The notes beneath the pieces are model-generated. The model searched no databases. It was not told where the DNA came from and was given only the letters and a program-made list of their open reading frames with translations. Below, one piece after another: positions 1 through 64,000 of a stretch of 64,000 nt of DNA (position 1 is the first letter of the stretch; every line of letters starts with the position of its first letter). Source of the stretch: Massilia sp. YIM B02763 (GTDB taxonomy: Bacteria > Pseudomonadota > Gammaproteobacteria > Burkholderiales > Burkholderiaceae_D); contig NZ_JASNRD010000001.1 of the NCBI RefSeq assembly GCF_030412015.1, positions 124,001-188,000 of the forward strand, in the 5' to 3' direction. Both the position numbers and the translations under genes were made by a program.

Positions 1-534
1 CAGCAGCTGGAACCGCTGGTGGCACGCGTGCATGGCGCCGCCAGTCCCGTCTACCTCGCCAATCTGAACGCGGCGCGCCAGATCGTCATCGCCGGCAGCG
101 ACGCCGCGATGGCGGCCGTGGCCCGGCTGGCCCTCGACCACGGCGCCCACCGCGCCGAGCGCCTGGCAGTCGCCGTGCCCTCCCATTGCGAATTGTTCGA
201 CGCCCAGGCACGGGTGCTCGCCGACGCCGTCGGCGAGGTCGAGCTGGCGCGTCCGCGTCTCACCTACATCAGCAGCAGCGCGGCGCGCGCCCTGTTCGAC
301 GGCCGCGCGATCGGCGCCGACCTGGCGGCGAACATGGCGCGGCCCGTGCTGTGGGCCGATACCGTGCGCCATGCCTGGGAACGCGGGGCGCGCCTGGCGC
401 TCGAGATGCCGCCCGGCGCCGTCCTGACGCGCCTGGCCGAGACGGACTTCGCCGGCGGCGCCGCCATCGCGGCGGACGGACAGCGCGTCGACAGCCTGGT
501 GGCGCTGGTCATGGAGGGCGTATCCGGCGGATGA
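1..534 (+). CDS. mdcH: Malonate decarboxylase subunit epsilon (partial, 5' end missing)
   Basis: The reading frame is open from base 1, so the 5' part lies outside the window; 177 codons remain. The fragment looks like the C-terminal half of an acyltransferase-fold (FabD-like) protein. The stretches VYLANLNAARQIVIAG, AVPSHCELFDAQA and ANMARPVLWADTV match the malonyl-CoA:ACP transacylase of malonate decarboxylase; PSHC carries the conserved histidine. By family knowledge MdcH loads malonyl onto the phosphoribosyl-dephospho-CoA group of the acyl carrier subunit MdcC, in the cytoplasm. It is probably the last gene of an mdc operon lying to the left, because it is followed by a convergent gene. 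Confidence 0.85.
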   Translation, partial: QQLEPLVARVHGAASPVYLANLNAARQIVIAGSDAAMAAVARLALDHGAHRAERLAVAVPSHCELFDAQARVLADAVGEVELARPRLTYISSSAARALFDGRAIGADLAANMARPVLWADTVRHAWERGARLALEMPPGAVLTRLAETDFAGGAAIAADGQRVDSLVALVMEGVSGG

Positions 535-538
535 GCGG

Positions 539-557
539 GGCGGCGAGAGGCGCCGCC
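539..557. terminator. Weak GC hairpin between convergent genes
   Basis: GGCGGCG (539-545) pairs with CGCCGCC (551-557) around a 5-nt loop in the 31-base gap between the convergent mdcH and FRG genes. There is no convincing T-run on either side, so terminator function is only suggested by position. Confidence 0.35.
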
Positions 558-565
558 TTGCCGGC

Positions 566-1351
566 CTAGCCGCGCTCGGAGCGATGCCCCGGCCACGTGA
601 TCTCGAGCTCGTAGCCGATCGAGCGCGCCAGCCCATCCAGGTCGGGGAACAGCGTCGCGTGCGTGATGTTCATGCGGTACAGCGACAGCATCGCCTCGGC
701 GCGCACGCTCGCCGGCAGCACGAACTTGCGCAGCAGGGGCGTGCCGCGCTCGTACTGCGTGATGATTTCGTCCAGCGGCTTGTCCAGCACGCCCGGCACG
801 ACGAAGGTGCCCGATTGCGCCACCAGGCGCCGGTCCATCTCCTCCGGTTCGCCGACCCAGATGATGTCCTTGCTGTTGACGGCGAAATGGCGCTCGAAGT
901 TGCCGCGCACGCGCGGATCGATCGCCTCGCGCCGCAGCGTCACGTCGTGGCGCGGGGCCGCGCTCCACAGCGTCGGCGTGTCCAGCGCGAACACGGCGGC
1001 GCTGCAGTTCGTGTTGTTCAGGGCGAAAAAGGCCGCCACGAACGGCGACTTGGTGAAATCGATCATGCGGGTCGGCGCGCCGTGGTGCTGCATCAGCGCC
1101 AGGCAGCGGATGTCGTCGACCAGCACGTTCGCATCGGCCAGGTAGACGTGGGCCTTGCGCCGGAAGATGCGCAGCGCGCGCTCCTCGCGCTGGCGCCACG
1201 ACGCCCTGTCCGGCACGAAGCTGTGCAGGTAGCGCGACAAGGCGCTCATCAAGTCCCACCCGGCGTCCGGCAGGCCGCGGAAGGCCCAGCCGTCGCATTC
1301 CGAGGTCAGGGCGACGAATTCGTTCCAGCTTTTGACGTGTACGATGTCCAT
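566..1351 (-). CDS. FRG-domain protein
   Basis: A 261-residue protein when started at the ATG at 1351 (MDIVHVKSWNEF). A longer frame runs upstream but lacks family-like sequence. The FRG motif after which the family is named occurs in GWAFRGLPDAGW (about residues 21-32). It is followed by the other conserved FRG blocks LMQHHGAPTRMIDFTKSP (around 86-103) and FVAAFFALNN. FRG domains have no firmly assigned biochemical role; they occur in stand-alone proteins and in some toxin or defence contexts. Here it has no obvious partner: the rof-like gene ends 52 bases upstream on the same strand. Family call is firm, function unknown. Confidence 0.8.
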   Translation of the reverse strand: MDIVHVKSWNEFVALTSECDGWAFRGLPDAGWDLMSALSRYLHSFVPDRASWRQREERALRIFRRKAHVYLADANVLVDDIRCLALMQHHGAPTRMIDFTKSPFVAAFFALNNTNCSAAVFALDTPTLWSAAPRHDVTLRREAIDPRVRGNFERHFAVNSKDIIWVGEPEEMDRRLVAQSGTFVVPGVLDKPLDEIITQYERGTPLLRKFVLPASVRAEAMLSLYRMNITHATLFPDLDGLARSIGYELEITWPGHRSERG

Positions 1352-1403
1352 GGCACGGCGATTGGCTGCGGTGGAAAATGCTCTCACACGGGGCCGGCGC
1401 CCG

Positions 1404-1640
1404 TCAATCGAATCGGGAGCCCTCGACGATCGCCAGGCGGTCCAGGCGCACCGTCGTGCCATCCTCCAGACGCGCATACTCGACGCCGTCCTTCGCGAAC
1501 AGGTCGAGGATGCGCGTGTCGACTGTCGCCCTGGCACCGTCCTCGCCCGCCACCTCGAGCCTGACCGTGCGCGCGCGCGTGGCGGCAGCCTCGAACGCGT
1601 CGTACAGCGCGCAGGCGATGGGCTGGTACGGCGCCGTCAT
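1404..1640 (-). CDS. rof: Rho-binding antiterminator, Rof family
   Basis: A 78-residue protein. The N-terminus YQPIACALYDAFEAA and the later pair LFAKDGVEYARLEDG / VRLDRLAIVEG match the compact Sm-like beta fold of Rof (YaeO), which binds Rho and reduces Rho-dependent termination. The start ATG at 1640 overlaps the stop of the upstream acetyltransferase gene by 4 bases (ATGA), so the two are likely translationally coupled. Family membership is by recognisable sequence pattern; Rho binding is inferred from the family. Confidence 0.75.
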   Translation of the reverse strand: MTAPYQPIACALYDAFEAAATRARTVRLEVAGEDGARATVDTRILDLFAKDGVEYARLEDGTTVRLDRLAIVEGSRFD

Positions 1641-2188
1641 GCGCCCTCCCGCGCCGGCACGGCGAGACCGGTATCCGCATGGCGCTCGAAATGCACGCGG
1701 TCGTACCAGGTGCCGTCCAGTTCGAAGCTGCGCCGCGAGCGGCCGTATTCGACGAAGCCGTTGCGCCGCAGGACGCGCTGCGAAGCCACGTTCGCCACGC
1801 TGGCGTCGGCTTCGATGCGGCGCAGGCCCAGGTCGCCGAAGCCGATCGCGAGCAGGCGCCCCACGGCGGCGCCGGCATGGCCCCGGCCGCCGAAGTCGGC
1901 GCCGATGCGGTAGCCCAGCACGGCGCTGTGGAAGTGGGCGCGCTTGACGTGGCCCAGGTTGACGCGGCCGACCAGCGCGCCCTGGGCGTCCCTGACCAGG
2001 AATTGGTAGCCGCGGTCGGCCAGCGCGTCCGCCTGCGCCGCCGCGATGGCGCGGGCCACGCCGTCCCGCGAATAGTAGGCGGCAGGACGGGCGTTGATGT
2101 GGGCTTCGAAGAAGGCGCGGTTGGCCAGCTCGAAGGCGAGCAGCGGCTCGACGTCGGCGGCGGCGGGAGGGGCAAGCGATACGGTCAT
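1637..2188 (-). CDS. GNAT-family N-acetyltransferase (RimJ-like)
   Basis: A 183-residue protein from ATG 2188. It has the acetyltransferase_3 pattern: an N-terminal ELANRAFFEAHINARPA block, then FLVRDAQGALVGRVNLG, GYRIGADFGGRGHAGAA (acetyl-CoA binding loop, about residues 105-121) and LRRIEADASVANVASQRVL plus NGFVEYG, typical of RimJ/RimL-type enzymes. The likely reaction is acetyl transfer from acetyl-CoA to an amine on a protein or small molecule; the substrate is unknown. In-frame ATGs at 2206 and 2217 are possible, and none has a clear Shine-Dalgarno sequence. Its stop overlaps the rof start. Confidence 0.8.
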   Translation of the reverse strand: MTVSLAPPAAADVEPLLAFELANRAFFEAHINARPAAYYSRDGVARAIAAAQADALADRGYQFLVRDAQGALVGRVNLGHVKRAHFHSAVLGYRIGADFGGRGHAGAAVGRLLAIGFGDLGLRRIEADASVANVASQRVLRRNGFVEYGRSRRSFELDGTWYDRVHFERHADTGLAVPAREGA

Positions 2189-2253
2189 CGGTACGGATCG
2201 GGGCATCGGATGACGCATGCTGCCATGGCGCGCCCGTGCCCGCAAGCCCCGCC

Positions 2254-4983
<2,730 letters not shown>

Positions 4984-5045
4984 GTTCTTTCAGTAACGCG
5001 GCGCGGGAATCGCGTTCCCACATTCTATTCGCTTACAGAAAGAAC
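4984..5045. promoter_or_regulatory. Long interrupted inverted repeat upstream of the hybrid kinase
   Basis: GTTCTTTCAGTAA (4984-4996) and TTACAGAAAGAAC (5033-5045) are inverted copies with one mismatch, 36 nt apart, directly against the kinase start codon. A smaller repeat GGGAA/TTCCC (5005-5009, 5015-5019) nests inside. It could be an operator pair for the kinase gene or an mRNA structure covering its leader. It lacks the T-run expected of a terminator for the upstream SDR gene. Confidence 0.5.
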
Positions 5046-5058
5046 GTGTTGTACGAGA

Positions 5059-5892
5059 TTACTCCTTGACGCCGGATCCCGGCTTGGCCTGCCCGGCGTG
5101 CAGGTCCGCCTTCACCGTATCGGGCGCCACGTTGTTGACGACGTTGCCGATGAATTTGCTGCTCATCATGCCGGCGACGATGCGGTCCTTGCCCTCCTTC
5201 ATGGCCTCGTAACCCTCCTTGGCCACCTCGTCCGGCTTCGCCTTCTCGCCCACGCCCAGCTTGTTGTCCAGCATGCCGGCGCGCGGCCAGAAATTGGTGT
5301 CGACCTGGCCCGGCATCAGCAGCGTGATCGACACCCCGCTGTCCTTGACCTCGGACTTCACCGCTTCCGCGAACGAGATGATGAAGGCCTTGGTGGCGCC
5401 GTAGACGGTCTCGTAGGGCGTGGGCATCGTGCCCGAGATCGAGGCCGTGTAGAGCAGCCGGCCACCGCCCTGCGCCACCATGTCCGGCAGCAGGCGCTTG
5501 GTCAGGTGGACCTGGGACACGGCGTTCAGCTGGATCATCGCGATCTCGCGCTCCAGGTCCGTGCCGCCGACGAAGTAGCCGCCCAGGCCGACCCCGGCAT
5601 TCAGGGCGGCGGCGGCCAGCGGCCGGCCCGTCGCCTGGACGGCGGCGTACAGCGCCTCGACGCCGTCGTAGTCCGTCAGGTCGGCCTCGACGATGATCGC
5701 CTCGGCCCCGGCCGCGCGCAGCTCGGCGGCCGTGCGTTCCAGCCCGGCGCGCTGGGTCGCGCTGATGACGAGGTCGTAGCCGTCGGCCGCGAACAGTTTC
5801 GCCAGTTCGTAGCCGATGCCGCTCGAAGCGCCGGTCACCAGGGCCAGCGGCCGGCCCGTCGCCGTCGTCGAATGTGTCGTTGCAGTGGACAT
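5059..5892 (-). CDS. Short-chain dehydrogenase/reductase
   Basis: A 277-residue protein from ATG 5892, chosen because GGGAGG lies 6 nt upstream; the ATG at 5910 lacks this. The Rossmann fingerprint GASSGIGYELAK is near residues 24-35, NAG follows in LNAGVG, and the catalytic Ser and YxxxK lie in ASISGTMPTPYETVYGATK. The C-terminal part after the core (LGVGEKAKPDEVAKEGYEAM, then KADLHAGQAKPG) is typical of the YqjQ/DltE-like SDR group. It follows paoABC by 14 bases and is probably the last gene of that operon. It may reduce or oxidise a carbonyl/alcohol linked to the aldehyde oxidoreductase substrate; that link is inference. Confidence 0.85.
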   Translation of the reverse strand: MSTATTHSTTATGRPLALVTGASSGIGYELAKLFAADGYDLVISATQRAGLERTAAELRAAGAEAIIVEADLTDYDGVEALYAAVQATGRPLAAAALNAGVGLGGYFVGGTDLEREIAMIQLNAVSQVHLTKRLLPDMVAQGGGRLLYTASISGTMPTPYETVYGATKAFIISFAEAVKSEVKDSGVSITLLMPGQVDTNFWPRAGMLDNKLGVGEKAKPDEVAKEGYEAMKEGKDRIVAGMMSSKFIGNVVNNVAPDTVKADLHAGQAKPGSGVKE

Positions 5893-5906
5893 CTCAACCT
5901 CCCGAT

Positions 5907-8108
5907 TCATGCGGTTTGCGGCATCTTCGGCAACAGCTTGTCGAGCGTGACGGGATAGTCGCGCACGCGCACGCCGGTGGCGTTGTAGATCGCGTTGGCG
6001 ACCGCCGCCGCCACGCCGCAGATGCCCAGTTCGCCCACGCCCTTGGCCTTCATGGGTGAAGCCATCGGGTCGGTCTCGTCCAGGAAGATCACTTCCTGGT
6101 GCGGGATGTCGGCGTGCACGGGCACCTCGTAGCCGGCCAGGTCGTGGTTGACGAAGAAGCCCACGCGCTTGTCGACGACCAGCTCTTCCATCAGCGCCGC
6201 GCCCGTGCCCATGGTCATCGCGCCGATCACCTGGCTGCGGGCCGACTTCGGGTTCAGGATGCGTCCGGAAGCGCACACGGCCAGCATGCGGCGCACGCGG
6301 ATCTCGGCCGTGTAGGCGTCGACGGCCACCTCGACGAAGTGGGCGCCGAAGGTCGATTGCTGGAACTTCTTGTCCAGGTCGCCGTATTCCATCTTGTCCT
6401 CGCCGATCACGTCGCCGTCGCGGGATGCCTGCTCCAGGGCGACGGACTTGCCGCCCGCGCTCACCTTGCCGTCGCTGAAGTCGGCATTGGTCGGGTCGAG
6501 GCCCAGCTTGTTCGCCACGTTCTCGCGCAGCTTGACGCAGGCCGCGTACACGCCGGCCGTCGAGCTGTTGCCGCCCCACTGGCCGCCGGAACCCGAGGAG
6601 ACCGGGTATGCCGAGTCGCCCAGGCGCACGTCGACGCGTTCGAGCGGCACGCCCATCATCTCGGCCGCCGTCTGCGCGATGATCGTGTAGCTGCCGGTGC
6701 CGATGTCCGTCATGTCCGTCTCGACCGTGACGCGGCCGTCGCGGCCCAGGCGCACGCGCGCCGCCGACGGCGTATTGATGTTGTTGCGGAAGGCCGACGC
6801 CATGCCCATGCCGATCAGCCACTGGCCCTCGCGCACCTTGCCCGGCGTCGCATTGCGCTTGTTCCAGCCGAAGCGCTCGGCGCCCAGGCGCAGCGTGTCG
6901 ACGAAGCGGCGCTGCGAGAACTTGCGCTCGCGCTTTTCCGGATCGACCGTCGTGTCGTTGACGATGCGCAGCATGACGGGGTCCATCTTGAGCTTTTCGG
7001 CCAGCTCGTCCATCGCGATCTCGAGCGCCATCAGGCCCGGCGCCTCGCCGGGCGCGCGCATCGAGTTGCCTTCCGGGAGGTCCAGCGTGGCCAGGCGCAT
7101 GCGCGTCAGCCGGTCCTGGCCCGCGTACAGCAGGCGGGTCTGCTGCACGGCCGCTTCCGGCTGGCCTTCGGGCAGGTCGCCCGACCAGCTTTCGTGGGCG
7201 ATGGCCGTGATGCGGCCTTCGCGCGTGGCGCCGATGCGGATGCGCTGGATCGTGGCCGGACGATGCGTGGTGTTGTTGATGATGATCGCCCGCTGCAGCG
7301 TGACCTTGACGGGTCGGCCCGCGGCCTTGGCGCCCAGCGCCGCCATCAGCGCCTCGGAACGCAGGAACAGCTTGCCGCCGAAGCCGCCGCCGACGTAGGG
7401 CGAGACCAGGCGCACGTTTTCCTCGGGGATGCCGAGCGTCTTGGCCAGGTCCTTCTTGCCCCAATTGATCATCTGGTTCGACGTGTACAAGGTCAGCTTG
7501 TCGCCGTTCCAGACGGCGATCGAGGCATGCGGCTCCATCATGGCGTGCGACTGGTCAGGCGTCGTGTAGGTGGCGTCCAGCTTCACCGGGGCATTGGCGT
7601 AGCCCGACTCGAAATCGCCGGCCTTGCTGTCCGGCTTTTCGCTCTCGCCGGGCTTCTTGGCCGCGTTCTTCGCGGCCTCGAGGTCGTAGACGCCGTTGAT
7701 CTTGGCGTAGTCGACCTTCAGCAGCGAGGCCGCGGCGCGCGCCTGCTCGAAGGTCTCGGCGACGACGACGGCGATGGCCTGGTGGTAGTGCTGGATCTCG
7801 GGGCCGCCCAGCAGGTGGGCGACGTTCTTGTCGCCCTTGCCCAGCTTGCCCGCATTCTCGTAGGTGACGATGGCCAGGACGCCGGGCGCCGCCTTGGCGG
7901 CCGCGGTGTCGATCTTCGTGATGCGGCCCTTGGCGATGCTCGAGCCCACGACGTAGCCGTAGGCGGCGTTCGGCGCGGCCTTGTGCTGCTCGTAGGCGTA
8001 GGGGGCGGTGCCCGTGGTCTTCAGCGGGCCGTCGATGCGGTCCGTGGGCTTGCCGACCACCTTCAGGCGATCGATGGGATTGGTGGTGGCGGGTGTGGTG
8101 AATTTCAT
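5907..8108 (-). CDS. paoC: Periplasmic aldehyde oxidoreductase, molybdenum-binding subunit (PaoC-like)
   Basis: A 733-residue member of the xanthine oxidase family; E. coli PaoC is about the same length. Started at ATG 8108, preceded by AGGAGG 9 nt upstream. N-terminal part VGKPTDRIDGPLKTTGTAPYAYE begins the first Ald_Xan_dh domain. The Moco-binding domains follow with GGGFGGKLFLR and SGSGGQWGGNSS. The catalytic Glu lies in KGVGELGIC (about residue 693), the position expected for this family. It oxidises aldehydes to carboxylic acids at a molybdopterin cytosine dinucleotide cofactor. It is cotransported with the Tat-tagged small subunit. A PaoD/XdhC-type maturation chaperone is not encoded next to it. 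Confidence 0.9.
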   Translation of the reverse strand: MKFTTPATTNPIDRLKVVGKPTDRIDGPLKTTGTAPYAYEQHKAAPNAAYGYVVGSSIAKGRITKIDTAAAKAAPGVLAIVTYENAGKLGKGDKNVAHLLGGPEIQHYHQAIAVVVAETFEQARAAASLLKVDYAKINGVYDLEAAKNAAKKPGESEKPDSKAGDFESGYANAPVKLDATYTTPDQSHAMMEPHASIAVWNGDKLTLYTSNQMINWGKKDLAKTLGIPEENVRLVSPYVGGGFGGKLFLRSEALMAALGAKAAGRPVKVTLQRAIIINNTTHRPATIQRIRIGATREGRITAIAHESWSGDLPEGQPEAAVQQTRLLYAGQDRLTRMRLATLDLPEGNSMRAPGEAPGLMALEIAMDELAEKLKMDPVMLRIVNDTTVDPEKRERKFSQRRFVDTLRLGAERFGWNKRNATPGKVREGQWLIGMGMASAFRNNINTPSAARVRLGRDGRVTVETDMTDIGTGSYTIIAQTAAEMMGVPLERVDVRLGDSAYPVSSGSGGQWGGNSSTAGVYAACVKLRENVANKLGLDPTNADFSDGKVSAGGKSVALEQASRDGDVIGEDKMEYGDLDKKFQQSTFGAHFVEVAVDAYTAEIRVRRMLAVCASGRILNPKSARSQVIGAMTMGTGAALMEELVVDKRVGFFVNHDLAGYEVPVHADIPHQEVIFLDETDPMASPMKAKGVGELGICGVAAAVANAIYNATGVRVRDYPVTLDKLLPKMPQTA

Positions 8109-8124
8109 GTCGTCGGCCTCCTCG

Positions 8125-9090
8125 TCAGCCGGTGCGCTTGGCGCCGCGCGCGTCGGCCAGGATGGCGTCGAGCGTGCGCTGGACCAGCGGGACCTTGAAT
8201 GCGTTGTCGTTGGTGGTGCGGGCATCGGCCAGCAGGCGGGCCGTCACGGCCTTGCCGCCCTGCGGCATGGCCTGCTCGGCGGCCGGCACGCGCCACGGCC
8301 GGTGCGCCACGCCGCCCAGCGCCACGCGGCCGCTGCCGTCCGGCTGCACGACGGCGGCCACGGATACCAGCGCGAACGCGTAGGACGCGCGGTCGCGCAC
8401 CTTGCGGTAGTAATGCTTGCCGCCCAGCGGCTTGGGCAGCGTCACGGCCGTGATCAGCTCGCCCGGCTGCAGGTTCGTCTCGATGTGCGGCGTATTGCCC
8501 GGCAGGCGGTAGAAGTCGGCGATGGGGATCACCCGCTTGGCGCCGTTCGGCGCCACGGTCTCGATCTGCGCGTCGAGCAGCTGCATGGCGACGGCCATGT
8601 CGCTCGGGTGCGTGGCGATGCACATCTCGCTCTGGCCGACGATGGCCAGCTGGCGCGAATAGCCGCCGATCGCGGAGCAGCCGCTGCCCGGCTTGCGCTT
8701 GTTGCAGGCCTGGTTGGTATCGTAGAAGTACGGGCAGCGGGTGCGCTGCAGCAGGTTGCCGGCGGTGGTCGCCTTGTTGCGCAGCTGGCCGGACGCGCCG
8801 GCCAGCAGGGCGCGCGACAGCACGGCGTAGTCGCGCCGCACGCGCGCGTCGGACGCCAGGTCCGTGTTGCGCACCAGGGCGCCCACGCGCAGGCCGCCCT
8901 CGGGCGTCGGTTCGATCTTGTCCAGGCCCAGGCCGTTGACGTCGACCAGGTGGGCCGGCGTCTCGATCTCGAGCTTCATCAGGTCGAGCAGGTTGGTGCC
9001 GCCCGCGATGAAGCGGGTGTTCGGCTGGCGGCTGGCCGCGGCGGCCGCCTCGGCGGGCGTCGAAACGCGCTGGTAGGTAAATGCCTTCAT
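8125..9090 (-). CDS. paoB: Periplasmic aldehyde oxidoreductase, FAD-binding subunit (PaoB-like)
   Basis: A 321-residue CO-dehydrogenase-flavoprotein family subunit. FAD contacts are in [14 protein letters not shown] (about 26-39) and [13 protein letters not shown]. Four cysteines at about 119, 129, 138 and 157 ([30 protein letters not shown]) match the extra [4Fe-4S] cluster insertion that distinguishes E. coli PaoB from ordinary xanthine-dehydrogenase flavin subunits. The subunit passes electrons from the 2Fe-2S subunit to FAD and an acceptor. Its ATG overlaps the paoA stop by 4 bases and paoC starts 16 bases downstream, so the three are one transcription unit. Confidence 0.9.
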
Positions 9091-9737
9091 GCCTTGCCTC
9101 CCCCGACTTCGGTGATCGCCTCCATGATGTTGGAATAGGCGCCGCAGCGACAGATATTGCCGCTCATGCGCTCGCGCAGCTCGTCGACGGACAGCAGCGG
9201 CTTGGCGTTCAGGTCGGCCGTCACGTGGCTGGGGACGCCGCGCTTGATCTCGTCGAGCGTGGCGACGGCCGAGCAGATCTGGCCGGGCGTACAGTAGCCG
9301 CACTGGTAGCCGTCGTGCTTGACGAAGGCGGCCTGCATCGGGTGCAGCTTGCCGGGCTGGCCCAGGCCTTCGATGGTGGTGACCTCGTCGCCTTCGTGCA
9401 TCACGGCGAGGCTCAGGCAGGAGTTGATGCGGCGGCCGTTGACGATGACCGTGCAGGCGCCGCACTGGCCCTGGTCGCAGCCCTTCTTGGTGCCGGTCAG
9501 GTGCAGGTGCTCGCGCAGCAGGTCGAGCAGCGTCGTGCGCGTGTCGACCTGCTGTTCGTAGCGCTGGCCATTGACGCGCAGCGCCACCTTGCCCGTCACG
9601 GGCGCCGGCGTGGTGGCCGCGCCGCCCTGCGGGGATTCGACCTGCGCCACGGCCGGCAGGGCGGCCGCCGTCGCCGTGGCGGCGCCGGCCACGAGCACGT
9701 CGCGCCGGCCCCGGTTGATGTTCTTCGAATGGTCCAT
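9087..9737 (-). CDS. paoA: Periplasmic aldehyde oxidoreductase, 2Fe-2S subunit with Tat signal (PaoA-like)
   Basis: A 216-residue protein. The N-terminus [17 protein letters not shown] (about 9-25) is a twin-arginine signal ending near AVA, so the assembled heterotrimer would be exported folded. The ferredoxin-like domain has C87-x4-C92-x2-C95-x11-C107 ([17 protein letters not shown]). The helical domain has C146-x2-C149 (QCGYCTPG) and CRC at about 196-198, giving two [2Fe-2S] clusters. The ATG at 9737 is preceded by AAGGAAG. As in E. coli PaoABC, the small subunit carries the export signal. Likely role is detoxifying aldehydes, especially aromatic ones, in the periplasm. Confidence 0.92.
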
Positions 9738-9794
9738 TGTCGCTTCCTTGTAGATGGTGGCCGGCGCCGCGGACGTGCGCCAGGCGTTGTCGTC

Positions 9795-9824
9795 ATGATA
9801 AGCGAATTGTCGCGCCGAGTTGAA
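9795..9824 (-). promoter_or_regulatory. Candidate sigma70 promoter for paoABC
   Basis: Read on the minus strand, TTCAAC (9819-9824) and TATCAT (9795-9800) are separated by 18 nt and would start transcription about 50 nt before the paoA ATG. Assignment is by pattern only. Confidence 0.5.
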
Positions 9825-9929
9825 CACTGTTCGGCGATCCATGCAATGCACCAAATATGTGCGATTCCCACTGGCAATTAATGCAAACAAGCATCGGTGT
9901 TGCTACGCACAAATCGAAATGCGCATTCG

Positions 9930-9972
9930 TTGCGAAAAGTTTACGATTGATCTAAATTAAACAGTTGTTTAA
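9930..9972 (+). promoter_or_regulatory. TetR-gene promoter with overlapping palindromic operator
   Basis: TTGCGA (9930-9935) and TAAATT (9953-9958) are separated by 17 nt, a good sigma70 spacing. The 16-bp near-perfect palindrome TTAAACAGTTGTTTAA (9957-9972) begins in the -10 box and covers the predicted start point, ending 4 nt before the ATG at 9977. This is the usual geometry for autorepression by a TetR protein and could control the downstream pump genes as well. Confidence 0.7.
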
Positions 9973-9976
9973 GTAT

Positions 9977-10642
9977 ATGGATCAAGATGACCAGTTGCCC
10001 ACGCGGCGCCCGCGCAGCGACGGCGTCCAGGCACGCGAGCGCATCCTCGGCGCGGCACTGCGCCTGTTCGTCGAGCGCGGCTATGCCAGCACATCCGTGC
10101 GCGACATCGCCCAGGCGGCCGACGCCAACGTGGCCGCCATCGCCTATTATTTCGGCGACAAGGCCGGCCTGTACCGCGCCGCCCTGTACGAACCCATATG
10201 CGCGCGGGACGGCGAAGACGCCCTCTCGGACGTGTCCGCAGCGCCACTGCCCCTACGAACGGCGCTCGCGCGCACCCTGCGCGCCTGCCTGGCGCCCCTC
10301 GGGCAAGGCCGCAACGCCCTGCTGTGCGTGCGGCTGCGCCAGCGCGAGGCCTTCGAACCCACCGGCATGCTCGACGACGAGCGCCCGCAACGCGATCGCC
10401 TGCAGCGCCACCTGACGGCGATCCTGGCGCGCGAGCTGGGCGTCGATCCCGATTCCGAACTGATCGCCCTCGCCTTTTCCATCAAGGCACTGGTGGTCTA
10501 TCCCTACATCGGCCACGAACACATCCACACCGCCGAACCCCGGCTGTTCGATGCCCCCGGCGCCCTCGACGCCTGGGTCGAGCGCCTCACCGCCTACGCC
10601 GCCGCCATGGTGGACGCCGAGCGCGCGCGCCGGTTCCGCTGA
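9977..10642 (+). CDS. TetR-family transcriptional regulator (CecR/DUF1956-like C-terminus)
   Basis: A 221-residue protein from ATG 9977; a TTG at 9965 is in frame but lies inside the operator. The TetR helix-turn-helix is at about 18-64 (RERILGAALRLFVERGY, VRDIAQAADANVAAIAYYF). The C-terminal half (LAPLGQGRNALLCVRLRQRE, IKALVVYPYIGHEH) resembles the CecR/YbiH-type ligand-binding domain. It is 51 bases upstream of the efflux genes and divergent from paoABC. It probably represses the pump, itself and perhaps paoABC, responding to a toxic small molecule or aldehyde; the ligand is unknown. Confidence 0.85.
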   Translation: MDQDDQLPTRRPRSDGVQARERILGAALRLFVERGYASTSVRDIAQAADANVAAIAYYFGDKAGLYRAALYEPICARDGEDALSDVSAAPLPLRTALARTLRACLAPLGQGRNALLCVRLRQREAFEPTGMLDDERPQRDRLQRHLTAILARELGVDPDSELIALAFSIKALVVYPYIGHEHIHTAEPRLFDAPGALDAWVERLTAYAAAMVDAERARRFR

Positions 10643-10693
10643 TTGCCGCCCGATTTTCAACCACCTCCAATCGCAAACGACAGAAAGAACGAC

Positions 10694-11950
10694 ATGAGCG
10701 ACCAAGCCATCACCGACAAGGAAGAAGACAGGACCGACAAACCCGACGACGGCAAGAACAAGGACCGCAAGGACGGCGACAAGAAGGACGACAACAAGGA
10801 CGACAACAAGGACGGCAAGAAGGACGAGAAGATGTCGCCCGAGCGCAAGCGCAAGATGCGCCTCGTGCTGGTCGTGGTCGGCATCGTCGTGCTTCTGGGC
10901 GTGCTGGGCTGGGTGCTGTACTACAACCTGCACGGCAAGTTCTTCGAGAAGACGGACGACGCCTACCTCGAGGCGGACGCCGTCACCATCTCGCCCAAGA
11001 TCGGCGGCTACGTCGAGGAAGTGCTGGTCAGGGACAACCAGGACGTGCAGGCGGGCCAGCCGCTGGTACGCATCGACCCGCGCGACTACCGGGCCCAGGC
11101 CGAGCAGTACCAGGCCCAGATCGACATCGCGCACGCGAATGCGGACGCCGTGCGCGCCCAGATCGCCGAGCAGGAATCGGTCGTCGACCAGGCGCGCGCC
11201 CAGTTGGCGGCCGCGCGCGACAATGCCGCCTTCGCGGCCGGCGAGGCGCGCCGCTATGCCCCGTTGACGGAGATCGGCGCGGAGAACGCGCAGACGCTGG
11301 CGGCGCGCCGCAACGACGCCGACCAGAGCGCGCGCCAGGTGGCGGCGCAACGCGCGGCGCTGGAAAACGCGCAGAAACGCATCGTCTCGCTGCAGGCGCA
11401 GGTGCGCCAGGCCGAGGCGCAGGCCGGATCCGCGCAGGCGCAGCTGAAGGCGGCCGAGGTCAACCTGCAGTCGACGACGCTCACGGCCAGCGTGGCCGGC
11501 CGCGTGGGCGATTCGAGCGTGCGCGTGGGCCAGTTCGTGCAGCCGGGCACGCGCCTGATGAGCGTCGTCCCGCTCAACACGATGTACGTGGGCGCGAATT
11601 TCAAGGAAACGCAGATCGGCCGCATGCGCGTGGGCCAGCCCGTCGAGATCGAGGTCGACGCCCTGCCCGGACTGAAGCTGCACGGCCACGTGGACAGCGT
11701 CTCGCCGGGCACGGGCGCCCAGTTCTCGCTGATGCCGCCGGAGAACGCCACCGGCAACTTCACCAAGATCGTGCAGCGCGTCCCCGTGCGGGTGGCGCTG
11801 GACGCGGGCCCCGACGCGCGCCGCGTGCTGGTTCCCGGCCTGTCGCTGAAGGTCGTCGTCGACACCCGCAACGCCAAGGACGCCATCAAGGACATCAAGA
11901 AGAAGGAAGAAGACAGGACCGAGCGCCGCCAGGACGGAGCACAGCGATGA
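10694..11950 (+). CDS. HlyD/EmrA-family efflux periplasmic adaptor with charged N-terminal tail
   Basis: A 418-residue protein. Residues 1-46 are an unusual Lys/Asp-rich low-complexity cytoplasmic tail (DKKDDNKDDNKDGKKDEK), then one transmembrane helix at about 55-77. The biotin-lipoyl-like half-motif TDDAYLEADAVTISPKIGGY is near 87-106, followed by a long alpha-hairpin with coiled-coil character (about 130-260, rich in Ala/Gln/Arg). The second lipoyl half and beta-barrel follow (TASVAGRVGDSSVRVGQFV; GANFKETQIGRMRVGQPV). It would bridge the MFS pump to the outer-membrane channel encoded just downstream. The stop overlaps the pump start (ATGA). The C-terminus again ends in a charged KKKEEDRTERR tail. 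Confidence 0.9.
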   Translation: MSDQAITDKEEDRTDKPDDGKNKDRKDGDKKDDNKDDNKDGKKDEKMSPERKRKMRLVLVVVGIVVLLGVLGWVLYYNLHGKFFEKTDDAYLEADAVTISPKIGGYVEEVLVRDNQDVQAGQPLVRIDPRDYRAQAEQYQAQIDIAHANADAVRAQIAEQESVVDQARAQLAAARDNAAFAAGEARRYAPLTEIGAENAQTLAARRNDADQSARQVAAQRAALENAQKRIVSLQAQVRQAEAQAGSAQAQLKAAEVNLQSTTLTASVAGRVGDSSVRVGQFVQPGTRLMSVVPLNTMYVGANFKETQIGRMRVGQPVEIEVDALPGLKLHGHVDSVSPGTGAQFSLMPPENATGNFTKIVQRVPVRVALDAGPDARRVLVPGLSLKVVVDTRNAKDAIKDIKKKEEDRTERRQDGAQR

Positions 11951-13473
11951 GCGAACAGAAAGCGGATACCGGCGCCTGGCTGGCCGTCGCCGCCGGCACG
12001 CTGGGCGCGCTGATGGCCACGCTGGACATCTCCATCGTCAACTCCTCGCTGCCCACGATCCAGGGCGAGATCGGCGCCTCCGGCACCGAGGGCACCTGGA
12101 TCGCCACCGGCTACCTGGTCGCCGAGATCGTCATCATCCCCCTGTCCGGCTGGCTCGAACGCGTGTTCGGCCTGCGCACCTTCCTGCTGGTGGTGGCGGC
12201 GCTGTTCACGGGATTCTCCGTGCTGTGCGGCCTGTCGACCACGCTGGGCATGATGATCGCCGGCCGCGTCGGCCAAGGCTTCACGGGCGGCGCCATGATC
12301 CCCACCGCCCAGACCATCATCGCCACGCGCCTGCCGCGCAGCCAGCAGCCGATCGGCACGGCCATGTTCGGCGCCACCGTCGTGCTCGGGCCCATCATCG
12401 GGCCCCTGATCGGCGGATGGCTGACGGAAAACCTCAGCTGGCACTACGCCTTCTTCCTGAACGTGCCGATCTGCCTGGGCCTCATCATCCTCTTGCTGGT
12501 CGGCCTGCCGCACCAGAAGGCGGAGCCGGACGAACTGCTGCGCGCCGACTGGATCGGCATCCTGGGGCTGGCCGCCTTCCTCGGCGGCCTCACGGTCGTG
12601 CTGGAGGAAGGCCAGCGCGAACAGTGGTTCTCGTCGTCGACGATCGTCTGGCTGTCGGTCGTGTCGGCGTGCGGCTTCGTGCTGCTGATGATCGGCCAGT
12701 GGACGGCGCGCCGGCCCGTCATCCGGCTGAAACTGCTGATCGACCGCCAGTTCGGCGCCGTCGTCATGATGGGCATCGTGGTCGGCATGGTCATCTACGG
12801 CACCTCGTACGTGATCCCGCAGTTCCTGTCCCAGATCTCGCACTACAACGCGCTGCAGTCCGGGAAGATCGTCGCGCTGATGGGCATCCCGGCGCTGACG
12901 CTGATGGGCTTCGTGCCCCTGTTGATCCGCTACGTCGACATCCGCGTGGCCGTCGGCTTCGGCCTGTCGATGCTGGCGCTGTCCGCCTGGATCGACACCG
13001 ACCTGACGGCCCAGGCGGCCGGCGGCGACTTCGTGGCCGGCCAGCTGATCCGCGGCGTCGGCACCATCTTCGCGATGATGTTCCTGAACCAGGCGGCGAT
13101 CCAGTCCGTGGGGCCGGAGCATGCGAGCGACGCCGCCGGCCTGTTCAACGCGGCGCGCAACCTGGGCGGCTCGTTCGCCCTGGCCGGCATCACGGTGCTG
13201 CAGGACAAGCGCCAGTGGTTCCACGAGCGCCGCATCGAAGAGACGCTGGGCGCCAACCGGCTCGCCGTGCAGGACTACCTGGCCGCCCAGGCCCATGGCC
13301 TGGACGGCTTGCCGCGCGCGCTGCGCGGCCTGGGGCAGATGATCCAGGTCCAGGCGCTGACCATGACTTACAGCGACCTGTTCTGGGTGCTGTCCGTCTT
13401 CATCGGCTGCGCCATCCCGCTGGTGCTGTTCCTGCGGCCGCTGGGCAAGGGCGCCCCGGTGGCGACCCACTGA
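11947..13473 (+). CDS. DHA2-family (EmrB-like) multidrug efflux MFS transporter
   Basis: A 508-residue integral membrane protein with the 14-helix pattern of the DHA2 family. Helix 1 carries LGALMATLDISIVNSSLPTI, containing the conserved LDxTIVN-like motif. Motif A-type and motif C-type segments follow (AGRVGQGFTGGAMIPTAQT; ATVVLGPIIGPLIGGWL). It would exchange drugs or toxic organics for protons across the inner membrane, working with the EmrA-like adaptor and the OMF lipoprotein on either side. Its start codon overlaps the adaptor stop. Confidence 0.92.
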   Translation: MSEQKADTGAWLAVAAGTLGALMATLDISIVNSSLPTIQGEIGASGTEGTWIATGYLVAEIVIIPLSGWLERVFGLRTFLLVVAALFTGFSVLCGLSTTLGMMIAGRVGQGFTGGAMIPTAQTIIATRLPRSQQPIGTAMFGATVVLGPIIGPLIGGWLTENLSWHYAFFLNVPICLGLIILLLVGLPHQKAEPDELLRADWIGILGLAAFLGGLTVVLEEGQREQWFSSSTIVWLSVVSACGFVLLMIGQWTARRPVIRLKLLIDRQFGAVVMMGIVVGMVIYGTSYVIPQFLSQISHYNALQSGKIVALMGIPALTLMGFVPLLIRYVDIRVAVGFGLSMLALSAWIDTDLTAQAAGGDFVAGQLIRGVGTIFAMMFLNQAAIQSVGPEHASDAAGLFNAARNLGGSFALAGITVLQDKRQWFHERRIEETLGANRLAVQDYLAAQAHGLDGLPRALRGLGQMIQVQALTMTYSDLFWVLSVFIGCAIPLVLFLRPLGKGAPVATH

Positions 13474-13489
13474 GTTTGGAGAACGACAC

Positions 13490-15004
13490 ATGAACATCAA
13501 GACATCCGCCGTGCTGCTCGCCGTCGCCGCCCTGGCGGGCTGCAAGACCGTGGGCACGGACTACACGGGCCCGAAGCCGGGCGTCCAGCCGAGCGCCTTC
13601 GCAAGGGGCGCAGGCCCGGACATGCCGCCGCCCGGCCAGCAGGTGCTGGCGCACTGGTGGACGGCGCTCGAGGACCCGACGCTCGACCGGCTCGTCGACC
13701 GCGCGCTGCGCGCGAGCCCCAACCTGGCCGTGGCGCGCGCGCGCCTGCGCCAGGCCCGCGCCGCACTGCGCAGCGAACGGGCGAACCGCCTGCCGAACGG
13801 GAACGCCACGCTGCTGGCGGCCCACGCCCACCTGCCGCCGCTGGACGACATCGCCGGCCAGGCCGCCCAGCAAGGCGGTCAGCAGGGCGGGCAGTCCGGC
13901 GCCCAGGGCGGCGGCCAGGGCTTGAACCTGCCGTCCAGCCTGAACCTGTACAGCCTGGGCTTCGACGCCACCTGGGAAATCGATTTGTTCGGCGGCCAGC
14001 GCCGCGCCACCGAGGCGGCGGCGGCGGCGGCCGACGCGGCCGAGGCGAACCTCGCCGACGCCCAACTGAGCCTGGTGGCCGAGGTGGCGCAGGCCTACGT
14101 GAACCTGCGCGCCACCCAGGCGCGCCAGGCGCTGAGCGCCGCCGCGGTCGACCGCCAGCAGCGTGCCGTCGACCTGACGCAGCGCCGCGTCGAGGGCGGC
14201 ACCGCGTCGCGCCTGGACCTGGAAAGGCTGCAGGGCCAGCTGGAATCGACGCGCGCCGACGCCGAACCGCTCGCTGCGCAGCTGGACGCCATGCGCGACG
14301 AGCTGGCCGTGCTGGTCGGCGTGGCGCCGGGCGCACTGGACGCGGACCTCGGCGCGCCCGTCCGGGATGCGGCGGCCGTCCCGCTGCCGCCGCCCAGTGT
14401 CGCGGTCGGCGACCCCGCCGCCATGCTGCGCCGCCGGCCCGACATCCGCGCCGCCGAGCGCACGCTCGCCGCGCGCCATGCCCAGGTCGGCCAGGCCGAG
14501 GCGGCGCGGTTCCCGCGCCTGACGCTGCTGGGCCTCATCGGCATCGGCGGCACCCACCCGCGCGACCTCACGCACCTGGGCGACTATTCGGCGATCGCGG
14601 CGCCGCAACTGAGCTGGAACGTGCTCGACTTCGGCCGCATCGGCGCCGGCATCGAACAGGCCGAAGGCGTGCGCGACGAAGCCGAGGCGCAATACCAGCT
14701 GGCCGTGCTGGGCGCGCTGCGCGATGCCGAGGACGCGCTGTCGCGCTTCCGCCAGCGCCGCCAGACCCTCGCCACGATCGCGCGGGCCAAGGCCACCGCC
14801 GACCGCGCGGCCGAGCTGACCCGGGCGCGCCAGCAGGCCGGCACCGCCAGCCTGATCGACGTGCTCGACGTCGAGCGCCAGCAACTGGCCGCCGAGCAGA
14901 ACCTGGCGCAGGCCCAGGCCGCGCTGACCAACGACTTCATCGCGCTGCACAAGGCGCTGGGGCTCGGATGGGAAGCTGCGGGGGAGCGGACGGCGGCGCG
15001 CTGA
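13490..15004 (+). CDS. Outer-membrane efflux lipoprotein (NodT/OMF family)
   Basis: A 504-residue protein starting 16 bases after the pump gene with GGAGAA upstream. The signal peptide ends in the lipobox LAGC, with lipidated Cys18. Two OEP repeats give the TolC-like barrel and tunnel; conserved pieces include HWWTALEDPTLDRLVDRAL (about 55-73), FDATWEIDLFGGQRRATEA and RRRPDIRAAERTLAA. A Gln/Gly-rich insertion at about 123-144 (AGQAAQQGGQQGGQSGAQGG) sits where a loop is expected and is unusual for the family. It completes a tripartite efflux pump. Confidence 0.92.
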   Translation: MNIKTSAVLLAVAALAGCKTVGTDYTGPKPGVQPSAFARGAGPDMPPPGQQVLAHWWTALEDPTLDRLVDRALRASPNLAVARARLRQARAALRSERANRLPNGNATLLAAHAHLPPLDDIAGQAAQQGGQQGGQSGAQGGGQGLNLPSSLNLYSLGFDATWEIDLFGGQRRATEAAAAAADAAEANLADAQLSLVAEVAQAYVNLRATQARQALSAAAVDRQQRAVDLTQRRVEGGTASRLDLERLQGQLESTRADAEPLAAQLDAMRDELAVLVGVAPGALDADLGAPVRDAAAVPLPPPSVAVGDPAAMLRRRPDIRAAERTLAARHAQVGQAEAARFPRLTLLGLIGIGGTHPRDLTHLGDYSAIAAPQLSWNVLDFGRIGAGIEQAEGVRDEAEAQYQLAVLGALRDAEDALSRFRQRRQTLATIARAKATADRAAELTRARQQAGTASLIDVLDVERQQLAAEQNLAQAQAALTNDFIALHKALGLGWEAAGERTAAR

Positions 15005-15009
15005 CGCCT

Positions 15010-15792
15010 TCAGTCCGGCCCGCGGCCGTCCTCGTACGCCATCCTGTGCGCCGTGATCTCGCCGTTGATCGTTCCCGGCGCGCGCAGTTCGCGCTCGGCC
15101 AGGGCGCGCAGCTCGGGCCACTCCAGGCCATCGAGCAGCGCGGCCTGGAGCGCCCCGGCGTCCTCCTCGCGTCCCAGGCCGCGCAGCACGGCCATGCCGA
15201 CGCGCACGTCGCGCGTCAGGTTCATCATGTCCGCCGCCAGGCGCGGCGCGCCGCCCGCCGGCGGCAACAAGGGCAGCGTGCGTGCATCCAGGTTCACGCC
15301 CTCGAGCAGTTGCAGCGGATCGCCGCGGTAGCGGTCCGCGCGGACGAAGTCCCCGCACTCGACCAGCGCCGTCAACACCTGCCAGGAACGCCGCGCCGCC
15401 CGCACGGGATCCCTGCTCTCCAGTTCGATGAACACGGCGCGGGTGGACGCGGGGTCGCCGAGGATCTCGTTCATCTCGACGACGACGGAAAACCGCTCGC
15501 GCAGGTGCGCGTAGCCGGGACTGGCGCCGGCATCGACGCCGAAGCGCTCGTCTCCGGCCAGCAGTTTGCGCACCTGTTCGTCGCGCAGCGCGGCCAGGGC
15601 CTCGCCTGCAGGGACGTAGTCGGGCACCAGTTGGCTCCACATGAACATGGTGAAGAACACGCTGACACCGGACGCTCCCGCCGGGCCGTCGAGTTCGGCG
15701 AATATGTCCAGCAGTACCGCCAGCGCCTCGTCGTGGCGACCCGCCTCGCGCGCCTCGACGGCGCGCCGCATGCGTGGATCCATCTCCGTCAT
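15010..15792 (-). CDS. Conserved hypothetical protein, partner of the upstream 154-aa gene
   Basis: A 260-residue soluble protein I do not recognise. It starts MTEMDPRMRRAVEAREAGRHDEALAVLLDIFAEL (positions 15792 onward), which looks like a helical TPR-like beginning, and later segments (VFIELESRDPVRAARRSWQVLTALVECGDF) also read as helical repeats. No signal peptide, metal motif or nucleotide site is visible. The start overlaps the stop of the upstream gene (ATGA), so the two small proteins probably act together. The opposite end abuts the OMF gene convergently with a 5-base gap. Confidence 0.65.
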   Translation of the reverse strand: MTEMDPRMRRAVEAREAGRHDEALAVLLDIFAELDGPAGASGVSVFFTMFMWSQLVPDYVPAGEALAALRDEQVRKLLAGDERFGVDAGASPGYAHLRERFSVVVEMNEILGDPASTRAVFIELESRDPVRAARRSWQVLTALVECGDFVRADRYRGDPLQLLEGVNLDARTLPLLPPAGGAPRLAADMMNLTRDVRVGMAVLRGLGREEDAGALQAALLDGLEWPELRALAERELRAPGTINGEITAHRMAYEDGRGPD

Positions 15793-16253
15793 CGGACCAG
15801 TCCTCCATGGCCCGCGCGCTTGGTAAAGCGGTAAGGCGGCTCCGGCAGGCAGAAGCCGTAGCGCGAGCACACGGCCTCGCGCCCGTCGTGCAGCGCCAGT
15901 GCGACGGTCAGCAGGAAAGCATCGCCGATGGCGCCGTTGCGCTGCCCGTACGGCGGCGGCGCGACGTCGAAGGCGATGCGTACCTCGGCCGCCGCCACTT
16001 CCTCGCGGGGCAGCGCCAGCTTCGCCAGCGCCGCATGCGTCCGGTCGCAGTAGGTGCGCGCCACGGCGTCGGCGTCGGGCGACGCCGGCACGGCCTCGCC
16101 GTCGAGCAGGCGCAGGACGACGGTATTCGTGGCCAGGTCGGCCTGCGCATACAGGATGCCGAGCGCCCAGCTGCCGCGCACGTCGTTGTCGCGCGCGATG
16201 AAGGCATCGCGCAACCCCGCCGCCACGTGGCGCAGCTTTCCCATCTTCCGCAT
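15789..16253 (-). CDS. Conserved hypothetical protein (154 aa)
   Basis: Unrecognised protein of 154 residues. The ATG at 16253 has GGGAG about 5 nt upstream; an alternative ATG at 16244 is possible. The core contains LGILYAQADLATNTVVLRLL and a Pro-rich CLPEPPYRF near the C-terminus. It looks soluble, with no signal peptide or transmembrane helix. It is the first gene of a two-gene unit with the 260-aa protein. Function cannot be assigned. Confidence 0.6.
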   Translation of the reverse strand: MRKMGKLRHVAAGLRDAFIARDNDVRGSWALGILYAQADLATNTVVLRLLDGEAVPASPDADAVARTYCDRTHAALAKLALPREEVAAAEVRIAFDVAPPPYGQRNGAIGDAFLLTVALALHDGREAVCSRYGFCLPEPPYRFTKRAGHGGLVR

Positions 16254-16324
16254 GCAGACTCCCGCCTCCCGCCGTCAAAACGGCGAGTGTGCCACAGACG
16301 GGTGGTCCGCAAATACGCGCTTTG

Positions 16325-17167
16325 TCACGCGTCGGTGGAAAACGCGAGCTCCTTCTGGGCATCGAGGGCGGCCAGGCGCTCGGCCAGCTGGGTGCGCATG
16401 GCCGTCCAGGCGTCGCCGCCCAGTGCGAGGCGCAGCGGGGCCGGCTGCTGGTCGACGCTGTCGATCATCCGCGACACCATCTTCGCCGGGTCGCCCGGCG
16501 GGACGCTGGTGCCCTCCTCGATCATGCGGCGCGCGTGGCTGGCCGGCGACGCGTCGTAGGCCGCGATGCGCGGCGCCAGGCGCGAGCCGCCGTAGCGGAA
16601 ATTGGTCCGCGCGCCGCCCGGCTCGACCAGCGTGCAGCCGATGCCGAACACGGCCACCTCGCGCGACAGCGCATCGACGAAGCCTTCGATGCCCCATTTG
16701 CCCGCATGGTACAGCGAGGCGCCCGGGAAAGCGGCCTGGCCGCCCACCGTCGACAGCTGCAGGATGCGTCCGCCGCCCTGGGCGCGCAGGTGCGGCAGCG
16801 CGGCGCGGATCAGCTGGATGGGTCCCAGCAGGTTCGTGGCCATCTGGTGCTGCACGTCCTCGTCCCCCGTCTCCTCGGCCGCGCCGAACAGGCCGTAGCC
16901 GGCATTGCTGACGACGACGTCGATCCGCCCCAGCTCGGCAAACGCGCGATCCACCACCGTGCGGATGCCTGCCATGTCCGTCAGGTCCAGCTGCGCCAGC
17001 CACAGCGCGTCGCCGTGGCGCGCCTTCAGCTCGGCCAGCGCCGCCTCGCCGCGTACCGTGCCGGCCACGCGGTCGCCGCGCGCCAGCAGCTGTTCCGTCA
17101 TTTCCTTGCCGAAGCCGCTGTTCACGCCCGTGATCAGCCACGTCCTCGGTTTGCTTGCTTGTCCCAT
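16325..17167 (-). CDS. SDR-family oxidoreductase
   Basis: A 280-residue classical SDR. The cofactor motif TGVNSGFGKEMTEQLL is near residues 13-28, with NAG in VVSNAGYGLFG. The catalytic Ser is in LQLSTVGGQAAFPGASLYHAGKW and the YxxxK is YHAGK. The start at 17167 is supported by AGGAG 7 nt upstream. It is divergent from an AraC-family gene across 99 bases, an arrangement often seen when the regulator controls the dehydrogenase. Substrate unknown. Confidence 0.87.
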   Translation of the reverse strand: MGQASKPRTWLITGVNSGFGKEMTEQLLARGDRVAGTVRGEAALAELKARHGDALWLAQLDLTDMAGIRTVVDRAFAELGRIDVVVSNAGYGLFGAAEETGDEDVQHQMATNLLGPIQLIRAALPHLRAQGGGRILQLSTVGGQAAFPGASLYHAGKWGIEGFVDALSREVAVFGIGCTLVEPGGARTNFRYGGSRLAPRIAAYDASPASHARRMIEEGTSVPPGDPAKMVSRMIDSVDQQPAPLRLALGGDAWTAMRTQLAERLAALDAQKELAFSTDA

Positions 17168-17266
17168 CGTCTGCTCCTGTCGAAAAGCGGGCCCGCTGGT
17201 GCGGCCCGATGAAGTACAGCATAATGGCAGCAGGCAAGACTTTGAATGCATGAAAGGCGTGGATCC

Positions 17267-18199
17267 ATGATCGAAAATCCAGAACCCAACGACGACTTGT
17301 TTTCCGGCCTGCTGGAACTGGTGCGCGCTCGCTCGGCCCTGTCGGGCGGCCTGCGGGCCGGCGGCCGCTGGGCCGTCGCCTTCCCTGCCACGTCCCAGGT
17401 CAAGTTCTGGGGCATCCGCAGCGGCGCCGCCTGGATCGACCTCGGCGACGGCACGCCGCTGCGCGCGCAGGCCGGCGACGTGTTCCTGTTCCACGCGCCC
17501 GGGCCGCACGTGCTGCGCACGGACGGCGCCGGCCTGCCCGTGGCGCTGGACACGATCGCCGCGGGCCGCCGCGGCGCCATCCTGCACATCGGCGACGGCG
17601 GCGACTTCTTCATGATCGGCGGGAAGGTGGACCTGGACGAAGGCAGCGCCCCCCTGCTGTTCGGCGGCCTGCCGCCCGTGCTGCGCCTGCCGGCGGCGTC
17701 GCCGCGCGCGCCCGGCGTCCACTGGATCCTCGACCGCCTGGTGGCCGAACGCGAGGCGGCCCTGCCGGGCAGCGCGGCCGCCAGCGCCCAGCTGGCGCAA
17801 CTGATGCTGATCGAGATCCTGCGCGCCCACATCGCCGAGCCGGCCCTGCTGGGCAGCGGCTATTTCAAGGCGCTGGGCGACCGCCGGCTGGCGCCGGCGC
17901 TGCGCCTGATGCACGGCGAGCCGGGACGCGCGTGGCGGCTGCCGGAACTGGCCGCCGCCTGCGCCATGTCGCGCGCCGGCTTCGCCGACCATTTCAGGCG
18001 CGTGGCCGGGGCGTCGCCGCTGCACTACCTGACGGAATTGCGCATGCGCCTCGCGCGGCGCCGCCTGCGCGCGGGCGGCGTCGGGCTGGCGCGGTTGGCG
18101 GGCGAGTACGGCTACGGCTCCGAGAGCGCGTTCAGCCATGCGTTCAAGCGCGTGTTCGGCGAGTCGCCGAAGGCCTTCCGCGACGGCGCTGCCGCCTGA
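17267..18199 (+). CDS. AraC-family transcriptional regulator with cupin-type sensor domain
   Basis: A 310-residue protein from ATG 17267; an in-frame ATG at 17246 is also possible. The N-terminal cupin_6-like half has GAAWIDLGDGTPLRAQAGDVFLF. The C-terminal AraC DNA-binding domain has two helix-turn-helix units: WRLPELAAACAMSRAGFADHF, then LARLAGEYGYGSESAFSHAF followed by GESPKAFR. It probably activates or represses the divergent SDR gene at 17167. The ligand is not evident. Confidence 0.88.
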   Translation: MIENPEPNDDLFSGLLELVRARSALSGGLRAGGRWAVAFPATSQVKFWGIRSGAAWIDLGDGTPLRAQAGDVFLFHAPGPHVLRTDGAGLPVALDTIAAGRRGAILHIGDGGDFFMIGGKVDLDEGSAPLLFGGLPPVLRLPAASPRAPGVHWILDRLVAEREAALPGSAAASAQLAQLMLIEILRAHIAEPALLGSGYFKALGDRRLAPALRLMHGEPGRAWRLPELAAACAMSRAGFADHFRRVAGASPLHYLTELRMRLARRRLRAGGVGLARLAGEYGYGSESAFSHAFKRVFGESPKAFRDGAAA

Positions 18200-18217
18200 C
18201 GCCTCGCGCCAGGCACC

Positions 18218-20458
18218 TCACGCCAGCGTACCGCGCACCCGGGCGCGGTCCAGCGGCAGGTCGCGCAGGCGCTCGCCGCAGGCGTCGAACACGGCATTCG
18301 CCAGCGCCGCCGCCGCCGGCCCCTGCGCCGCCTCGCCGGTGCCCAGGAACGGTTGGCCGGGGCGGTCGAGCAAATGCACCTCGACCCGGTCGGGCACCTG
18401 GTCGAACCGGAGGATGGGGTAGGCGCCCCAGTCGCGCGTGAGCACGCGGCCGGGTTCGAAGCGCACGCGCTCCAGCAGCGTCCAGCTGCCCGACTGGAGG
18501 ATGCCGCCCTCGATCTGGTTGCGCACGCCGTCCGGGTTCACCACTTCGCCGCAGTCGACGGCCGCCACGGCCCGGGCGATGCGCACCCAGCCCGTCTCGC
18601 GCGCCACCTCGACTTCCAGCGCCAGCGCGCAATACGCGGCCAGGTTCTTGTAGCGGGCGAACGCGAAGCCGCGTCCGCGCCTCGGCTGGCCCGGCGCCGG
18701 CCTGCGCCACGCCTCCCAGCCGAAGCGGGCAGCCGCTTCCTTCACGACGGCCAGCGCGCGCGGGTCCTCCAGGTGCCGGAGCCGGAATGCCACCGGGTCG
18801 ACCCCGGCGGCATGGGCCAGTTCGTCCATGAAGCTCTCGATGGCGAACACATTGCAATAGGCGCCGAGCGAGCGCAGGGCGGAACTGCGCAGTTGCGGCA
18901 CGCCGAGGAAATGGTGATCCACGCGCGCATTCGGCAAGGCGTAATACGGAATCGCGTTGCGGTCGCCCGCCCCTTCCGGCTGCGGCGCAGGCATGGCGGG
19001 CGGCGGCACGAAGGGCTTGTCCAGCAGCGTGCCGGCCAGCAGGTTGCCGGCCTTGCCCGGCCGCGTATTGTGGGTGGGGCTGTGCACCGTGTAGCGCCAG
19101 TCGGCGATGCGGCCGTCCGGACCCAGCGTCGCCTGCGCCTCGCACAGCATAGGCGGACCGGCCGGTTCCCACCCATGTTCGTCCTCGCGCATCCACTGCA
19201 CGCGCACGGGTCTGCCTGGGAAGGCGCGCGCCAGCAGCGCCGCGTCGGCCGCCGCGTCGTCGGCGCCATTGTGGCCATAGCAGCCGGAGCCCTCCACGTG
19301 GATGCAGCGGATCGCCTCCTTCGGCGCGCCCAGCAGCTCGGCCAGCGCCGCACGCAGCGGGAATACGCCCTGGGAATGGGTCCACACGGTGTACCGGCCC
19401 CCGTCCAGCCGCGCGATGGCGCAGGACGGTCCAATCGAGCCATGCAGCTGGTACGGCTTCGTGTACGCGGCGCGCAGCGTGCGCCCTCCCGAACCGGCGC
19501 GCACGCCGACGCTGCGACGGGCCAGGATGGTCTCCGTCTTGCCGGACAGGGCCCTGACCAGCGCCAACGGGTCGTTCGTGGCCGGCAGCGCCGCCGGCAC
19601 GTCCCAGCGCGCCGCCCGCTCCAGTGCCGCCGCAGCCTTGACCGTGCGCCATTCGTGGTCGGCGATCACGGCCAGGAAGCGTCCGTCGCGGACCACCTTC
19701 AGCACGCCCGGCAGACCCGCGACGGCCGCCGTGTCGACGTCCAGCAGGCGCGCCGCCGGCGCCGGCGGGCGCACCACGCGCGCGTGCACCATGCCGGGCA
19801 GGCGCAGGTCCTGGACGTAGGCGGCACCGCCCGCGACCTTGGCCGGGATGTCGAGCCGGGCGAGGGACTTGCCGGCCAAGGTGTGCAGGGCCGGGTCGCG
19901 CGGCGGGGCCTTGCCGTCCGCACGCAGGTGCAGCTGGCGGCCCGCCGGCAGTTCGCCATACGTCGCGCGGCGCCCGTCCGGCGCCAGCATCGCCCCGCCC
20001 GCCGCCTTCACGGCCGCCCGGTCGATGCCGAAGCGCTCCGCCGCCAGGCCCGCGAGCGCCAGGCGCACCTCGGCCGCCGCGTGGCGCAGCGCCGTGCCGC
20101 TGTCCTGCATCGAGTGACTGCCCGCCGTATAGCCCTCGTCGGGAGTGCGGCCCGTATCCGCCGTCACCATGCGCACCGCGCCGGGCGCCACCATCAACTC
20201 TTCCGCCGCTACCTGCAGCAGCGCCGTACGGATTCCCTGCCCCAGCTCGGCCTTGCCGGTGAACACGGTGATCGTATTGTCGGCGTCGATGCGGATCCAG
20301 GCGTCCAGCCAAGGCTCCTTGTCCAGGCTACCGGGCAGCTTGCCTTTGCCTGGCGGATTCTCCGACTGCGCCCAGGCAGGACGCAGCGCGAACGCCAGCG
20401 TCAGGCAGCCGGCCGCCAGCAGGCGCCGGCGCGCGCGATCGTGCGTGGCTGCGCTCAC
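18218..20458 (-). CDS. Xanthine-dehydrogenase-family molybdopterin subunit (IorB/aldehyde dehydrogenase type), GTG start
   Basis: A 746-residue Moco subunit. The start is a GTG at 20458 overlapping the stop of the 2Fe-2S gene (GTGA). This yields a Tat-like signal RARRRLLAAGCLTLAFAL ending at AWA, so export to the periplasm is likely. Ald_Xan_dh_C2 features include FTGKAELGQGIRTALLQVAAEEL, SGCYGHNGADDAAADAAL and the C-terminal GTGEAAQGPAAAALANAV with the likely catalytic Glu. The organisation resembles isoquinoline 1-oxidoreductase or the membrane-linked aldehyde dehydrogenases that use a cytochrome c. Substrate not assignable. Confidence 0.88.
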   Translation of the reverse strand: MSAATHDRARRRLLAAGCLTLAFALRPAWAQSENPPGKGKLPGSLDKEPWLDAWIRIDADNTITVFTGKAELGQGIRTALLQVAAEELMVAPGAVRMVTADTGRTPDEGYTAGSHSMQDSGTALRHAAAEVRLALAGLAAERFGIDRAAVKAAGGAMLAPDGRRATYGELPAGRQLHLRADGKAPPRDPALHTLAGKSLARLDIPAKVAGGAAYVQDLRLPGMVHARVVRPPAPAARLLDVDTAAVAGLPGVLKVVRDGRFLAVIADHEWRTVKAAAALERAARWDVPAALPATNDPLALVRALSGKTETILARRSVGVRAGSGGRTLRAAYTKPYQLHGSIGPSCAIARLDGGRYTVWTHSQGVFPLRAALAELLGAPKEAIRCIHVEGSGCYGHNGADDAAADAALLARAFPGRPVRVQWMREDEHGWEPAGPPMLCEAQATLGPDGRIADWRYTVHSPTHNTRPGKAGNLLAGTLLDKPFVPPPAMPAPQPEGAGDRNAIPYYALPNARVDHHFLGVPQLRSSALRSLGAYCNVFAIESFMDELAHAAGVDPVAFRLRHLEDPRALAVVKEAAARFGWEAWRRPAPGQPRRGRGFAFARYKNLAAYCALALEVEVARETGWVRIARAVAAVDCGEVVNPDGVRNQIEGGILQSGSWTLLERVRFEPGRVLTRDWGAYPILRFDQVPDRVEVHLLDRPGQPFLGTGEAAQGPAAAALANAVFDACGERLRDLPLDRARVRGTLA

Positions 20459-20943
20459 GCCTTGCCTCCGTTCGCGGGCATGCGCAAGGCGGCGGCGGCG
20501 CGGCGCACTGCGCGCAGGATGCGCATATGGGTGCCGCAGCGGCACAGGTTGGCCTGCATGTGCTTGCGGATCTGGGCATCGGTCGGCGCCGGGTGCCGCG
20601 CGAGCAGGCGGTCGGCGCGCATCACCATGCCCGCGATGCAGTAGCCGCACTGGGCCGCCTGCTCGTCGATGAAGGCCTGCTGCAGCACGCCCGGACGGAC
20701 GACGCTGCCCAGCCCCTCCACCGTGGCCACGGGACGCGCGCCGACGGCGGACACGGGCACGAGGCAGGACATGACGGATTCGCCGGCCAGCGTGACCGTG
20801 CAGGCGCCGCACTGTCCGAGCCCGCAGCCGAACTTGGCCCCGTTCAGTCCCAGGTCGTTGCGCAGCACGTACAGCAGGGGCGTATCGGGATCGGCATCCA
20901 CGGCATGGTTGGCGCCGTTCACGCGCAGGCGGTAGGTGGTCAT
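20455..20943 (-). CDS. 2Fe-2S subunit of molybdenum hydroxylase
   Basis: A 162-residue IorA/CoxS-type small subunit. The plant-type 2Fe-2S motif is [13 protein letters not shown] with a distant MSC (about 40-60). The second cluster uses QCGYCIAG and NLCRCGTH near 101-140. It has no signal peptide of its own; the Moco partner carries the export signal, the opposite of the paoABC arrangement. Both ends overlap neighbouring genes by 4 bases, giving one tight operon: cytochrome c, 2Fe-2S, Moco. Confidence 0.9.
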   Translation of the reverse strand: MTTYRLRVNGANHAVDADPDTPLLYVLRNDLGLNGAKFGCGLGQCGACTVTLAGESVMSCLVPVSAVGARPVATVEGLGSVVRPGVLQQAFIDEQAAQCGYCIAGMVMRADRLLARHPAPTDAQIRKHMQANLCRCGTHMRILRAVRRAAAALRMPANGGKA

Positions 20944-22247
20944 GGCTCGCTCGCTTTCTTGACGCTCTGTTCGAGATCGTTCCAGGGAGCCTGGGCGGCG
21001 GCGTGGCGCAGGTAGGCGGCCAGCGCCGTGGTCTGGCCCTCGTCCAGGATGCCGGCAAAGCCGGGCATCCAGCGTCCCGGTTCGCCGTCCGGCGGGTGGA
21101 TGCCCTCGCGCACGATGCGCACGAGGCTGCGCGGGTCCGGGTCGTACAGCGCCACGGCCTTCTGCAGCGGCAGCGCCCCGCCCGACGTGGGCGCGCGGCC
21201 GGCCTCGTGGCAGCGCGCGCAGGCGCCGGCATACACGGCGTAGCCGGCACCCAGTTGCTGCGGCGCGTCGGCCGGGGGCGCGGGCAGGCTGCCGGCAAGC
21301 GCCGCATTGCCCTTCGGCGCCGCAGGCGCCTCGGCCAGCCACGCATGGAGCCAGGTCGCCAGGGCCTCCACGTCGGCTGGATCGGCCTTGGCCAGGCCCT
21401 GCACGACACCCTGCATCGGCCCGCCCGCCGCGGCGTGGTCCGGGGCGATGCCCGTGCGCAGGTAGACGGCCAGCTGCGCCCGCGTCCACGGCAGCGGCGA
21501 CGGCGAATTCCGGTTCAGCGCCGGCACGTACCAGCCCTCGGCCTCGCCGCCGTCCAGGAAGCGGCGGCGGTCTTCGCCGCCCAGGCGCGTGCGCGGCGAG
21601 TGGCACGCGCTGCAATGGGCCAGCGCATCGGCGACGTAGGCGCCGCGGTTCCAGTCTGCCGGACGCGCCGGATCGGGGCGCCACGGGGTGCGGTCCAGGT
21701 ACACCACGTTCCAGAGCCCGACCAGCGGACGGAAGCCGAACGGGAACGTCATCGCATTCGCGGGGGCCGGCGCGTCGAGCGGCGTGCGCGTCATGACATA
21801 GGCGTACAGCGCCTGCACGTCGGCCCGCGCCAGGCGCGTGTAGTGGTCGTAGGGGAAGGCCGGGTACAGCAGGTGGCCGTCGCGCGACACGCCTTCGCGC
21901 AGCGCGCGCGTGAAGGCCGCCTCGCTCCAGTCGCCGATGCCGGTGCGCGCGTCCGGCGTGATGTTGGTGCTGTGGACGGTGCCGAACGGCGTCTCCATCG
22001 CCAGGCCGCCGGCATAGGGCCTGGCCGGATCGGCCGTATGGCACGCGGCGCAATTGCCGAGGGCCGCGAGGCGCGCGCCCTTCTCCACCATCGCCGGATC
22101 GAAGCGCGGCACCTTCGCGAGCGGCACGATCGCCGGCCGCCACATGATCGCGAAGGCCGCGCCGCCCAGCGCCAGGACTGCCAGCGCCACGAGCCACGGC
22201 ACGAGGGTGCGGCGGCGGGCTGGCTGGCGGGAGTGGATCGGATCCAT
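20940..22247 (-). CDS. Membrane-anchored triheme cytochrome c
   Basis: A 435-residue protein with one N-terminal membrane helix (PWLVALAVLALGGAAFAIMW, about 17-36) and three heme c sites: CAACH (about 72), CSACH (about 190) and CARCH (about 335). Distal methionines are plausible in each domain, for example MPGF near the C-terminus. In related operons this cytochrome takes electrons from the periplasmic Moco/2Fe-2S enzyme and passes them to the respiratory chain. It is the first gene of the three-gene operon. Confidence 0.9.
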   Translation of the reverse strand: MDPIHSRQPARRRTLVPWLVALAVLALGGAAFAIMWRPAIVPLAKVPRFDPAMVEKGARLAALGNCAACHTADPARPYAGGLAMETPFGTVHSTNITPDARTGIGDWSEAAFTRALREGVSRDGHLLYPAFPYDHYTRLARADVQALYAYVMTRTPLDAPAPANAMTFPFGFRPLVGLWNVVYLDRTPWRPDPARPADWNRGAYVADALAHCSACHSPRTRLGGEDRRRFLDGGEAEGWYVPALNRNSPSPLPWTRAQLAVYLRTGIAPDHAAAGGPMQGVVQGLAKADPADVEALATWLHAWLAEAPAAPKGNAALAGSLPAPPADAPQQLGAGYAVYAGACARCHEAGRAPTSGGALPLQKAVALYDPDPRSLVRIVREGIHPPDGEPGRWMPGFAGILDEGQTTALAAYLRHAAAQAPWNDLEQSVKKASEP

Positions 22248-22355
22248 GCGCGTGCTCCGGTTGGGATGGCAGGATCATCGCCCCGCCGCGTCCACGCACT
22301 CTGTACGGCAGCGCGCATTGTGCGCGTCAATACCGTTGAAATATCGACTAACAAT

Positions 22356-22379
22356 TGCCGAGCAGATTTATACTCGGCA
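22356..22379. promoter_or_regulatory. Inverted repeat in the cytochrome c / CocE divergent region
   Basis: TGCCGAG (22356-22362) and CTCGGCA (22373-22379) form a 7-bp inverted repeat with a 10-nt AT-rich spacer that includes a -10-like TATACT. It lies 27 nt before the CocE-type ATG in the 158-base divergent gap, so it may be an operator or a leader hairpin. Confidence 0.45.
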
Positions 22380-22405
22380 TTTCGCCCAACCACCGCCAAG
22401 GAATC

Positions 22406-24367
22406 ATGATCCGCCGCCCCCTTTCCTCGATCGCCCTGCTGGTCGCACTCGTCCATGCCGGCGCCCCGGCCCTCGTCCACGCCGCGGGCGCCACCGACAG
22501 TGCCGACGCCGCGCCCGCCGCGCGCGAACTGCGCGACACCTATACCAAGTACGAGTACCGCATCCCGATGCGCGACGGCACGCGCCTTTTCACCGTCCTC
22601 TACGTGCCGAAGGACGCGTCGAAGCGCTATCCCTTCCTCGTGCAGCGCACGCCGTACAGCGCCGGCGTGCAGGCCGAGGGCGAGCTGCACTACGGCCAGG
22701 ACCGGTTCCCGAAGTCGATCGGCCCGTCGAAGGAATTCGAGGACGCCGGCTACATCTTCGTCAAGCAGGACGTGCGCGGCCGCTACATGTCGGAAGGCAG
22801 ATGGGTCGAGGCGACCCCGCACGTGAACCCGCAGCGCAAGCCGGGCGAGGGCCAGGAAAGCCAGGACATGTACGACACCATGGAATGGCTGCTCAAGCAC
22901 GTCCCCAACAACAACGGCAAGGCCGGCATCCTGGGCATCAGCTACCCGGGCTTCTACACGTCGGCGTCGATCATCGATTCGCACCCGTCGATCAAGGCGG
23001 CCTCGCCGCAGGCGCCGGTGACGGACCTGTTCATGGGCGACGACTCCTACCACGGCGGCGCCTTCATGCTGGCCGCGAACTTCGGCTTCTATTCCAGCTT
23101 CACGGAGCAGCAGAACCCGACGCCGCTGCCCAAGACCTGGTCCGCGTTCGACTACGGCGCGGCCGACGGCTACGACTTCTTCCTGAAGCACAAGACGATG
23201 CAGAACATCCTGGCGACGCTGACGCCGCAGCAGCGCGCCCTGCTGCAGCCGACGATCGAGCATGACACCTACGACGGATTCTGGCAGATGCGCGCCATCG
23301 CGCCGCACCTGAAGAACATCAAGGCCGCCGTGCTGACCGTCGGCGGCTGGTTCGATGCCGAGGACCCGCAAGGCCCGCTGACCACCTACCACGCCGTCGG
23401 GAAGTACAACCCGTCGATCTTCAACGGCCTGGTGATGGGGCCGTGGGTGCACGGCGGCTGGGCGCGCTACGACGGCAAGCGTCTCGGCAACGTCTCGTTC
23501 GACAGCAAGACGGGCGAGTACTTCCGCACCCAGATCCAGTTCCCGTTCTTCGAGGAGCACCTGAAGGGCGTGAAGCCGGCGCGCGCGATCGCGCCCGTGA
23601 CCGCGTTCGAGACGGGCTCCAACGTGTGGCGCCAGTACCAGGCCTGGCCGCCGGCGCAGGCCAAGCCGCGCACGCTGTACTTCGGCGCGAACGGCACCCT
23701 CTCGTGGCAGCAGCCGGCGGCGGCCGCGCCGGCCTACGACGAGTACGTGTCCGACCCGGCCAAGCCCGTCCCCTACATCGGCTACCCGGCCACCGGCGTG
23801 CCGCAGGAATACATGGTGTCCGACCAGCGCTTCGCCAGCACGCGTCCGGACGTGCTCACGTACCAGAGCGAGGTGCTGGAGGAAGACGTCACCGTCGCCG
23901 GCCCCGTGCGGCCGAAGCTGTTCGTGTCGACGACCGGCACCGACGCCGACTGGGTCGTCAAGCTGATCGACGTGTACCCGCAGGAGTATCCGGCCGGCGA
24001 GCGGCCCGCGCGCGGCAACGACGTGGGCGCGCCCGCGGCCACGCTGGCCGGCATGCAGCAACTGGTGCGCGGCAATCCGCTGCGCGGCAAGTTCCGCCAC
24101 AGCTTCGAGAAGCCGGAGCCCTTCGTGCCCGGCAAGGTGGAGGCGATCGACTACCAGCTGGGCGACGTCAACCACACCTTCCGCCGCGGCCACCGCATCA
24201 TGGTGCAGGTGCAGAGCTCCTGGTTCCCGCTGGTCGACCTGAACCCGCAGACCTTCGTCTCGATCCCGCAGGCCAGGCCGGAAGACTTCAAGAAGGCGAC
24301 CCAGCGCGTCTACCACGCGCCGGACACGCCGTCCGGCGTGCAGCTGCTGGTGCTGCCGCGGCCTTGA
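22406..24367 (+). CDS. CocE/NonD-family alpha/beta hydrolase (secreted)
   Basis: A 653-residue protein with an N-terminal signal peptide (cleavage near HAAG, residues 25-28) and AAGGA upstream of the ATG. The X-Pro dipeptidyl-peptidase/S15 fold is shown by MRDGTRLFTVLYVPKD, the nucleophile elbow GISYPGFY (Ser179), the Asp loop GGWFDAEDPQGP, and the His in DVNHTFRRGHR. The C-terminal jelly-roll (PSS-C) domain starts near LTYQSEVLEEDVTVAGP. Relatives include alpha-amino-acid ester hydrolases, glutaryl-7-ACA acylases and cocaine esterase. The natural substrate is unknown but is probably a peptide-like ester or amide. Confidence 0.88.
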   Translation: MIRRPLSSIALLVALVHAGAPALVHAAGATDSADAAPAARELRDTYTKYEYRIPMRDGTRLFTVLYVPKDASKRYPFLVQRTPYSAGVQAEGELHYGQDRFPKSIGPSKEFEDAGYIFVKQDVRGRYMSEGRWVEATPHVNPQRKPGEGQESQDMYDTMEWLLKHVPNNNGKAGILGISYPGFYTSASIIDSHPSIKAASPQAPVTDLFMGDDSYHGGAFMLAANFGFYSSFTEQQNPTPLPKTWSAFDYGAADGYDFFLKHKTMQNILATLTPQQRALLQPTIEHDTYDGFWQMRAIAPHLKNIKAAVLTVGGWFDAEDPQGPLTTYHAVGKYNPSIFNGLVMGPWVHGGWARYDGKRLGNVSFDSKTGEYFRTQIQFPFFEEHLKGVKPARAIAPVTAFETGSNVWRQYQAWPPAQAKPRTLYFGANGTLSWQQPAAAAPAYDEYVSDPAKPVPYIGYPATGVPQEYMVSDQRFASTRPDVLTYQSEVLEEDVTVAGPVRPKLFVSTTGTDADWVVKLIDVYPQEYPAGERPARGNDVGAPAATLAGMQQLVRGNPLRGKFRHSFEKPEPFVPGKVEAIDYQLGDVNHTFRRGHRIMVQVQSSWFPLVDLNPQTFVSIPQARPEDFKKATQRVYHAPDTPSGVQLLVLPRP

Positions 24368-24375
24368 ACGTCAGG

Positions 24376-24404
24376 ACGCGGCCTTGGGCCCCTTCAGGCC
24401 GCGT
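24376..24404 (+). terminator. Possible terminator between convergent CocE and diguanylate cyclase genes
   Basis: ACGCGGCCT (24376-24384) pairs perfectly with AGGCCGCGT (24396-24404) around an 11-nt loop just after the CocE-type stop. It runs into the last codons of the convergent gene. The following bases (TTCAG) are only weakly T-rich. Confidence 0.4.
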
Positions 24405-26343
24405 TCAGCAACGCGGCCGCGTCGCCGAGGCTCGGGGCGACGTGCTCGAGCCGCAGACTGGCGACGCCGGCCGCGGCCAGGCGTCCGTCGACGAGGTAGC
24501 CGCAATGCCGTCCGGCGTCCTTGGCCCGGTACAGCGCGTGGTCTGCCAGCGCGAGGGCCTGCTGCCAGTCGAGCGGCTCGGCCCCGTGGGCGGGCATCGA
24601 CAGCGCGCCGGCGCTGATCGTCACGTGCGCCACGGCGCCGGCGCCGGCCTCGATGGGGCTGGCGGCCACCGCGTCGAGCAGTTCGCGCACGACGCCGGCG
24701 TGCAGCGCGCGCGCCATGCCGTCGACGTGCACGAGGAATTCCTCGCCGCCCCAGCGCAGCACCGCGCCGCGCGCGCCGACGGCCGCCTGCAGCCGCCGCG
24801 CGACCTCGACCAGCACGGCATCCCCGGCCGCGTGGCCGTGGCGGTCGTTGATGGACTTGAAATGATCGATATCGAGCAGCACGAAACACTGCTCGGCCTG
24901 CGTGCCCGACCGTGCGCGCGCCGTCATCGCGTCGCGGAAGGAGCGGCGGTTCAACAGGCCCGTCAGCGCGTCGTGGGTGGAATGGAAGGCGAGTTCCTCG
25001 TTGAGCAGCCGCAGGCGCCGCGCACCCAGTGCCGAGCGGCGGTACAGGACGCATGCCACGGCGCACAGCAGCAGCGCCGTGGCGGCGCCCGCCGAGGCCA
25101 CGATCTGCCACAGCCGGCGCTTGTGCAACTCCGTGTCCTTCGTGGCGTTCTCGCGTCGTAGCACGTCGTTTTCCGCCGCCCGCCGCTGGGCGTCGAACTG
25201 CTCCTGCACCGCCGTCACGGCGTTGGCGCGTTCGGCGGCGCCCAGGCGCTCGCCGATGTCCTGGCGCTCCCGCAGCGCCGCCAGCGCCTGCCGGTAGTCG
25301 CCCGCGGCCTCCAGCACACGGCTCTTTTCCTCGAGGGTGTTGACCAGGTCCGGCCAGGACGCCTCCGTCCGCATCGCGGCGGCGGCTTCGTCGATCTCGG
25401 CCAGGCCGTCCGCCAGCCGCCCCTGCCCGGCCAGGGCGAGGCCCAGGTTGACCGTCGCCATGCGGGCGATGTGCACGTCGCCGGCACGGCGCGCGGCAGC
25501 CAGCCCGGCGCGGGCGCTGCGTTCGGCGTCCGTCCAGCGTTTTTCGAGCAGGTAGCTGTCCGCCATGTTCGCCAGCGCGCTCGCTTCCAGCATCGTCAGT
25601 CCGTTGGCACGTGCGATCGCCAGCCCCCGTTCGTAGGCCTGGAGGCTGCGCCCAGGGTGGCCCAGCATGCCCTCGGCGATGCCTTCGATGACGTGCATGC
25701 GCACCTGCCGCCCGGGCGACAGGGCACCGCCGGCCGGCACGATGGCGTGCAAGGCGGCCAGCACCTGCTCCGGGGAGCGGGTGTAGACCTTCAGCTTGGC
25801 GATCGACAGCCGCAGCGCGTTGGGCGTCGGCTCCGCCATGCCGGGGTGGCGCAGGCCCAGGTCGAGCGCGTGCAGGTAGTGGCCGAGCGCGAAATCGTAT
25901 TGTCCCAGCGCCAGGTAGATATCGCCGTAGGCCTGTTGCAGCGACGCCGTGAACTCGGGCGCGTTCAGCTTCGCTTCGCGGCTGTCGAGCGCATTCAGCG
26001 CGGACAGCGCCGCCGCCGGGCGCGACTCCGCCATGCCCGCGATGCTTGCCAGCGCGCCGTAGGCCGCATTGGCGCGGTCGCCTTCCGTCGCGGCCAGCCG
26101 TTCGATCTCGCCCGCCACGCCGGCCGCTCCCGCGGCGTCGCCGCCGTCGGCCTTCGCCTGGCGCAGCTGTTTCAGGTAGGCGATGCGGTGCGCATACGGC
26201 GAGCCGGCCTCGTAGCCGGCAGCCGGCTGGGACGCGCCCGGCGCGGCGCAGACGTTGCCGGCGATTGCGATCGCCGCCGCGGCAAGGGCCTTCGCGCACA
26301 GGCGCAGGCAGCGGGTGTTGCGTGCTTCGTTCATGCGCTTCAT
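24394..26343 (-). CDS. Diguanylate cyclase with TPR-type periplasmic sensor
   Basis: A 649-residue inner-membrane protein. Signal/anchor at 12-33, a periplasmic Ala-rich tetratricopeptide region (about 90-360), a coiled-coil (375-410), one transmembrane helix (411-434) and a C-terminal GGDEF domain (450-625). The active site is intact as RWGGEEF (Gly532-Phe536), and the DIDHFKSINDRHGHAAGD segment binds GTP and metal. No RxxD inhibitory site is obvious before the GGEEF. It would make cyclic-di-GMP in response to a periplasmic signal. The ATG at 26343 has AGGGAA upstream. Confidence 0.9.
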   Translation of the reverse strand: MKRMNEARNTRCLRLCAKALAAAAIAIAGNVCAAPGASQPAAGYEAGSPYAHRIAYLKQLRQAKADGGDAAGAAGVAGEIERLAATEGDRANAAYGALASIAGMAESRPAAALSALNALDSREAKLNAPEFTASLQQAYGDIYLALGQYDFALGHYLHALDLGLRHPGMAEPTPNALRLSIAKLKVYTRSPEQVLAALHAIVPAGGALSPGRQVRMHVIEGIAEGMLGHPGRSLQAYERGLAIARANGLTMLEASALANMADSYLLEKRWTDAERSARAGLAAARRAGDVHIARMATVNLGLALAGQGRLADGLAEIDEAAAAMRTEASWPDLVNTLEEKSRVLEAAGDYRQALAALRERQDIGERLGAAERANAVTAVQEQFDAQRRAAENDVLRRENATKDTELHKRRLWQIVASAGAATALLLCAVACVLYRRSALGARRLRLLNEELAFHSTHDALTGLLNRRSFRDAMTARARSGTQAEQCFVLLDIDHFKSINDRHGHAAGDAVLVEVARRLQAAVGARGAVLRWGGEEFLVHVDGMARALHAGVVRELLDAVAASPIEAGAGAVAHVTISAGALSMPAHGAEPLDWQQALALADHALYRAKDAGRHCGYLVDGRLAAAGVASLRLEHVAPSLGDAAALLNAA

Positions 26344-26380
26344 GTCCGTTTCCCTTCGTCCGTCGGCATCCCGCGCCGCG

Positions 26381-29300
26381 CTAGTCCAGCTGGGGGCTCG
26401 CGTCGAGCACGCAGGCCGCGGCGTCGAGCGGCCGCCCGAACCAGTAGCCCTGCATCTCGTGGCACCCGTCCTCCAGCAGCAGGCGCGCCTGCTCCGGCTG
26501 CTCGATGCCTTCGGCGACCACGCCCAGGCCCAGGCAGCGCGCCGCCGTCACGATCGCCTGCACGATGGCGCGCGATTCGGCGCTCTGGCCGAGATCCGAC
26601 ACGAACGCGCGGTCGATCTTGACCTTGTCGATCGGCAGCCGCTTGAGATACGCAAGGCTCGAGTAACCCGTGCCGAAATCGTCGATGCTCAGCACCACGC
26701 CGGCTTCCTTGAGGCGGTTCATCACGGTGACGCTGCGCTGCACGTCCTGCATCGAGGTCGATTCCGTGAGTTCCAGCTCCAAGGCGCCGTGCGGCAGGCC
26801 GTGGCGCGCGAGCGTGTCCACGACGCGCGCGGCCACGTCCTCGTCCAGGAACTGGCGCGCCGACAGGTTGACCGCCATCGTCAGCTCCGGGTGGCCCGCA
26901 TCGCGCCAGGCGCGCAGCTGGGCGCAGGCCTGTTCCAGCACCCATGCGCCGATCGGGATGATCAAGCCGCTTTCCTCGGCCACGGGGATGAACTCGGCGG
27001 GCGACACCTGTCCGTAGCACGGGTGGTGCCAGCGCAGCAGCGCTTCGAACCCGGCCACGCGCCCGGTGCGCAGGTCCACCTTCGGCTGGTACGCCAGCGT
27101 GAGCTCGGAACGCGCCAGCGCCCCGCGCAGCTCGTGTTCCAGGCCGCGGCGCTGGGGTTGCCACTGGCTCGCCTCGAATTCCCGCGCCATGCCGTGGCCC
27201 TGGGTCTTGGCGTGGCGCAGCGCGGCCTGGGCCTTGCACAACAGCGATTCGGCGTCGGTGCCGTCGCGTCCGAAGACGCTCCAGCCCAGCGTCACGCTGC
27301 CGTGGATGGCCTGTGCGCCGACCTGCACGGGTTCGTTGAGCGCCTGCTGCAATGCATGCAGGCGCGCGCAGCAGCCGTCCGCGCCGGCGCGCAGCCATAA
27401 CAGGAAGGTGCTGCCGCCGGCCCGGGCGACGACGTCGTCCGCGCCGGCCTGATTGCGCAGGCGATCGGCAATCGCGACCAGCACGGCGTCGCCGCACGCA
27501 TGGCCGTCCTGCTCGTTGATGGCGCGCAGGCCATCCACGTCGATCGCCACCAGCAGTGCGCTGGCGCCGTTGGCGGCCGCATTTCCATCGCCATTGCCGG
27601 CATGCCGCCCGACCGCCCGTTCCACCGCCTGGCGGTTGGGCAGGCCCGTCAGCGGGTCGCGGGCCAGGCGCGTGTTGCCCGCCGGTCCGTGCTGGCGCAG
27701 GGATGGCGCCTGCGCCGACCGCGCACCGAGCACGTTCAGCCGGCTGACCGTCGACAATGCCGCTTCGCGCAGGGCGACGAGCTCCTCGACCGCGCGCGCC
27801 AGCTGGTCCAGCGTGTCGAGCTCCTCGCGCGTCGGCACGCGCGGGACGGTGTCGATCACGCACAGCGTGCCGATGCGCCGGCCGTTGGCGGAGATGGGTA
27901 TCCCCGCATAGAAGCGGATGGAAGGCGTGCCCGTTACCAGGGGATTCGTGACGAAGCGCGGATCGGCGCTCGCATCCGGCACCACGAACGGTTCGTCGGC
28001 GAGGATCGCATACGCGCAGAAGGAGATGTCGCGCGCGATTTCCTGCGCTTGCACGCCGCAGCGCGCCTTGAACCACTGGCGCCCATCGTCGACGAGCGAG
28101 ACCAGGGCGATGGGCACGGCCAGGCTGGCGCGGGCGATGCGGGCGATGCGGTCGAACAGCTCGTCCGGCTCGCTGTCCAGCAAGCCCGTCGCCCGCAGCA
28201 CGCGCAGGCGCTCCGGCTCGTCGGGCGGCAGCGGCGCAGCCTGGGCGCGGGAAGCGCCCGCGGCGACGCCCGGTGCCCGATACACGACGATGCCGCCGCC
28301 CGCGCCGCCCATGGCCTCCTGCACGGCCAGGCGGGCCTGGGCCAGCAGATCGGCGCCGCCCATGCCGTGACGGTACACGGCGATACCGACGCCCGTGCCG
28401 GCCGGCGCCGCCAGGTCGGCCAGAATGCGGCCTGCCGCCGCCAACCCCGCCTGCTGTGCCCCGTTGCCGTCACGGCCGACGACCAGGGCGACGAACTCGC
28501 CGTCGAGCCGTGCGGCATAGGCGCCCGGCCCCAGGATCACCGAGATGCTGGCCGCGGCCGAGCGCAGCTGCGCCTCGCTCCTGTCCGCGTCCCCCAGTCC
28601 GATGTGCAGCACGGCCACGCCGCCGTGCGCCTGGCCCAGCCCGGCCGCGCCGATCCGGCGTTCGAGCTCGCTCACGAACTCGTAGCCATTGGGCAGGCCC
28701 GTGACGGGATCGTGCGTCGCCTCGACATGCATGCGGCGCTCGATCGACTTGCGGGCGGAGATATCGCGCAGGAACAGCGCAAAGCCGGGGCCTTCGGGAC
28801 GGTGTACCGGACCGACGCGCAGTTCGACCTCGCATTCGCTGCCGTCGCTGGCCAGTACGGCGAGTTCGACCGCGAAGTCGGAGGCGCCGCCGGCCATGTC
28901 GAGGAGGCGCTCGATGCCGGCGATGCTGCAGGATTGCGCCGTCCGCGGCGCCAGCAGCGCCGAGAAGTCCTGCGCCAGCGCCTGCGCACGGGTCCAGCCG
29001 AACATGGCTTCGGCCCGGGCGTTCCAGCCGGTGATACGGCCGCGCGCATCCACCTCGACGAAGACGTCGTGGACCTGGTCGACCAGCCGGCGCAGGCGCC
29101 GTGCCTCCGCGCTGCGCCGCTCCGCTTCCTCGCGCTCTGCGGTGACGTCCATCATCAGCCCTGTATACACGACGCGCGTGGGCGACGCGACGGTACGCGT
29201 GGTGCGCATGCGTACCCATACGACGCTACCGTCCCCGCGCAGCAGGCGGCAAGTATGGCGCCAGTCGACGCCGGCGGCCACCGCCTCCTCGATCGACGCG

Positions 29301-29536
29301 GCCCACGCCGCCCGGTCGTCCGGATGCACGGGCATGGCCGTCCAGTCGGCCCGGATGGCGGCGGCGCTGACCCCGGTGATCTGCTCCCATCGCTCCGACA
29401 GGTACAGCAAGCCGCGCCCGCCGTCCGCATCCACGAACCACTGGTAGACGGCAGCAGGCTGGCCGAATGCGCGGCACGGCGTGGTAGCGGCGGCTTGTGC
29501 GGTGCGGCGGTGCTGGTGGGTAACGCTGTAAGTCAT
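26381..29536 (-). CDS. PAS-PAS-GGDEF-GAF-GGDEF-EAL cyclic-di-GMP phosphodiesterase with two degenerate GGDEF domains
   Basis: A 1051-residue cytoplasmic protein from ATG 29536. Order: PAS (about 25-135), PAS (150-262), GGDEF-like (270-420) with LDGEF (344-348) in place of GGDEF, GAF (445-590), second GGDEF-like (625-780) with GGSTF (707-711), and EAL (800-1045). The EAL site looks complete: Glu831 in [36 protein letters not shown] and AEGIEQPEQ. The likely net activity is hydrolysis of cyclic-di-GMP, with the degenerate cyclase domains acting as regulatory or GTP-binding modules. Two GGDEF-like domains in one chain are uncommon. It lies 37 bases upstream of the TPR-GGDEF gene on the same strand, so the two opposing enzymes may be cotranscribed. 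Confidence 0.88.
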
Positions 29537-29834
29537 CGGGTAGTAGCCTGTAGCGGAGTAACGGTGCTCGCGGCACCGCGGGAATATGCATCGGACCGGA
29601 TCGGCCTGTGGCTCCACTATATCACCGATTTTTCCGACTTTCCCATGGGAATCTTTTATTGATCATCGATTTCATCGGTTAAACGCGGCAATAAAACAAC
29701 GACGTTGTCGATTTGACGATGTGCATTATCGTTTTTACCGTTTGTTGCGAGGGAACGAGCCCCTTTTTTGCGCTGACGCTGCCACGGTCGCGTGCTAATC
29801 TTGGCAAACTTGCCATCGCTTCCGGAGAACTGAC
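29537..29834. other. Non-coding divergent region
   Basis: 298 bases between the EAL protein and the M20 amidohydrolase. It is markedly AT-richer than its surroundings between about 29620 and 29770 and should hold both promoters. GGAGAA lies just before the TTG start at 29835. I see no convincing ORF or RNA gene. Confidence 0.5.
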
Positions 29835-31172
29835 TTGACCACCACCGCATGCCGCCGTCGCATTGCCATCCTCCTTGCACTGGCGTGCGCGCTGGGCACG
29901 GAAGCGCACGCCCAACCGGCCGCCGGCGCCGCGCCGCTCAAGCAGCAGGTGGCGGCGCGGGTTGACGGCATGTACCCCTGGCTCGACGGCGTCTACAAGG
30001 ACTTGCATGCGCACCCCGAGATCGCCTTCCAGGAAACGCGCACGGCGGCCAAGCTCGCCGGCGAGATGCGCAAGCTGGGCTTCACGGTCACGGAAAAAGT
30101 AGGCAAGACCGGCATCGTTGCCGTGCTGCGCAACGGCAGCGGACCGACCGTGCTGGTGCGCACGGAGCTGGACGGCCTGCCGATGGAAGAAAAGACGGGC
30201 CTGCCGTATGCCAGCCGGGCACGGGCCGACAGCGGCGGGCACGAGACCTACACCACCCACAGCTGCGGTCACGACGTGCACATGGCCAGCTGGCTGGGCG
30301 CCGCGCGCACGCTGGCCGAACTGAAGAGACAGTGGCAGGGCACGCTGGTCTTCATCGCCCAGCCTGCCGAGGAAACCGTGTCCGGTGCGCGCGCCATGCT
30401 CGACGACGGCCTGCTGACGCGCTTCCCGAAGCCGGACTATGCGTTCGCGCTGCATTCCTGGCCGCTGGCCTATGGGACGGTCGGCTTCGAGGCCGGTCCC
30501 GTGTCGTCGAATTCGGATGCGATCGAGATCGTGTTCAAGGGCCGCGGCGGGCACGGCTCGGCGCCGGACAAGGCCATCGATCCCATCGCCATCGCGGCGC
30601 GCTTCGTCGTCGACGTGCAGACCGTCGTCAGCCGCGAGAAGGATCCGAAGGAGTTCGGCGTGGTGACCATCGGCGCGATCCAGGGCGGCACGGTGGGCAA
30701 CATCATCCCGGACAGCGTGCAGGTGCGCGGCACCATCCGCTCCTACAGCCCGCAGGTGCGCGACAAGCTGCTGGCCGGGGTGCGGCGCGTGGCCGAGGCC
30801 TCGGCCATGATGGCCGGCGCCCCGGCACCCGGCGTCGAGCTGGTCGCCGGCGGCAAGGCGATCGTCAACGATGCGGACCTGGTGCGGCGCACCGAAGCCG
30901 TGTTCCGCGACGCCTTCGGCCCGGAAAACGCCAGGCGCATGCCGGCCATGACGGCCAGCGAGGATTTTTCCGCCTATGCCGACGAGGGCATCCCGTCGAT
31001 GTTCTTCTTTACGGGCGTGTACGACCCGAAGGACGTGGCGGCAGCCGAGGCGCCGGGCGGCAAGCCCCTCGCCTTCAACCATTCGCCGTTCTACGCACCG
31101 GTGCCGGAACCGTCGATCAAGACGGCGGCCCAGGCCATGAGCCTGGCGGTGCTGAACGTCGTACGCAAATAA
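29835..31172 (+). CDS. Secreted M20-family amidohydrolase (TTG start)
   Basis: A 445-residue protein whose only well-placed start is a TTG at 29835 with GGAGAA upstream; it gives a clear signal peptide ending AHA (about residues 1-26). Peptidase M20D features are in order: LHAHPEIAFQET, SCGHDVHMASWLGAA (metal Cys/His), QPAEETVSGARAML (Glu pair), a lid domain with GRGGHGSAPDKAIDP, and the C-terminal metal His in FNHSPFY. The family removes acyl groups from N-acyl amino acids or similar amides. The export signal suggests it acts in the periplasm on peptides or hippurate-like amides. Confidence 0.88.
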   Translation: MTTTACRRRIAILLALACALGTEAHAQPAAGAAPLKQQVAARVDGMYPWLDGVYKDLHAHPEIAFQETRTAAKLAGEMRKLGFTVTEKVGKTGIVAVLRNGSGPTVLVRTELDGLPMEEKTGLPYASRARADSGGHETYTTHSCGHDVHMASWLGAARTLAELKRQWQGTLVFIAQPAEETVSGARAMLDDGLLTRFPKPDYAFALHSWPLAYGTVGFEAGPVSSNSDAIEIVFKGRGGHGSAPDKAIDPIAIAARFVVDVQTVVSREKDPKEFGVVTIGAIQGGTVGNIIPDSVQVRGTIRSYSPQVRDKLLAGVRRVAEASAMMAGAPAPGVELVAGGKAIVNDADLVRRTEAVFRDAFGPENARRMPAMTASEDFSAYADEGIPSMFFFTGVYDPKDVAAAEAPGGKPLAFNHSPFYAPVPEPSIKTAAQAMSLAVLNVVRK

Positions 31173-31178
31173 ACCGGC

Positions 31179-31520
31179 TCAGCGGCCTCGCTTGAGGCTG
31201 GCGACGGCGTCCAGCAGGCTCGCGCGCGCCGCCGTCCATGGCGTGCCCGCCAGTTCCGCCGCGCAGGTGGCGCAGGGTTCGAAGGGATTGCAGTCGTGCG
31301 CCAGTTCGACGTAGTTGGCGCCGACGGCGAGCTTGGCCGCCGCGCTGTCCTTGCGCCCCGCGCCCGCGGAGGCCGGGGCGCCGTCCTTGGCCAGCCACTT
31401 CTCGAACGGATCCAGCGCGACGCCCGTCGGCACGTACCAGCGCTTGCGGCCCGGATTCCAGCGTGCGCCCAGGGCGCGGGCTTCGTCTTTTTCGGCGTAG
31501 GGGACGTTCAGGAAGGTCAT
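31179..31520 (-). CDS. DUF5710-domain protein
   Basis: A 113-residue protein starting MTFLNVPYAEKDEARALGAR. The N-terminal half (about 1-45, including ARWNPGRKRWYVPTGV) is the DUF5710 module, a small domain often found in plasmid or DNA-processing proteins but also stand-alone. The C-terminal half holds HDCNPFEPCATCAAEL, whose three closely spaced cysteines could bind a metal or form disulfides. There is no clear ribosome-binding site. Function unknown. Confidence 0.7.
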   Translation of the reverse strand: MTFLNVPYAEKDEARALGARWNPGRKRWYVPTGVALDPFEKWLAKDGAPASAGAGRKDSAAAKLAVGANYVELAHDCNPFEPCATCAAELAGTPWTAARASLLDAVASLKRGR

Positions 31521-31602
31521 CGTTGGTGGCGGCACGGCGGGATTGCTGGGGGCACCGATGCTAACCCATACGGATCGGATGCGCAATCGCACCCGGCCGA
31601 CC

Positions 31603-31638
31603 AAAAAAATGTCCCGGACGCCTCGCGGCGGCCGGGAC
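31603..31638 (-). terminator. Intrinsic terminator of the sulfonate-type ABC operon
   Basis: On the minus strand the stem of GTCCCGG/CCGGGAC plus CGCC/GGCG (31611-31638, one internal mismatch, GCGA loop) is followed by ATTTTTTT. It lies 32 bases beyond the permease stop. Confidence 0.85.
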
Positions 31639-31669
31639 CAGGCACAACCCCCTTGGAAAAATTGCCGGT

Positions 31670-32551
31670 TTACCTCTGCATGCCCCAGCGGCGCACCGTC
31701 AGGCGCTCGATGTGCTGGAACACGATGTTCTCGAACAGCAGGCCGATCAGGATCACGGCGGCCAGCCCGGCGAACACGCGGTCGGTGAACAATTCGTTCC
31801 GGCTCTGGAAGATGTACCAGCCCAGGCCGCCCTTGCCGGACGTGGCGCCGAACACGAGTTCGGCCGCGATCAGGGTGCGCCAGGCGAAGGCCCAGCCGAT
31901 CTTCAGGCCCGACAGGATGGCCGGCAGCGCCGCCGGCACGAGGATCTGCGCGACCATGCGCACGCCCTTGAAGCCGTAGTTGCGGCCGGCCATGCGCAGC
32001 GTCTCGGGCACGGCCCGAAAGCCCGCGTAGGTGGACAGCGCCAGCGGCCAGGTCACGGAATGCATCAGCACGAAGACCAGGCTGCCCTTGCCCAGGCCGA
32101 ACCACAACAGCGCCAGCGGCAGCAGCGCGATCGCCGGCAGCGGGTTGAACATCGCGGTCAACGTCTCCAGCAGATCGCGCCCCACGCGGCTGGAGATCGC
32201 CAGCGAGGTCAGGACGAAGGCGGCGGCGACACCGGCCACGTAGCCCTGCACCAGTACCCCAAGCGACACGCCCACGTAGCGCGGCAGCTCGCCCGAGACG
32301 ATGCCTTCGGCGAAGGCGCGCGCCGTCTGCAGCGCGCCGGGCAGCAGCAGGTCGTTGTCGGTCCAGCGCGCCGCCAGTTCCCACACGACGGCGAGCACCA
32401 GCAGCAGCGCGCCCTTGCGCAGCCAGCCAAACCGGACCAAGCGCTGGGCCGGCGTGAACGGCTGGAGCGCGTCCGGCGCCGCCGTGAAGGCCAGCGCGGC
32501 CGCCGGCAATTCGATTTCGGGCCGGATCGGCGGATCCCACTGCGCGCTCAT
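31670..32551 (-). CDS. ABC transporter permease (taurine/nitrate/sulfonate type)
   Basis: A 293-residue inner-membrane protein with about six hydrophobic helices (first at LLLVLAVVWELAARW). The cytoplasmic coupling loop reads PETLRMAGRNYGFKGVRMVA followed by ILVPAALPAI, a variant of the EAA loop that contacts the ATPase. BPD_transp_1 family, as in SsuC/TauC. The start overlaps the ATPase stop by 4 bases. With the ATPase and binding protein it forms an importer for an anionic organosulfur-like or related substrate. Confidence 0.88.
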   Translation of the reverse strand: MSAQWDPPIRPEIELPAAALAFTAAPDALQPFTPAQRLVRFGWLRKGALLLVLAVVWELAARWTDNDLLLPGALQTARAFAEGIVSGELPRYVGVSLGVLVQGYVAGVAAAFVLTSLAISSRVGRDLLETLTAMFNPLPAIALLPLALLWFGLGKGSLVFVLMHSVTWPLALSTYAGFRAVPETLRMAGRNYGFKGVRMVAQILVPAALPAILSGLKIGWAFAWRTLIAAELVFGATSGKGGLGWYIFQSRNELFTDRVFAGLAAVILIGLLFENIVFQHIERLTVRRWGMQR

Positions 32552-33387
32552 GGCTGCACCGCCTGGGCCGCGCCGGCGCCGCCGACAGGCGCGCCGGCCG
32601 CGCCCTCGTCGCCGAACAGCAAGCGGTGGATGCGCGCCGCGGCGGCCTGGAACTCGGGGCCGCCCGCGCTGTGCAGGCCGAACTGGTGGCTGTTGATCTC
32701 GGCCCGCACCCGCCCCGGATGCGGCGACAGCAGCAGGATGCGGTTGCCCACCACCAGCGCTTCCTCGATCGAGTGGGTCACGAACAGCATGGTGAACGTC
32801 GCCTCCTCCCACAGCGCCTGCAATTCTTCCTGCATGCGCCGGCGCGTCAGGGCATCGAGCGCGGCGAACGGCTCGTCCATCAGCAGGATCTCGGGCTGCA
32901 TCGCCAGCGCGCGGGCAATGGCCACGCGCGCCTTCATGCCGCCGGACAGCGTGTGCGGATAGGCGTCGTCGAAGCGGCCCAGGCCGACCTTGCCGATCCA
33001 GTGCAGCGCGCGCGCCTCGGCCTCGCGCTTCGGCACCCCCGTCGCCAGCAGCGGGAACATGACGTTCTGCCTGACCGTCTTCCAGGGCGGCAGCTGGTCG
33101 AACTCCTGGAACACGACGATGCGGTCCGGCCCCGGTCCCGCGACCGGCCGGCCGTCCAGCGCCAGGCTGCCCGCGCGCGGCGCGATGAAGCCGCCGACGG
33201 CCTTGAGCAGCGTGGACTTGCCGCAGCCCGAGGGCCCGAGCAGCACGAAGCGGTCGCCGCGACAGACGTCGAAGCTCACGTCCTGGGTGGCCCGCACCGT
33301 CCCCCGGTCGGACGGAAACTCGATGGTCACGCCGCGCGCGCGCAGCAGCGGTTCGTTCTGGACGACCTGGAAGGGTAAGACGGTCAT
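32548..33387 (-). CDS. ABC transporter ATP-binding protein (TauB/SsuB type)
   Basis: A 279-residue ATPase. Walker A LLGPSGCGKSTLLKAV (about 50-65), Q-loop VFQEFDQLPPW, signature LSGGMKARVAIARALA, Walker B ILLMDEPFAALD, and switch His in FVTHSIEEAL. The signature has Ala where most relatives have Gln (LSGGMKQR), a mild oddity. It energises the permease downstream, and the gene overlaps it by 4 bases. Confidence 0.92.
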   Translation of the reverse strand: MTVLPFQVVQNEPLLRARGVTIEFPSDRGTVRATQDVSFDVCRGDRFVLLGPSGCGKSTLLKAVGGFIAPRAGSLALDGRPVAGPGPDRIVVFQEFDQLPPWKTVRQNVMFPLLATGVPKREAEARALHWIGKVGLGRFDDAYPHTLSGGMKARVAIARALAMQPEILLMDEPFAALDALTRRRMQEELQALWEEATFTMLFVTHSIEEALVVGNRILLLSPHPGRVRAEINSHQFGLHSAGGPEFQAAAARIHRLLFGDEGAAGAPVGGAGAAQAVQP

Positions 33388-33414
33388 GAAGCCTCCTGTT
33401 CCCGCACCGACGGT

Positions 33415-34434
33415 TCAACTGCCCGAGGCCAGCGCCGGGTGCGCAAAGAAATAGTCGCGCCAGCTCGCCGGCTTGTTGCGGATCGCGCCGGCCTGCCCCA
33501 TGAAATGCGCCAGGCCCAGCGTGTTCTGCGGCGCCACCTTGAACTGGTTCTTAGGATCGGTGACGACCTTCAGCAGCAAGGCGCGGTCGATCTTCGCCTT
33601 CGTCACGCGCAGGTAGGCGTCGGCGGCCAGTTCCGGGTTGGCGGCCACCAGCTTCGCCGCCTCGTCCAGCGCGTCGACGAAAGCGCGGTAGGTCTTGGGG
33701 TTCTCCTTGACGTACTCCTCGGTGGCGTACAGCACCGTCGACGAACTGGGCCCGCCCTGCACTTCGTAGGAATCGAGCACGACGTGGGCAGCCGGATTGC
33801 CGGCCAGTTCCTGGTCCTGGAACGGCGGCGTGGCGAAGTGGCCGTTGATTTCGGTGCCGCCCTTGATGATGGCCGCGGCGGCGTCCGGATGCGGCACCGC
33901 CTGTGTCAAGCGATCCAGTCTCGCGAATTCTCCCGTGCCCCAGCGCTTGGCCGCGGCCATCTGCAGGATGCGCGCCTGCACCGAGACCGTCACCGCGGGC
34001 AGCGCGATGCGGTCCTTGTCCGTGAAATCGGCGATCGTCTTCACGTTCGGGTTGGTCGAGACGAGGTAGTACGGGAAGTTGCCGAGCGAAGCCACGCCCT
34101 TGACGTTCTGGCGCCCTTTCGTGCGGTCCCAGATCGTCAGCAGCGGGCCGACGCCGGCGCCGGCCACGTCGATTGCGCCGGACAGCAGCGCGTCGTTGAC
34201 GGCATTGCCGCCCGAGAGCTGGATCCACTCGACCTTGATGGGCACGCCCTGCTTCCGGCCGTGCTTCTCGATCAGCTTCTGGTCCTGGGCCACGTTCAGC
34301 AACAGGTACACCACGCCGAACTGCTGCGCGATGCGCAACTGGCCTTCGGCCTGCGCCGAGGCGGGGGCAAACGAGGCGGAGAACATGGCGGCCAGCACCG
34401 CGGCCGCGCCCAGCTTCTTGAAGATCACACGCAT
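33415..34434 (-). CDS. ABC transporter substrate-binding protein (NMT1/SsuA/TauA type)
   Basis: A 339-residue protein with an Sec signal peptide (cleavage near ASAQA, residue 28). Two-lobed NMT1/THI5-like fold: RIAQQFGVVYLLLNVAQDQ, SGGNAVNDALLSGAIDVAGAG and FATPPFQDQEL are conserved family blocks. It would capture the substrate in the periplasm and deliver it to the permease. The position between the TauD-family dioxygenase and the ATPase suggests the substrate is processed by that dioxygenase; its identity is not readable from sequence. Confidence 0.88.
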   Translation of the reverse strand: MRVIFKKLGAAAVLAAMFSASFAPASAQAEGQLRIAQQFGVVYLLLNVAQDQKLIEKHGRKQGVPIKVEWIQLSGGNAVNDALLSGAIDVAGAGVGPLLTIWDRTKGRQNVKGVASLGNFPYYLVSTNPNVKTIADFTDKDRIALPAVTVSVQARILQMAAAKRWGTGEFARLDRLTQAVPHPDAAAAIIKGGTEINGHFATPPFQDQELAGNPAAHVVLDSYEVQGGPSSSTVLYATEEYVKENPKTYRAFVDALDEAAKLVAANPELAADAYLRVTKAKIDRALLLKVVTDPKNQFKVAPQNTLGLAHFMGQAGAIRNKPASWRDYFFAHPALASGS

Positions 34435-34456
34435 TGGGTTCCTTGTCGATTCGGTG

Positions 34457-35332
34457 TCAGAACGGCACGTCGCCTTCGATCGTCGTGCGGTACAGCTTGC
34501 GGCGCTGGTCGTCCGGGCAGCCGGCCGCCAGGTGCATGAGCGAGCGGTTATCCCAGAACACCATGTCCTGCGGCTGCCACTTGTGGCGATAGATATGCTC
34601 GGGACGCGTGCCGTGGTCGAACAGCTGGTCGAGCAGGTCGCGGCTCTCGTCGTCCGGCAAACCCACGATGCGGGTCGTGAAATGCTCGCTGACGAGCAGC
34701 GCGCGGCGGCCCGTTTCCGGATGCGTGCGCACGACCGGGTGCACGACGGGCTTCACCTCGTCGATCTGCGCCTGCGTCAGGTTCGGCCGCCACGGGTTCT
34801 TCTTCTGCAGGTCGGCGTAGCGGCACAGGTAGCTGTGCTCGGCCTGCGCGTGTTCGATGGCGCGCTTCAGGTGGGCCGGCAGGCGGTCCCAGGCCGTGTG
34901 CTGGTTGGCGAACAGCGTGTCGCCGCCATCCTGCGGCAATTCCTGGGCATGCAGCATCGAGCCCAGGCTCGGCTTTTCCTTGTACGACAGGTCCGAATGC
35001 CAGAAGTGGCCGGCGTCGCCCAGGCCGATGGGCTGGCCGTTCTCGCGGATGTTCGACACCACCAGCACTTCCGGCTGGGTGGGCAGCTGGAACTGGCGCA
35101 GCACGTGGATCTGCAGGGGGCCGAAGCGGCGGCTGAATGCGACCTGCTGGGCGGGCGTGATGTGCTGCTCGCGGAACACCAGCACGTGGTGCACCAGGTG
35201 GGCGCGGTGCAGGCGCGCGAAGTCGGCGTCGTCGATGGGCAGCGACAGGTCGAGACCGAGGACCTCGGCGCCCAGCGGCGCGTCGAAGGGTCGAATGGCG
35301 AAATGCTGGCGGGTGTTCAGTACGGCGGACAT
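34457..35332 (-). CDS. TauD/TfdA-family Fe(II)/2-oxoglutarate dioxygenase
   Basis: A 291-residue protein. The iron ligands are His112 and Asp114 in HFWHSDLSYKEKP and His267 in NRSLMHLAAG; Arg282 in YRTTIEGD should bind 2-oxoglutarate. The family oxygenates substrates such as taurine, alkyl sulfates or phenoxyacids, releasing sulfite or an aldehyde. It is the first gene of a four-gene unit (dioxygenase, binding protein, ATPase, permease), the usual layout for sulfur scavenging from sulfonates. Start chosen at 35332 by family alignment; a longer frame upstream is not family-like. Confidence 0.88.
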   Translation of the reverse strand: MSAVLNTRQHFAIRPFDAPLGAEVLGLDLSLPIDDADFARLHRAHLVHHVLVFREQHITPAQQVAFSRRFGPLQIHVLRQFQLPTQPEVLVVSNIRENGQPIGLGDAGHFWHSDLSYKEKPSLGSMLHAQELPQDGGDTLFANQHTAWDRLPAHLKRAIEHAQAEHSYLCRYADLQKKNPWRPNLTQAQIDEVKPVVHPVVRTHPETGRRALLVSEHFTTRIVGLPDDESRDLLDQLFDHGTRPEHIYRHKWQPQDMVFWDNRSLMHLAAGCPDDQRRKLYRTTIEGDVPF

Positions 35333-35513
35333 GGGTGCTCGCGGATGAGTCCTGGAGCGCCCAGCGTAGTCACGCGCGACCCGGCCGGCAACGAAGGTTT
35401 TCGAGCATCGACATGCAAAAATCCGTGCTGGCGGCCCGCGCGGGGCATGCGGGCGCGGGCCCTGCATGCCCCGTTATATCGATATCATCAAACTGTCTGA
35501 TGCATGGGCGGGT

Positions 35514-36458
35514 TCAGCGGCACAGCTGGCCGTGGTCGCCGACAGGCGTGACCACCGGAACGCCGTCCAGGTCGGTGCGCCGCTCCTGTGCCTTGCGCTC
35601 CATGAGCGCCCCGTTGCCGGCACCCGGGCTGTCGTCGCGGTAGGCCGCATCCGCCTGCGCCTGGGCCAGGGTCACATAGCGCGCCCCGGCCGCGTCGAGC
35701 CGGTCCAGCACGGCCGGCAGCGTCGCCGCGCTCCAGGCCCCCAGGTGGGTCAGCAGCACCTGCGGCACCATCCGTCCATACAGCCGCTCCGACAGCGCCT
35801 TGTTGCGGGCGATCTGCTCGTCGATGCGGCGCAGGTAGTCCGCCTTCATCTTCTCGACGGCGCCCGCATCGCCCTTGTCCAGGCAGCGCGCGTACGCATC
35901 CGTATAGGCCCAGTCGTCGAAGCCGAGCGCCACGTCGGCCACGCGGTAGCCCTGCGCCTTCAGGCGCGCCAGCGCCTGGTCGTGGCGCTCCCCCTTGCCG
36001 CCCGCGTCGAGGAAGGGATAGCGCAGCCAGTGCCAGTCGTCCTCGCCCATGCGCTCGCCCAGCAGGGCCTCGTTGGCGGCGGCGTCGTCCAGCCAGGCCT
36101 GCAGCGACGGGGCCTGCGACAAACCAAGGTGGCTGAACGTGTGGTTGCCCAGCGGGTAGCCGGCCTGGCGCCAGCGCACCAGTACCTCGGCGCTGCCGGG
36201 GTGCTCGCGCAGGCCCTTGCCGTTGACGAAGCCATAGGCCTCGGGTACGCCGTGGCGTTTCAGCGTGTTGATATAGGACTGGGCGATGCCGCCGCGCGTC
36301 AGGCCGCGCGGCAGCGGCCCGTGCACGGGCAGGTCGTCGACGGTGACGGCGACGTCGAAGCGGTCGGCTGCGGCGTCGGCGGCGTCGGCGGCGGCCGATG
36401 GTCCCGCGGCGAGGAGCGCGCCGCACAGCAGCGCAAGTAAACGAAGGGGTGGTTTCAA
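35514..36458 (-). CDS. Polysaccharide deacetylase-like secreted protein (TTG start)
   Basis: A 314-residue protein. The best start is a TTG at 36458 with GGAGA 8 nt upstream, giving MKPPLRLLALLCGALLAAG as a signal peptide. Homology to the NodB fold: AVTVDDLPVHG (about 38-48, aspartate pair), GYPLGNHTFSHLGLS (about 101-115, metal His pair) and RYPFLDAGGKGERHD. It would hydrolyse N- or O-acetyl groups of a sugar polymer or peptidoglycan. It lies next to, but outside, the polysaccharide locus. Confidence 0.8.
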   Translation of the reverse strand: MKPPLRLLALLCGALLAAGPSAAADAADAAADRFDVAVTVDDLPVHGPLPRGLTRGGIAQSYINTLKRHGVPEAYGFVNGKGLREHPGSAEVLVRWRQAGYPLGNHTFSHLGLSQAPSLQAWLDDAAANEALLGERMGEDDWHWLRYPFLDAGGKGERHDQALARLKAQGYRVADVALGFDDWAYTDAYARCLDKGDAGAVEKMKADYLRRIDEQIARNKALSERLYGRMVPQVLLTHLGAWSAATLPAVLDRLDAAGARYVTLAQAQADAAYRDDSPGAGNGALMERKAQERRTDLDGVPVVTPVGDHGQLCR

Positions 36459-36588
36459 GCGTCTGTCTCCGTGGTCCGATGGCTCGATTATTCCCCGAAC
36501 CATGCCGATCATGCAATCGCCGCACTGGATACGCGGCCACGAATGGCCGTATCATGGACGGATCGCCAACCCGACAGGACCTTCCCGC

Positions 36589-37509
36589 ATGCGCCAGCTC
36601 CTCGCCCTCGCCGTCTTGACAGCTTCCGTTTCCCTGGCCGTCCACGCCGCGCCGGCCGCTTCGCCCGTGATCCCGCGCGGCGTCGTCGCCGATCCCGCGC
36701 CCGATGCGCGGCATCCCGCGGCCAACCGCCAGGTGCTGATCCTGAACCAGGGCAGCGGCATGAACGCGCTGTTCATGCTGGCCGCCGGCAGCGGCCCGAA
36801 GCCGACCATGCTGCTGCTGCACGGCCTGCCCGGCAACGAGCAGAACCTGGACCTGGCGCAGGCCGCGCGCCGCGCCGGCTGGAACGTGCTGACGCTGCAC
36901 TACCGCGGCAGTTGGGGTTCGGCCGGGCGCTTCTCGCTGGCCGGCGCCGGCGACGACGTCGATGCCGCCATGGCTTACCTGGAGCAGGACGAGAACGTGC
37001 GCCGCTTCCAGATCGACACCCGGCGCATCGTCGTCGCCGGCCACAGCATGGGCGGCTTCTTCGCCGCGCGCTACGCCGCCACCCATGACGACGTCGCCGG
37101 CGCCGTCCTGCTGGATCCCTGGAATATCGGCGCCTCGGGCAAGGAAGTGCGCGCCCATCCGGAAACGCGCCAGGACCGCATCGCCGCCATGGGCGAGGAT
37201 TTCGGCACCAGCCTCGCGGGCACCGACGCCGCCGCCCTGATGCGCGAAGTCGAGGCCCATGCGGACGACTGGGACCTGGCCGGTTTCGCCGACGGCCTGG
37301 CGCGCAAGCCCCTGCTCGTGATCGGCGCCCAGCGCGGCCTGGCACCCGGCCTCGCGCCCGTGGTGGCGGCCGTCAAGTCCAGGCCGGGCGCGCAGCTGCA
37401 GTCGATCACGCTGCCGTCGGACCACGCGTTCGCCGACCACCGTATCGCGCTGGCCGCGGCCACGGTGCGCTGGCTCGATGCGCGCGCCAAGCCTTCAAAG
37501 GGACGCTGA
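36589..37509 (+). CDS. Secreted alpha/beta-hydrolase (dienelactone-hydrolase-like)
   Basis: A 306-residue protein with a signal peptide ending near HAAPA (residue 22). The oxyanion region is MLLLHGLPGNEQN (about 74-86), the nucleophile elbow GHSMGGFFAARYA (Ser153), and the His is in LPSDHAFADHR near the C-terminus. Substrate unknown. It is divergent from the deacetylase-like gene across 130 bases. Confidence 0.82.
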   Translation: MRQLLALAVLTASVSLAVHAAPAASPVIPRGVVADPAPDARHPAANRQVLILNQGSGMNALFMLAAGSGPKPTMLLLHGLPGNEQNLDLAQAARRAGWNVLTLHYRGSWGSAGRFSLAGAGDDVDAAMAYLEQDENVRRFQIDTRRIVVAGHSMGGFFAARYAATHDDVAGAVLLDPWNIGASGKEVRAHPETRQDRIAAMGEDFGTSLAGTDAAALMREVEAHADDWDLAGFADGLARKPLLVIGAQRGLAPGLAPVVAAVKSRPGAQLQSITLPSDHAFADHRIALAAATVRWLDARAKPSKGR

Positions 37510-37559
37510 GCGCAGGTTCGGCGCGGCGCGCGCGCCGGTTGACCAGGCTTCATGCGGCC

Positions 37560-37600
37560 GGTATCGTTGATGAAGAAATCGATTTCACCATAACGATACC
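37560..37600. promoter_or_regulatory. Nested palindromes upstream of the GH9 gene
   Basis: GGTATCGTT (37560-37568) and AACGATACC (37592-37600) form a perfect 9-bp inverted repeat. Almost exactly at its centre lies the perfect 12-bp palindrome GAAATCGATTTC (37575-37586). The repeat ends where AGGAGA (ribosome-binding site) begins, so it may work as an operator or as an mRNA hairpin. Confidence 0.6.
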
Positions 37601-37610
37601 AGGAGACCGC

Positions 37611-39341
37611 ATGATCCCTTCCCGTCCGCGCCTGCTCGCCGCGTGCGCCTTGCTGCTCGGCGCCGCCGAGGCCACCCACGCGGCCCATGCCGCCGACGCC
37701 ATCCAGGTCAACCAGCTGGGCTTCCTGCCCGGTTCCCGAAAGCTCGCGATGGTACCGGCGACGGCGGCCGGGCGCTTCCAGGTGAAGGATGCCGCCGGCA
37801 AGGTCGTGCTCGAGGGCCCGCTGGGCAAGGCGGCGACGTGGGACGCGTCCGGCCTCGCCGTGCGCACGGCCGACCTGTCGGCCCTGCGCGCGGCCGGTAC
37901 CTACCGCATCGCCGTGGCCGGCGTGCCCGATTCCACGCCATTCCCGATATCGCCGGACGCCTACCGTCTCCTCGACGCCGGCGCCATCCGCGCCTATACG
38001 CACAACCGCGCCGGCATCGCGCTCGATGCGCGCGTGGCCGGCGCCTGGGCGCGCCCGGCCGGCCATCCCGACGACCGGGTCCTCGTCCACCCGTCGGCCG
38101 CCTCCGCCAAGCGTCCTGCCGGCACCGTCATCGCCAGCCCGAAAGGCTGGTACGACGCCGGCGACTACAACAAATATGTCGTCAACTCGGGCATCAGTAC
38201 GTACACGCTGCTGGCCGCCTACGAGCACTTCCCGGCGTGGTTCGACAAGCTTGCGCTCGACCTGCCGGAAAGCGGCAACGGCCTGCCCGACCTCGTCAAC
38301 GAAACGCTGTGGAACCTGGACTGGCTGGCCACCATGCAGGACCCCGGGGACGGCGGCGTGTACCACAAGCTGACCAACTTGTCGTTCGACGGCATGGTGA
38401 TGCCCGACAAAGCGACGGCGCCGCGCTACGTGGTGCAGAAGACGACGGCGGCCGCCCTCGACTTCGCCGCCACGCTGGCCGCGGCCAGCCGCGTGCTTGC
38501 GCGCTTCGACGGCAAGGCGCCGGGACGTTCGCAGCGCTGGCTTGCCCAGGCGGAAAGCGCATGGCGCTGGGCCGTCGCCCACCCCGCCGTGCGCTACCGC
38601 CAGCCGGCCGACGTCAAGACGGGGGAATACGGCGACGACAAGCTGGACGACGAATTCGCCTGGGCCGCCGCCGAACTGCTGGCCGCCACGGGCAAGGCCG
38701 AATACCGGGATCCGGCCCAGGCGGCCCAGGCGGCCGGCAGCGCGCGCAAGACGGAACCCGACTGGGGCGACGTGCGCGCCCTCGGCTGGATCACGCTCGC
38801 CGGCCAGCAGGAACGGCTGCCCGAGGATGCGGCGGCGGCGCGGCGCCAGATCGTGGCGGCCGCGGACACGCTGCTGGCGCGCTGGCAGGCATCGCCCTAC
38901 CGCCTGGCGATGGCCGGCAAGGACTTCATCTGGGGCAGCAATGCCGTCGTGCTGAACCAGGGCGTGATGCTGGTGCAGGCTTACCGCATCACGGGCAAGC
39001 GCGACTATCTCGACGCGGCCCAGTCCGCGCTCGACTACACGCTGGGTCGCAATCCACTAGCGGTCTCGTACGTGACGGGCTTCGGCACCCGTTCCGCCAT
39101 GCATCCGCACCACCGCCCGTCGGTGGCCGACGGGATTGCCGCGCCGGTGCCGGGCTGGCTGGTGGGCGGCCCCAATCCGGGCCAGCAGGACGCGAAGGAT
39201 TGCAAGGCGGCGTACGCGGCGCAGGCGCCGGCGCTGTCCTGGCTGGACGACGCGTGCAGCTATGCGAGCAACGAGGTGGCGATCAACTGGAATGCGCCGC
39301 TCGTGTACGTGGCGGCGGCGTTGCAGGTGCTGGAACGCTGA
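37611..39341 (+). CDS. GH9 endoglucanase/cellulase, secreted
   Basis: A 576-residue protein with signal peptide (cleavage near AHAAD, about 27), an N-terminal CelD_N Ig-like domain (about 30-105; QVNQLGFLPGSRKLA) and the (alpha/alpha)6 GH9 domain. Catalytic features: WYDAGDYNKYVVNSG with Asp182/Asp185 (base), TGFGTRSAMHPHHRPS, and the acid Glu555 in SYASNEVAINWNAPLVY. GH9 enzymes cut beta-1,4-glucan chains, and some are active on xyloglucan or mixed-linkage glucan. It sits at the left edge of the xyloglucan locus. AGGAGA lies 5 nt upstream of the start. Confidence 0.93.
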   Translation: MIPSRPRLLAACALLLGAAEATHAAHAADAIQVNQLGFLPGSRKLAMVPATAAGRFQVKDAAGKVVLEGPLGKAATWDASGLAVRTADLSALRAAGTYRIAVAGVPDSTPFPISPDAYRLLDAGAIRAYTHNRAGIALDARVAGAWARPAGHPDDRVLVHPSAASAKRPAGTVIASPKGWYDAGDYNKYVVNSGISTYTLLAAYEHFPAWFDKLALDLPESGNGLPDLVNETLWNLDWLATMQDPGDGGVYHKLTNLSFDGMVMPDKATAPRYVVQKTTAAALDFAATLAAASRVLARFDGKAPGRSQRWLAQAESAWRWAVAHPAVRYRQPADVKTGEYGDDKLDDEFAWAAAELLAATGKAEYRDPAQAAQAAGSARKTEPDWGDVRALGWITLAGQQERLPEDAAAARRQIVAAADTLLARWQASPYRLAMAGKDFIWGSNAVVLNQGVMLVQAYRITGKRDYLDAAQSALDYTLGRNPLAVSYVTGFGTRSAMHPHHRPSVADGIAAPVPGWLVGGPNPGQQDAKDCKAAYAAQAPALSWLDDACSYASNEVAINWNAPLVYVAAALQVLER

Positions 39342-39350
39342 CCTGGAAAC

Positions 39351-39438
39351 CGTCGTCCCTGCGAAGGCAGGGACCCAATGTTGCTGGCGCCGCGTTGGCG
39401 CATACGGAAACCGGGTCCCTGCCTGCGCAGGGACGACG
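39351..39438. repeat. Inverted pair of interspersed hairpin repeats
   Basis: Copy 1 at 39351-39378 has GTCCCTGC (39355-39362), loop GAAG, GCAGGGAC (39367-39374). Copy 2 at 39413-39438 has GTCCCTGC, loop CTGC, GCAGGGAC and faces the other way. Together they fill the gap between the convergent GH9 and CE2 genes, and probably end transcription from both sides. The same element recurs at 43523-43601 and 53099-53126. Confidence 0.8.
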
Positions 39439-39459
39439 TTGGTCAAGTTCGCGCTGTCT

Positions 39460-40548
39460 CTACCACCCCATCTTCTGCTTGATGAACGCCGTCAGCTTCT
39501 GCGCGTTCTGCTGGTGCTGGAACACGCGCGGGTGATGACCATAGCCCGTGAACGGGAAGAACACCGTGTCGATGCGCTTGTCCCCGTCTTCCTTGCGCAT
39601 GCGCTCCACCGCCGTCTTCACGTAGCCGGGCCATGGGGAGCCAGGCCGCGTGGCGTCCATGCTGCCCAGCGCGCACACGATGTAGGCGTTCGGGTAGAGC
39701 TGGCGCACGCGCGTGACGAACTTGCGGTAGGCGGCGATGCGGCCCTCGTCGTCCGGCTCCGGCTGCAGCTTGTGGTCGCGGCCGATGAGCCAGGAGTCGT
39801 TCTGCATCAGGTTGACGACGACCACGTCCGGCGTCCAGCGCTTGAAGTCCCACTGCGTGTCGTTGTCGCCGACGGCACTGAGCTGGTCGTAGAAGTCCGG
39901 CATGGTGAACGGGAACCAGCTGATCATCACACCGATGCCGCTCTGTGTCGTCATGTGCAGTTCCGCGTTCAGCTTGCGCGCCGTGATGGCCGCGTACGAC
40001 AGGTAGCTGTTCTTGTCGCGCTTGACGGCATCGTCGCCGTTGAACGGCGCCTCGTTGCCCATGCCGCTCGTGATCGAGTCGCCGAAGAATTCGATATGGC
40101 GCTTCGGGCGCGGCGGCGGCGCCAGCAGGGTCGCGCCGTCGTCCAGCGCCAGGCCGCGGAACGTGGTCGTCCCCTCCTCGCCCTCGGTGCGCTTGAAGAT
40201 CAGGAAGCTGTGCTTGCCAGGCGCAAGGCCTTGCGCGACCTCGTAGGTCTGGCTGCCCTTGGCGGCCTGCAGGATCAGCGGGCTCGCGTCCTGGCCGTCG
40301 ATGATCACGTTGAAGTAATTCAGGCCACGCTCGTCGTCCAGCGTCACGGACAGCGAGGTGCCCGTGAAGTTGCCGGCGATCTGGGTCGCGGGCCAGGAGA
40401 TGACGGGCGCCTGCGGGTCGGCGAAGTCGATGCGGCCCGTGTATTGCAGGTTCTTGTCGCTCGGTGCGACTTGCGTGGCCGCGAAGGCGGAACCGGCGTA
40501 CAGCAGGCCCGCCAGCAGCGCGGCGCAGGTGTTCAGGGTAGTCTTCAT
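39460..40548 (-). CDS. CE2-family acetylesterase (SGNH), secreted
   Basis: A 362-residue protein with signal peptide (cleavage after AFA, residue 23), an N-terminal beta-jelly-roll (about 30-140) and a C-terminal SGNH hydrolase domain. The nucleophile is Ser158 in FFGDSITSG; the oxyanion Asn is in NLMQNDSW; the catalytic His is in GYGHHPRVFQH (about 339). CE2 enzymes remove O-acetyl groups from xylan, glucomannan and related glycans. Next to GH31, GH35 and GH74 genes its likely job is deacetylating xyloglucan side chains so that galactosidase can work. AAGGAA precedes the start. Confidence 0.88.
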   Translation of the reverse strand: MKTTLNTCAALLAGLLYAGSAFAATQVAPSDKNLQYTGRIDFADPQAPVISWPATQIAGNFTGTSLSVTLDDERGLNYFNVIIDGQDASPLILQAAKGSQTYEVAQGLAPGKHSFLIFKRTEGEEGTTTFRGLALDDGATLLAPPPRPKRHIEFFGDSITSGMGNEAPFNGDDAVKRDKNSYLSYAAITARKLNAELHMTTQSGIGVMISWFPFTMPDFYDQLSAVGDNDTQWDFKRWTPDVVVVNLMQNDSWLIGRDHKLQPEPDDEGRIAAYRKFVTRVRQLYPNAYIVCALGSMDATRPGSPWPGYVKTAVERMRKEDGDKRIDTVFFPFTGYGHHPRVFQHQQNAQKLTAFIKQKMGW

Positions 40549-40560
40549 GCTATTCCTTCG

Positions 40561-40592
40561 AAGTGAACAACCCGGCCGCCTGCGCGACCGGG
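40561..40592 (-). terminator. Probable terminator after the GH31 gene
   Basis: On the minus strand CCCGGTCGC pairs with GCGGCCGGG (one G-T pair) around GCAG at 40571-40592, followed by TTGTTCACTT. It lies in the 63-base gap before CE2, so CE2 may have weaker or separate expression. Confidence 0.6.
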
Positions 40593-40611
40593 CTGCGTTG
40601 CCATCTTGCGA

Positions 40612-43491
40612 TTACAGCTTGATCGTCACCGGCTTGCCGTCGTAGTCGACGGTCTTGTCGGCCGCATCCAGGTCCGCCGCCGGCACCACGCCCTGGCGCA
40701 GCACGCGCACCTTGAACTGGCGCTTGGCGACCATGCCCTTGTACTGGCCGGCGCGCGCGCCGATGGTCACCGTGCCCGCCTTGTCGTCGTAGCTGACGGG
40801 AATGCGGCTCGCCTCGCCGCGCTCATAGGCGTTGCTGACGCCGTCGTCCTCGTACAGGCTGGCCTGGCCGCTGGCGCCGGCGACGACCTGCAGCACGATC
40901 GGCGCATCCGGCTTCTCGTCCACGTACTGCGTCACGGGTCCCGTCGTCACGATGCTGCCCACGCGCAGGAAAACGGGAATGCGGTCGAGCGGCGCATCGA
41001 CGGCGGCCGTGGTACCGCCTTTGTGGCGCATACCCGTGTCGAAGTCGACCCAGTCGGCGCCGGCCGGGAATACCACCGCGCGCTTGCGCGCCTCGTAGCT
41101 CGTCACCGGCGCCACCATGAAGGCGGGGCCGAACATGTACTGGTCCTTGATGTCCTTGACGCGCTCGTCGTGCGGGAAGTCCATCACGAGGCCGCGCATC
41201 ATCGTGCCCGAGTTGTAGTGGGTGTCAGCCGCCATCGTGTAAATATAGGGCATCAGCTGGTAGCGCAGCTTCAGGTAACGGACCAGATTGTCGCGCATGG
41301 CCGCGTCGTCGCCGGCGATATTGTAGATCTCGCGCTTGACGACTTCGCCGTGTGAACGGAACAGCGGCGAGAACGCGCCGAACTGGAACCAGCGCCAGTT
41401 CAGTTCACGCCATTCGCGCATGTCTTCCGGCTTGGCCTGGTTCGACGTCGTCGCGCGGTTCTCCTGGGCCGAGCCCACGTCGCCGCTCTGGAAGCGGTTT
41501 TCCTGCGCATAGCCGCCGATGTCGTGGGTCCAGTTCGGAATGCCCGACATCGACATGTTCACGCCCGACGCGATCTGGTCGTACAAGTTGTTCCAGCGGC
41601 CCGCCGTGTCGCCGCTCCAGACGGCCGTGGAATTGCGCTGGATGCCGGCGAAGCCCGAGCGCGACAGGATGAACTGGCGCGTATCCGGCTGGTCGCGGCG
41701 CAGGTGCGCGACCATGCCGCCCGAGTGCACCAGGCTGTAGGGATTGAAGGTGATCTCGCCGGGGCCGTAGACGGTGGGGCCGATCAGCTTCTTGAAGTCT
41801 TCCAGGCGCGAGTTCGACAGCACGTCCGGTTCCGTATTGTCCATCCACCAGGCGTCGAAGCCCAGGTCCACCACCTTCTTGATCTGGCGGTAGTAGATGT
41901 CGCGCGCTTCCTGCGTGTACGGATCGTAGTGGCTGTTCTTGTAGCCGGGGCCGACCCAGTCCAGCGCGCCGTCCTCCACGTTCTTCGTCCACATGTATCC
42001 CTTGGACGCCAGTTCCTTGTAGTTCGCCGTATTGGCGTAGAACTTGCCCCAGATGGAGATCATGATGCGGGCGTGCTGCTTGTGCACGGCGTCGACCATG
42101 CCTTTCGGATCCGGGAAGCGGACCTTGTCGAAGTCGTGCGAACCCCAGCCGTCTTCCGGCCAGTAGAACCAGTCCTGCACGATGTTATCGAGCGGCCAGC
42201 CGCGCTTGCGGTACTCGGCCACCGTGTCGAGCAGCTGCTGCTGGGTCTCGTAGCGCTGGCGCGATTGCCAGAAGCCGTACGCCCACTTGGGCATCATCGG
42301 CGCCTGGCCCGTCAGGGTGCGGTAGCCGGCGATCACGCGGTCCATGCTGTCGGCGCTGATCACGTAGTAGTTGATCGCCTCGGCGATCTCGGACGACATC
42401 GTCAGCGAATGGCGTTCCGGCGCGGGCAGCGGGTCGTTGTGGGTCATCGCCACCATGCCGCCCGACGCCTTCCATTCCAGGTGCAGCTTGACCGGCTTGT
42501 CCTTCTCGAACTTCACCTCGAAGTTGTGGTACCACGGGTTCCAGCCCTGGCGCCACACGTCCATGACCTGCTTGCCGTCGATGGACAGCGTGGCATAGTC
42601 CGAGGAATACAGCTGCATCTTGTGCACGCCTGCCTTCGGGCTCGCCATGGCGCCGTCCCAGACGACCTTGACGTCCTTGCCCGCCAGGTCCTTCATGGCG
42701 GGCAGTTCCTTCGGCCAGTATTCCGCCAGGTCCTTCAGGTACTGGTAGCTGATGTCCTTTTCCTGGCGCGTCAGCGCCAGCTTGCCGTCGATATAGTAGC
42801 GCGCCGTCAGGCCGCCGGGCTTGCCGTCGGCGTCCGTCAGCGTCAGGTCGCGCGACAGCCAGGCATAGGGCTTGGGATCGCCGAATCGGCTGATGCCGTT
42901 GTTGTCCCACAGGACGCCGTAGTTCTTGTCCGAGACGACGAAGGGCACGGCCGCGATCATATTGTGCTGCTGCAGCAGCACGTCCTCGCCGTTGTAGTTC
43001 ATCTGGGCGTTCTGGTGCTGGCCCAGGCCGTAGTAGGCGTCCTTCGTGCCGTGGTTGAAGCCCTGCTTGATCGCCAGGTAGGGCTTGCCGCCCACCGTGA
43101 CGGGCGCCATCGCTTCCGATGCCTGCGCCAGGAAGACCTTGCCGGCGGCGTCGAAGAAGCGCACCTGCCCGTCCTTGAGCGACACTTCGGCGGCGATCTT
43201 CGCCGCCTTCAGGCGCACGGTGCCGGCGCTGCCGCCTTTCGCATCCACGCTGAAGCTGCACCCGCACGGCTTGGCCACCGTCATCAGCGAGGGCGTCAAG
43301 GCCTTGCCGGCCTGGTCGAGTTTCAGCACCTGGACGATGTTATCACTCATCAGGTTCAGGCGCACCACCTTGGCGGCGCCCGCGTCCGGGGTCACCTCGA
43401 TGCCGGTGGCGGTTTTCTGGTAGCTGCCGGCCAGGGCCTGGCTGCCGGCGGCCAGCAGCATGGCGGCTGCGGCGAGTCGGGTCAATCGCAT
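40612..43491 (-). CDS. GH31 alpha-xylosidase with PA14 insertion
   Basis: A 959-residue secreted protein; ATG 43491 has AAGGAGA 8 nt upstream and a signal peptide ends near ALAG (residue 22). A PA14 domain is inserted at about 225-370 in the N-terminal beta-sandwich, as in the Cellvibrio xyloglucan alpha-xylosidase Xyl31A. Nucleophile Asp551 in WWMDNTEPD and acid/base Asp628 in WSGDTAGRW are intact. The family position and neighbours (GH35, TonB receptor, GH74) argue for removal of non-reducing-end alpha-1,6-xylose from xyloglucan oligosaccharides, which feeds the xylose genes on the right. Confidence 0.92.
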   Translation of the reverse strand: MRLTRLAAAAMLLAAGSQALAGSYQKTATGIEVTPDAGAAKVVRLNLMSDNIVQVLKLDQAGKALTPSLMTVAKPCGCSFSVDAKGGSAGTVRLKAAKIAAEVSLKDGQVRFFDAAGKVFLAQASEAMAPVTVGGKPYLAIKQGFNHGTKDAYYGLGQHQNAQMNYNGEDVLLQQHNMIAAVPFVVSDKNYGVLWDNNGISRFGDPKPYAWLSRDLTLTDADGKPGGLTARYYIDGKLALTRQEKDISYQYLKDLAEYWPKELPAMKDLAGKDVKVVWDGAMASPKAGVHKMQLYSSDYATLSIDGKQVMDVWRQGWNPWYHNFEVKFEKDKPVKLHLEWKASGGMVAMTHNDPLPAPERHSLTMSSEIAEAINYYVISADSMDRVIAGYRTLTGQAPMMPKWAYGFWQSRQRYETQQQLLDTVAEYRKRGWPLDNIVQDWFYWPEDGWGSHDFDKVRFPDPKGMVDAVHKQHARIMISIWGKFYANTANYKELASKGYMWTKNVEDGALDWVGPGYKNSHYDPYTQEARDIYYRQIKKVVDLGFDAWWMDNTEPDVLSNSRLEDFKKLIGPTVYGPGEITFNPYSLVHSGGMVAHLRRDQPDTRQFILSRSGFAGIQRNSTAVWSGDTAGRWNNLYDQIASGVNMSMSGIPNWTHDIGGYAQENRFQSGDVGSAQENRATTSNQAKPEDMREWRELNWRWFQFGAFSPLFRSHGEVVKREIYNIAGDDAAMRDNLVRYLKLRYQLMPYIYTMAADTHYNSGTMMRGLVMDFPHDERVKDIKDQYMFGPAFMVAPVTSYEARKRAVVFPAGADWVDFDTGMRHKGGTTAAVDAPLDRIPVFLRVGSIVTTGPVTQYVDEKPDAPIVLQVVAGASGQASLYEDDGVSNAYERGEASRIPVSYDDKAGTVTIGARAGQYKGMVAKRQFKVRVLRQGVVPAADLDAADKTVDYDGKPVTIKL

Positions 43492-43522
43492 ATGTCTGTC
43501 TCCTTGATGTCGTTGCGCTGCG

Positions 43523-43601
43523 CCGTCGGCCTTGCGCAGGCAGGGGCCCAATCTTGCGTGCTGCCCGAGAAATTGGGTCCCTGCCTTCGCAGGGACGACG
43601 G
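43523..43601. repeat. Second inverted pair of the interspersed hairpin repeat
   Basis: A degenerate copy (43523-43552) faces an exact copy (43572-43601, with GTCCCTGC, CTTC and GCAGGGAC). They lie between the codirectional GH35 and GH31 genes, so they may modulate messenger stability or coupling instead of simple termination. Confidence 0.75.
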
Positions 43602-43620
43602 CATGTGTGTGCGTACCGGG

Positions 43621-45297
43621 TCAGTACGTGCCCATCCGGACCTTGAGCACCGTCGGCGTCGCCGGCAGGTTCAGGCCGTAATCCGTCTGGTCGCCGTTCC
43701 AGTTGCGCTCCATGACCCAGTTGCCCCTGGCGTCGAAGTGTCCCTCCTCCACGCGCGCGAACATCGCGGGCTTGCCGGCATTGGCGCCCGTGCCGGACAG
43801 CTTGACGCGGATCTGCTGGCCGATCAGCACGAACTCGTTCGGTCCCGTCTGCGCGATGGCCACGCCGCCGGACGGCTGCTCGGTGCCGGCCATGTACTCG
43901 TTCTTGTCGCGCAGGTATTCGCGCTCGCCGAACTGGAATTCGCGGAACGACAGCGTCGCCTTCCAGCCGTCCATCTCGACGTGCTGGGCCGCGCGGTCGT
44001 CGCCTTCGGACACGCCGTACGTGCGGCCTTCGAACGCCCACTTCGCCCACTGGCGCTGCAGCGGCGCGAACACGCCGTAGATCTTCGCGAACGGCTCGAC
44101 CATGCGCTTGTCGGTGAACTTCGCGCCGAGCGGATAGTTGCTGTACTCCGCATAGTCGATGCCGAACGGCGCCACGCCCAGCGCGCCCTTGCCGATGATC
44201 TGGTAGACGTAGCGCGCGTAGCCGGCGGCATTGCCCATCTCCGGCACCATCAGCGCATTGTCCGGGCGCTGGAACTGGCGCAGGATGGCGTCGACCTTGT
44301 TCGACTCCGGCATGTAGATGTCCGGGCCGGCGAACTCGATGTGCGGCGCCGCGGCGCGCCAGATGCCGAGCACGTCGTGGGTCGGGCCGCCGCTGGCGAA
44401 GTCCTTCTTCCACGGCGCGGCCTGCTCGCCCGGCTGCACGCCGGCGGGGTCGCGCAGGGCGTTGTTGACGAACATCGGCAGGTCGTAGACGGCGCGGCCG
44501 GCCTTGGCGATTTCCTCGATGTAGCTGGCGATCGCCCAGGCGTGGAAGTACTGGTCCGCGTACTCGCCGTAGACTTCGGCCCACGTGCCCTGCCGCGGAT
44601 GCGATGCGGGCGGCTTCTGGCGGGCCAGCACGGCGGCCGGCACCGGCTGGCGGAACGCGCTTTCCGCACGCGCGCCATAGTCGCGCGCGACGCCATAGGT
44701 GCCGACCTCGTTCTCGACCTGCACCATGATGATGGTCTTTTTATCGCCGTCGATGCGCTTGATGTGCTCCATCAGCGCGACGAACGCCTTCTTGTCGGCC
44801 GCCAGCGTGGCTTCGCCGTGCGGCGAATGGCTGTAGCTGGTCTTGCCGTCCTTGTCGATCATGCGCGGGAACCGTGCATTGTCGAACTTGACCCATTCCG
44901 GCGTGTAGGCGGCGCCCGTGTTCTTCCAGGTGCCGAACCACAGCAGCACCAGCCGCATGTCGAGCTTGCGCGCTTCCTGGACCAGGGTGTCGACGTAGGA
45001 GAAATCGAACGTGCCTTCGCGCGGTTCGATCTGCTCCCAGGCGACGGGGATCTCGAGCGTGTTGGCGTGGGCATCCTTCAGCGCGGCCCAGACCTTGGGC
45101 AGCGCGGCGGGATAGTTGCTGGAGTTGTGGGCTTGTCCGCCCAGGATCAGATAAGGGGCGCCATCGACCATCAGGGCGTGGCGCCCGTCCTTGGCGACGA
45201 TGCGGGGCATCTCGGTGGCCGCGTGGGCGGCGGCGAAGGCCAGTGCGACGCACAGGCCGAGCAGGCGCGTAGCGGTTTTCTTGGCAGGTTTCTTCAT
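43621..45297 (-). CDS. GH35 beta-galactosidase, secreted
   Basis: A 558-residue protein from ATG 45297; signal peptide ends near AAHAA (residue 27). The GH35 barrel has ILGGQAHNSSNYPAAL, acid/base Glu197 in IIMVQVENEVGTYG and nucleophile Glu353 in NALMVPEMGNAAGY. A C-terminal beta domain of the DUF5597 type follows (about 390-555). It resembles the Cellvibrio xyloglucan galactosidase Bgal35A and probably removes beta-1,2-galactose from the xyloglucan side chain, exposing xylose for the GH31 enzyme. It lies between a strong terminator and a repeat-filled gap. Confidence 0.92.
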   Translation of the reverse strand: MKKPAKKTATRLLGLCVALAFAAAHAATEMPRIVAKDGRHALMVDGAPYLILGGQAHNSSNYPAALPKVWAALKDAHANTLEIPVAWEQIEPREGTFDFSYVDTLVQEARKLDMRLVLLWFGTWKNTGAAYTPEWVKFDNARFPRMIDKDGKTSYSHSPHGEATLAADKKAFVALMEHIKRIDGDKKTIIMVQVENEVGTYGVARDYGARAESAFRQPVPAAVLARQKPPASHPRQGTWAEVYGEYADQYFHAWAIASYIEEIAKAGRAVYDLPMFVNNALRDPAGVQPGEQAAPWKKDFASGGPTHDVLGIWRAAAPHIEFAGPDIYMPESNKVDAILRQFQRPDNALMVPEMGNAAGYARYVYQIIGKGALGVAPFGIDYAEYSNYPLGAKFTDKRMVEPFAKIYGVFAPLQRQWAKWAFEGRTYGVSEGDDRAAQHVEMDGWKATLSFREFQFGEREYLRDKNEYMAGTEQPSGGVAIAQTGPNEFVLIGQQIRVKLSGTGANAGKPAMFARVEEGHFDARGNWVMERNWNGDQTDYGLNLPATPTVLKVRMGTY

Positions 45298-45337
45298 GCG
45301 CTGGAATATCCTCGTCGAGTCTCGTTCAGCAGAAGTG

Positions 45338-45370
45338 AAAAAAAGGCGGCGGGCCCGGAGGCACGCCGCC
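45338..45370 (-). terminator. Strong intrinsic terminator after the TonB-dependent receptor
   Basis: Minus-strand GGCGGCG (45364-45370) and CGCCGCC (45345-45351) form a 7-bp GC stem followed by seven T residues (45338-45344), 12 bases after the receptor stop. Only 40 bases remain before the GH35 start. Confidence 0.9.
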
Positions 45371-45381
45371 TTGCGCAACGC

Positions 45382-48300
45382 TTAGAACGAGTAGCGCAGC
45401 GATGCCGTGTAGCGCGGACCCGAGACGAACCAGGCGCGGCCCTTCTCGCCGATCGACTGCTGCATCAGCTGCTTGTACTTCGAGTCGGTCAGGTTCTGCG
45501 CTTCCACGCCGAGCGACAGGTTCTCGGTGAAGTTGTAGAAGAACGAGGCGTCCAGCTGGCCATAGGAGTCGGCATACACCGGCAGGCCCCAGGCGAGGTT
45601 GGTGGCGCCGACGGTCGGGCTGTTCGGGTTGGTGTCGGTGGCATCGGTACCGCGGGTACCGGACACGTTCACGCCCTGCAGGTTCTTCGAACGCCAGTTC
45701 CAGGCCAGGCGCGCCGATACGGGGCCCTTGTCGTACATCAGCGCGATGTTGTACGTGTTCTTCGACAGGCCTTGCAGCGGCAGGTCGCCGAATGCCGTGC
45801 CGTTGGTGTCGCAACCGTTCAGGCTCAGGTTCAGGTTGCTGGTGCCGCCGTCGCTGCCGGAGCAGTATGCCGAGAACACGGGGTTGTACAGCTTCTGCTT
45901 GCCATCCACGTAGGTGTAGTTGGCCTGCACGCCGAAGCCCGACAGCCAGCCCGGCAGCTTGTCGAAGTACTGCTGGTAGGCGATCTCGACGCCGCGTGCG
46001 GAGCCGCGCGCGCCGTTGACCGGGGCCGTGACGTTGAAGTTGTAGGTCTGGCCGTTGGCGCCCTGCAGCGGATAGCTGTAGGTCTGGTTGATGATGATGT
46101 CCTTCAGCCGCTTGTTGAATACGGCCACCGTCAGCGAGCCGGCCGGCGCGAAATACCATTCGGCCGTCAGGTCGACCTGGCGCGACTGGATCGGACGCAG
46201 GTTCGGGTTGCCGTCGCTGCTGCCGGTCAGGCTGATGTTGTTGACGATCAGGTTGTTGCCGACCAGCGTCGTGTCGTTGGTCTGCGACAGCGTGGTGTAG
46301 CCCTGCAGCTGGGTGAAGTCCGGACGCGAGATGCCCATCGCCGCCCCGAAGCGGAACTGCAGCTTGTCGGCGGCCTTCATGCGCAGGTTCAGGCTCGGCA
46401 GCACGTTGTGGTAGCTGTTGTCGTAGTCGCGCGCCTGCGAGAACGCGGCGATGTTCGGGATTTCCGGACCGGTGACGGTACCGCCCGCACCGGGGACGGG
46501 GGTCGTGGTCGGCGGCGTGAACACGGTATAGCCGCGCGCCGTCATCTTGGTGTTTACGTAACGCAGGCCGATATTGCCGTCGACCGGATGCTTCAGGTCG
46601 TCGAAGCCGAAGCGCAGCTGCGTGTAGAACGCGCCCGTCTTCTCGCTCTGCGAGTTGGTGCCTGCGGGGTCGGTGCCGAACGTCGCCGCGTTCCAGGTGC
46701 CGCAATTCGGCGCGGTGCCGTTGGTGGCGGCAACCTGGCGGCACAGCACGTCGTAGTAGCTGTGCAGCGTGGCGTAGCTGCCCGGGTAGCCGGTGGCCAG
46801 CGACGTGTTCGGGAACACCAGCGACGGCACGTTGGTACCGTTGTTGAAGAAGTTCGTGAACTGGTGGAGCTGGGTCTGGTTGCTGAAACGCGGATCGCTC
46901 AGGTAGGCCAGCTGCGGCACGCTGGTGCCGTTCGGTCCCGGCACGGCCAGCTCACCCTGCCACGGCTGGGTGATGGCGGCCCAGTTGTAGCTCGGATTGG
47001 TGTTCTGGGTGACGGCATCGCGATCCGTGAAGCGCACGCCGAAACGCACGTCGCGCAGCACCGGATGGTCGAACGCGTACTTGGCGTCGAGCTTCAGCGC
47101 CCATTCGTCCGCTTCGCTGCGGTCCATGTGCTCCTGGGTGAAGGCCCAGTAGTAGTTGTTCGGATCGGCCAGGAAGGCGCGCTGGGCGTCGGTGAACGTC
47201 AGCGAAGGCACGCTGCCGCGCAGGTCGATGGTTTCGTCCTGCATCTTGACGGCGGTGGCGACGGTCGAGTCGAAGCTGTGCGATTTTGCCTTGATGCGCT
47301 GGACGTCGGCGTCGAAGGTCCACTCGCTGCTCGGGCGCCAGGTCGTGTGCCAGGAAACGTCTGTGGTGTCCGACTTGCGGTTGGCAGCGCGGGTGTCGGC
47401 GCCGAAGTCCAGGCCCTTGTCGATGTCGTCGTACAGGGTGCCGGTCAGCAGTGCGCCGGAAGCGTCGTAGGTGGCGCCCGGACGCACGCCGATGTTATAG
47501 GTGCTGGCGGACGAGAAGATCGCCTGCTCGTCCCATTCCATCTTGTACTTCGACTTGAAGTAGGTCAGCGAGGAACTCAGCGTGGCATCCTTCTTCCACT
47601 GCAGGGCCGCATAGGCGCCTTCGCGCTTGCGGTCGAAGTTCAGCGTACGCCATTGCGAACCCTTCGGTATCCACACGGTGCGGCCCGGCTCGATGTTCGT
47701 GCGCGGATAGTAGGGCTCGACCTGGAAGGCGTCGGTACGGGTCGCGCTTTCCGAGTAGGCCAGGTCGACCAAAGCGCCGATCTCGCCGAAGCCCGTCTTC
47801 CAGCGGTCCGAGAACATCACCGAGCCGGACGGCGACCAGCTGCCCTTCTTCAGTTCCGAATACGTGTTCTGCAGCGAGACGGCGACCTTGCGGCCCTTGA
47901 AGTCGAACGGCATCGCCGTGCGCAGGTTCACCAGGCCGCCGATGGCGCCTTCGATCTGCTCGGCCGACGGGTTCTTGTAGATGTCGACGCCGGCCATCAG
48001 TTCCGGCGGGACGTCCTCGAAGTTCAGCGAGCGGCCGCCGTTTGCCGAGAACGAATCGCGGCCGTTCAGTTCGGAGCGCACGTAGGTCAGGCCGCGGATG
48101 TTCACGCCCGAGCCTTCGACTGAATAGTGCTCCGGGTCGCCCTTGGACATCGTGCGGTCGATGGTCACGCCGACCACGCGCTGCAGCACTTCGGTGACCG
48201 AGCGGTCCGGCAGCTTGCCCATGTCCTCGGCCACGATCGAATCGACGATCTCGTCGGAGTTCTGCTTGAGTTTCTGGGCCGAGTTCAGCGCGGCGCGCTG

Positions 48301-48468
48301 GCCCGTGACGACGACCACGTTGCCTGCCTGCTGCGGGGCCGGCGCATTCTGGGCACCCTGGGCGCCCACCTGCTGCTCGTTGGCGCTCTGCGCCAGTGCG
48401 GCGCCGCTGGCGAGCAGCGCGATTTGCGCTGCGGCGACGGCGATCGCGGTTTTCTGGAACTGTTTCAT
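45382..48468 (-). CDS. TonB-dependent receptor (probable xyloglucan-oligosaccharide importer)
   Basis: A 1028-residue outer-membrane protein with signal peptide (cleavage after ALAQ, about 27), a TonB-box-like NVVVVTGQR (about 49-57), a plug domain (about 60-180; VAEDMGKLPDRSVTEVLQRV, NIRGLTYVRSELNG) and a 22-strand beta-barrel ending in the expected terminal Phe (YTASLRYSF). It lacks a partner SusD, as is normal in Proteobacteria. The sugar-type TBDT family and its place among xyloglucan enzymes suggest import of xyloglucan oligosaccharides. AGGAGA lies 5 nt before the ATG. Confidence 0.92.
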   Translation of the reverse strand: MKQFQKTAIAVAAAQIALLASGAALAQSANEQQVGAQGAQNAPAPQQAGNVVVVTGQRAALNSAQKLKQNSDEIVDSIVAEDMGKLPDRSVTEVLQRVVGVTIDRTMSKGDPEHYSVEGSGVNIRGLTYVRSELNGRDSFSANGGRSLNFEDVPPELMAGVDIYKNPSAEQIEGAIGGLVNLRTAMPFDFKGRKVAVSLQNTYSELKKGSWSPSGSVMFSDRWKTGFGEIGALVDLAYSESATRTDAFQVEPYYPRTNIEPGRTVWIPKGSQWRTLNFDRKREGAYAALQWKKDATLSSSLTYFKSKYKMEWDEQAIFSSASTYNIGVRPGATYDASGALLTGTLYDDIDKGLDFGADTRAANRKSDTTDVSWHTTWRPSSEWTFDADVQRIKAKSHSFDSTVATAVKMQDETIDLRGSVPSLTFTDAQRAFLADPNNYYWAFTQEHMDRSEADEWALKLDAKYAFDHPVLRDVRFGVRFTDRDAVTQNTNPSYNWAAITQPWQGELAVPGPNGTSVPQLAYLSDPRFSNQTQLHQFTNFFNNGTNVPSLVFPNTSLATGYPGSYATLHSYYDVLCRQVAATNGTAPNCGTWNAATFGTDPAGTNSQSEKTGAFYTQLRFGFDDLKHPVDGNIGLRYVNTKMTARGYTVFTPPTTTPVPGAGGTVTGPEIPNIAAFSQARDYDNSYHNVLPSLNLRMKAADKLQFRFGAAMGISRPDFTQLQGYTTLSQTNDTTLVGNNLIVNNISLTGSSDGNPNLRPIQSRQVDLTAEWYFAPAGSLTVAVFNKRLKDIIINQTYSYPLQGANGQTYNFNVTAPVNGARGSARGVEIAYQQYFDKLPGWLSGFGVQANYTYVDGKQKLYNPVFSAYCSGSDGGTSNLNLSLNGCDTNGTAFGDLPLQGLSKNTYNIALMYDKGPVSARLAWNWRSKNLQGVNVSGTRGTDATDTNPNSPTVGATNLAWGLPVYADSYGQLDASFFYNFTENLSLGVEAQNLTDSKYKQLMQQSIGEKGRAWFVSGPRYTASLRYSF

Positions 48469-48608
48469 ACTGTCTCCTATCGGCTGTCAATCGCATCCAC
48501 GTTCGTGCGCGGATGCCTCTCTACTTCAAATCGCCGGCCACTGGCGGGCCGGCTTCATCGATGATGATTCTCGAATTCCTTCGCCCGCCGTCGCATGCCC
48601 CTCGTCGT

Positions 48609-48636
48609 ATGCCCATCCGGGCATGAAATCGATTAC
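48609..48636. promoter_or_regulatory. Hairpin plus AAATCGATT motif upstream of the receptor
   Basis: ATGCCC (48609-48614) and GGGCAT (48619-48624) form a hairpin immediately followed by GAAATCGATTAC (48625-48636). The latter shares nine bases with the palindrome upstream of GH9. The element lies about 150 bases before the receptor start and also just beyond the GH74 stop. Confidence 0.4.
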
Positions 48637-48673
48637 GCGCACCGCTAAAGGTCGTCATCGCGGGTCTTTCCTG

Positions 48674-50845
48674 TCAGGGTATGGCGGGTTTGCCGAACAC
48701 GATGCCGCGCCCGGCCGTGGTCATGTAGACCACGCCGTAGCGGTTCATGTCGCCGACGACCAGCTGGGCATCGCCCGGGCCGCCGTACTGGTGGGCGTCG
48801 TCGTTGATCCGGACCCACGACACGCCGTCGTCGATGGAGCGGTACATGCCGCGCACGCCGCCCACGGTGCCCCAGATATAGACCGCCGGGACGTCCTTGC
48901 CGGGCGCCGCTTTGCCGAAGCCGAGCGCGCCGCACCAGCGCACGCCCGCCACGTCGTCGAAGTGCGCGCCGCCGTCGCGCGAGCGGGCCAGGCCGCCGTC
49001 CTTGAGCGGCACCCACAGCTCGCCCTTGCGGCCGGGCGCCGCGCGCAGCAGGAGCGCACCGCCCGCCGGCAGCGACGCGCGCCGTGCGAAGCTGGCACCG
49101 CCGTCGCTGCTGGCCAGCAGCGCGCCCGTCGCCGCTTCGTACACATAGAAGGTCGCCGGATCGACGGGGTCGGCCACGGGACGCAGGTTGGCGCGCGTTA
49201 GCCCCTGCACCTCGGTCCAGCTGGCGCCGCCGTCGGCCGAGCGCCAGGTCGTCGCCGCACGCTCAGGGATGTGCAGGATGACGGCGCCGTCGGCCGACAG
49301 CGCGAGCTGGCCGCGGCGGCCTTTCAGCGCGACCGTCTTCGTCCAGGTGGCGGCGCCGTCGCGCGTGACGTACATGCTGTCGCCCAGGCGCGCCATGATC
49401 CGCGGCGCGCGCGCGGCCACGTCCAGGCCCGTCGTGGTGCCCATCTGCGGCGCGTGGATGCGGCCGTGGCGGGTCGGGTCGTCGTGCAGGTATCCGTCGA
49501 TGTCGCCGATGGCCGACACGAGCGGCCCGCCGGGGATGCTGACGAGGCCCAGCGGCACCGTCTCCTCCATGCCGGCGACGGTGAAGGTCCAGGCGGCCGG
49601 CGCGGCGTCGATGTCGGCGGCGCGGAACACGCCATTGCCCGAGGTGACCCAGACGGCCTTGCCGTCGCCGCTGTCGAATGCCACGGAACCGGTCCAGTGG
49701 ATGCCGTGGCCCTTCAGCCAGGGCACGCCGGCAGCTTCCTTGACGAAGCCGCGCCCGATCACGTCGGTCCAGTTCCTGCCGCCGTCCGTGGTCGTGAAGA
49801 TGCGGTCGCCCTTGGCGTCGCCCTGCGCGAGGAAGGTATTGATGGTGGAGACGACGAGGCGCCGCGGGTTCTTCGGGTCCACGCCGACGCCCGCGAACGG
49901 CGTGGTCCAGCCGCGCGGCGTGATGTCGGTCCAGGTGCCGGCCGCGATGGCGTACTTGAAGACGGCGCCCCGGTTCGTCGGCTCCTTGCCTTCGCGGTCC
50001 GGATGCGGGCCGGCGCCGTTGGCGTAGGTGACGACGAGGTTGCCGGCGCCGTCGAGCGCGGCGCGCTGCGGCATCAGCCCGTCCGGGCCGCCCGTCACCG
50101 GCGTGAAGGTGGCGCCGCCGTCGTCGCTGCGGTACAGGTTCGCGCCGACGGAGGGCAAGCGCGACACCCCGGCGAACACGCGGCGGGCGCGGCCGCCGGC
50201 GACGCTGGCCGGATCGGGAACCACGAGATTGATGCCCACGTCGTTCGGCGTCGCCGTCACGGGCAGGCCCGTCACGCGGGTCCAGGTGTGCCCGCTGTCA
50301 GCGCTCTTGAACAGGCCGTCGCGGCGCGAGCCGAGGTACAGCAGCCTGCCGTCGGCCGGGTCGACCGCGAGGCGCTCGCCGTTCTGCCGGCCCATGCCGT
50401 TGCCGTGGGTCTTGAACTGCGCGCCGACGTCGATCGTCTCGAAGGTCTTGCCGCCGTCCTGCGAGCGCAGGATGGCAGTGCGGCCATCGTTCAGGTACTT
50501 GATTCCGGCGAGAAGGTAGACGGTGTTCGCATCGTGCGGATCGATGGCCAGGCCGTCGATGCCGAGGAATCCGGTCTGGTCTTCGGCGACCCAGTCGAGC
50601 AGCGGGATCCAGCGCTGCGCGCGCGGGTCCCAGCGATAGGCGCCGCCGACGTCGGTGCGGGCGTAGGCGACGCCGGGCGACGCGCGGCTCGGGATCACGG
50701 CGGTGACGAAGCCGCCGCCGCCGACCGCCACGCTGTCCCAGACATAGGCGGCGCGCGCGGGCGGCGCGTCGGCCACGGCCGCGCCGCCGGCCAGGGCCAG
50801 CGCTGCGCCCATGGCGGCAGCGATACGACGGAGCTTCACTGGCAT
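48674..50845 (-). CDS. GH74 endo-xyloglucanase, secreted
   Basis: A 723-residue protein from ATG 50845 with signal peptide (RRIAAAMGAALALAGGAAVA, cleavage near ADA). The twin seven-bladed propeller of GH74 shows in the opening VWDSVAVGGGGFVTAVIP, the catalytic YARTDVGGAYRWDP (Asp65) and many Asp-box-like repeats (RSQDGGKTF, KSADSGHTW, RSDDGGATF, TTTDGGRNW, RSADGGASW). The second catalytic Asp is probably in SAIGDIDGYLHDD. No carbohydrate-binding module is attached. GH74 enzymes cut the glucan backbone of xyloglucan, the first extracellular step. An in-frame GTG at 50854 is an alternative start. Confidence 0.92.
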   Translation of the reverse strand: MPVKLRRIAAAMGAALALAGGAAVADAPPARAAYVWDSVAVGGGGFVTAVIPSRASPGVAYARTDVGGAYRWDPRAQRWIPLLDWVAEDQTGFLGIDGLAIDPHDANTVYLLAGIKYLNDGRTAILRSQDGGKTFETIDVGAQFKTHGNGMGRQNGERLAVDPADGRLLYLGSRRDGLFKSADSGHTWTRVTGLPVTATPNDVGINLVVPDPASVAGGRARRVFAGVSRLPSVGANLYRSDDGGATFTPVTGGPDGLMPQRAALDGAGNLVVTYANGAGPHPDREGKEPTNRGAVFKYAIAAGTWTDITPRGWTTPFAGVGVDPKNPRRLVVSTINTFLAQGDAKGDRIFTTTDGGRNWTDVIGRGFVKEAAGVPWLKGHGIHWTGSVAFDSGDGKAVWVTSGNGVFRAADIDAAPAAWTFTVAGMEETVPLGLVSIPGGPLVSAIGDIDGYLHDDPTRHGRIHAPQMGTTTGLDVAARAPRIMARLGDSMYVTRDGAATWTKTVALKGRRGQLALSADGAVILHIPERAATTWRSADGGASWTEVQGLTRANLRPVADPVDPATFYVYEAATGALLASSDGGASFARRASLPAGGALLLRAAPGRKGELWVPLKDGGLARSRDGGAHFDDVAGVRWCGALGFGKAAPGKDVPAVYIWGTVGGVRGMYRSIDDGVSWVRINDDAHQYGGPGDAQLVVGDMNRYGVVYMTTAGRGIVFGKPAIP

Positions 50846-50858
50846 TCCCAGCACTTCT

Positions 50859-50960
50859 TCACGCGGCCGGATGGCGCGCGGCGCAGCCGTGGACGGCGTA
50901 CGAGCAAGAAGAAGAGAGGGAAAAGGCTGGCCCGCGAGGACGGGTGGTCGGCATGCGCAT
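50859..50960 (-). other. Possible short upstream ORF (33 codons) before GH74
   Basis: The best ribosome-binding sequence in the leader (AGGAGA, 50964-50969) precedes an ATG at 50960, not the GH74 ATG. The frame runs 33 codons (MRMPTTRPRGPAF...) and stops 13 bases before 50845 in another frame. It could be a leader peptide coupling translation to GH74, or a chance ORF. The peptide has no recognisable feature. Confidence 0.25.
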
Positions 50961-51047
50961 GGGTCTCCTGGCGTGATTTTTTGTTAGTTTGTTGTTATGT
51001 ATATACGGAGAATGCTAAGCGAACGGCCGTAATCGTGGCAAGCGAAA

Positions 51048-51061
51048 TGTTCGCGCTAACA
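51048..51061 (+). promoter_or_regulatory. XylR/LacI-type operator candidate 1
   Basis: TGTTCGCGCTAACA is a near-palindrome matching 12 of 14 bases of TGTTAGCGCTACCA, which I recall as the Caulobacter XylR operator upstream of xylX. It is about 205 bases before the GH74 start. Confidence 0.55.
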
Positions 51062-51306
51062 ACCGCGACGCATGGAATGTCGTTAACTTCGTGCATTTGC
51101 TTAACAAAAAACGGTGAAATCGAGTTCAGCACATCAAATTACCCGCCAGTGCCCGTTAAGTTGTTGTATTTAAGTGACATGAGACGCGTATGTTTGCGAG
51201 TAAGTTACCTGACATCAACATAGGAAGTGCCCGGAAACGCGAGATTTCGTGAGCTTCCTTTACGGACCGGACGGTTTCCGCACCGGATGCTCGCCGAAAT
51301 CGTGCA

Positions 51307-51324
51307 ATCGATTTCAAAATCGAT
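51307..51324. promoter_or_regulatory. 18-bp palindrome with AAATCGAT arms
   Basis: ATCGATTT (51307-51314) and AAATCGAT (51317-51324) are inverted around CA. The same core appears upstream of GH9 and of the TonB receptor, so it could be the site of a second regulator shared by xyloglucan genes. Confidence 0.45.
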
Positions 51325-51364
51325 GCAGGATCCCGATGCGCATCACCAACATCCCTCTTCCCTA

Positions 51365-51379
51365 TGGTAGCGCTTAACA
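51365..51379 (-). promoter_or_regulatory. XylR/LacI-type operator candidate 2
   Basis: Read on the minus strand, TGTTAAGCGCTACCA equals TGTTAGCGCTACCA with one inserted A. It lies about 95 bases before the dehydrogenase ATG and overlaps a -35-like TTAACA (51374-51379), a position suited to repression. Confidence 0.6.
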
Positions 51380-51470
51380 AATGGTGTTAATGTCTACACT
51401 TTCCGCTTTCCGCGCCAGGAGGCACCGCCTGGCGTCGTCGTGACCACAACACCTCAACCAAGGAGACACC

Positions 51471-53048
51471 ATGACCATCCAGGGCGACATGATCATCGGC
51501 CAGCGCATCGTGCGCGGCAGCGCAGGCAGCGCCCGCGCCTTCAATCCGGCGACCCACGCCGAACTCGAGCCGAGCTTCGGCCTGGCCACGCGCGAGGACG
51601 TCGACGCCGCCTGCCGCCTGGCGGAAAGCGCCGTCGACCCCTACCGCGCCGTGCCGCTGGAAGCGCGCGCCGCCTTCCTCGAGGCGATCGCCGAGCGCAT
51701 CCTCGAGATCGGCCCGCTGCTGATCGAGCGCGCCAGCGCGGAATCGGGCCTGCCCGCGGCGCGCCTGGAGGGCGAGCGCATGCGCACCATGAACCAGCTG
51801 CGCCTGTTCGCCAAGGTCGTGCGCGACGGCCGCTTCCTCGACGCGACCCTGGACAGCGCCCTGCCCCAGCGCACGCCCCCGCGTCCGGACCTGCGCCTGC
51901 GCAAGATCCCGCTGGGTCCCGTCGCCGTGTTCGGCGCGTCCAACTTCCCGCTTGCGTTCTCCGTCGCCGGCGGCGACACGGCATCGGCGCTGGCGGCCGG
52001 CTGCCCCGTGGTCGTGAAGGCCCACAATGCCCACCTGGGCACGTCGGAACTGGTCGGCAAGGCGATCCGCCAGGCCGCCATCGACAGCAAGATGCCGGAA
52101 GGCGTGTTCTCGATGCTGATCGGCGAAGGCAACCAGATCGGCCAGGACCTCGTGACGCACCCCGCCATCAAGGCGGTCGGCTTCACGGGCTCGCGCGGCG
52201 GCGGCCTGGCGCTGGTGGCCGCGGCCAATGCGCGCAAGGAACCGATCCCCGTGTATGCGGAAATGAGCAGCATCAACCCGTTCTTCCTGCTGCCGGGCGC
52301 GCTGGCGGCCGGCGGCGCCAAGCTGGCGCAGGGCTTCGTCGACTCGCTGACGCTGGGCGTCGGCCAGTTCTGCACCAACCCGGGCCTCGTCATCGCCATG
52401 GCCGGCCCGGACCTCGACGCGTTCCGCGCCGCGGCCATCGATGCGCTGTCCGCCAAGGGCGCCGGCACCATGCTCACCGCCGGCATCCACCAGGCCTATG
52501 CCGGCGCCATCGAACGCCGCTCGGGGATCGCCGGTGTCGAGCTGGTCGCCCAGGGCGGCGCCGACGGCAGCGGCTGCGCCGCGCGCGCCGCGCTGTACCA
52601 GGCGGACGCCGCCACCTTCGTCGCCAATCCGGCGCTGGAAGACGAGATCTTCGGCCCGTCCTCGCTGATCGTCGTCTGCCGCGACGAGGCCGAGCTGCTG
52701 CAGGTGGCGCGCCACGTCGAGGGCCAGCTGACGGCCACGATCCATGCGAACGCGGATGACCGCGCGCTGGCCGCGCAACTGCTGCCGGTACTGGAGCGCA
52801 AGGCCGGCCGCATCCTGTTCAACGGCTTCCCGACCGGCGTCGAGGTATCGCACGCGATGGTCCACGGCGGCCCGTTCCCGGCGACGTCGGACAGCCGTTC
52901 GACCTCGGTGGGCGCGTCGGCGATCGAACGCTTCGTGCGCCCGGTGTGCTACCAGGACGTGCCGGCGGAACTGCTGCCGGTGGAGCTGCAGGATGCGAAT
53001 CCGCTGGGACTGGTGCGGGTGGTGGATGGGGAGTTGAAGCTGGCTTGA
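51471..53048 (+). CDS. xylA: 2,5-dioxovalerate (alpha-ketoglutarate semialdehyde) dehydrogenase
   Basis: A 525-residue aldehyde dehydrogenase of the NADP-dependent KGSADH type. Cofactor and substrate motifs include [28 protein letters not shown], catalytic Glu264 in [11 protein letters not shown] and nucleophile Cys301 in [10 protein letters not shown]. It oxidises 2-oxoglutarate semialdehyde to 2-oxoglutarate, the last step of the Weimberg pathway. AAGGAG precedes the ATG. Unlike Caulobacter, where all five xyl genes lie in one operon, this gene is separate and convergent with the other four. The symbol follows Caulobacter usage and is not xylose isomerase. Confidence 0.9.
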
Positions 53049-53060
53049 CGGGGTTGCTGC

Positions 53061-53081
53061 GGTGGGCACGAGGTGCCCACC
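53061..53081. terminator. Hairpin after the semialdehyde dehydrogenase
   Basis: GGTGGGCAC (53061-53069) and GTGCCCACC (53073-53081) form a perfect 9-bp stem with a GAG loop, 13 bases past the stop. There is no T-run; with the next repeat it probably separates the convergent transcripts. Confidence 0.5.
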
Positions 53082-53098
53082 CAACCGCTCGATCATAA

Positions 53099-53126
53099 CG
53101 TCGCCCCTGCCTGCGCAGGGGCGACG
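53099..53126. repeat. Interspersed hairpin repeat, third locus
   Basis: CGTCGCCCCTGC and GCAGGGGCGACG pair over 12 bp around CTGC. It is the same element as at 39351 and 43523, with compensating base changes in the stem, and lies between convergent genes. Confidence 0.75.
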
Positions 53127-53144
53127 GTGTTGATGAGTTGCGCT

Positions 53145-54926
53145 TTAGTGGTTATGGCGCGGCATGTCGTCCGCCACGCCGCGGTACTTGAGCGCCAGTT
53201 CCATCACGCCGCCCGTGTGCAGCTGGCCCACGGTGGAACGGTAGATTTCCTGCCACGGCGTCTGGTTCGGCGGGATCGACGGGGGCGCGTCCTTGCGGCG
53301 CGCTGCCAGTTCCGCGTCGTCCAGCAGCACGTCGCAGCGGCCCGTGTTCAAGTCCACGCGCACGACGTCGCCCGTGCGCAGCAGCGCCAGGTTGCCCCCG
53401 GCCGCGCTTTCCGGCGACGCGTTCAGGATCGACGGGCTGTCCGAGGTGCCGGACTGGCGGCCGTCGCCCAGCGTCGGCAGCGCCATGATGCCCTTCTTGA
53501 TCAGCGCATCGGGCGGCTGCATGTTCACGACTTCCGCCGAGCCGGGCCAGCCGATCGGGCCGGAACCGCGGATCACCAGCATCGTCTGCTCGTCGATGTT
53601 CAGGGACGGGTCGTTGATGCGGTGGTGGTAGTCGTCCGAACCGTCGAACACGACCACGCGGCACTCGAAACGGTTTTCCGCGCCGGGCGTGGACAGGTAG
53701 CGCGCACGGAAGGCCGGCGAGATCACCGAGGTCTTCATGATCGCGAAGTCGAACAGATTGCCCTTCAGGACCATGAAGCCGGCCTTTTCCTTCAGCGGAT
53801 CGTCGAACGGGCGGATCATTTCGCGGTCGTGGCTTTCCTTGCCGACGAGGTTCTCCGCCATCGTGCGGCCCGTCACGGTCTGGCGTTGCGAACGCAGCCT
53901 GCCCTTCTGTTCCAGCTCCCACATGATGGCCGGGGTGCCGCCGGCGCGGTGGAAGCGTTCGCCCAGGTATTTGCCGGCCGGCTGCATGTTCAGCAGCAGC
54001 GGCACGTCGTAGCCCACGTCCATCCAGTCTTCCGGCGTGATCTCGACGCCCGCGTGGCGCGCCATCGCCACGATGTGCGGCTGGGCGTTGCTGGAGCCGC
54101 CGATGGCGGCGTTCACGACGATGGCGTCCAGGAAGGCGTCGCGCGTCAGGATCTGCGACGGACGCAGATCCTCGAACGCCATGCCGACGATACGCTTGCC
54201 CGTCTCGTAGGCCATCTGGCCGCGCTCGCGGTAGGGCGCGGGAATCGCCGAGCAGCCGGGCAGCGACATGCCCAGCGCCTCGGCCACGGCATTCATTGTC
54301 GATGCCGTGCCCATCGTGTTGCAGTGGCCGGCCGATGGGGCCGATGCGGTGGCGATGTCGATGAACTTCTGTTCGTCGATCTCGCCGGCGGCCAGGCGGC
54401 GGCGGCCTTTCCAGATCGCGGCGCCCGAGCCCACCAGTTCGCCCTCGAACCAGCCGTCCAGCATCGGCCCGCCGGACAGCACGATGGCGGGAATGTCGAC
54501 GGTGGACGCGGCCATGATCTGGGCCGGCGTCGTCTTGTCGCAGCCCGTGGTCAGCACCACGGCGTCGATCGGATAGCCGTGCAGGATCTCGACCAGGCCC
54601 AGGTAGGCCAGGTTGCGGTCCAGCGCGGCGGTCGGGCGGCGGCAGTTCTCGAAGATCGGGTGCAGCGGGAATTCCATCGGGATGCCGCCGGCGTCGCGGA
54701 TGCCTTCGCGCACGCGCTTGGCCAGCTCCAGGTGGATGCGGTTGCACGGGCTGATGTCGCTGCCGCTCTGGGCGATGCCGATGATCGGCTTGCCGGAACG
54801 GAGCTCGTCGGGCGTGATCCCGTAGTTCATGAAGCGCTCCAGGTAGAGCGCCGTCATGTCGATGCGCTCCTGGTTGTCGAACCAGTCCTGCGAGCGGAAA
54901 CGTCGGGGGGTCTTTTGCTGGGTCAT
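53145..54926 (-). CDS. xylD: Xylonate dehydratase (IlvD/EDD family)
   Basis: A 593-residue dehydratase. The ATG at 54926 has AGGAG 9 nt upstream; the ATG at 54932 adds two residues but is only 3 nt from it. IlvD/Edd cluster cysteines are in SDISPCNRIH, TTGCDKTTPA and GHCNTMGTAST, and metal/phosphate-type loops include GGSSNAQPH. The sequence type (opening RRFRSQDWFDN, closing KYRGVADDMPRHNH) is that of pentonate dehydratases. It converts D-xylonate to 2-keto-3-deoxy-D-xylonate; L-arabinonate is a possible alternative substrate. Last gene of the GH3-xylX-xylB-xylC-xylD unit. Confidence 0.9.
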   Translation of the reverse strand: MTQQKTPRRFRSQDWFDNQERIDMTALYLERFMNYGITPDELRSGKPIIGIAQSGSDISPCNRIHLELAKRVREGIRDAGGIPMEFPLHPIFENCRRPTAALDRNLAYLGLVEILHGYPIDAVVLTTGCDKTTPAQIMAASTVDIPAIVLSGGPMLDGWFEGELVGSGAAIWKGRRRLAAGEIDEQKFIDIATASAPSAGHCNTMGTASTMNAVAEALGMSLPGCSAIPAPYRERGQMAYETGKRIVGMAFEDLRPSQILTRDAFLDAIVVNAAIGGSSNAQPHIVAMARHAGVEITPEDWMDVGYDVPLLLNMQPAGKYLGERFHRAGGTPAIMWELEQKGRLRSQRQTVTGRTMAENLVGKESHDREMIRPFDDPLKEKAGFMVLKGNLFDFAIMKTSVISPAFRARYLSTPGAENRFECRVVVFDGSDDYHHRINDPSLNIDEQTMLVIRGSGPIGWPGSAEVVNMQPPDALIKKGIMALPTLGDGRQSGTSDSPSILNASPESAAGGNLALLRTGDVVRVDLNTGRCDVLLDDAELAARRKDAPPSIPPNQTPWQEIYRSTVGQLHTGGVMELALKYRGVADDMPRHNH

Positions 54927-54942
54927 GCTCATTTACTCCTGC

Positions 54943-55815
54943 TCACTGCTGCAGCCGCAGCGCATGCTGCGGCAATCCGGCCACGTCGAGCCGGAACGTA
55001 AACAATCCGCCGGCCAGCGGTTGCGCGGCCAGTTCGTCGGGCGACAAGCCCTTGCGCGCCGTCGTCGCGTACACCGTGCGCAGGTCGTCGCCGCCGAACG
55101 CCAGCTTGGTGACGTTGGCGCACGGGAAGCGCACCTCCCCGGCCTTGCGGCCCTGCGCATCGAAACGGTCGATGCGCCAGCCGCCGAAGGTCGCCACCCA
55201 CAGGTGGCCTTCGGCGTCGACGGCCATCCCGTCCGGATAGCCGCCGTCGGCGATCTCGACGAACACGCGCTTGTTCGACAGCGCACCGTCCGGCGCGACG
55301 TCGAACGCGTACACGCGCTTGTCGAGCGTGTCCGTATGATACAGCGTACGGCCGTCCGGGCTCACGGCCGGGCCGTTCGTGATGACGTAGCCGTCGTCCA
55401 TGGTGCGCACGTGCGCGCCGTCGAAGCGGTACAGCGCGCCGCTGGCGGCCTCCTCGGCGTCGTGCATCGAGCCGAACCACAGCATGCCTTGGGCATCGAC
55501 GTGGCCGTCGTTGAAACGGTTGTGTTCGAGGTCCGCCTCGACCTTCGCCAGCGGCACGAAGTCGCCACTCTCGGGCAGGAAGCGGTACAGGCCGTCGTCC
55601 AGCGAGCACACCATGCCGCCGTCGGCGGAAGGCACGATGAAGCTCACCTGGCCCGGCGCCGGCCAGGTGCGGCGGCCGCTGCCGTCCGGAGCGCAGCGCA
55701 GGATGCGCTTGCCCTTGATGTCGACGAACCAGACCCAGGGGCCGCGCGCATCCCACAGCACGCCCTCCCCCAGCAGCGCCTGGACGTCCCAGATGCAGGT
55801 GGGTTCGATGCTCAT
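54943..55815 (-). CDS. xylC: SMP-30/gluconolactonase-family lactonase (xylonolactonase)
   Basis: A 290-residue six-bladed propeller lactonase. Family metal-site segments are LLGEGVLWD (Glu), EHNRFNDGHVDAQG (Asn/Asp), VITNGPAVSPDG and GGYPDGMAVDAEG (Asp). It opens D-xylono-lactone to D-xylonate, the step after XylB. The start at 55815 overlaps the xylB stop by 4 bases, and the stop lies 16 bases before the dehydratase start, so it is firmly in the operon. Lactone identity is inferred from neighbours. Confidence 0.88.
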   Translation of the reverse strand: MSIEPTCIWDVQALLGEGVLWDARGPWVWFVDIKGKRILRCAPDGSGRRTWPAPGQVSFIVPSADGGMVCSLDDGLYRFLPESGDFVPLAKVEADLEHNRFNDGHVDAQGMLWFGSMHDAEEAASGALYRFDGAHVRTMDDGYVITNGPAVSPDGRTLYHTDTLDKRVYAFDVAPDGALSNKRVFVEIADGGYPDGMAVDAEGHLWVATFGGWRIDRFDAQGRKAGEVRFPCANVTKLAFGGDDLRTVYATTARKGLSPDELAAQPLAGGLFTFRLDVAGLPQHALRLQQ

Positions 55816-56603
55816 GCGCCGTACCATCCCGCATCGACGAAGTATTCGCGGCCGCTGCAGGCGCGCGCATTGTTCGACGCCAGGAACAGCGCCAGCGCTG
55901 CCACGTCCTGCATCTCCACGCGCGCCGGGACGCACTGGCCGGCCAGGATGCGCGCCTCTTCTTCCGGGTTGTGCCACAGCTTTTCCTGGCGCGGCGTGCG
56001 CACGGCGCCCGGGACGATGGTGTTGGCGCGGATGCCGAACTTGCCCAGTTCGCGCGCCATGCCGCGGGTCATGCCCTCGATGGCCGCCTTGGCCGTCATG
56101 TACAGGTCGAGCTGGGTGTGCGGCAGGTGCCAGGAGATGGAGCCGAAGTTCAGCAGCACGCCGTGGCCGCGCTGCTTCATGCCGGGGATCACGGCCTGGC
56201 TGCAGAAGAACTGGTGGCGCAGGTTGACGTTCATGCGGCTTTCCCAGTAGGCCGGCGTCACGTCCTCGATCTCGTGGCGGTCGTCGTTGGCCGCGTTGTT
56301 GAGCAGGATGTCGACGCCGCCCGCCTCCGCCTCGATGGCGGCGAAGGTGGCTTTCAGCGCGTCGATGTCGGTCAGGTCGCAGCGGACGAACTTGGGGGCG
56401 GCGGCGCTGCCGGCGAGCGACTGCTCCAGTGCGCGCGAGGCTTCCTCGGCGATGTCGAGGAACCAGACGCGGGCGCCCTGGGCGGCGAAGGCGGCGGTCA
56501 GCTCGCCGCCGATGCCGCTGCCGCCGCCGGTGATGACGACGCGCTTGCCCTTCAGGTCCGGATAGGTGGCGTAGACGAATGCTTCTTGCTTGGAGTGGGA
56601 CAT
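55812..56603 (-). CDS. xylB: D-xylose 1-dehydrogenase (SDR)
   Basis: A 263-residue classical SDR. Cofactor motif VVITGGGSGIGG (about 22-33), Ser155 in NFGSISWHL and YxxxK at Tyr168-Lys172 in LYMTAKAAIEG. The segments NNAANDDRHEIEDVT, AYWESRMNVNLRH and GREYFVDAGWYG closely resemble Caulobacter XylB. It oxidises D-xylose to D-xylonolactone with NAD+, in the cytoplasm, opening the Weimberg route. It is 30 bases downstream of xylX and overlaps xylC. Confidence 0.92.
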   Translation of the reverse strand: MSHSKQEAFVYATYPDLKGKRVVITGGGSGIGGELTAAFAAQGARVWFLDIAEEASRALEQSLAGSAAAPKFVRCDLTDIDALKATFAAIEAEAGGVDILLNNAANDDRHEIEDVTPAYWESRMNVNLRHQFFCSQAVIPGMKQRGHGVLLNFGSISWHLPHTQLDLYMTAKAAIEGMTRGMARELGKFGIRANTIVPGAVRTPRQEKLWHNPEEEARILAGQCVPARVEMQDVAALALFLASNNARACSGREYFVDAGWYGA

Positions 56604-56633
56604 GGAATGTATTGGTCTCGAATGGGGGCTGAT

Positions 56634-57803
56634 TCAGGATGCGGCGGCCAGCAGGCCGCGTCGCGCCAGGTTCTCGTAGAGGGCGCGCACGCCGAAGGTC
56701 CAGGGTTCGATGGCGTCGCTGCGCTCGACGGTGTTGACGAGCGTGCCCAGCGACGGGGTCGAGATGCTGACGCGGTCGCCCATGTGGTGGGTGAAGCCGC
56801 CGCCCTGCGCGTCGCGGTCCTTGATCGGCGAGAACATCGTGCCCAGGAACAGCATGAAGCCGTCCGGGTACTGGTGGTGGCGGGCGCAGGTCTGGGCGAC
56901 GAGGTCGAGCGGATCGCGGCTGATCTCGCGCATGAAGCTCGCGCCGGCCAGTTCGAAGCCGTCGTCGACGCCTTCGATCAGCATGCGCACTTCGAGTTCG
57001 CGCACCGTGTCGATGGTGAACGTGCCGTCGAACAGGCGGATGAACGGGCCGATCGCGCAGGAGCCGTTGTTGTCCTTGGCCTTGCCCAGCAGGAGCGCGC
57101 TACGGCCTTCGATGTCGCGCAGGTTGACGTCGTTGCCGAGCGTGGCGCCGACGGCCTCGGCACGGCTGTTCACGGCCAGCACGATTTCCGGTTCCGGGTT
57201 GTTCCAGTGCGAGTTCGGGTGCAGGCCGACGGGCACGCCGTGGCCCACGGAGGACATCGGCTGCGACTTGGTGAACACTTCCGCGTCCGGGCCGATGCCC
57301 ACTTCCATGTACTGCGACCACAGGCCGCGCGCCGTCAGCTCGGCCTTCAGGCGCATCGCCGCCTCGCCGCCCGGCTCGAGCTCCGAGAGGTCGGTGCCGA
57401 TCGAGGTCTGCAGCTGGGCGCGCAGCGCGTCGGCGCGCGACGGGTCGCCCTTGGCCTGTTCCTCGATCACGCGCTCGAGCAGGCTGACGGCGAAGGTGAC
57501 GCCGGCGGCCTTGATGGCCTGCAGGTCGCACGGGGCCAGCAGGCGCACGGCGCCGCCCTGGCCATTCGCGAGGTCCGCGGCCAGGCCCAGGTCCTCGCCG
57601 TCCGCGTCGCGCACGATGGCCAGCAGGTCGGCGCGCTCGAACAGCGCGGACACGGTCGGGGCGTGACGGGTGATGTCGACCACGCGACCCTTGCGCACGG
57701 CGACCACGGCGGGGCCGTCGATGGGCGCGCCGCGCCAGACGCGGCCGACCAGCAAGGCTTGCTCGAGGTCCTCGGGCAGCGGATTGGCTTGATGTGCTGT
57801 CAT
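56634..57803 (-). CDS. xylX: 2-keto-3-deoxy-D-xylonate dehydratase (FAH family)
   Basis: A 389-residue fumarylacetoacetate-hydrolase-fold protein of XylX length. Typical pieces are VGIGPDAEVFTKSQPMSSVG, NNPEPEIVLAVNSRAEAVGA (metal-binding Glu pair), LGNDVNLRDIEGRSALLLGK and FGTMFSP-like LFLGTMFSPIKDRD. It dehydrates 2-keto-3-deoxy-xylonate (or its arabinonate isomer) to 2-oxoglutarate semialdehyde. It lies 14 bases after the GH3 gene and 30 before xylB. Confidence 0.9.
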   Translation of the reverse strand: MTAHQANPLPEDLEQALLVGRVWRGAPIDGPAVVAVRKGRVVDITRHAPTVSALFERADLLAIVRDADGEDLGLAADLANGQGGAVRLLAPCDLQAIKAAGVTFAVSLLERVIEEQAKGDPSRADALRAQLQTSIGTDLSELEPGGEAAMRLKAELTARGLWSQYMEVGIGPDAEVFTKSQPMSSVGHGVPVGLHPNSHWNNPEPEIVLAVNSRAEAVGATLGNDVNLRDIEGRSALLLGKAKDNNGSCAIGPFIRLFDGTFTIDTVRELEVRMLIEGVDDGFELAGASFMREISRDPLDLVAQTCARHHQYPDGFMLFLGTMFSPIKDRDAQGGGFTHHMGDRVSISTPSLGTLVNTVERSDAIEPWTFGVRALYENLARRGLLAAAS

Positions 57804-57817
57804 GTCGTCTCTCTTGG

Positions 57818-60205
57818 TTATGCCACCGTCAGCGTCGTCTTCTTGAGGTTGACGCTGTCCGGACCGGCGAAGATGGTGAAGGTGCCCGGCTCGACGGCGC
57901 GTTTCATGTCCGCGCCGTAGAAGGCCAGGTCGCCCGGCTTGATGTCGAAGGTGACGGTGCGCTGCTCGCCCGGCTGCAGGGTCACGCGCGCGAAACCCTT
58001 CAGTTCCAGCAGCGGCCGCGTGACGGAGCTGACGTCGTCGCGGATGTAAAGCTGCACGACTTCGTCGCCGGCCACGCGGCCGACGTTCTTCACGTCGACC
58101 TGCACGCGCGTGCTGCCGTTGGCAGCAATGCGTGCCTGCTCCAGGCGCGGAGCGGAGATGTCGAAACGGGTATAGGACAGGCCGTAGCCGAACGGGTATA
58201 GCGGCGTCGTGACGCCGTCGATGTAGCCGCGCCGGGTGCTCGGCTTGCGGTTGTAGTACATGGGCAGCTGGCCCGTGTTGCGGGCGATCGTCACGGGCAG
58301 CTTGCCGCCCGGGTTGGCCCGGCCGAACAGCAGGTCGGCCACCGCATGGCCCGTTTCCTGGCCCAGGTACCAGCATTCGAGCAGCGCGCCGGCGCGCTCG
58401 GCCAGCAGGTTGGCCGACAGCGGGCGCCCGTTCAGCAGCACCACGACGGTGGGCTTGTTCAGCGCGAAGATGGCGCGCGCCAGGTCGTTCTGCTGGCCCA
58501 TCAGGTCCAGCGTCGTGCGGTCGCCCAGGTGGTTGTCGGCCCAGGCCTCGCGCGAGGTCTGCTCGTTGTCGCCCAGGACCATGACGATGGTGTCGGCCGA
58601 CTTGGCCGCCTCGACGGCGTCGGCGATCAGGCGCGCGTTGACTTCCGGCTTGGTGAACTCGATCTCGTCCTTGCCCCAGACGTGGCCTTCCGTGATGCGC
58701 ACGCCTTCCGAATAAGCCAGCTGGAAGCCCTGCGCCTTCGCCTCGGCCTGCAGGCCTTCGTACACGGAGACGACGTGGCGCGGCACGTCCGAATAGCCGC
58801 CGATGGGCGTGTCCTTCGCATGGGTGCCCAGCAGCAGCACCTTGCCGACCTTCTTGCCGTCCAGCGGCAGCAGGTTGCGCTCGTTCTTGAGCAGCACGGC
58901 GCTCTTCACCGCTGCCTGGCGCGCCAGCGCGACGGCGTCCGGCGTGGCCGTCAGCCCGTCGGCGCGGCCGGCATCGGCGTACGGGTTCTCGAACATGCCG
59001 GCCTCGAACTTCAGCTTCAGGATGCGGCGCACGGCGGCATCGATCTCGGCGACGGACACCTTGCCCTCGGCGACCAGCTCGCCCAGCTTCGCATAGCCCT
59101 TCGGGTCCGGGGTCTCGACGTCCACGCCGGCCTTGACGGCCTGGCGCGCTGCCTCCTTGACGTCCGCCGCCAGGTGGTGGCGCGTGACCAGTTCGTCGAC
59201 GGCCATGTAGTCGGACACGGTGACGCCCTCGAAGCCCCACTCCTTGCGCAGCACGTCGGTCAGCAGCCAGCGGTTGGCGTGCGAGGGAATGCCGTCGATC
59301 TCGTTATACGAGGGCATGACGGCGGCGATCTTCGTCTCGCGCACGATCTTCTCGAACGGCGGGAAGAAGTCCTCGCGCAGCAGGCGCTCGCCCACGTTGG
59401 CCGGGCCGATATTGGTGCCGCTCTCCGGCTGGCCGTGGCCCGTCATGTGCTTGAGCGTGGCGTACACCTTGTCCGGCGCCAGCGGCAGCGTCTCGCCGGA
59501 GAAGCCGATGACGGCGGCCTTGCCCATGACGCCGCACAGGTGCGGATCCTCGCCGTAGGTTTCCTCGATGCGGCCCCAGCGCGGCTCGCGCGCCACGTCG
59601 ACGACGGGCGCCAGCGCCAGGTTGGTGCCGCGCGCGCGCATCTCGCGCGCCGCCACGGAAAACACCTTCGTGACGAGGTCGGGATCGAAGCTGGAAGCCA
59701 GGCCGATCGCCTGCGGGAAACTGGTCGCGTCGCGCGCGACGTAGCCGTGCAGCGCTTCCTCGTGCATGAAGACGGGAATGCCCAGGCGCGTGCGTTCCAT
59801 GGCCCACTTCTGCACGGCGTTGACGTAGTCGGCCGTTTCCTTCGGCCCGCGGTTGGCGGTGGAGCCATCGTTGCCGGCGGCGCTGGCCGCGCCCAGCTGG
59901 CGGTCCGACGGGCGCGCGAACATGCCGATCCCGTGCGGGTAGGCGGCGGCCGCCTTGGCCGGATCGAAGCTCGTGTCAGGGTGCTGCAGCGCGCCCTTGC
60001 CGATCCAGACGCACTGCATCTGGGCGATCTTCTCTTCCAGCGTCATGCGCTTCAACAAGTCGTCGACGCGGGCGCCGACGGGGGCGCCGGATTGCTTGTA
60101 GAGGGGCGTTGCGCCTGCCGCGGCGGCGAAGGCGCCGCCTGGTACGACGGCCAGGCCGGCGATGCCGCCGACCGAGGCCAGGAATTCCCTGCGTTTCAAT
60201 GCCAT
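57818..60205 (-). CDS. GH3 beta-glycosidase with Tat signal, first gene of the xyl operon
   Basis: A 795-residue protein. The N-terminus KRREFLASVGGIAGLAVV is a Tat-type signal. The GH3 barrel has LKHMTGHGQPESGTN and nucleophile Asp332 in GVTVSDYMAVDEL; the alpha/beta sandwich follows (VLLLGTHAKDTPIGGYSD; VMVLGDNEQTSREAW), and a C-terminal fibronectin-like domain ends the chain. GH3 enzymes release terminal beta-glucose or beta-xylose. Here it could free glucose from trimmed xyloglucan units or xylose from xylo-oligosaccharides; sequence alone does not decide. Its cotranscription with xylXBCD ties sugar release to xylose oxidation. Confidence 0.9.
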   Translation of the reverse strand: MALKRREFLASVGGIAGLAVVPGGAFAAAAGATPLYKQSGAPVGARVDDLLKRMTLEEKIAQMQCVWIGKGALQHPDTSFDPAKAAAAYPHGIGMFARPSDRQLGAASAAGNDGSTANRGPKETADYVNAVQKWAMERTRLGIPVFMHEEALHGYVARDATSFPQAIGLASSFDPDLVTKVFSVAAREMRARGTNLALAPVVDVAREPRWGRIEETYGEDPHLCGVMGKAAVIGFSGETLPLAPDKVYATLKHMTGHGQPESGTNIGPANVGERLLREDFFPPFEKIVRETKIAAVMPSYNEIDGIPSHANRWLLTDVLRKEWGFEGVTVSDYMAVDELVTRHHLAADVKEAARQAVKAGVDVETPDPKGYAKLGELVAEGKVSVAEIDAAVRRILKLKFEAGMFENPYADAGRADGLTATPDAVALARQAAVKSAVLLKNERNLLPLDGKKVGKVLLLGTHAKDTPIGGYSDVPRHVVSVYEGLQAEAKAQGFQLAYSEGVRITEGHVWGKDEIEFTKPEVNARLIADAVEAAKSADTIVMVLGDNEQTSREAWADNHLGDRTTLDLMGQQNDLARAIFALNKPTVVVLLNGRPLSANLLAERAGALLECWYLGQETGHAVADLLFGRANPGGKLPVTIARNTGQLPMYYNRKPSTRRGYIDGVTTPLYPFGYGLSYTRFDISAPRLEQARIAANGSTRVQVDVKNVGRVAGDEVVQLYIRDDVSSVTRPLLELKGFARVTLQPGEQRTVTFDIKPGDLAFYGADMKRAVEPGTFTIFAGPDSVNLKKTTLTVA

Positions 60206-60501
60206 CGTTGTCTCCCTGCTCTTTTAGTCAGTCGCAGGAGGCAGTCCGCCCGGGATCGCTGGGAACGGCGGGGACAGGCATGCACGACGGACGTGCGCCT
60301 GCGACGCCGTCGCGATAGGTCGGGTGAAGCATGGAATGTCTCCTGTCGTTTTTATGTGTCGCGGCCGATTCCAACATCTGGATAACAGGAATGTTACCGC
60401 AACCATTCGAGTCTATACGGCTGGGCGAGGCGTTGTCAACGAATTATTCCGGCAGGGAGAAACCGCGCATCGCCGCTCCAGCAATGGCGACGCGCACTGG
60501 C
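60206..60501. other. Promoter region of the GH3-xylXBCD operon
   Basis: 296 bases between the lacI-type gene and GH3, both on the minus strand. It holds an operator-like site (60392-60405) and an overlapping inverted repeat TAACA-GGAA-TGTTA (60383-60396). I see no further gene. Confidence 0.5.
60392..60405 (+). promoter_or_regulatory. XylR/LacI-type operator candidate 3
   Basis: TGTTACCGCAACCA matches 12 of 14 bases of TGTTAGCGCTACCA. It lies about 190 bases before the GH3 start. The adjacent TAACA-GGAA-TGTTA palindrome could be an alternative or additional site. Confidence 0.55.
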
Positions 60502-61620
60502 TCAGCGGGCGCGGTCCTGCTTGGCACTACGCGCGGGCAGGCGCGCCGGCGGCCGGATGCGCGGCGCGGCGTCGGACTGGCGGCGTACCAGCTCGAAGTC
60601 CATGCGCACCTGTTCCGGCTCGGCGGCGCCGCCCTCGCGCTGGGCGCGCACGCGCCGCACCAGCGCCTGCACGGCCTCGCGTGCCATCTCGGCGATGGGC
60701 TGGCGCACGGTGGTCAGTTCGGGCCAGATGGTGGTGGCGAGCGCCGTATCGTCGAAGCCCGTCACGGTCAGGTCGCCCGGCACGTCCAGGCCCAGGCGGT
60801 GGGCGACGGCGACGGTGGCGGCGGCCATGTCGTCGTTGCTGGCGAAGATGGCGGTGGGACGCTCGTCCAGGGCGAGCAGCTGTTCGGCCGCGTCCAGGCC
60901 GGAACGGTAGGTGAACATGCCTTGCACCACCAGTTCCTTCGACGCGTCGGCATGCTTGTCGGCGATGGCGGCGCGGTAGCCCTCCAGGCGGCGGCTGCTC
61001 GCCGTCTGGTTCGGGTGGCCGACGACGAAGCCGATGCGCTGGTGGCCCAGCGCCACCAGGTGGTGCGTCATGTGGTAGGCGGCTTCGTAGTCGTCGATGC
61101 TGACGGCGCCCACGCGCGCATCGGGCGAGCCGCACGCGACGACCACGACGGGGATGCCGGCGCCGGCGATGGCGCCGACGATCGCCTCGCTGTCGCACAG
61201 GGGCGGCGGCAGGATGATGCCGTCCAGGCCATTGCCGATCAGGCGGCGCGCATGCTCCGCCTCCTGCTCGCCCGCCTCGCACTTCTCGACGAACAGCTGG
61301 ACGTTGTTCAGGCCCGACTGGGTCAGGAGGCCAACAAGGAATTCGGACAGGTAAGCGGCGCTCGGATTACTGTACAGGAAGCCGACCCGGATCGGCTTGG
61401 ACCCGGCCAGGTTGCGCGCTTCCTGGTTCGGGGTGTAGTTCAGCGCGGCGACGGCTTCGGCCACCTTGCGCCGCGTGCTGTCGCGCACCAGGCCCTTGCC
61501 GTTCATGACGCGCGAGACGGTCATCGCCGAGACGCCGGCCAGCTTGGCGACATCGGCCATCGTGGGTTGGCCGCGCCGCTCCAGGTCGTCCTGGGTGGCT
61601 TCATCGTTGGCTTTGCTCAT
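60502..61620 (-). CDS. xylR: LacI-family regulator, probable XylR
   Basis: A 372-residue repressor. The LacI helix-turn-helix is at about 19-65 (PTMADVAKLAGVSAMTVSRV; hinge NYTPNQEARNLAG), followed by a periplasmic-binding-protein-like sensor domain (IRVGFLYSNPSAAYLSEFLV; AIFASNDDMAAATVAVAHR; TGFDDTALATTIWPELTTVR). It is adjacent to the GH3-xylXBCD operon. Four operator-like sites lie upstream of itself, GH3, the dehydrogenase and GH74. The inducer is expected to be xylose or a pathway intermediate, which is inference. Confidence 0.85.
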   Translation of the reverse strand: MSKANDEATQDDLERRGQPTMADVAKLAGVSAMTVSRVMNGKGLVRDSTRRKVAEAVAALNYTPNQEARNLAGSKPIRVGFLYSNPSAAYLSEFLVGLLTQSGLNNVQLFVEKCEAGEQEAEHARRLIGNGLDGIILPPPLCDSEAIVGAIAGAGIPVVVVACGSPDARVGAVSIDDYEAAYHMTHHLVALGHQRIGFVVGHPNQTASSRRLEGYRAAIADKHADASKELVVQGMFTYRSGLDAAEQLLALDERPTAIFASNDDMAAATVAVAHRLGLDVPGDLTVTGFDDTALATTIWPELTTVRQPIAEMAREAVQALVRRVRAQREGGAAEPEQVRMDFELVRRQSDAAPRIRPPARLPARSAKQDRAR

Positions 61621-61692
61621 CGCTCGGGGGTCCTGTATGACGTGTTATCGGGCGCAGGGCGCGCCGCTGTGTTTTCATCATCTTAACATAGG

Positions 61693-61706
61693 CGGTTGCG
61701 CTAACA
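61693..61706 (-). promoter_or_regulatory. XylR/LacI-type operator candidate 4 (autoregulation)
   Basis: Read on the minus strand, TGTTAGCGCAACCG matches 12 of 14 bases of TGTTAGCGCTACCA. It lies about 75 bases upstream of the lacI-type start, as expected for autorepression. Confidence 0.6.
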
Positions 61707-61743
61707 TGGTGCCTCCCCCTGCGGCGGCCGCCCGGAACGAGAA

Positions 61744-61774
61744 CGGCCCGGGCCGGATGATCCGGGCCGGGCCG
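61744..61774 (-). terminator. Terminator-like hairpin after cheV
   Basis: A 14-bp GC-rich stem (61744-61757 with 61761-61774, one mismatch, TGA loop) lies 45 bases past the cheV stop. In the direction of cheV transcription it is followed by a weakly T-rich TTCTCGTT. Confidence 0.6.
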
Positions 61775-61819
61775 TGCGAAAAGGCCTGACGGCCCGTCGG
61801 CCGCGTACGCCGACGCGAA

Positions 61820-62779
61820 TCAGGCGCGCAGCAGCGAACGCAGCGTGCGCGACAGGTCTTCGGCCGAGAACTTGGCCACGTAGGCGTCGGCGCGCACGTT
61901 CTTGACGTGTTCCTCGTTGGTGGTGCCCGACAGCGAGGAGTGGATCACCACCGGCATGTTGCCGAAGCGGGCGTTGTTCTTGATGTTGCGGGTCAGCGTG
62001 AAGCCGTCCATTTCCGGCATCTCGAGGTCGGTCAGCACCAGCGCCACGCGGTCGTGCACGCTCTTGCCTTCGGCCTCGGCGGCCGTCGCGATCATGTTCA
62101 ACTGCTCCCAGCATTCCTTGCCGGTCTTGGTCATCACGAACGGCAGGCCCATTGCCTCCAGGCCCCGTTCGATCAGCGAGCGCGCGACGACGGAATCGTC
62201 GGCCGCCAGTATCACGGAGCCCGGTTTCAGCTGGATCTTGTCGCCGACGGAGGTCGCGATGTTGTCGTCGGACGATTCCGGGTTCAGCTCGCGCAGGATG
62301 GTTTCCACGTCCAGCACCTGGGCCAGGCGCGGCGGATGCTCGTCGGTTTCCGGCAGGCGCGCGATGCTGGTCACCATGCCGCTGCCGGCGCTGTGCTCGG
62401 CCGACATCACCTGGCTCCAGTCCAGGCGCACGATCTCTTCCACGCTCTCGACGGCGAATGCCTGCGTGGTGCGGGCGAATTCCGTGACGAGCATGATGTT
62501 CAGGCCAGTGCGCGGGATGACGCCGGTGATGCCCGGCAGGTCCAGCACCTGGATGATCTGGCCGCGCAGGTTGACCACGCCCAGCACGTGGTCGGGCGCG
62601 CCGGCGACCTTGGTGACCGCCGGCATGGCGACGATCTCGCGGATCTTGAATACGTTGATGCCGAACAGCTCGCTGGAGCTGCCATGTTCGTCACCGCCGA
62701 GGCGGAACAGCAACAGCTCGAACTTGTTGTTACTGGTAAGGTTGCTGCGCTCGTCGACTTCCTGCTGAACCGATTTCAT
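61820..62779 (-). CDS. cheV: Chemotaxis protein CheV (CheW-receiver fusion)
   Basis: A 319-residue protein. An N-terminal CheW domain (about 15-170; LFGINVFKIREIV, LGVVNLRGQIIQVLDLP) is followed by a receiver domain (188-315) with DD in AADDSVVARS, phospho-acceptor Asp251 in VLTDLEMPEMDG and Lys303 in YVAKFSA. CheV couples receptors to CheA and tunes signalling or acts as a phosphate sink. GGGGTGA lies upstream of the ATG at 62779. No other chemotaxis gene is in the window, so it is an orphan here. Confidence 0.93.
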   Translation of the reverse strand: MKSVQQEVDERSNLTSNNKFELLLFRLGGDEHGSSSELFGINVFKIREIVAMPAVTKVAGAPDHVLGVVNLRGQIIQVLDLPGITGVIPRTGLNIMLVTEFARTTQAFAVESVEEIVRLDWSQVMSAEHSAGSGMVTSIARLPETDEHPPRLAQVLDVETILRELNPESSDDNIATSVGDKIQLKPGSVILAADDSVVARSLIERGLEAMGLPFVMTKTGKECWEQLNMIATAAEAEGKSVHDRVALVLTDLEMPEMDGFTLTRNIKNNARFGNMPVVIHSSLSGTTNEEHVKNVRADAYVAKFSAEDLSRTLRSLLRA

Positions 62780-62926
62780 TGTGTCACCCCAAGGTATGAT
62801 TCTTTGAGGAAATTCTAGTCGCGAATGGCGGTCCTGTGTAAAGACCGCCACCGATTTCGGGAAATTCTTGACACTACTGGTTCAAAAAAACCACAGAATT
62901 GCCGAAACGACTTTACGAACAGTCGA

Positions 62927-63889
62927 TCAAACAGACGTTCCGGCCAGTCGGTCGACCTCGTCCAGCGCCAGGCGCGCCATGGTGCGGATGCCGTCGTAGG
63001 ATTTTGCAGCGGCGATGAAGCGGCCGTTGTGGCAGAAACCGGCATCGGGCACGCCGGTGACGGCCGCCAGGTCGGCGTCGCGCAGGCCGGCCCAGGCTTC
63101 GGGCAGGTCGGCGCGGGCATCGAAGTTCTCCGTGCTGACGGGCACCGTATGGATCATATGGCGCTGTTCGGCCAGGTTATGGCTGATCACGAACAGCACG
63201 TCCGGCATCTCCTTGCGCACCACGGTGGCCCAGGGCATGGCGCCGTTCTTCAGGAACAGCACCCGGCCGCCCTCCAGCACTTCCGCGCCGCGCACCTGTT
63301 CCAGCGCCAGCAAGGCGCCCACGCGGTACTTGACGGCGTTGGCCATGATGTCCGTGAGGACGGCCATCGCGCGCTCGAACTGGGCGGTGCGGTAGGCCTC
63401 GGCCGCTTCGCCGTAGCCCAGGCGCTGCTCGTCCATCCAGTTCAGGTTGTAGCCGGAGACGACGGCCGACAGCCCGTAGCCGCCGGGCGCGTTCTTGGCC
63501 GCGCCCACGTCGGACAAATCTAGATACTGGACGATGTCGCCGTCGATGGCCCAGGCGATCTGCTGCGCCGTTTCGCCGTTCAGCACCTGGCCCGCGTGGC
63601 GCAGCGCCAGCGCGGCCACGCAGCGCGCGCCGTATTCCTTCCATACCAGTCCGGCGCTCGCGTACGGCACGCCGCTGCTGCGCGCGCCGTCGAACCCTTT
63701 CTGGTGATGGTCGAAGCGGCCCGTGGCCGGGTCCCACACGCCGCCCACGTCGATGGCGAAATCGGCCCCGTCGATGGTGGCCGCATCGCGCGTGCGCACC
63801 AGGCCGGCGTCGGGATACAGGATCTTCAATACGGCGACGGCCCACGCGTCGTCCGCGTGGAATTTGCCCCCGTGGGTGGCTATCAACAT
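62927..63889 (-). CDS. MYG1-family DHH-like hydrolase
   Basis: A 320-residue protein from ATG 63889 with GGAG upstream. The MYG1 pattern is THGGKFHADDAWAVAVLK at the N-terminus (metal His/Asp), DVGGVWDPATGRFDHHQKGF (about 48-67; DHH-like), and WAIDGDIVQYLDLSD. Eukaryotic MYG1 is a 3'-5' RNA exonuclease, and bacterial members are presumed metal-dependent phosphoesterases or nucleases. There is no operon partner in the window. Confidence 0.87.
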   Translation of the reverse strand: MLIATHGGKFHADDAWAVAVLKILYPDAGLVRTRDAATIDGADFAIDVGGVWDPATGRFDHHQKGFDGARSSGVPYASAGLVWKEYGARCVAALALRHAGQVLNGETAQQIAWAIDGDIVQYLDLSDVGAAKNAPGGYGLSAVVSGYNLNWMDEQRLGYGEAAEAYRTAQFERAMAVLTDIMANAVKYRVGALLALEQVRGAEVLEGGRVLFLKNGAMPWATVVRKEMPDVLFVISHNLAEQRHMIHTVPVSTENFDARADLPEAWAGLRDADLAAVTGVPDAGFCHNGRFIAAAKSYDGIRTMARLALDEVDRLAGTSV

Positions 63890-64000
63890 GCTTTCTCCAA
63901 TTCGTTCGGCAGTACGGCTCGAACCCGCATGATACCGGTTCGCCGTGCTTTCTCGTAGCGGGCATGGCGCACAGAGCGCACGAACCGGTATCATCCATGC

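Follow-up and report, generated by a model that had tools for sequence, protein, structure and literature searches.

A predicted xyloglucan utilization locus in Massilia that adjoins oxidative xylose genes and shares xyl-box-like sites with them

We analyzed a 64-kb stretch of Massilia DNA (the window) and find that positions 37611-61620 probably form a xyloglucan utilization locus in which the xylose branch leads into the Weimberg pathway and not into the isomerase/kinase route, with the two halves tied together by a switch of the XylR/xyl-box type. By computation we established the gene content, the retention of key residues in GH31 and GH74, the absence of an isomerase match, the operator-like sites and their conservation, and a linkage that recurs among relatives.

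Gene content and layout of the locus

Every gene that a first-pass annotation had named between 37611 and 61620 is a long open frame at its place, and profile and PDB comparisons matched all of the families. These gene identities support the reading that a xyloglucan set adjoins a full oxidative xylose set. Start codons were picked among the in-frame starts, that of GH9 from a reading of the frame. The genes are as follows.

37611..39341, + strand: GH9 endo-glucanase/xyloglucanase (predicted); PF00759, 294 bits; CelD_N domain; signal-peptide-like N terminus
39460..40548, - strand: CE2 acetyl esterase; PF17996, 114 bits
40612..43491, - strand: GH31 alpha-xylosidase (predicted); PDB 7kmp alpha-xylosidase, ~990-992 bits
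43621..45297, - strand: GH35 beta-galactosidase, Bgl35A type (DUF5597); NF051902, 508 bits (cut-off 500)
45382..48468, - strand: TonB-dependent receptor (TBDT); TIGR01782, 669 bits (cut-off 310)
48674..50845, - strand: GH74 endo-xyloglucanase (predicted); best PDB match 6p2l, 606 bits
51471..53048, + strand: aldehyde dehydrogenase (ALDH), proposed 2-oxoglutarate semialdehyde dehydrogenase (KGSADH); PF00171, 154 bits; GQFC motif
53145..54932, - strand: xylD, D-xylonate dehydratase (IlvD/Edd); PDB 5oyn, 1054 bits; NF009560, 1031 bits
54943..55827, - strand: xylC, xylonolactonase (SMP-30/SGL); PF08450, 262 bits
55812..56603, - strand: xylB, D-xylose 1-dehydrogenase (SDR); NF053674, 433 bits (cut-off 400)
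56634..57803, - strand: xylX, 2-keto-3-deoxy-xylonate dehydratase (FAH family); PF01557; PDB 9kkt, 414 bits
57818..60205, - strand: GH3 beta-glucosidase/xylosidase; PF00933, PF01915; 5z87, 635 bits; twin-arginine-like N terminus
60502..61620, - strand: LacI-family regulator, proposed XylR; PF00356, PF13377

The best PDB match of GH9 is 6dht (459 bits), which is BoGH9A and is named xyloglucan-specific. GH31 also matches CjXyl31A (2xvg) with 982 bits, and a residue alignment to 7kmp indicates that it keeps the nucleophile, the acid/base and the Trp of XacXyl31, whose key residues are D564, D640 and W453 (PMC8245568). This gene had been annotated as PA14-GH31; the GH31 part holds, while the PA14 match falls short of its cut-off (23.0 vs 24). 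Pfam alone describes GH74 as Sortilin/BNR, and alignment to 2cn2/2cn3 indicates that the Asp replaced by Ala in 2cn3 is kept. The Bgl35A-type GH35, which scores 525 bits against CjBgl35A (5jaw), lies next to the TonB receptor.

GH3 heads the xyl operon, with 14 nt between it and xylX. Homology identifies XylD and XylX as putative Weimberg dehydratases. A search for xylose isomerase (TIGR02630) gave no match in the genome, a draft of 68 contigs; the same search found the isomerase in 6 of 14 control genomes. Likewise, the sole FGGY-kinase match in the genome scores below the xylulokinase (TIGR01312) cut-off. Both results bear out the earlier proposal that xylose is oxidized and not isomerized in this organism.

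Judged by strands and gaps, the locus comprises four or more transcription units, namely GH9 (+), GH74-TBDT-GH35-GH31-CE2 (-), KGSADH (+) and GH3-xylXBCD (-); lacI has a boxed promoter to itself. The locus had been described as one unit, which does not hold for transcription but is favored by the operator-like sites common to the units. These shared sites are the case for the unity of the locus.

Operator-like sites and a proposed mechanism

Two kinds of LacI-type sites occur in the locus.

51048..51061, no strand given: xyl-box-like site TGTTCGCGCTAACA before GH74; 2 mismatches to TGGTWGCGCTAACA
51365..51379, + strand: weak xyl-box-like site before KGSADH; 1-base insertion
60392..60405, - strand: xyl-box-like site TGGTTGCGGTAACA before GH3-xylXBCD; 1 mismatch
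61693..61706, + strand: xyl-box-like site CGGTTGCGCTAACA before lacI; 1 mismatch
37574..37587, no strand given: second-box site AGAAATCGATTTCA before GH9; 1 mismatch
48624..48637, no strand given: second-box-like site, 156 nt before the receptor gene; 2 mismatches
51115..51128, no strand given: second-box site TGAAATCGAGTTCA; 1 mismatch
51303..51316, no strand given: second-box site TGCAATCGATTTCA; 1 mismatch

The first motif agrees with the published xyl-box TGGTAGCGCTAACA, which is bound by XylR (PMC10380989). An unsupervised scan returned the xyl-box as the top-conserved 14-mer upstream of GH74 (20-row alignment), of GH3 (0.986 over 5 rows) and of lacI (0.982 over 8 rows); the site before KGSADH is not conserved in relatives. 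At up to two mismatches, the box occurs at three places in the 64 kb, all of them in the intergenic DNA of the locus (1,869 bases), against 0.27 expected (three were reached in 1 of 200 simulations). Two places have at most one mismatch (0.0 expected), and at up to three mismatches the window is not enriched in the box over shuffled sequence (7 vs 5.03; 20 of 100 shuffles reach 7). The W in the pattern was set after the window had been viewed, as was a looser pattern that was applied genome-wide and gave 9 sites vs 4 for its reverse, a difference that is weak by itself. Six of its sites lie outside the locus, five of them at a GPH symporter, a XylE-like porter, a TonB plug protein, a GH31 and a GH39, and the sixth at a peptidase. 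The four places of the reversed pattern are in or beside a thymidylate synthase, an integrase, an AraC/DJ-1 gene and a methyltransferase.

The LacI protein is 61% identical to that of G416, a genome of another class, and 53% identical to that of the Caulobacter-like genome G542; both of these regulators lie beside xyl genes, and all three share the XylR-type recognition helix GVS(A/P)MTVSR. Together, this helix and the conserved boxes before the target operons delineate a predicted XylR/xyl-box regulon, with no conserved box before KGSADH, and the switches common to both gene sets suggest that one sugar-sensing regulator may serve them. The site before GH74 is placed immediately 5' to a -35-like hexamer, beside and not over the promoter core, and simple repression is therefore uncertain there. 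The second LacI-type box fronts GH9, the receptor and GH74.

In the mechanism that we infer, GH74 and GH9 would cut xyloglucan, CE2 would take off acetyl groups, and the oligosaccharides would be imported through the TonB receptor. In the periplasm, galactose would then be removed by GH35, xylose by GH31 and glucose by GH3. No inner-membrane xylose transporter was found among the locus genes; the loci of relatives contain XylF/XylG or a Sugar_tr MFS protein. Xylose would presumably reach the cytoplasm through a carrier whose gene lies in another part of the genome, such as the XylE-like porter on contig C1, which has a xyl-box-like site ~430 nt before it. XylB, XylC, XylD, XylX and the aldehyde dehydrogenase would convert xylose to 2-oxoglutarate. 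The path from xyloglucan outside the cell to 2-oxoglutarate inside it, as first proposed, is incomplete in the locus, which lacks the xylose carrier. By analogy with XylR, LacI would leave its operators when xylose is present, which would turn on lacI, GH3-xylXBCD and GH74-TBDT-GH35-GH31-CE2 together, and the second box may bring in a further sugar as a signal for GH9, the receptor and GH74.

Linkage among relatives and rival explanations

Among 195 genomes searched, 18 have both GH74 (at least 50% identity) and xylX. The two genes lie within 15 kb of one another in 8 of the 18, and in 9 they are on different contigs or separated by >50 kb. By GH74 distance, G177 makes a tenth unlinked genome, though its GH35 is 1.6 kb from xylX. 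The linkage exceeds chance, since about 0.15 genomes would be expected at random to have the pair within 25 kb; the surveyed genomes are related, and this expectation therefore gives no probability. Both the ALDH and a xyl-box accompany GH74 in 17 named Massilia-group loci. A second gene order is found in a second, Duganella-like genus (G040, G089, G120 and G166), and in G416 GH31-GH35 adjoin xylXBC, a Sugar_tr porter and the lacI gene. The lacI-GH3-xylXBCD set with ALDH also exists alone, since G149 has it without a GH74 match.

These distributions bear on whether the two gene sets are ordinary neighbors by descent in Massilia, with xylan-derived xylose served equally and with no special functional coupling. 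The separation of the parts in half of the genomes with both would fit this explanation, as would G149 and G193, which have xyl genes without a GH74 match, and the looser sites before GH39 and a second GH31, which resemble a general xylose regulon. We nevertheless consider it unlikely, given that all 17 named loci in which the ALDH neighbors GH74 have a xyl-box in the 2.2 kb upstream of GH74, as against none of 10 further GH74 loci of Oxalobacteraceae (L036-L044, L046). The differing gene orders seen in two genera and in another class also argue against it, as do G089 and G166, in which an additional xylX copy lies within the xyloglucan locus and the other copy elsewhere. The pattern has exceptions: G018 has the linkage, yet no box at up to two mismatches before GH74, and M. 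terrae (G182/L098) has neither a box before GH74 nor a linked xyl operon.

M. terrae, which has a 60% identical ALDH and a 47% identical SDR directly before GH74, also bears on the idea that the oxidative set serves L-arabinose, galactose or a mix of xyloglucan sugars and not D-xylose. XylD scores above the cut-off of a broad dehydratase subfamily as well, which would suit that idea, but it is far closer to 5oyn than to the L-arabinonate dehydratase 9evv (459 bits), XylB exceeds the D-xylose 1-dehydrogenase cut-off, and the regulator and box are of the XylR type. We regard another sugar as highly improbable. The family membership of the aldehyde dehydrogenase is certain; its score is under every NCBIfam cut-off. 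It had been called a Caulobacter-type (xylA) KGSADH; instead, it falls outside the subfamily of the solved KGSADH 5x5t (59 bits, vs 473 bits for the V. harveyi-type ALDH 1eyy), matches the ALDH inside the xyl operon of G542 at just 25%, and lies on the strand opposite to the xyl operon. In addition, tblastn did not find this ALDH among the xyl genes of the Duganella-like loci. The enzyme might thus act on galactarate, glucarate or an unrelated aldehyde, with the semialdehyde oxidized by an enzyme encoded elsewhere. This is decidedly unlikely in our judgment, since the ALDH accompanies the xyl operon in Massilia loci, including G149, and since KGSADH types II and III belong to a subfamily near the V. 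harveyi enzyme.

Modular loci and known systems

Sugar polymer loci are usually described as far as the monosaccharide. Here a central xylose route that avoids the pentose phosphate pathway and has 2-oxoglutarate as its end product appears to be genetically tied to one polymer. A wider reading, which we offer tentatively and hold at somewhat less than even, is that xyloglucan loci are modular with an exchangeable xylose route: isomerase in Xanthomonas, and an oxidative version joined repeatedly in Massilia, in the Duganella-like lineage and in another proteobacterial class. In the Duganella-like lineage, a separate xylX-xylB-xylD set might be kept, which has a transporter of its own and a different type of regulator. 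The Massilia chain from polymer to 2-oxoglutarate could then be under a two-signal switch, its polymer operon sensing two sugars, one by way of XylR and the xyl-box, the other by way of a second LacI protein and the TGAAATCGATTTCA box. The locus would offer a natural, testable example of how one catabolic branch can replace another while the enzymes in front of it are conserved, along with a candidate xyloglucan regulon from a genus common in soil and on roots. It would also supply a ready-made set of genes for 2-oxoglutarate-derived products from xyloglucan.

The first-pass annotation knew of no description of the coupling as one unit, but xyloglucan degradation and xylose catabolism are known together in Xanthomonas, with the isomerase route. 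As in the Massilia locus, the Xanthomonas XyGUL clusters GH74, GH31, GH35, TonB receptors and an esterase with adjacent xylose-catabolism genes, there D-xylulokinase and xylose isomerase; expression of these genes and of an MFS porter increases on xyloglucan oligosaccharides (PMC8245568). The isomerase gene of that adjacent operon is not XylR-regulated according to PMC10380989, whereas the Massilia GH74 operon has a xyl-box-like site. The Caulobacter xylXABCD system (PMC7198004, PMC10380989) shares homologs of XylX, XylB, XylC and XylD, a LacI regulator and the same operator type with Massilia, and the recognition helix is identical to that of G542. Unlike Caulobacter, Massilia has an ALDH that is non-orthologous and encoded on the opposite strand, GH3 first in the operon, and a box common to the xyloglucan operon.

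The xyloglucan genes had been called a Cellvibrio-type set. The Cellvibrio japonicus XyGUL has the same types of GH31, GH35 and TonB receptor, and GH95; GH74 and xylose catabolism genes are unmentioned in the accessible part of its description (PMC4285296). As a set that combines GH74, GH31 and GH35 with receptors and has xylose genes next to it, the Massilia locus is closer to the Xanthomonas XyGUL, from which it differs in having neither GH95 nor MFS. No GH95 alpha-fucosidase was found among the scanned locus genes; GH95 is present in the relative L021.

Gene content and layout of the locus

The gene content that the first-pass annotation had claimed for a xyloglucan degradation locus joined to a xylose pathway is borne out across positions 37611-61620 of the window. 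Identification of the xyloglucan half is strong. In comparisons with PDB entries, GH31 comes nearest to 7kmp, an alpha-xylosidase of the Xanthomonas type, and to CjXyl31A, GH35 to Bgl35A-type enzymes, GH74 to entries of its own family such as 6p2l, and GH9 to the xyloglucan-specific BoGH9A. PMC8245568 names the nucleophile, the acid/base and a size-selecting Trp of GH31, and all of these residues are kept in the alignment of the window's GH31 (by our own count, the chain number is the paper's number plus 21). Likewise, the residue that is Asp in 2cn2 and Ala in 2cn3 is kept as Asp in the aligned GH74. In the xylose half, identification of XylB, XylC, XylD and XylX is strong, and that of the aldehyde dehydrogenase is the least secure: its family is certain, and its substrate is a candidate only. 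Its assignment as a Caulobacter-type 2-oxoglutarate semialdehyde dehydrogenase (KGSADH) did not hold up, the closest solved relatives being 1eyy and 3v4c.

The genes GH3-xylX-xylB-xylC-xylD form one minus-strand run with successive gaps of 14, 30, -16 and 10 nt, and GH74-TonB receptor-GH35-GH31-CE2 form another, spaced at 205, 84, 129 and 63 nt. Between these runs, the plus strand encodes the dehydrogenase, which reads away from GH74 and towards xylD; GH9 is convergent with CE2. These strands and gaps forbid a single operon; thus, the locus comprises four or more transcription units. The convergent gaps GH9-CE2 and KGSADH-xylD hold short inverted repeats that resemble each other (CCCTGC...GCAGGG; 39357-39434 and 53105-53120), REP-like or terminator elements.

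Predicted operators

We consider it probable that a xyloglucan locus and an oxidative xylose route are tied together here by a predicted switch of the XylR/xyl-box type. The xyl-box of XylR is given as TGGTAGCGCTAACA in PMC10380989. Scanning the whole window for TGGTWGCGCTAACA with 2 mismatches allowed returned only the three places listed below, where 0.27 were expected and three were reached in 1 of 200 simulations; at 3 mismatches there was no enrichment within the window.

Xyl-box-like sites in the window (TGGTWGCGCTAACA, at most 2 mismatches)
51048, 5' of GH74
60392, 5' of GH3-xylXBCD
61693, 5' of lacI

In a scan that used no pattern, the xyl-box was the top conserved 14-mer upstream of GH74 (mean identity 0.84, 20 aligned rows), GH3 (0.986, 5 rows) and lacI (0.982, 8 rows). 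Seven of the 20 GH74 rows have no box in the aligned stretch because another gene lies between box and GH74. Upstream of the dehydrogenase, 21 aligned rows contained no conserved box (best block 0.70). Among named loci, we scored as linked the 17 whose dehydrogenase is at least 76% identical and within 10 kb of GH74, and a xyl-box lies at most 2.2 kb upstream of GH74 in every one; the scan found it in none of 10 further GH74 loci from Oxalobacteraceae (L036-L044, L046). There are two exceptions: the genome G018 is linked, yet has no xyl-box at this stringency; in M. terrae, the box precedes xylX and lacI but is missing at GH74, and the xyl operon is on another contig. At L015:8684-13270 and at L098:7469-12055 (M. 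terrae), genes for an ALDH (60% identical) and an SDR (47% identical) lie immediately 5' of GH74, and these genes, away from the xyl operon, possibly tie another sugar oxidation to xyloglucan.

A looser xyl-box pattern was found at 9 places genome-wide, versus 4 for a reversed control. Six of the 9 are outside the locus: five at genes for a GPH sugar symporter, an XylE-like porter, a TonB plug protein, a GH31 and a GH39, and one at a subtilase gene. The GPH and GH31 sites fall within the opening codons of the longest frame and therefore lie at the true start or upstream of it. The control places are in or beside genes for a thymidylate synthase, an integrase, an AraC/DJ-1 regulator and a methyltransferase.

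A second box, whose pattern we take to be of a general LacI-family kind, is also enriched: the window has 7 TGAAATCGATTTCA-like sites with at most 3 mismatches where 0.45 were expected (20 simulations), 4 of them 5' of GH9, the receptor and GH74/KGSADH (two) and 3 elsewhere. In the whole host genome, TGAAANCGNTTTCA at up to 1 mismatch occurs at 21 places versus 1 for the control. The neighbourhoods of 19 of these (all except C12:212430 and C35:2935) place it near or 5' of receptors, an MFS gene and two LacI genes. In relatives, sites are kept 5' of GH74, of the gene after GH74 and sometimes of lacI, and two LacI genes outside the locus have the box close by (L134, L138).

Examples of TGAAANCGNTTTCA places in the host genome (contig:position)
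C7:115849
C7:117561
C20:24018

Recurrence of the linkage and known systems

The arrangement is real and conserved, and it apparently recurs. From a family set of 195 genomes we counted the 18 with both GH74 (at least 50% identity) and xylX; G038 was left out of the 20 genomes with GH74 at this identity, its GH74 being present only as contig-edge fragments, and G159 and G019 have GH74 without xylX. The two genes are 1.5-14.1 kb apart in 8 of the 18. In G177 they are 51 kb apart, but GH35 is 1.6 kb from xylX; in 2 genomes they share a contig at a large distance, and in 7 they are on different draft contigs. Among the best 80 of 128 GH74 loci, the closest named ones are from Massilia; those from outside Oxalobacteraceae have neither xylX nor the dehydrogenase within 10 kb, and the sole xylD-family match near any of them is 30% identical.

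The gene order is lacI-GH3-xylXBCD ... ALDH ... GH74 ... GH35-GH31-CE2 in the window's genus and GH74-xylX-xylB-xylD-...-TBDT-GH35-GH31 in a second, Duganella-like genus (G040, G089, G120, G166), where the gap is filled by frames that start like XylF, XylG and XylH, as read from the frame starts. A family scan of L025 put XylF and XylG of the Massilia copies over the cut-off and the permease below it. In G040, the gene 5' of xylX encodes an AraC-type regulator, one part of which is like a sugar-binding protein, a make-up similar to that of E. coli XylR.

A tree of 36 XylX proteins places the linked copies of the four Duganella-like genomes in one group (support 89/86), apart from the Massilia copies and from the second xylX that G089 and G166 carry elsewhere. 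With 11 of the 36 rows labelled linked, and G325 (21 kb) and G542 (31 kb) left unlabelled, the label requires 6 changes, at least 4 by starred branches, a count equally low in 4 of 500 shuffles. A single origin with descent alone is therefore unlikely; gains and losses are indistinguishable on the tree. The xyloglucan-type GH31 occurs in 9 of 398 genomes of the phylum, 8 of them with xylX, at 3.3 kb (G416), 21 kb (G325) and 31 kb (G542) in three genomes of other classes and at more than 450 kb in three. G416 has a cluster of xylX-xylB-xylC, GH31, GH35 and genes for a Sugar_tr porter, a LacI (61% identical) and a receptor; xylD was not found within the 39 kb examined.

According to PMC8245568, the Xanthomonas XyGUL comprises GH74, GH31, GH35, GH95, two receptors and an esterase; xylulokinase, xylose isomerase and MFS porter genes lie beside it, and all go up on xyloglucan oligosaccharides. 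Joining xyloglucan degradation to xylose catabolism is therefore already known. The Xanthomonas locus has isomerase and xylulokinase beside it, whereas the window has the oxidative route and a xyl-box-like site at the xyloglucan operon. In the open-licence literature searched, partly by title, we found neither an oxidative route in a xyloglucan locus nor a xyl-box at a xyloglucan operon. Within that literature, Weimberg with xyloglucan and xylose returned work on Sulfolobus only, xyloglucan with xylonate no bacterial loci by title, Massilia xyloglucan no such locus by title among the matches listed, the Weimberg pathway in Oxalobacteraceae none among the matches listed, and a xyloglucan and xylose dehydrogenase gene cluster nothing.

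Xylose route and entry in the host

The claim that xylose is oxidised instead of isomerised stands insofar as no match to xylose isomerase was found in the host genome (5.9 Mb in 68 contigs, completeness rated at 100%). Isomerase was matched in 14 of the 195 family genomes, 13 over the cut-off, and occurs together with xylX only in G193, 2 kb apart. In this relative from the Massilia genus (G193:C22:36555-40979, L017 region), isomerase and xylX-xylB-xylD put both routes side by side.

The idea of XylFGH genes inside the window was dropped on two grounds, a xylD-KGSADH gap of just 96 nt and a search of the host genome with XylF, whose best match is 28% identical. Because XylF has no close match there, the leading candidate for taking up xylose is the XylE-like porter on C1; two sugar porters, this one included, score over the cut-off. 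The second porter (C9:105595-106960) was matched as two overlapping pieces and may be a broken frame or a draft error.

Elsewhere, the window holds genes for a three-subunit molybdopterin/FAD/2Fe-2S dehydrogenase of the xanthine or aldehyde dehydrogenase type (5907-9890), and an organosulfonate-uptake-like set for an ABC ATPase, an NMT1-type binding protein and a TauD dioxygenase (32548-35467).
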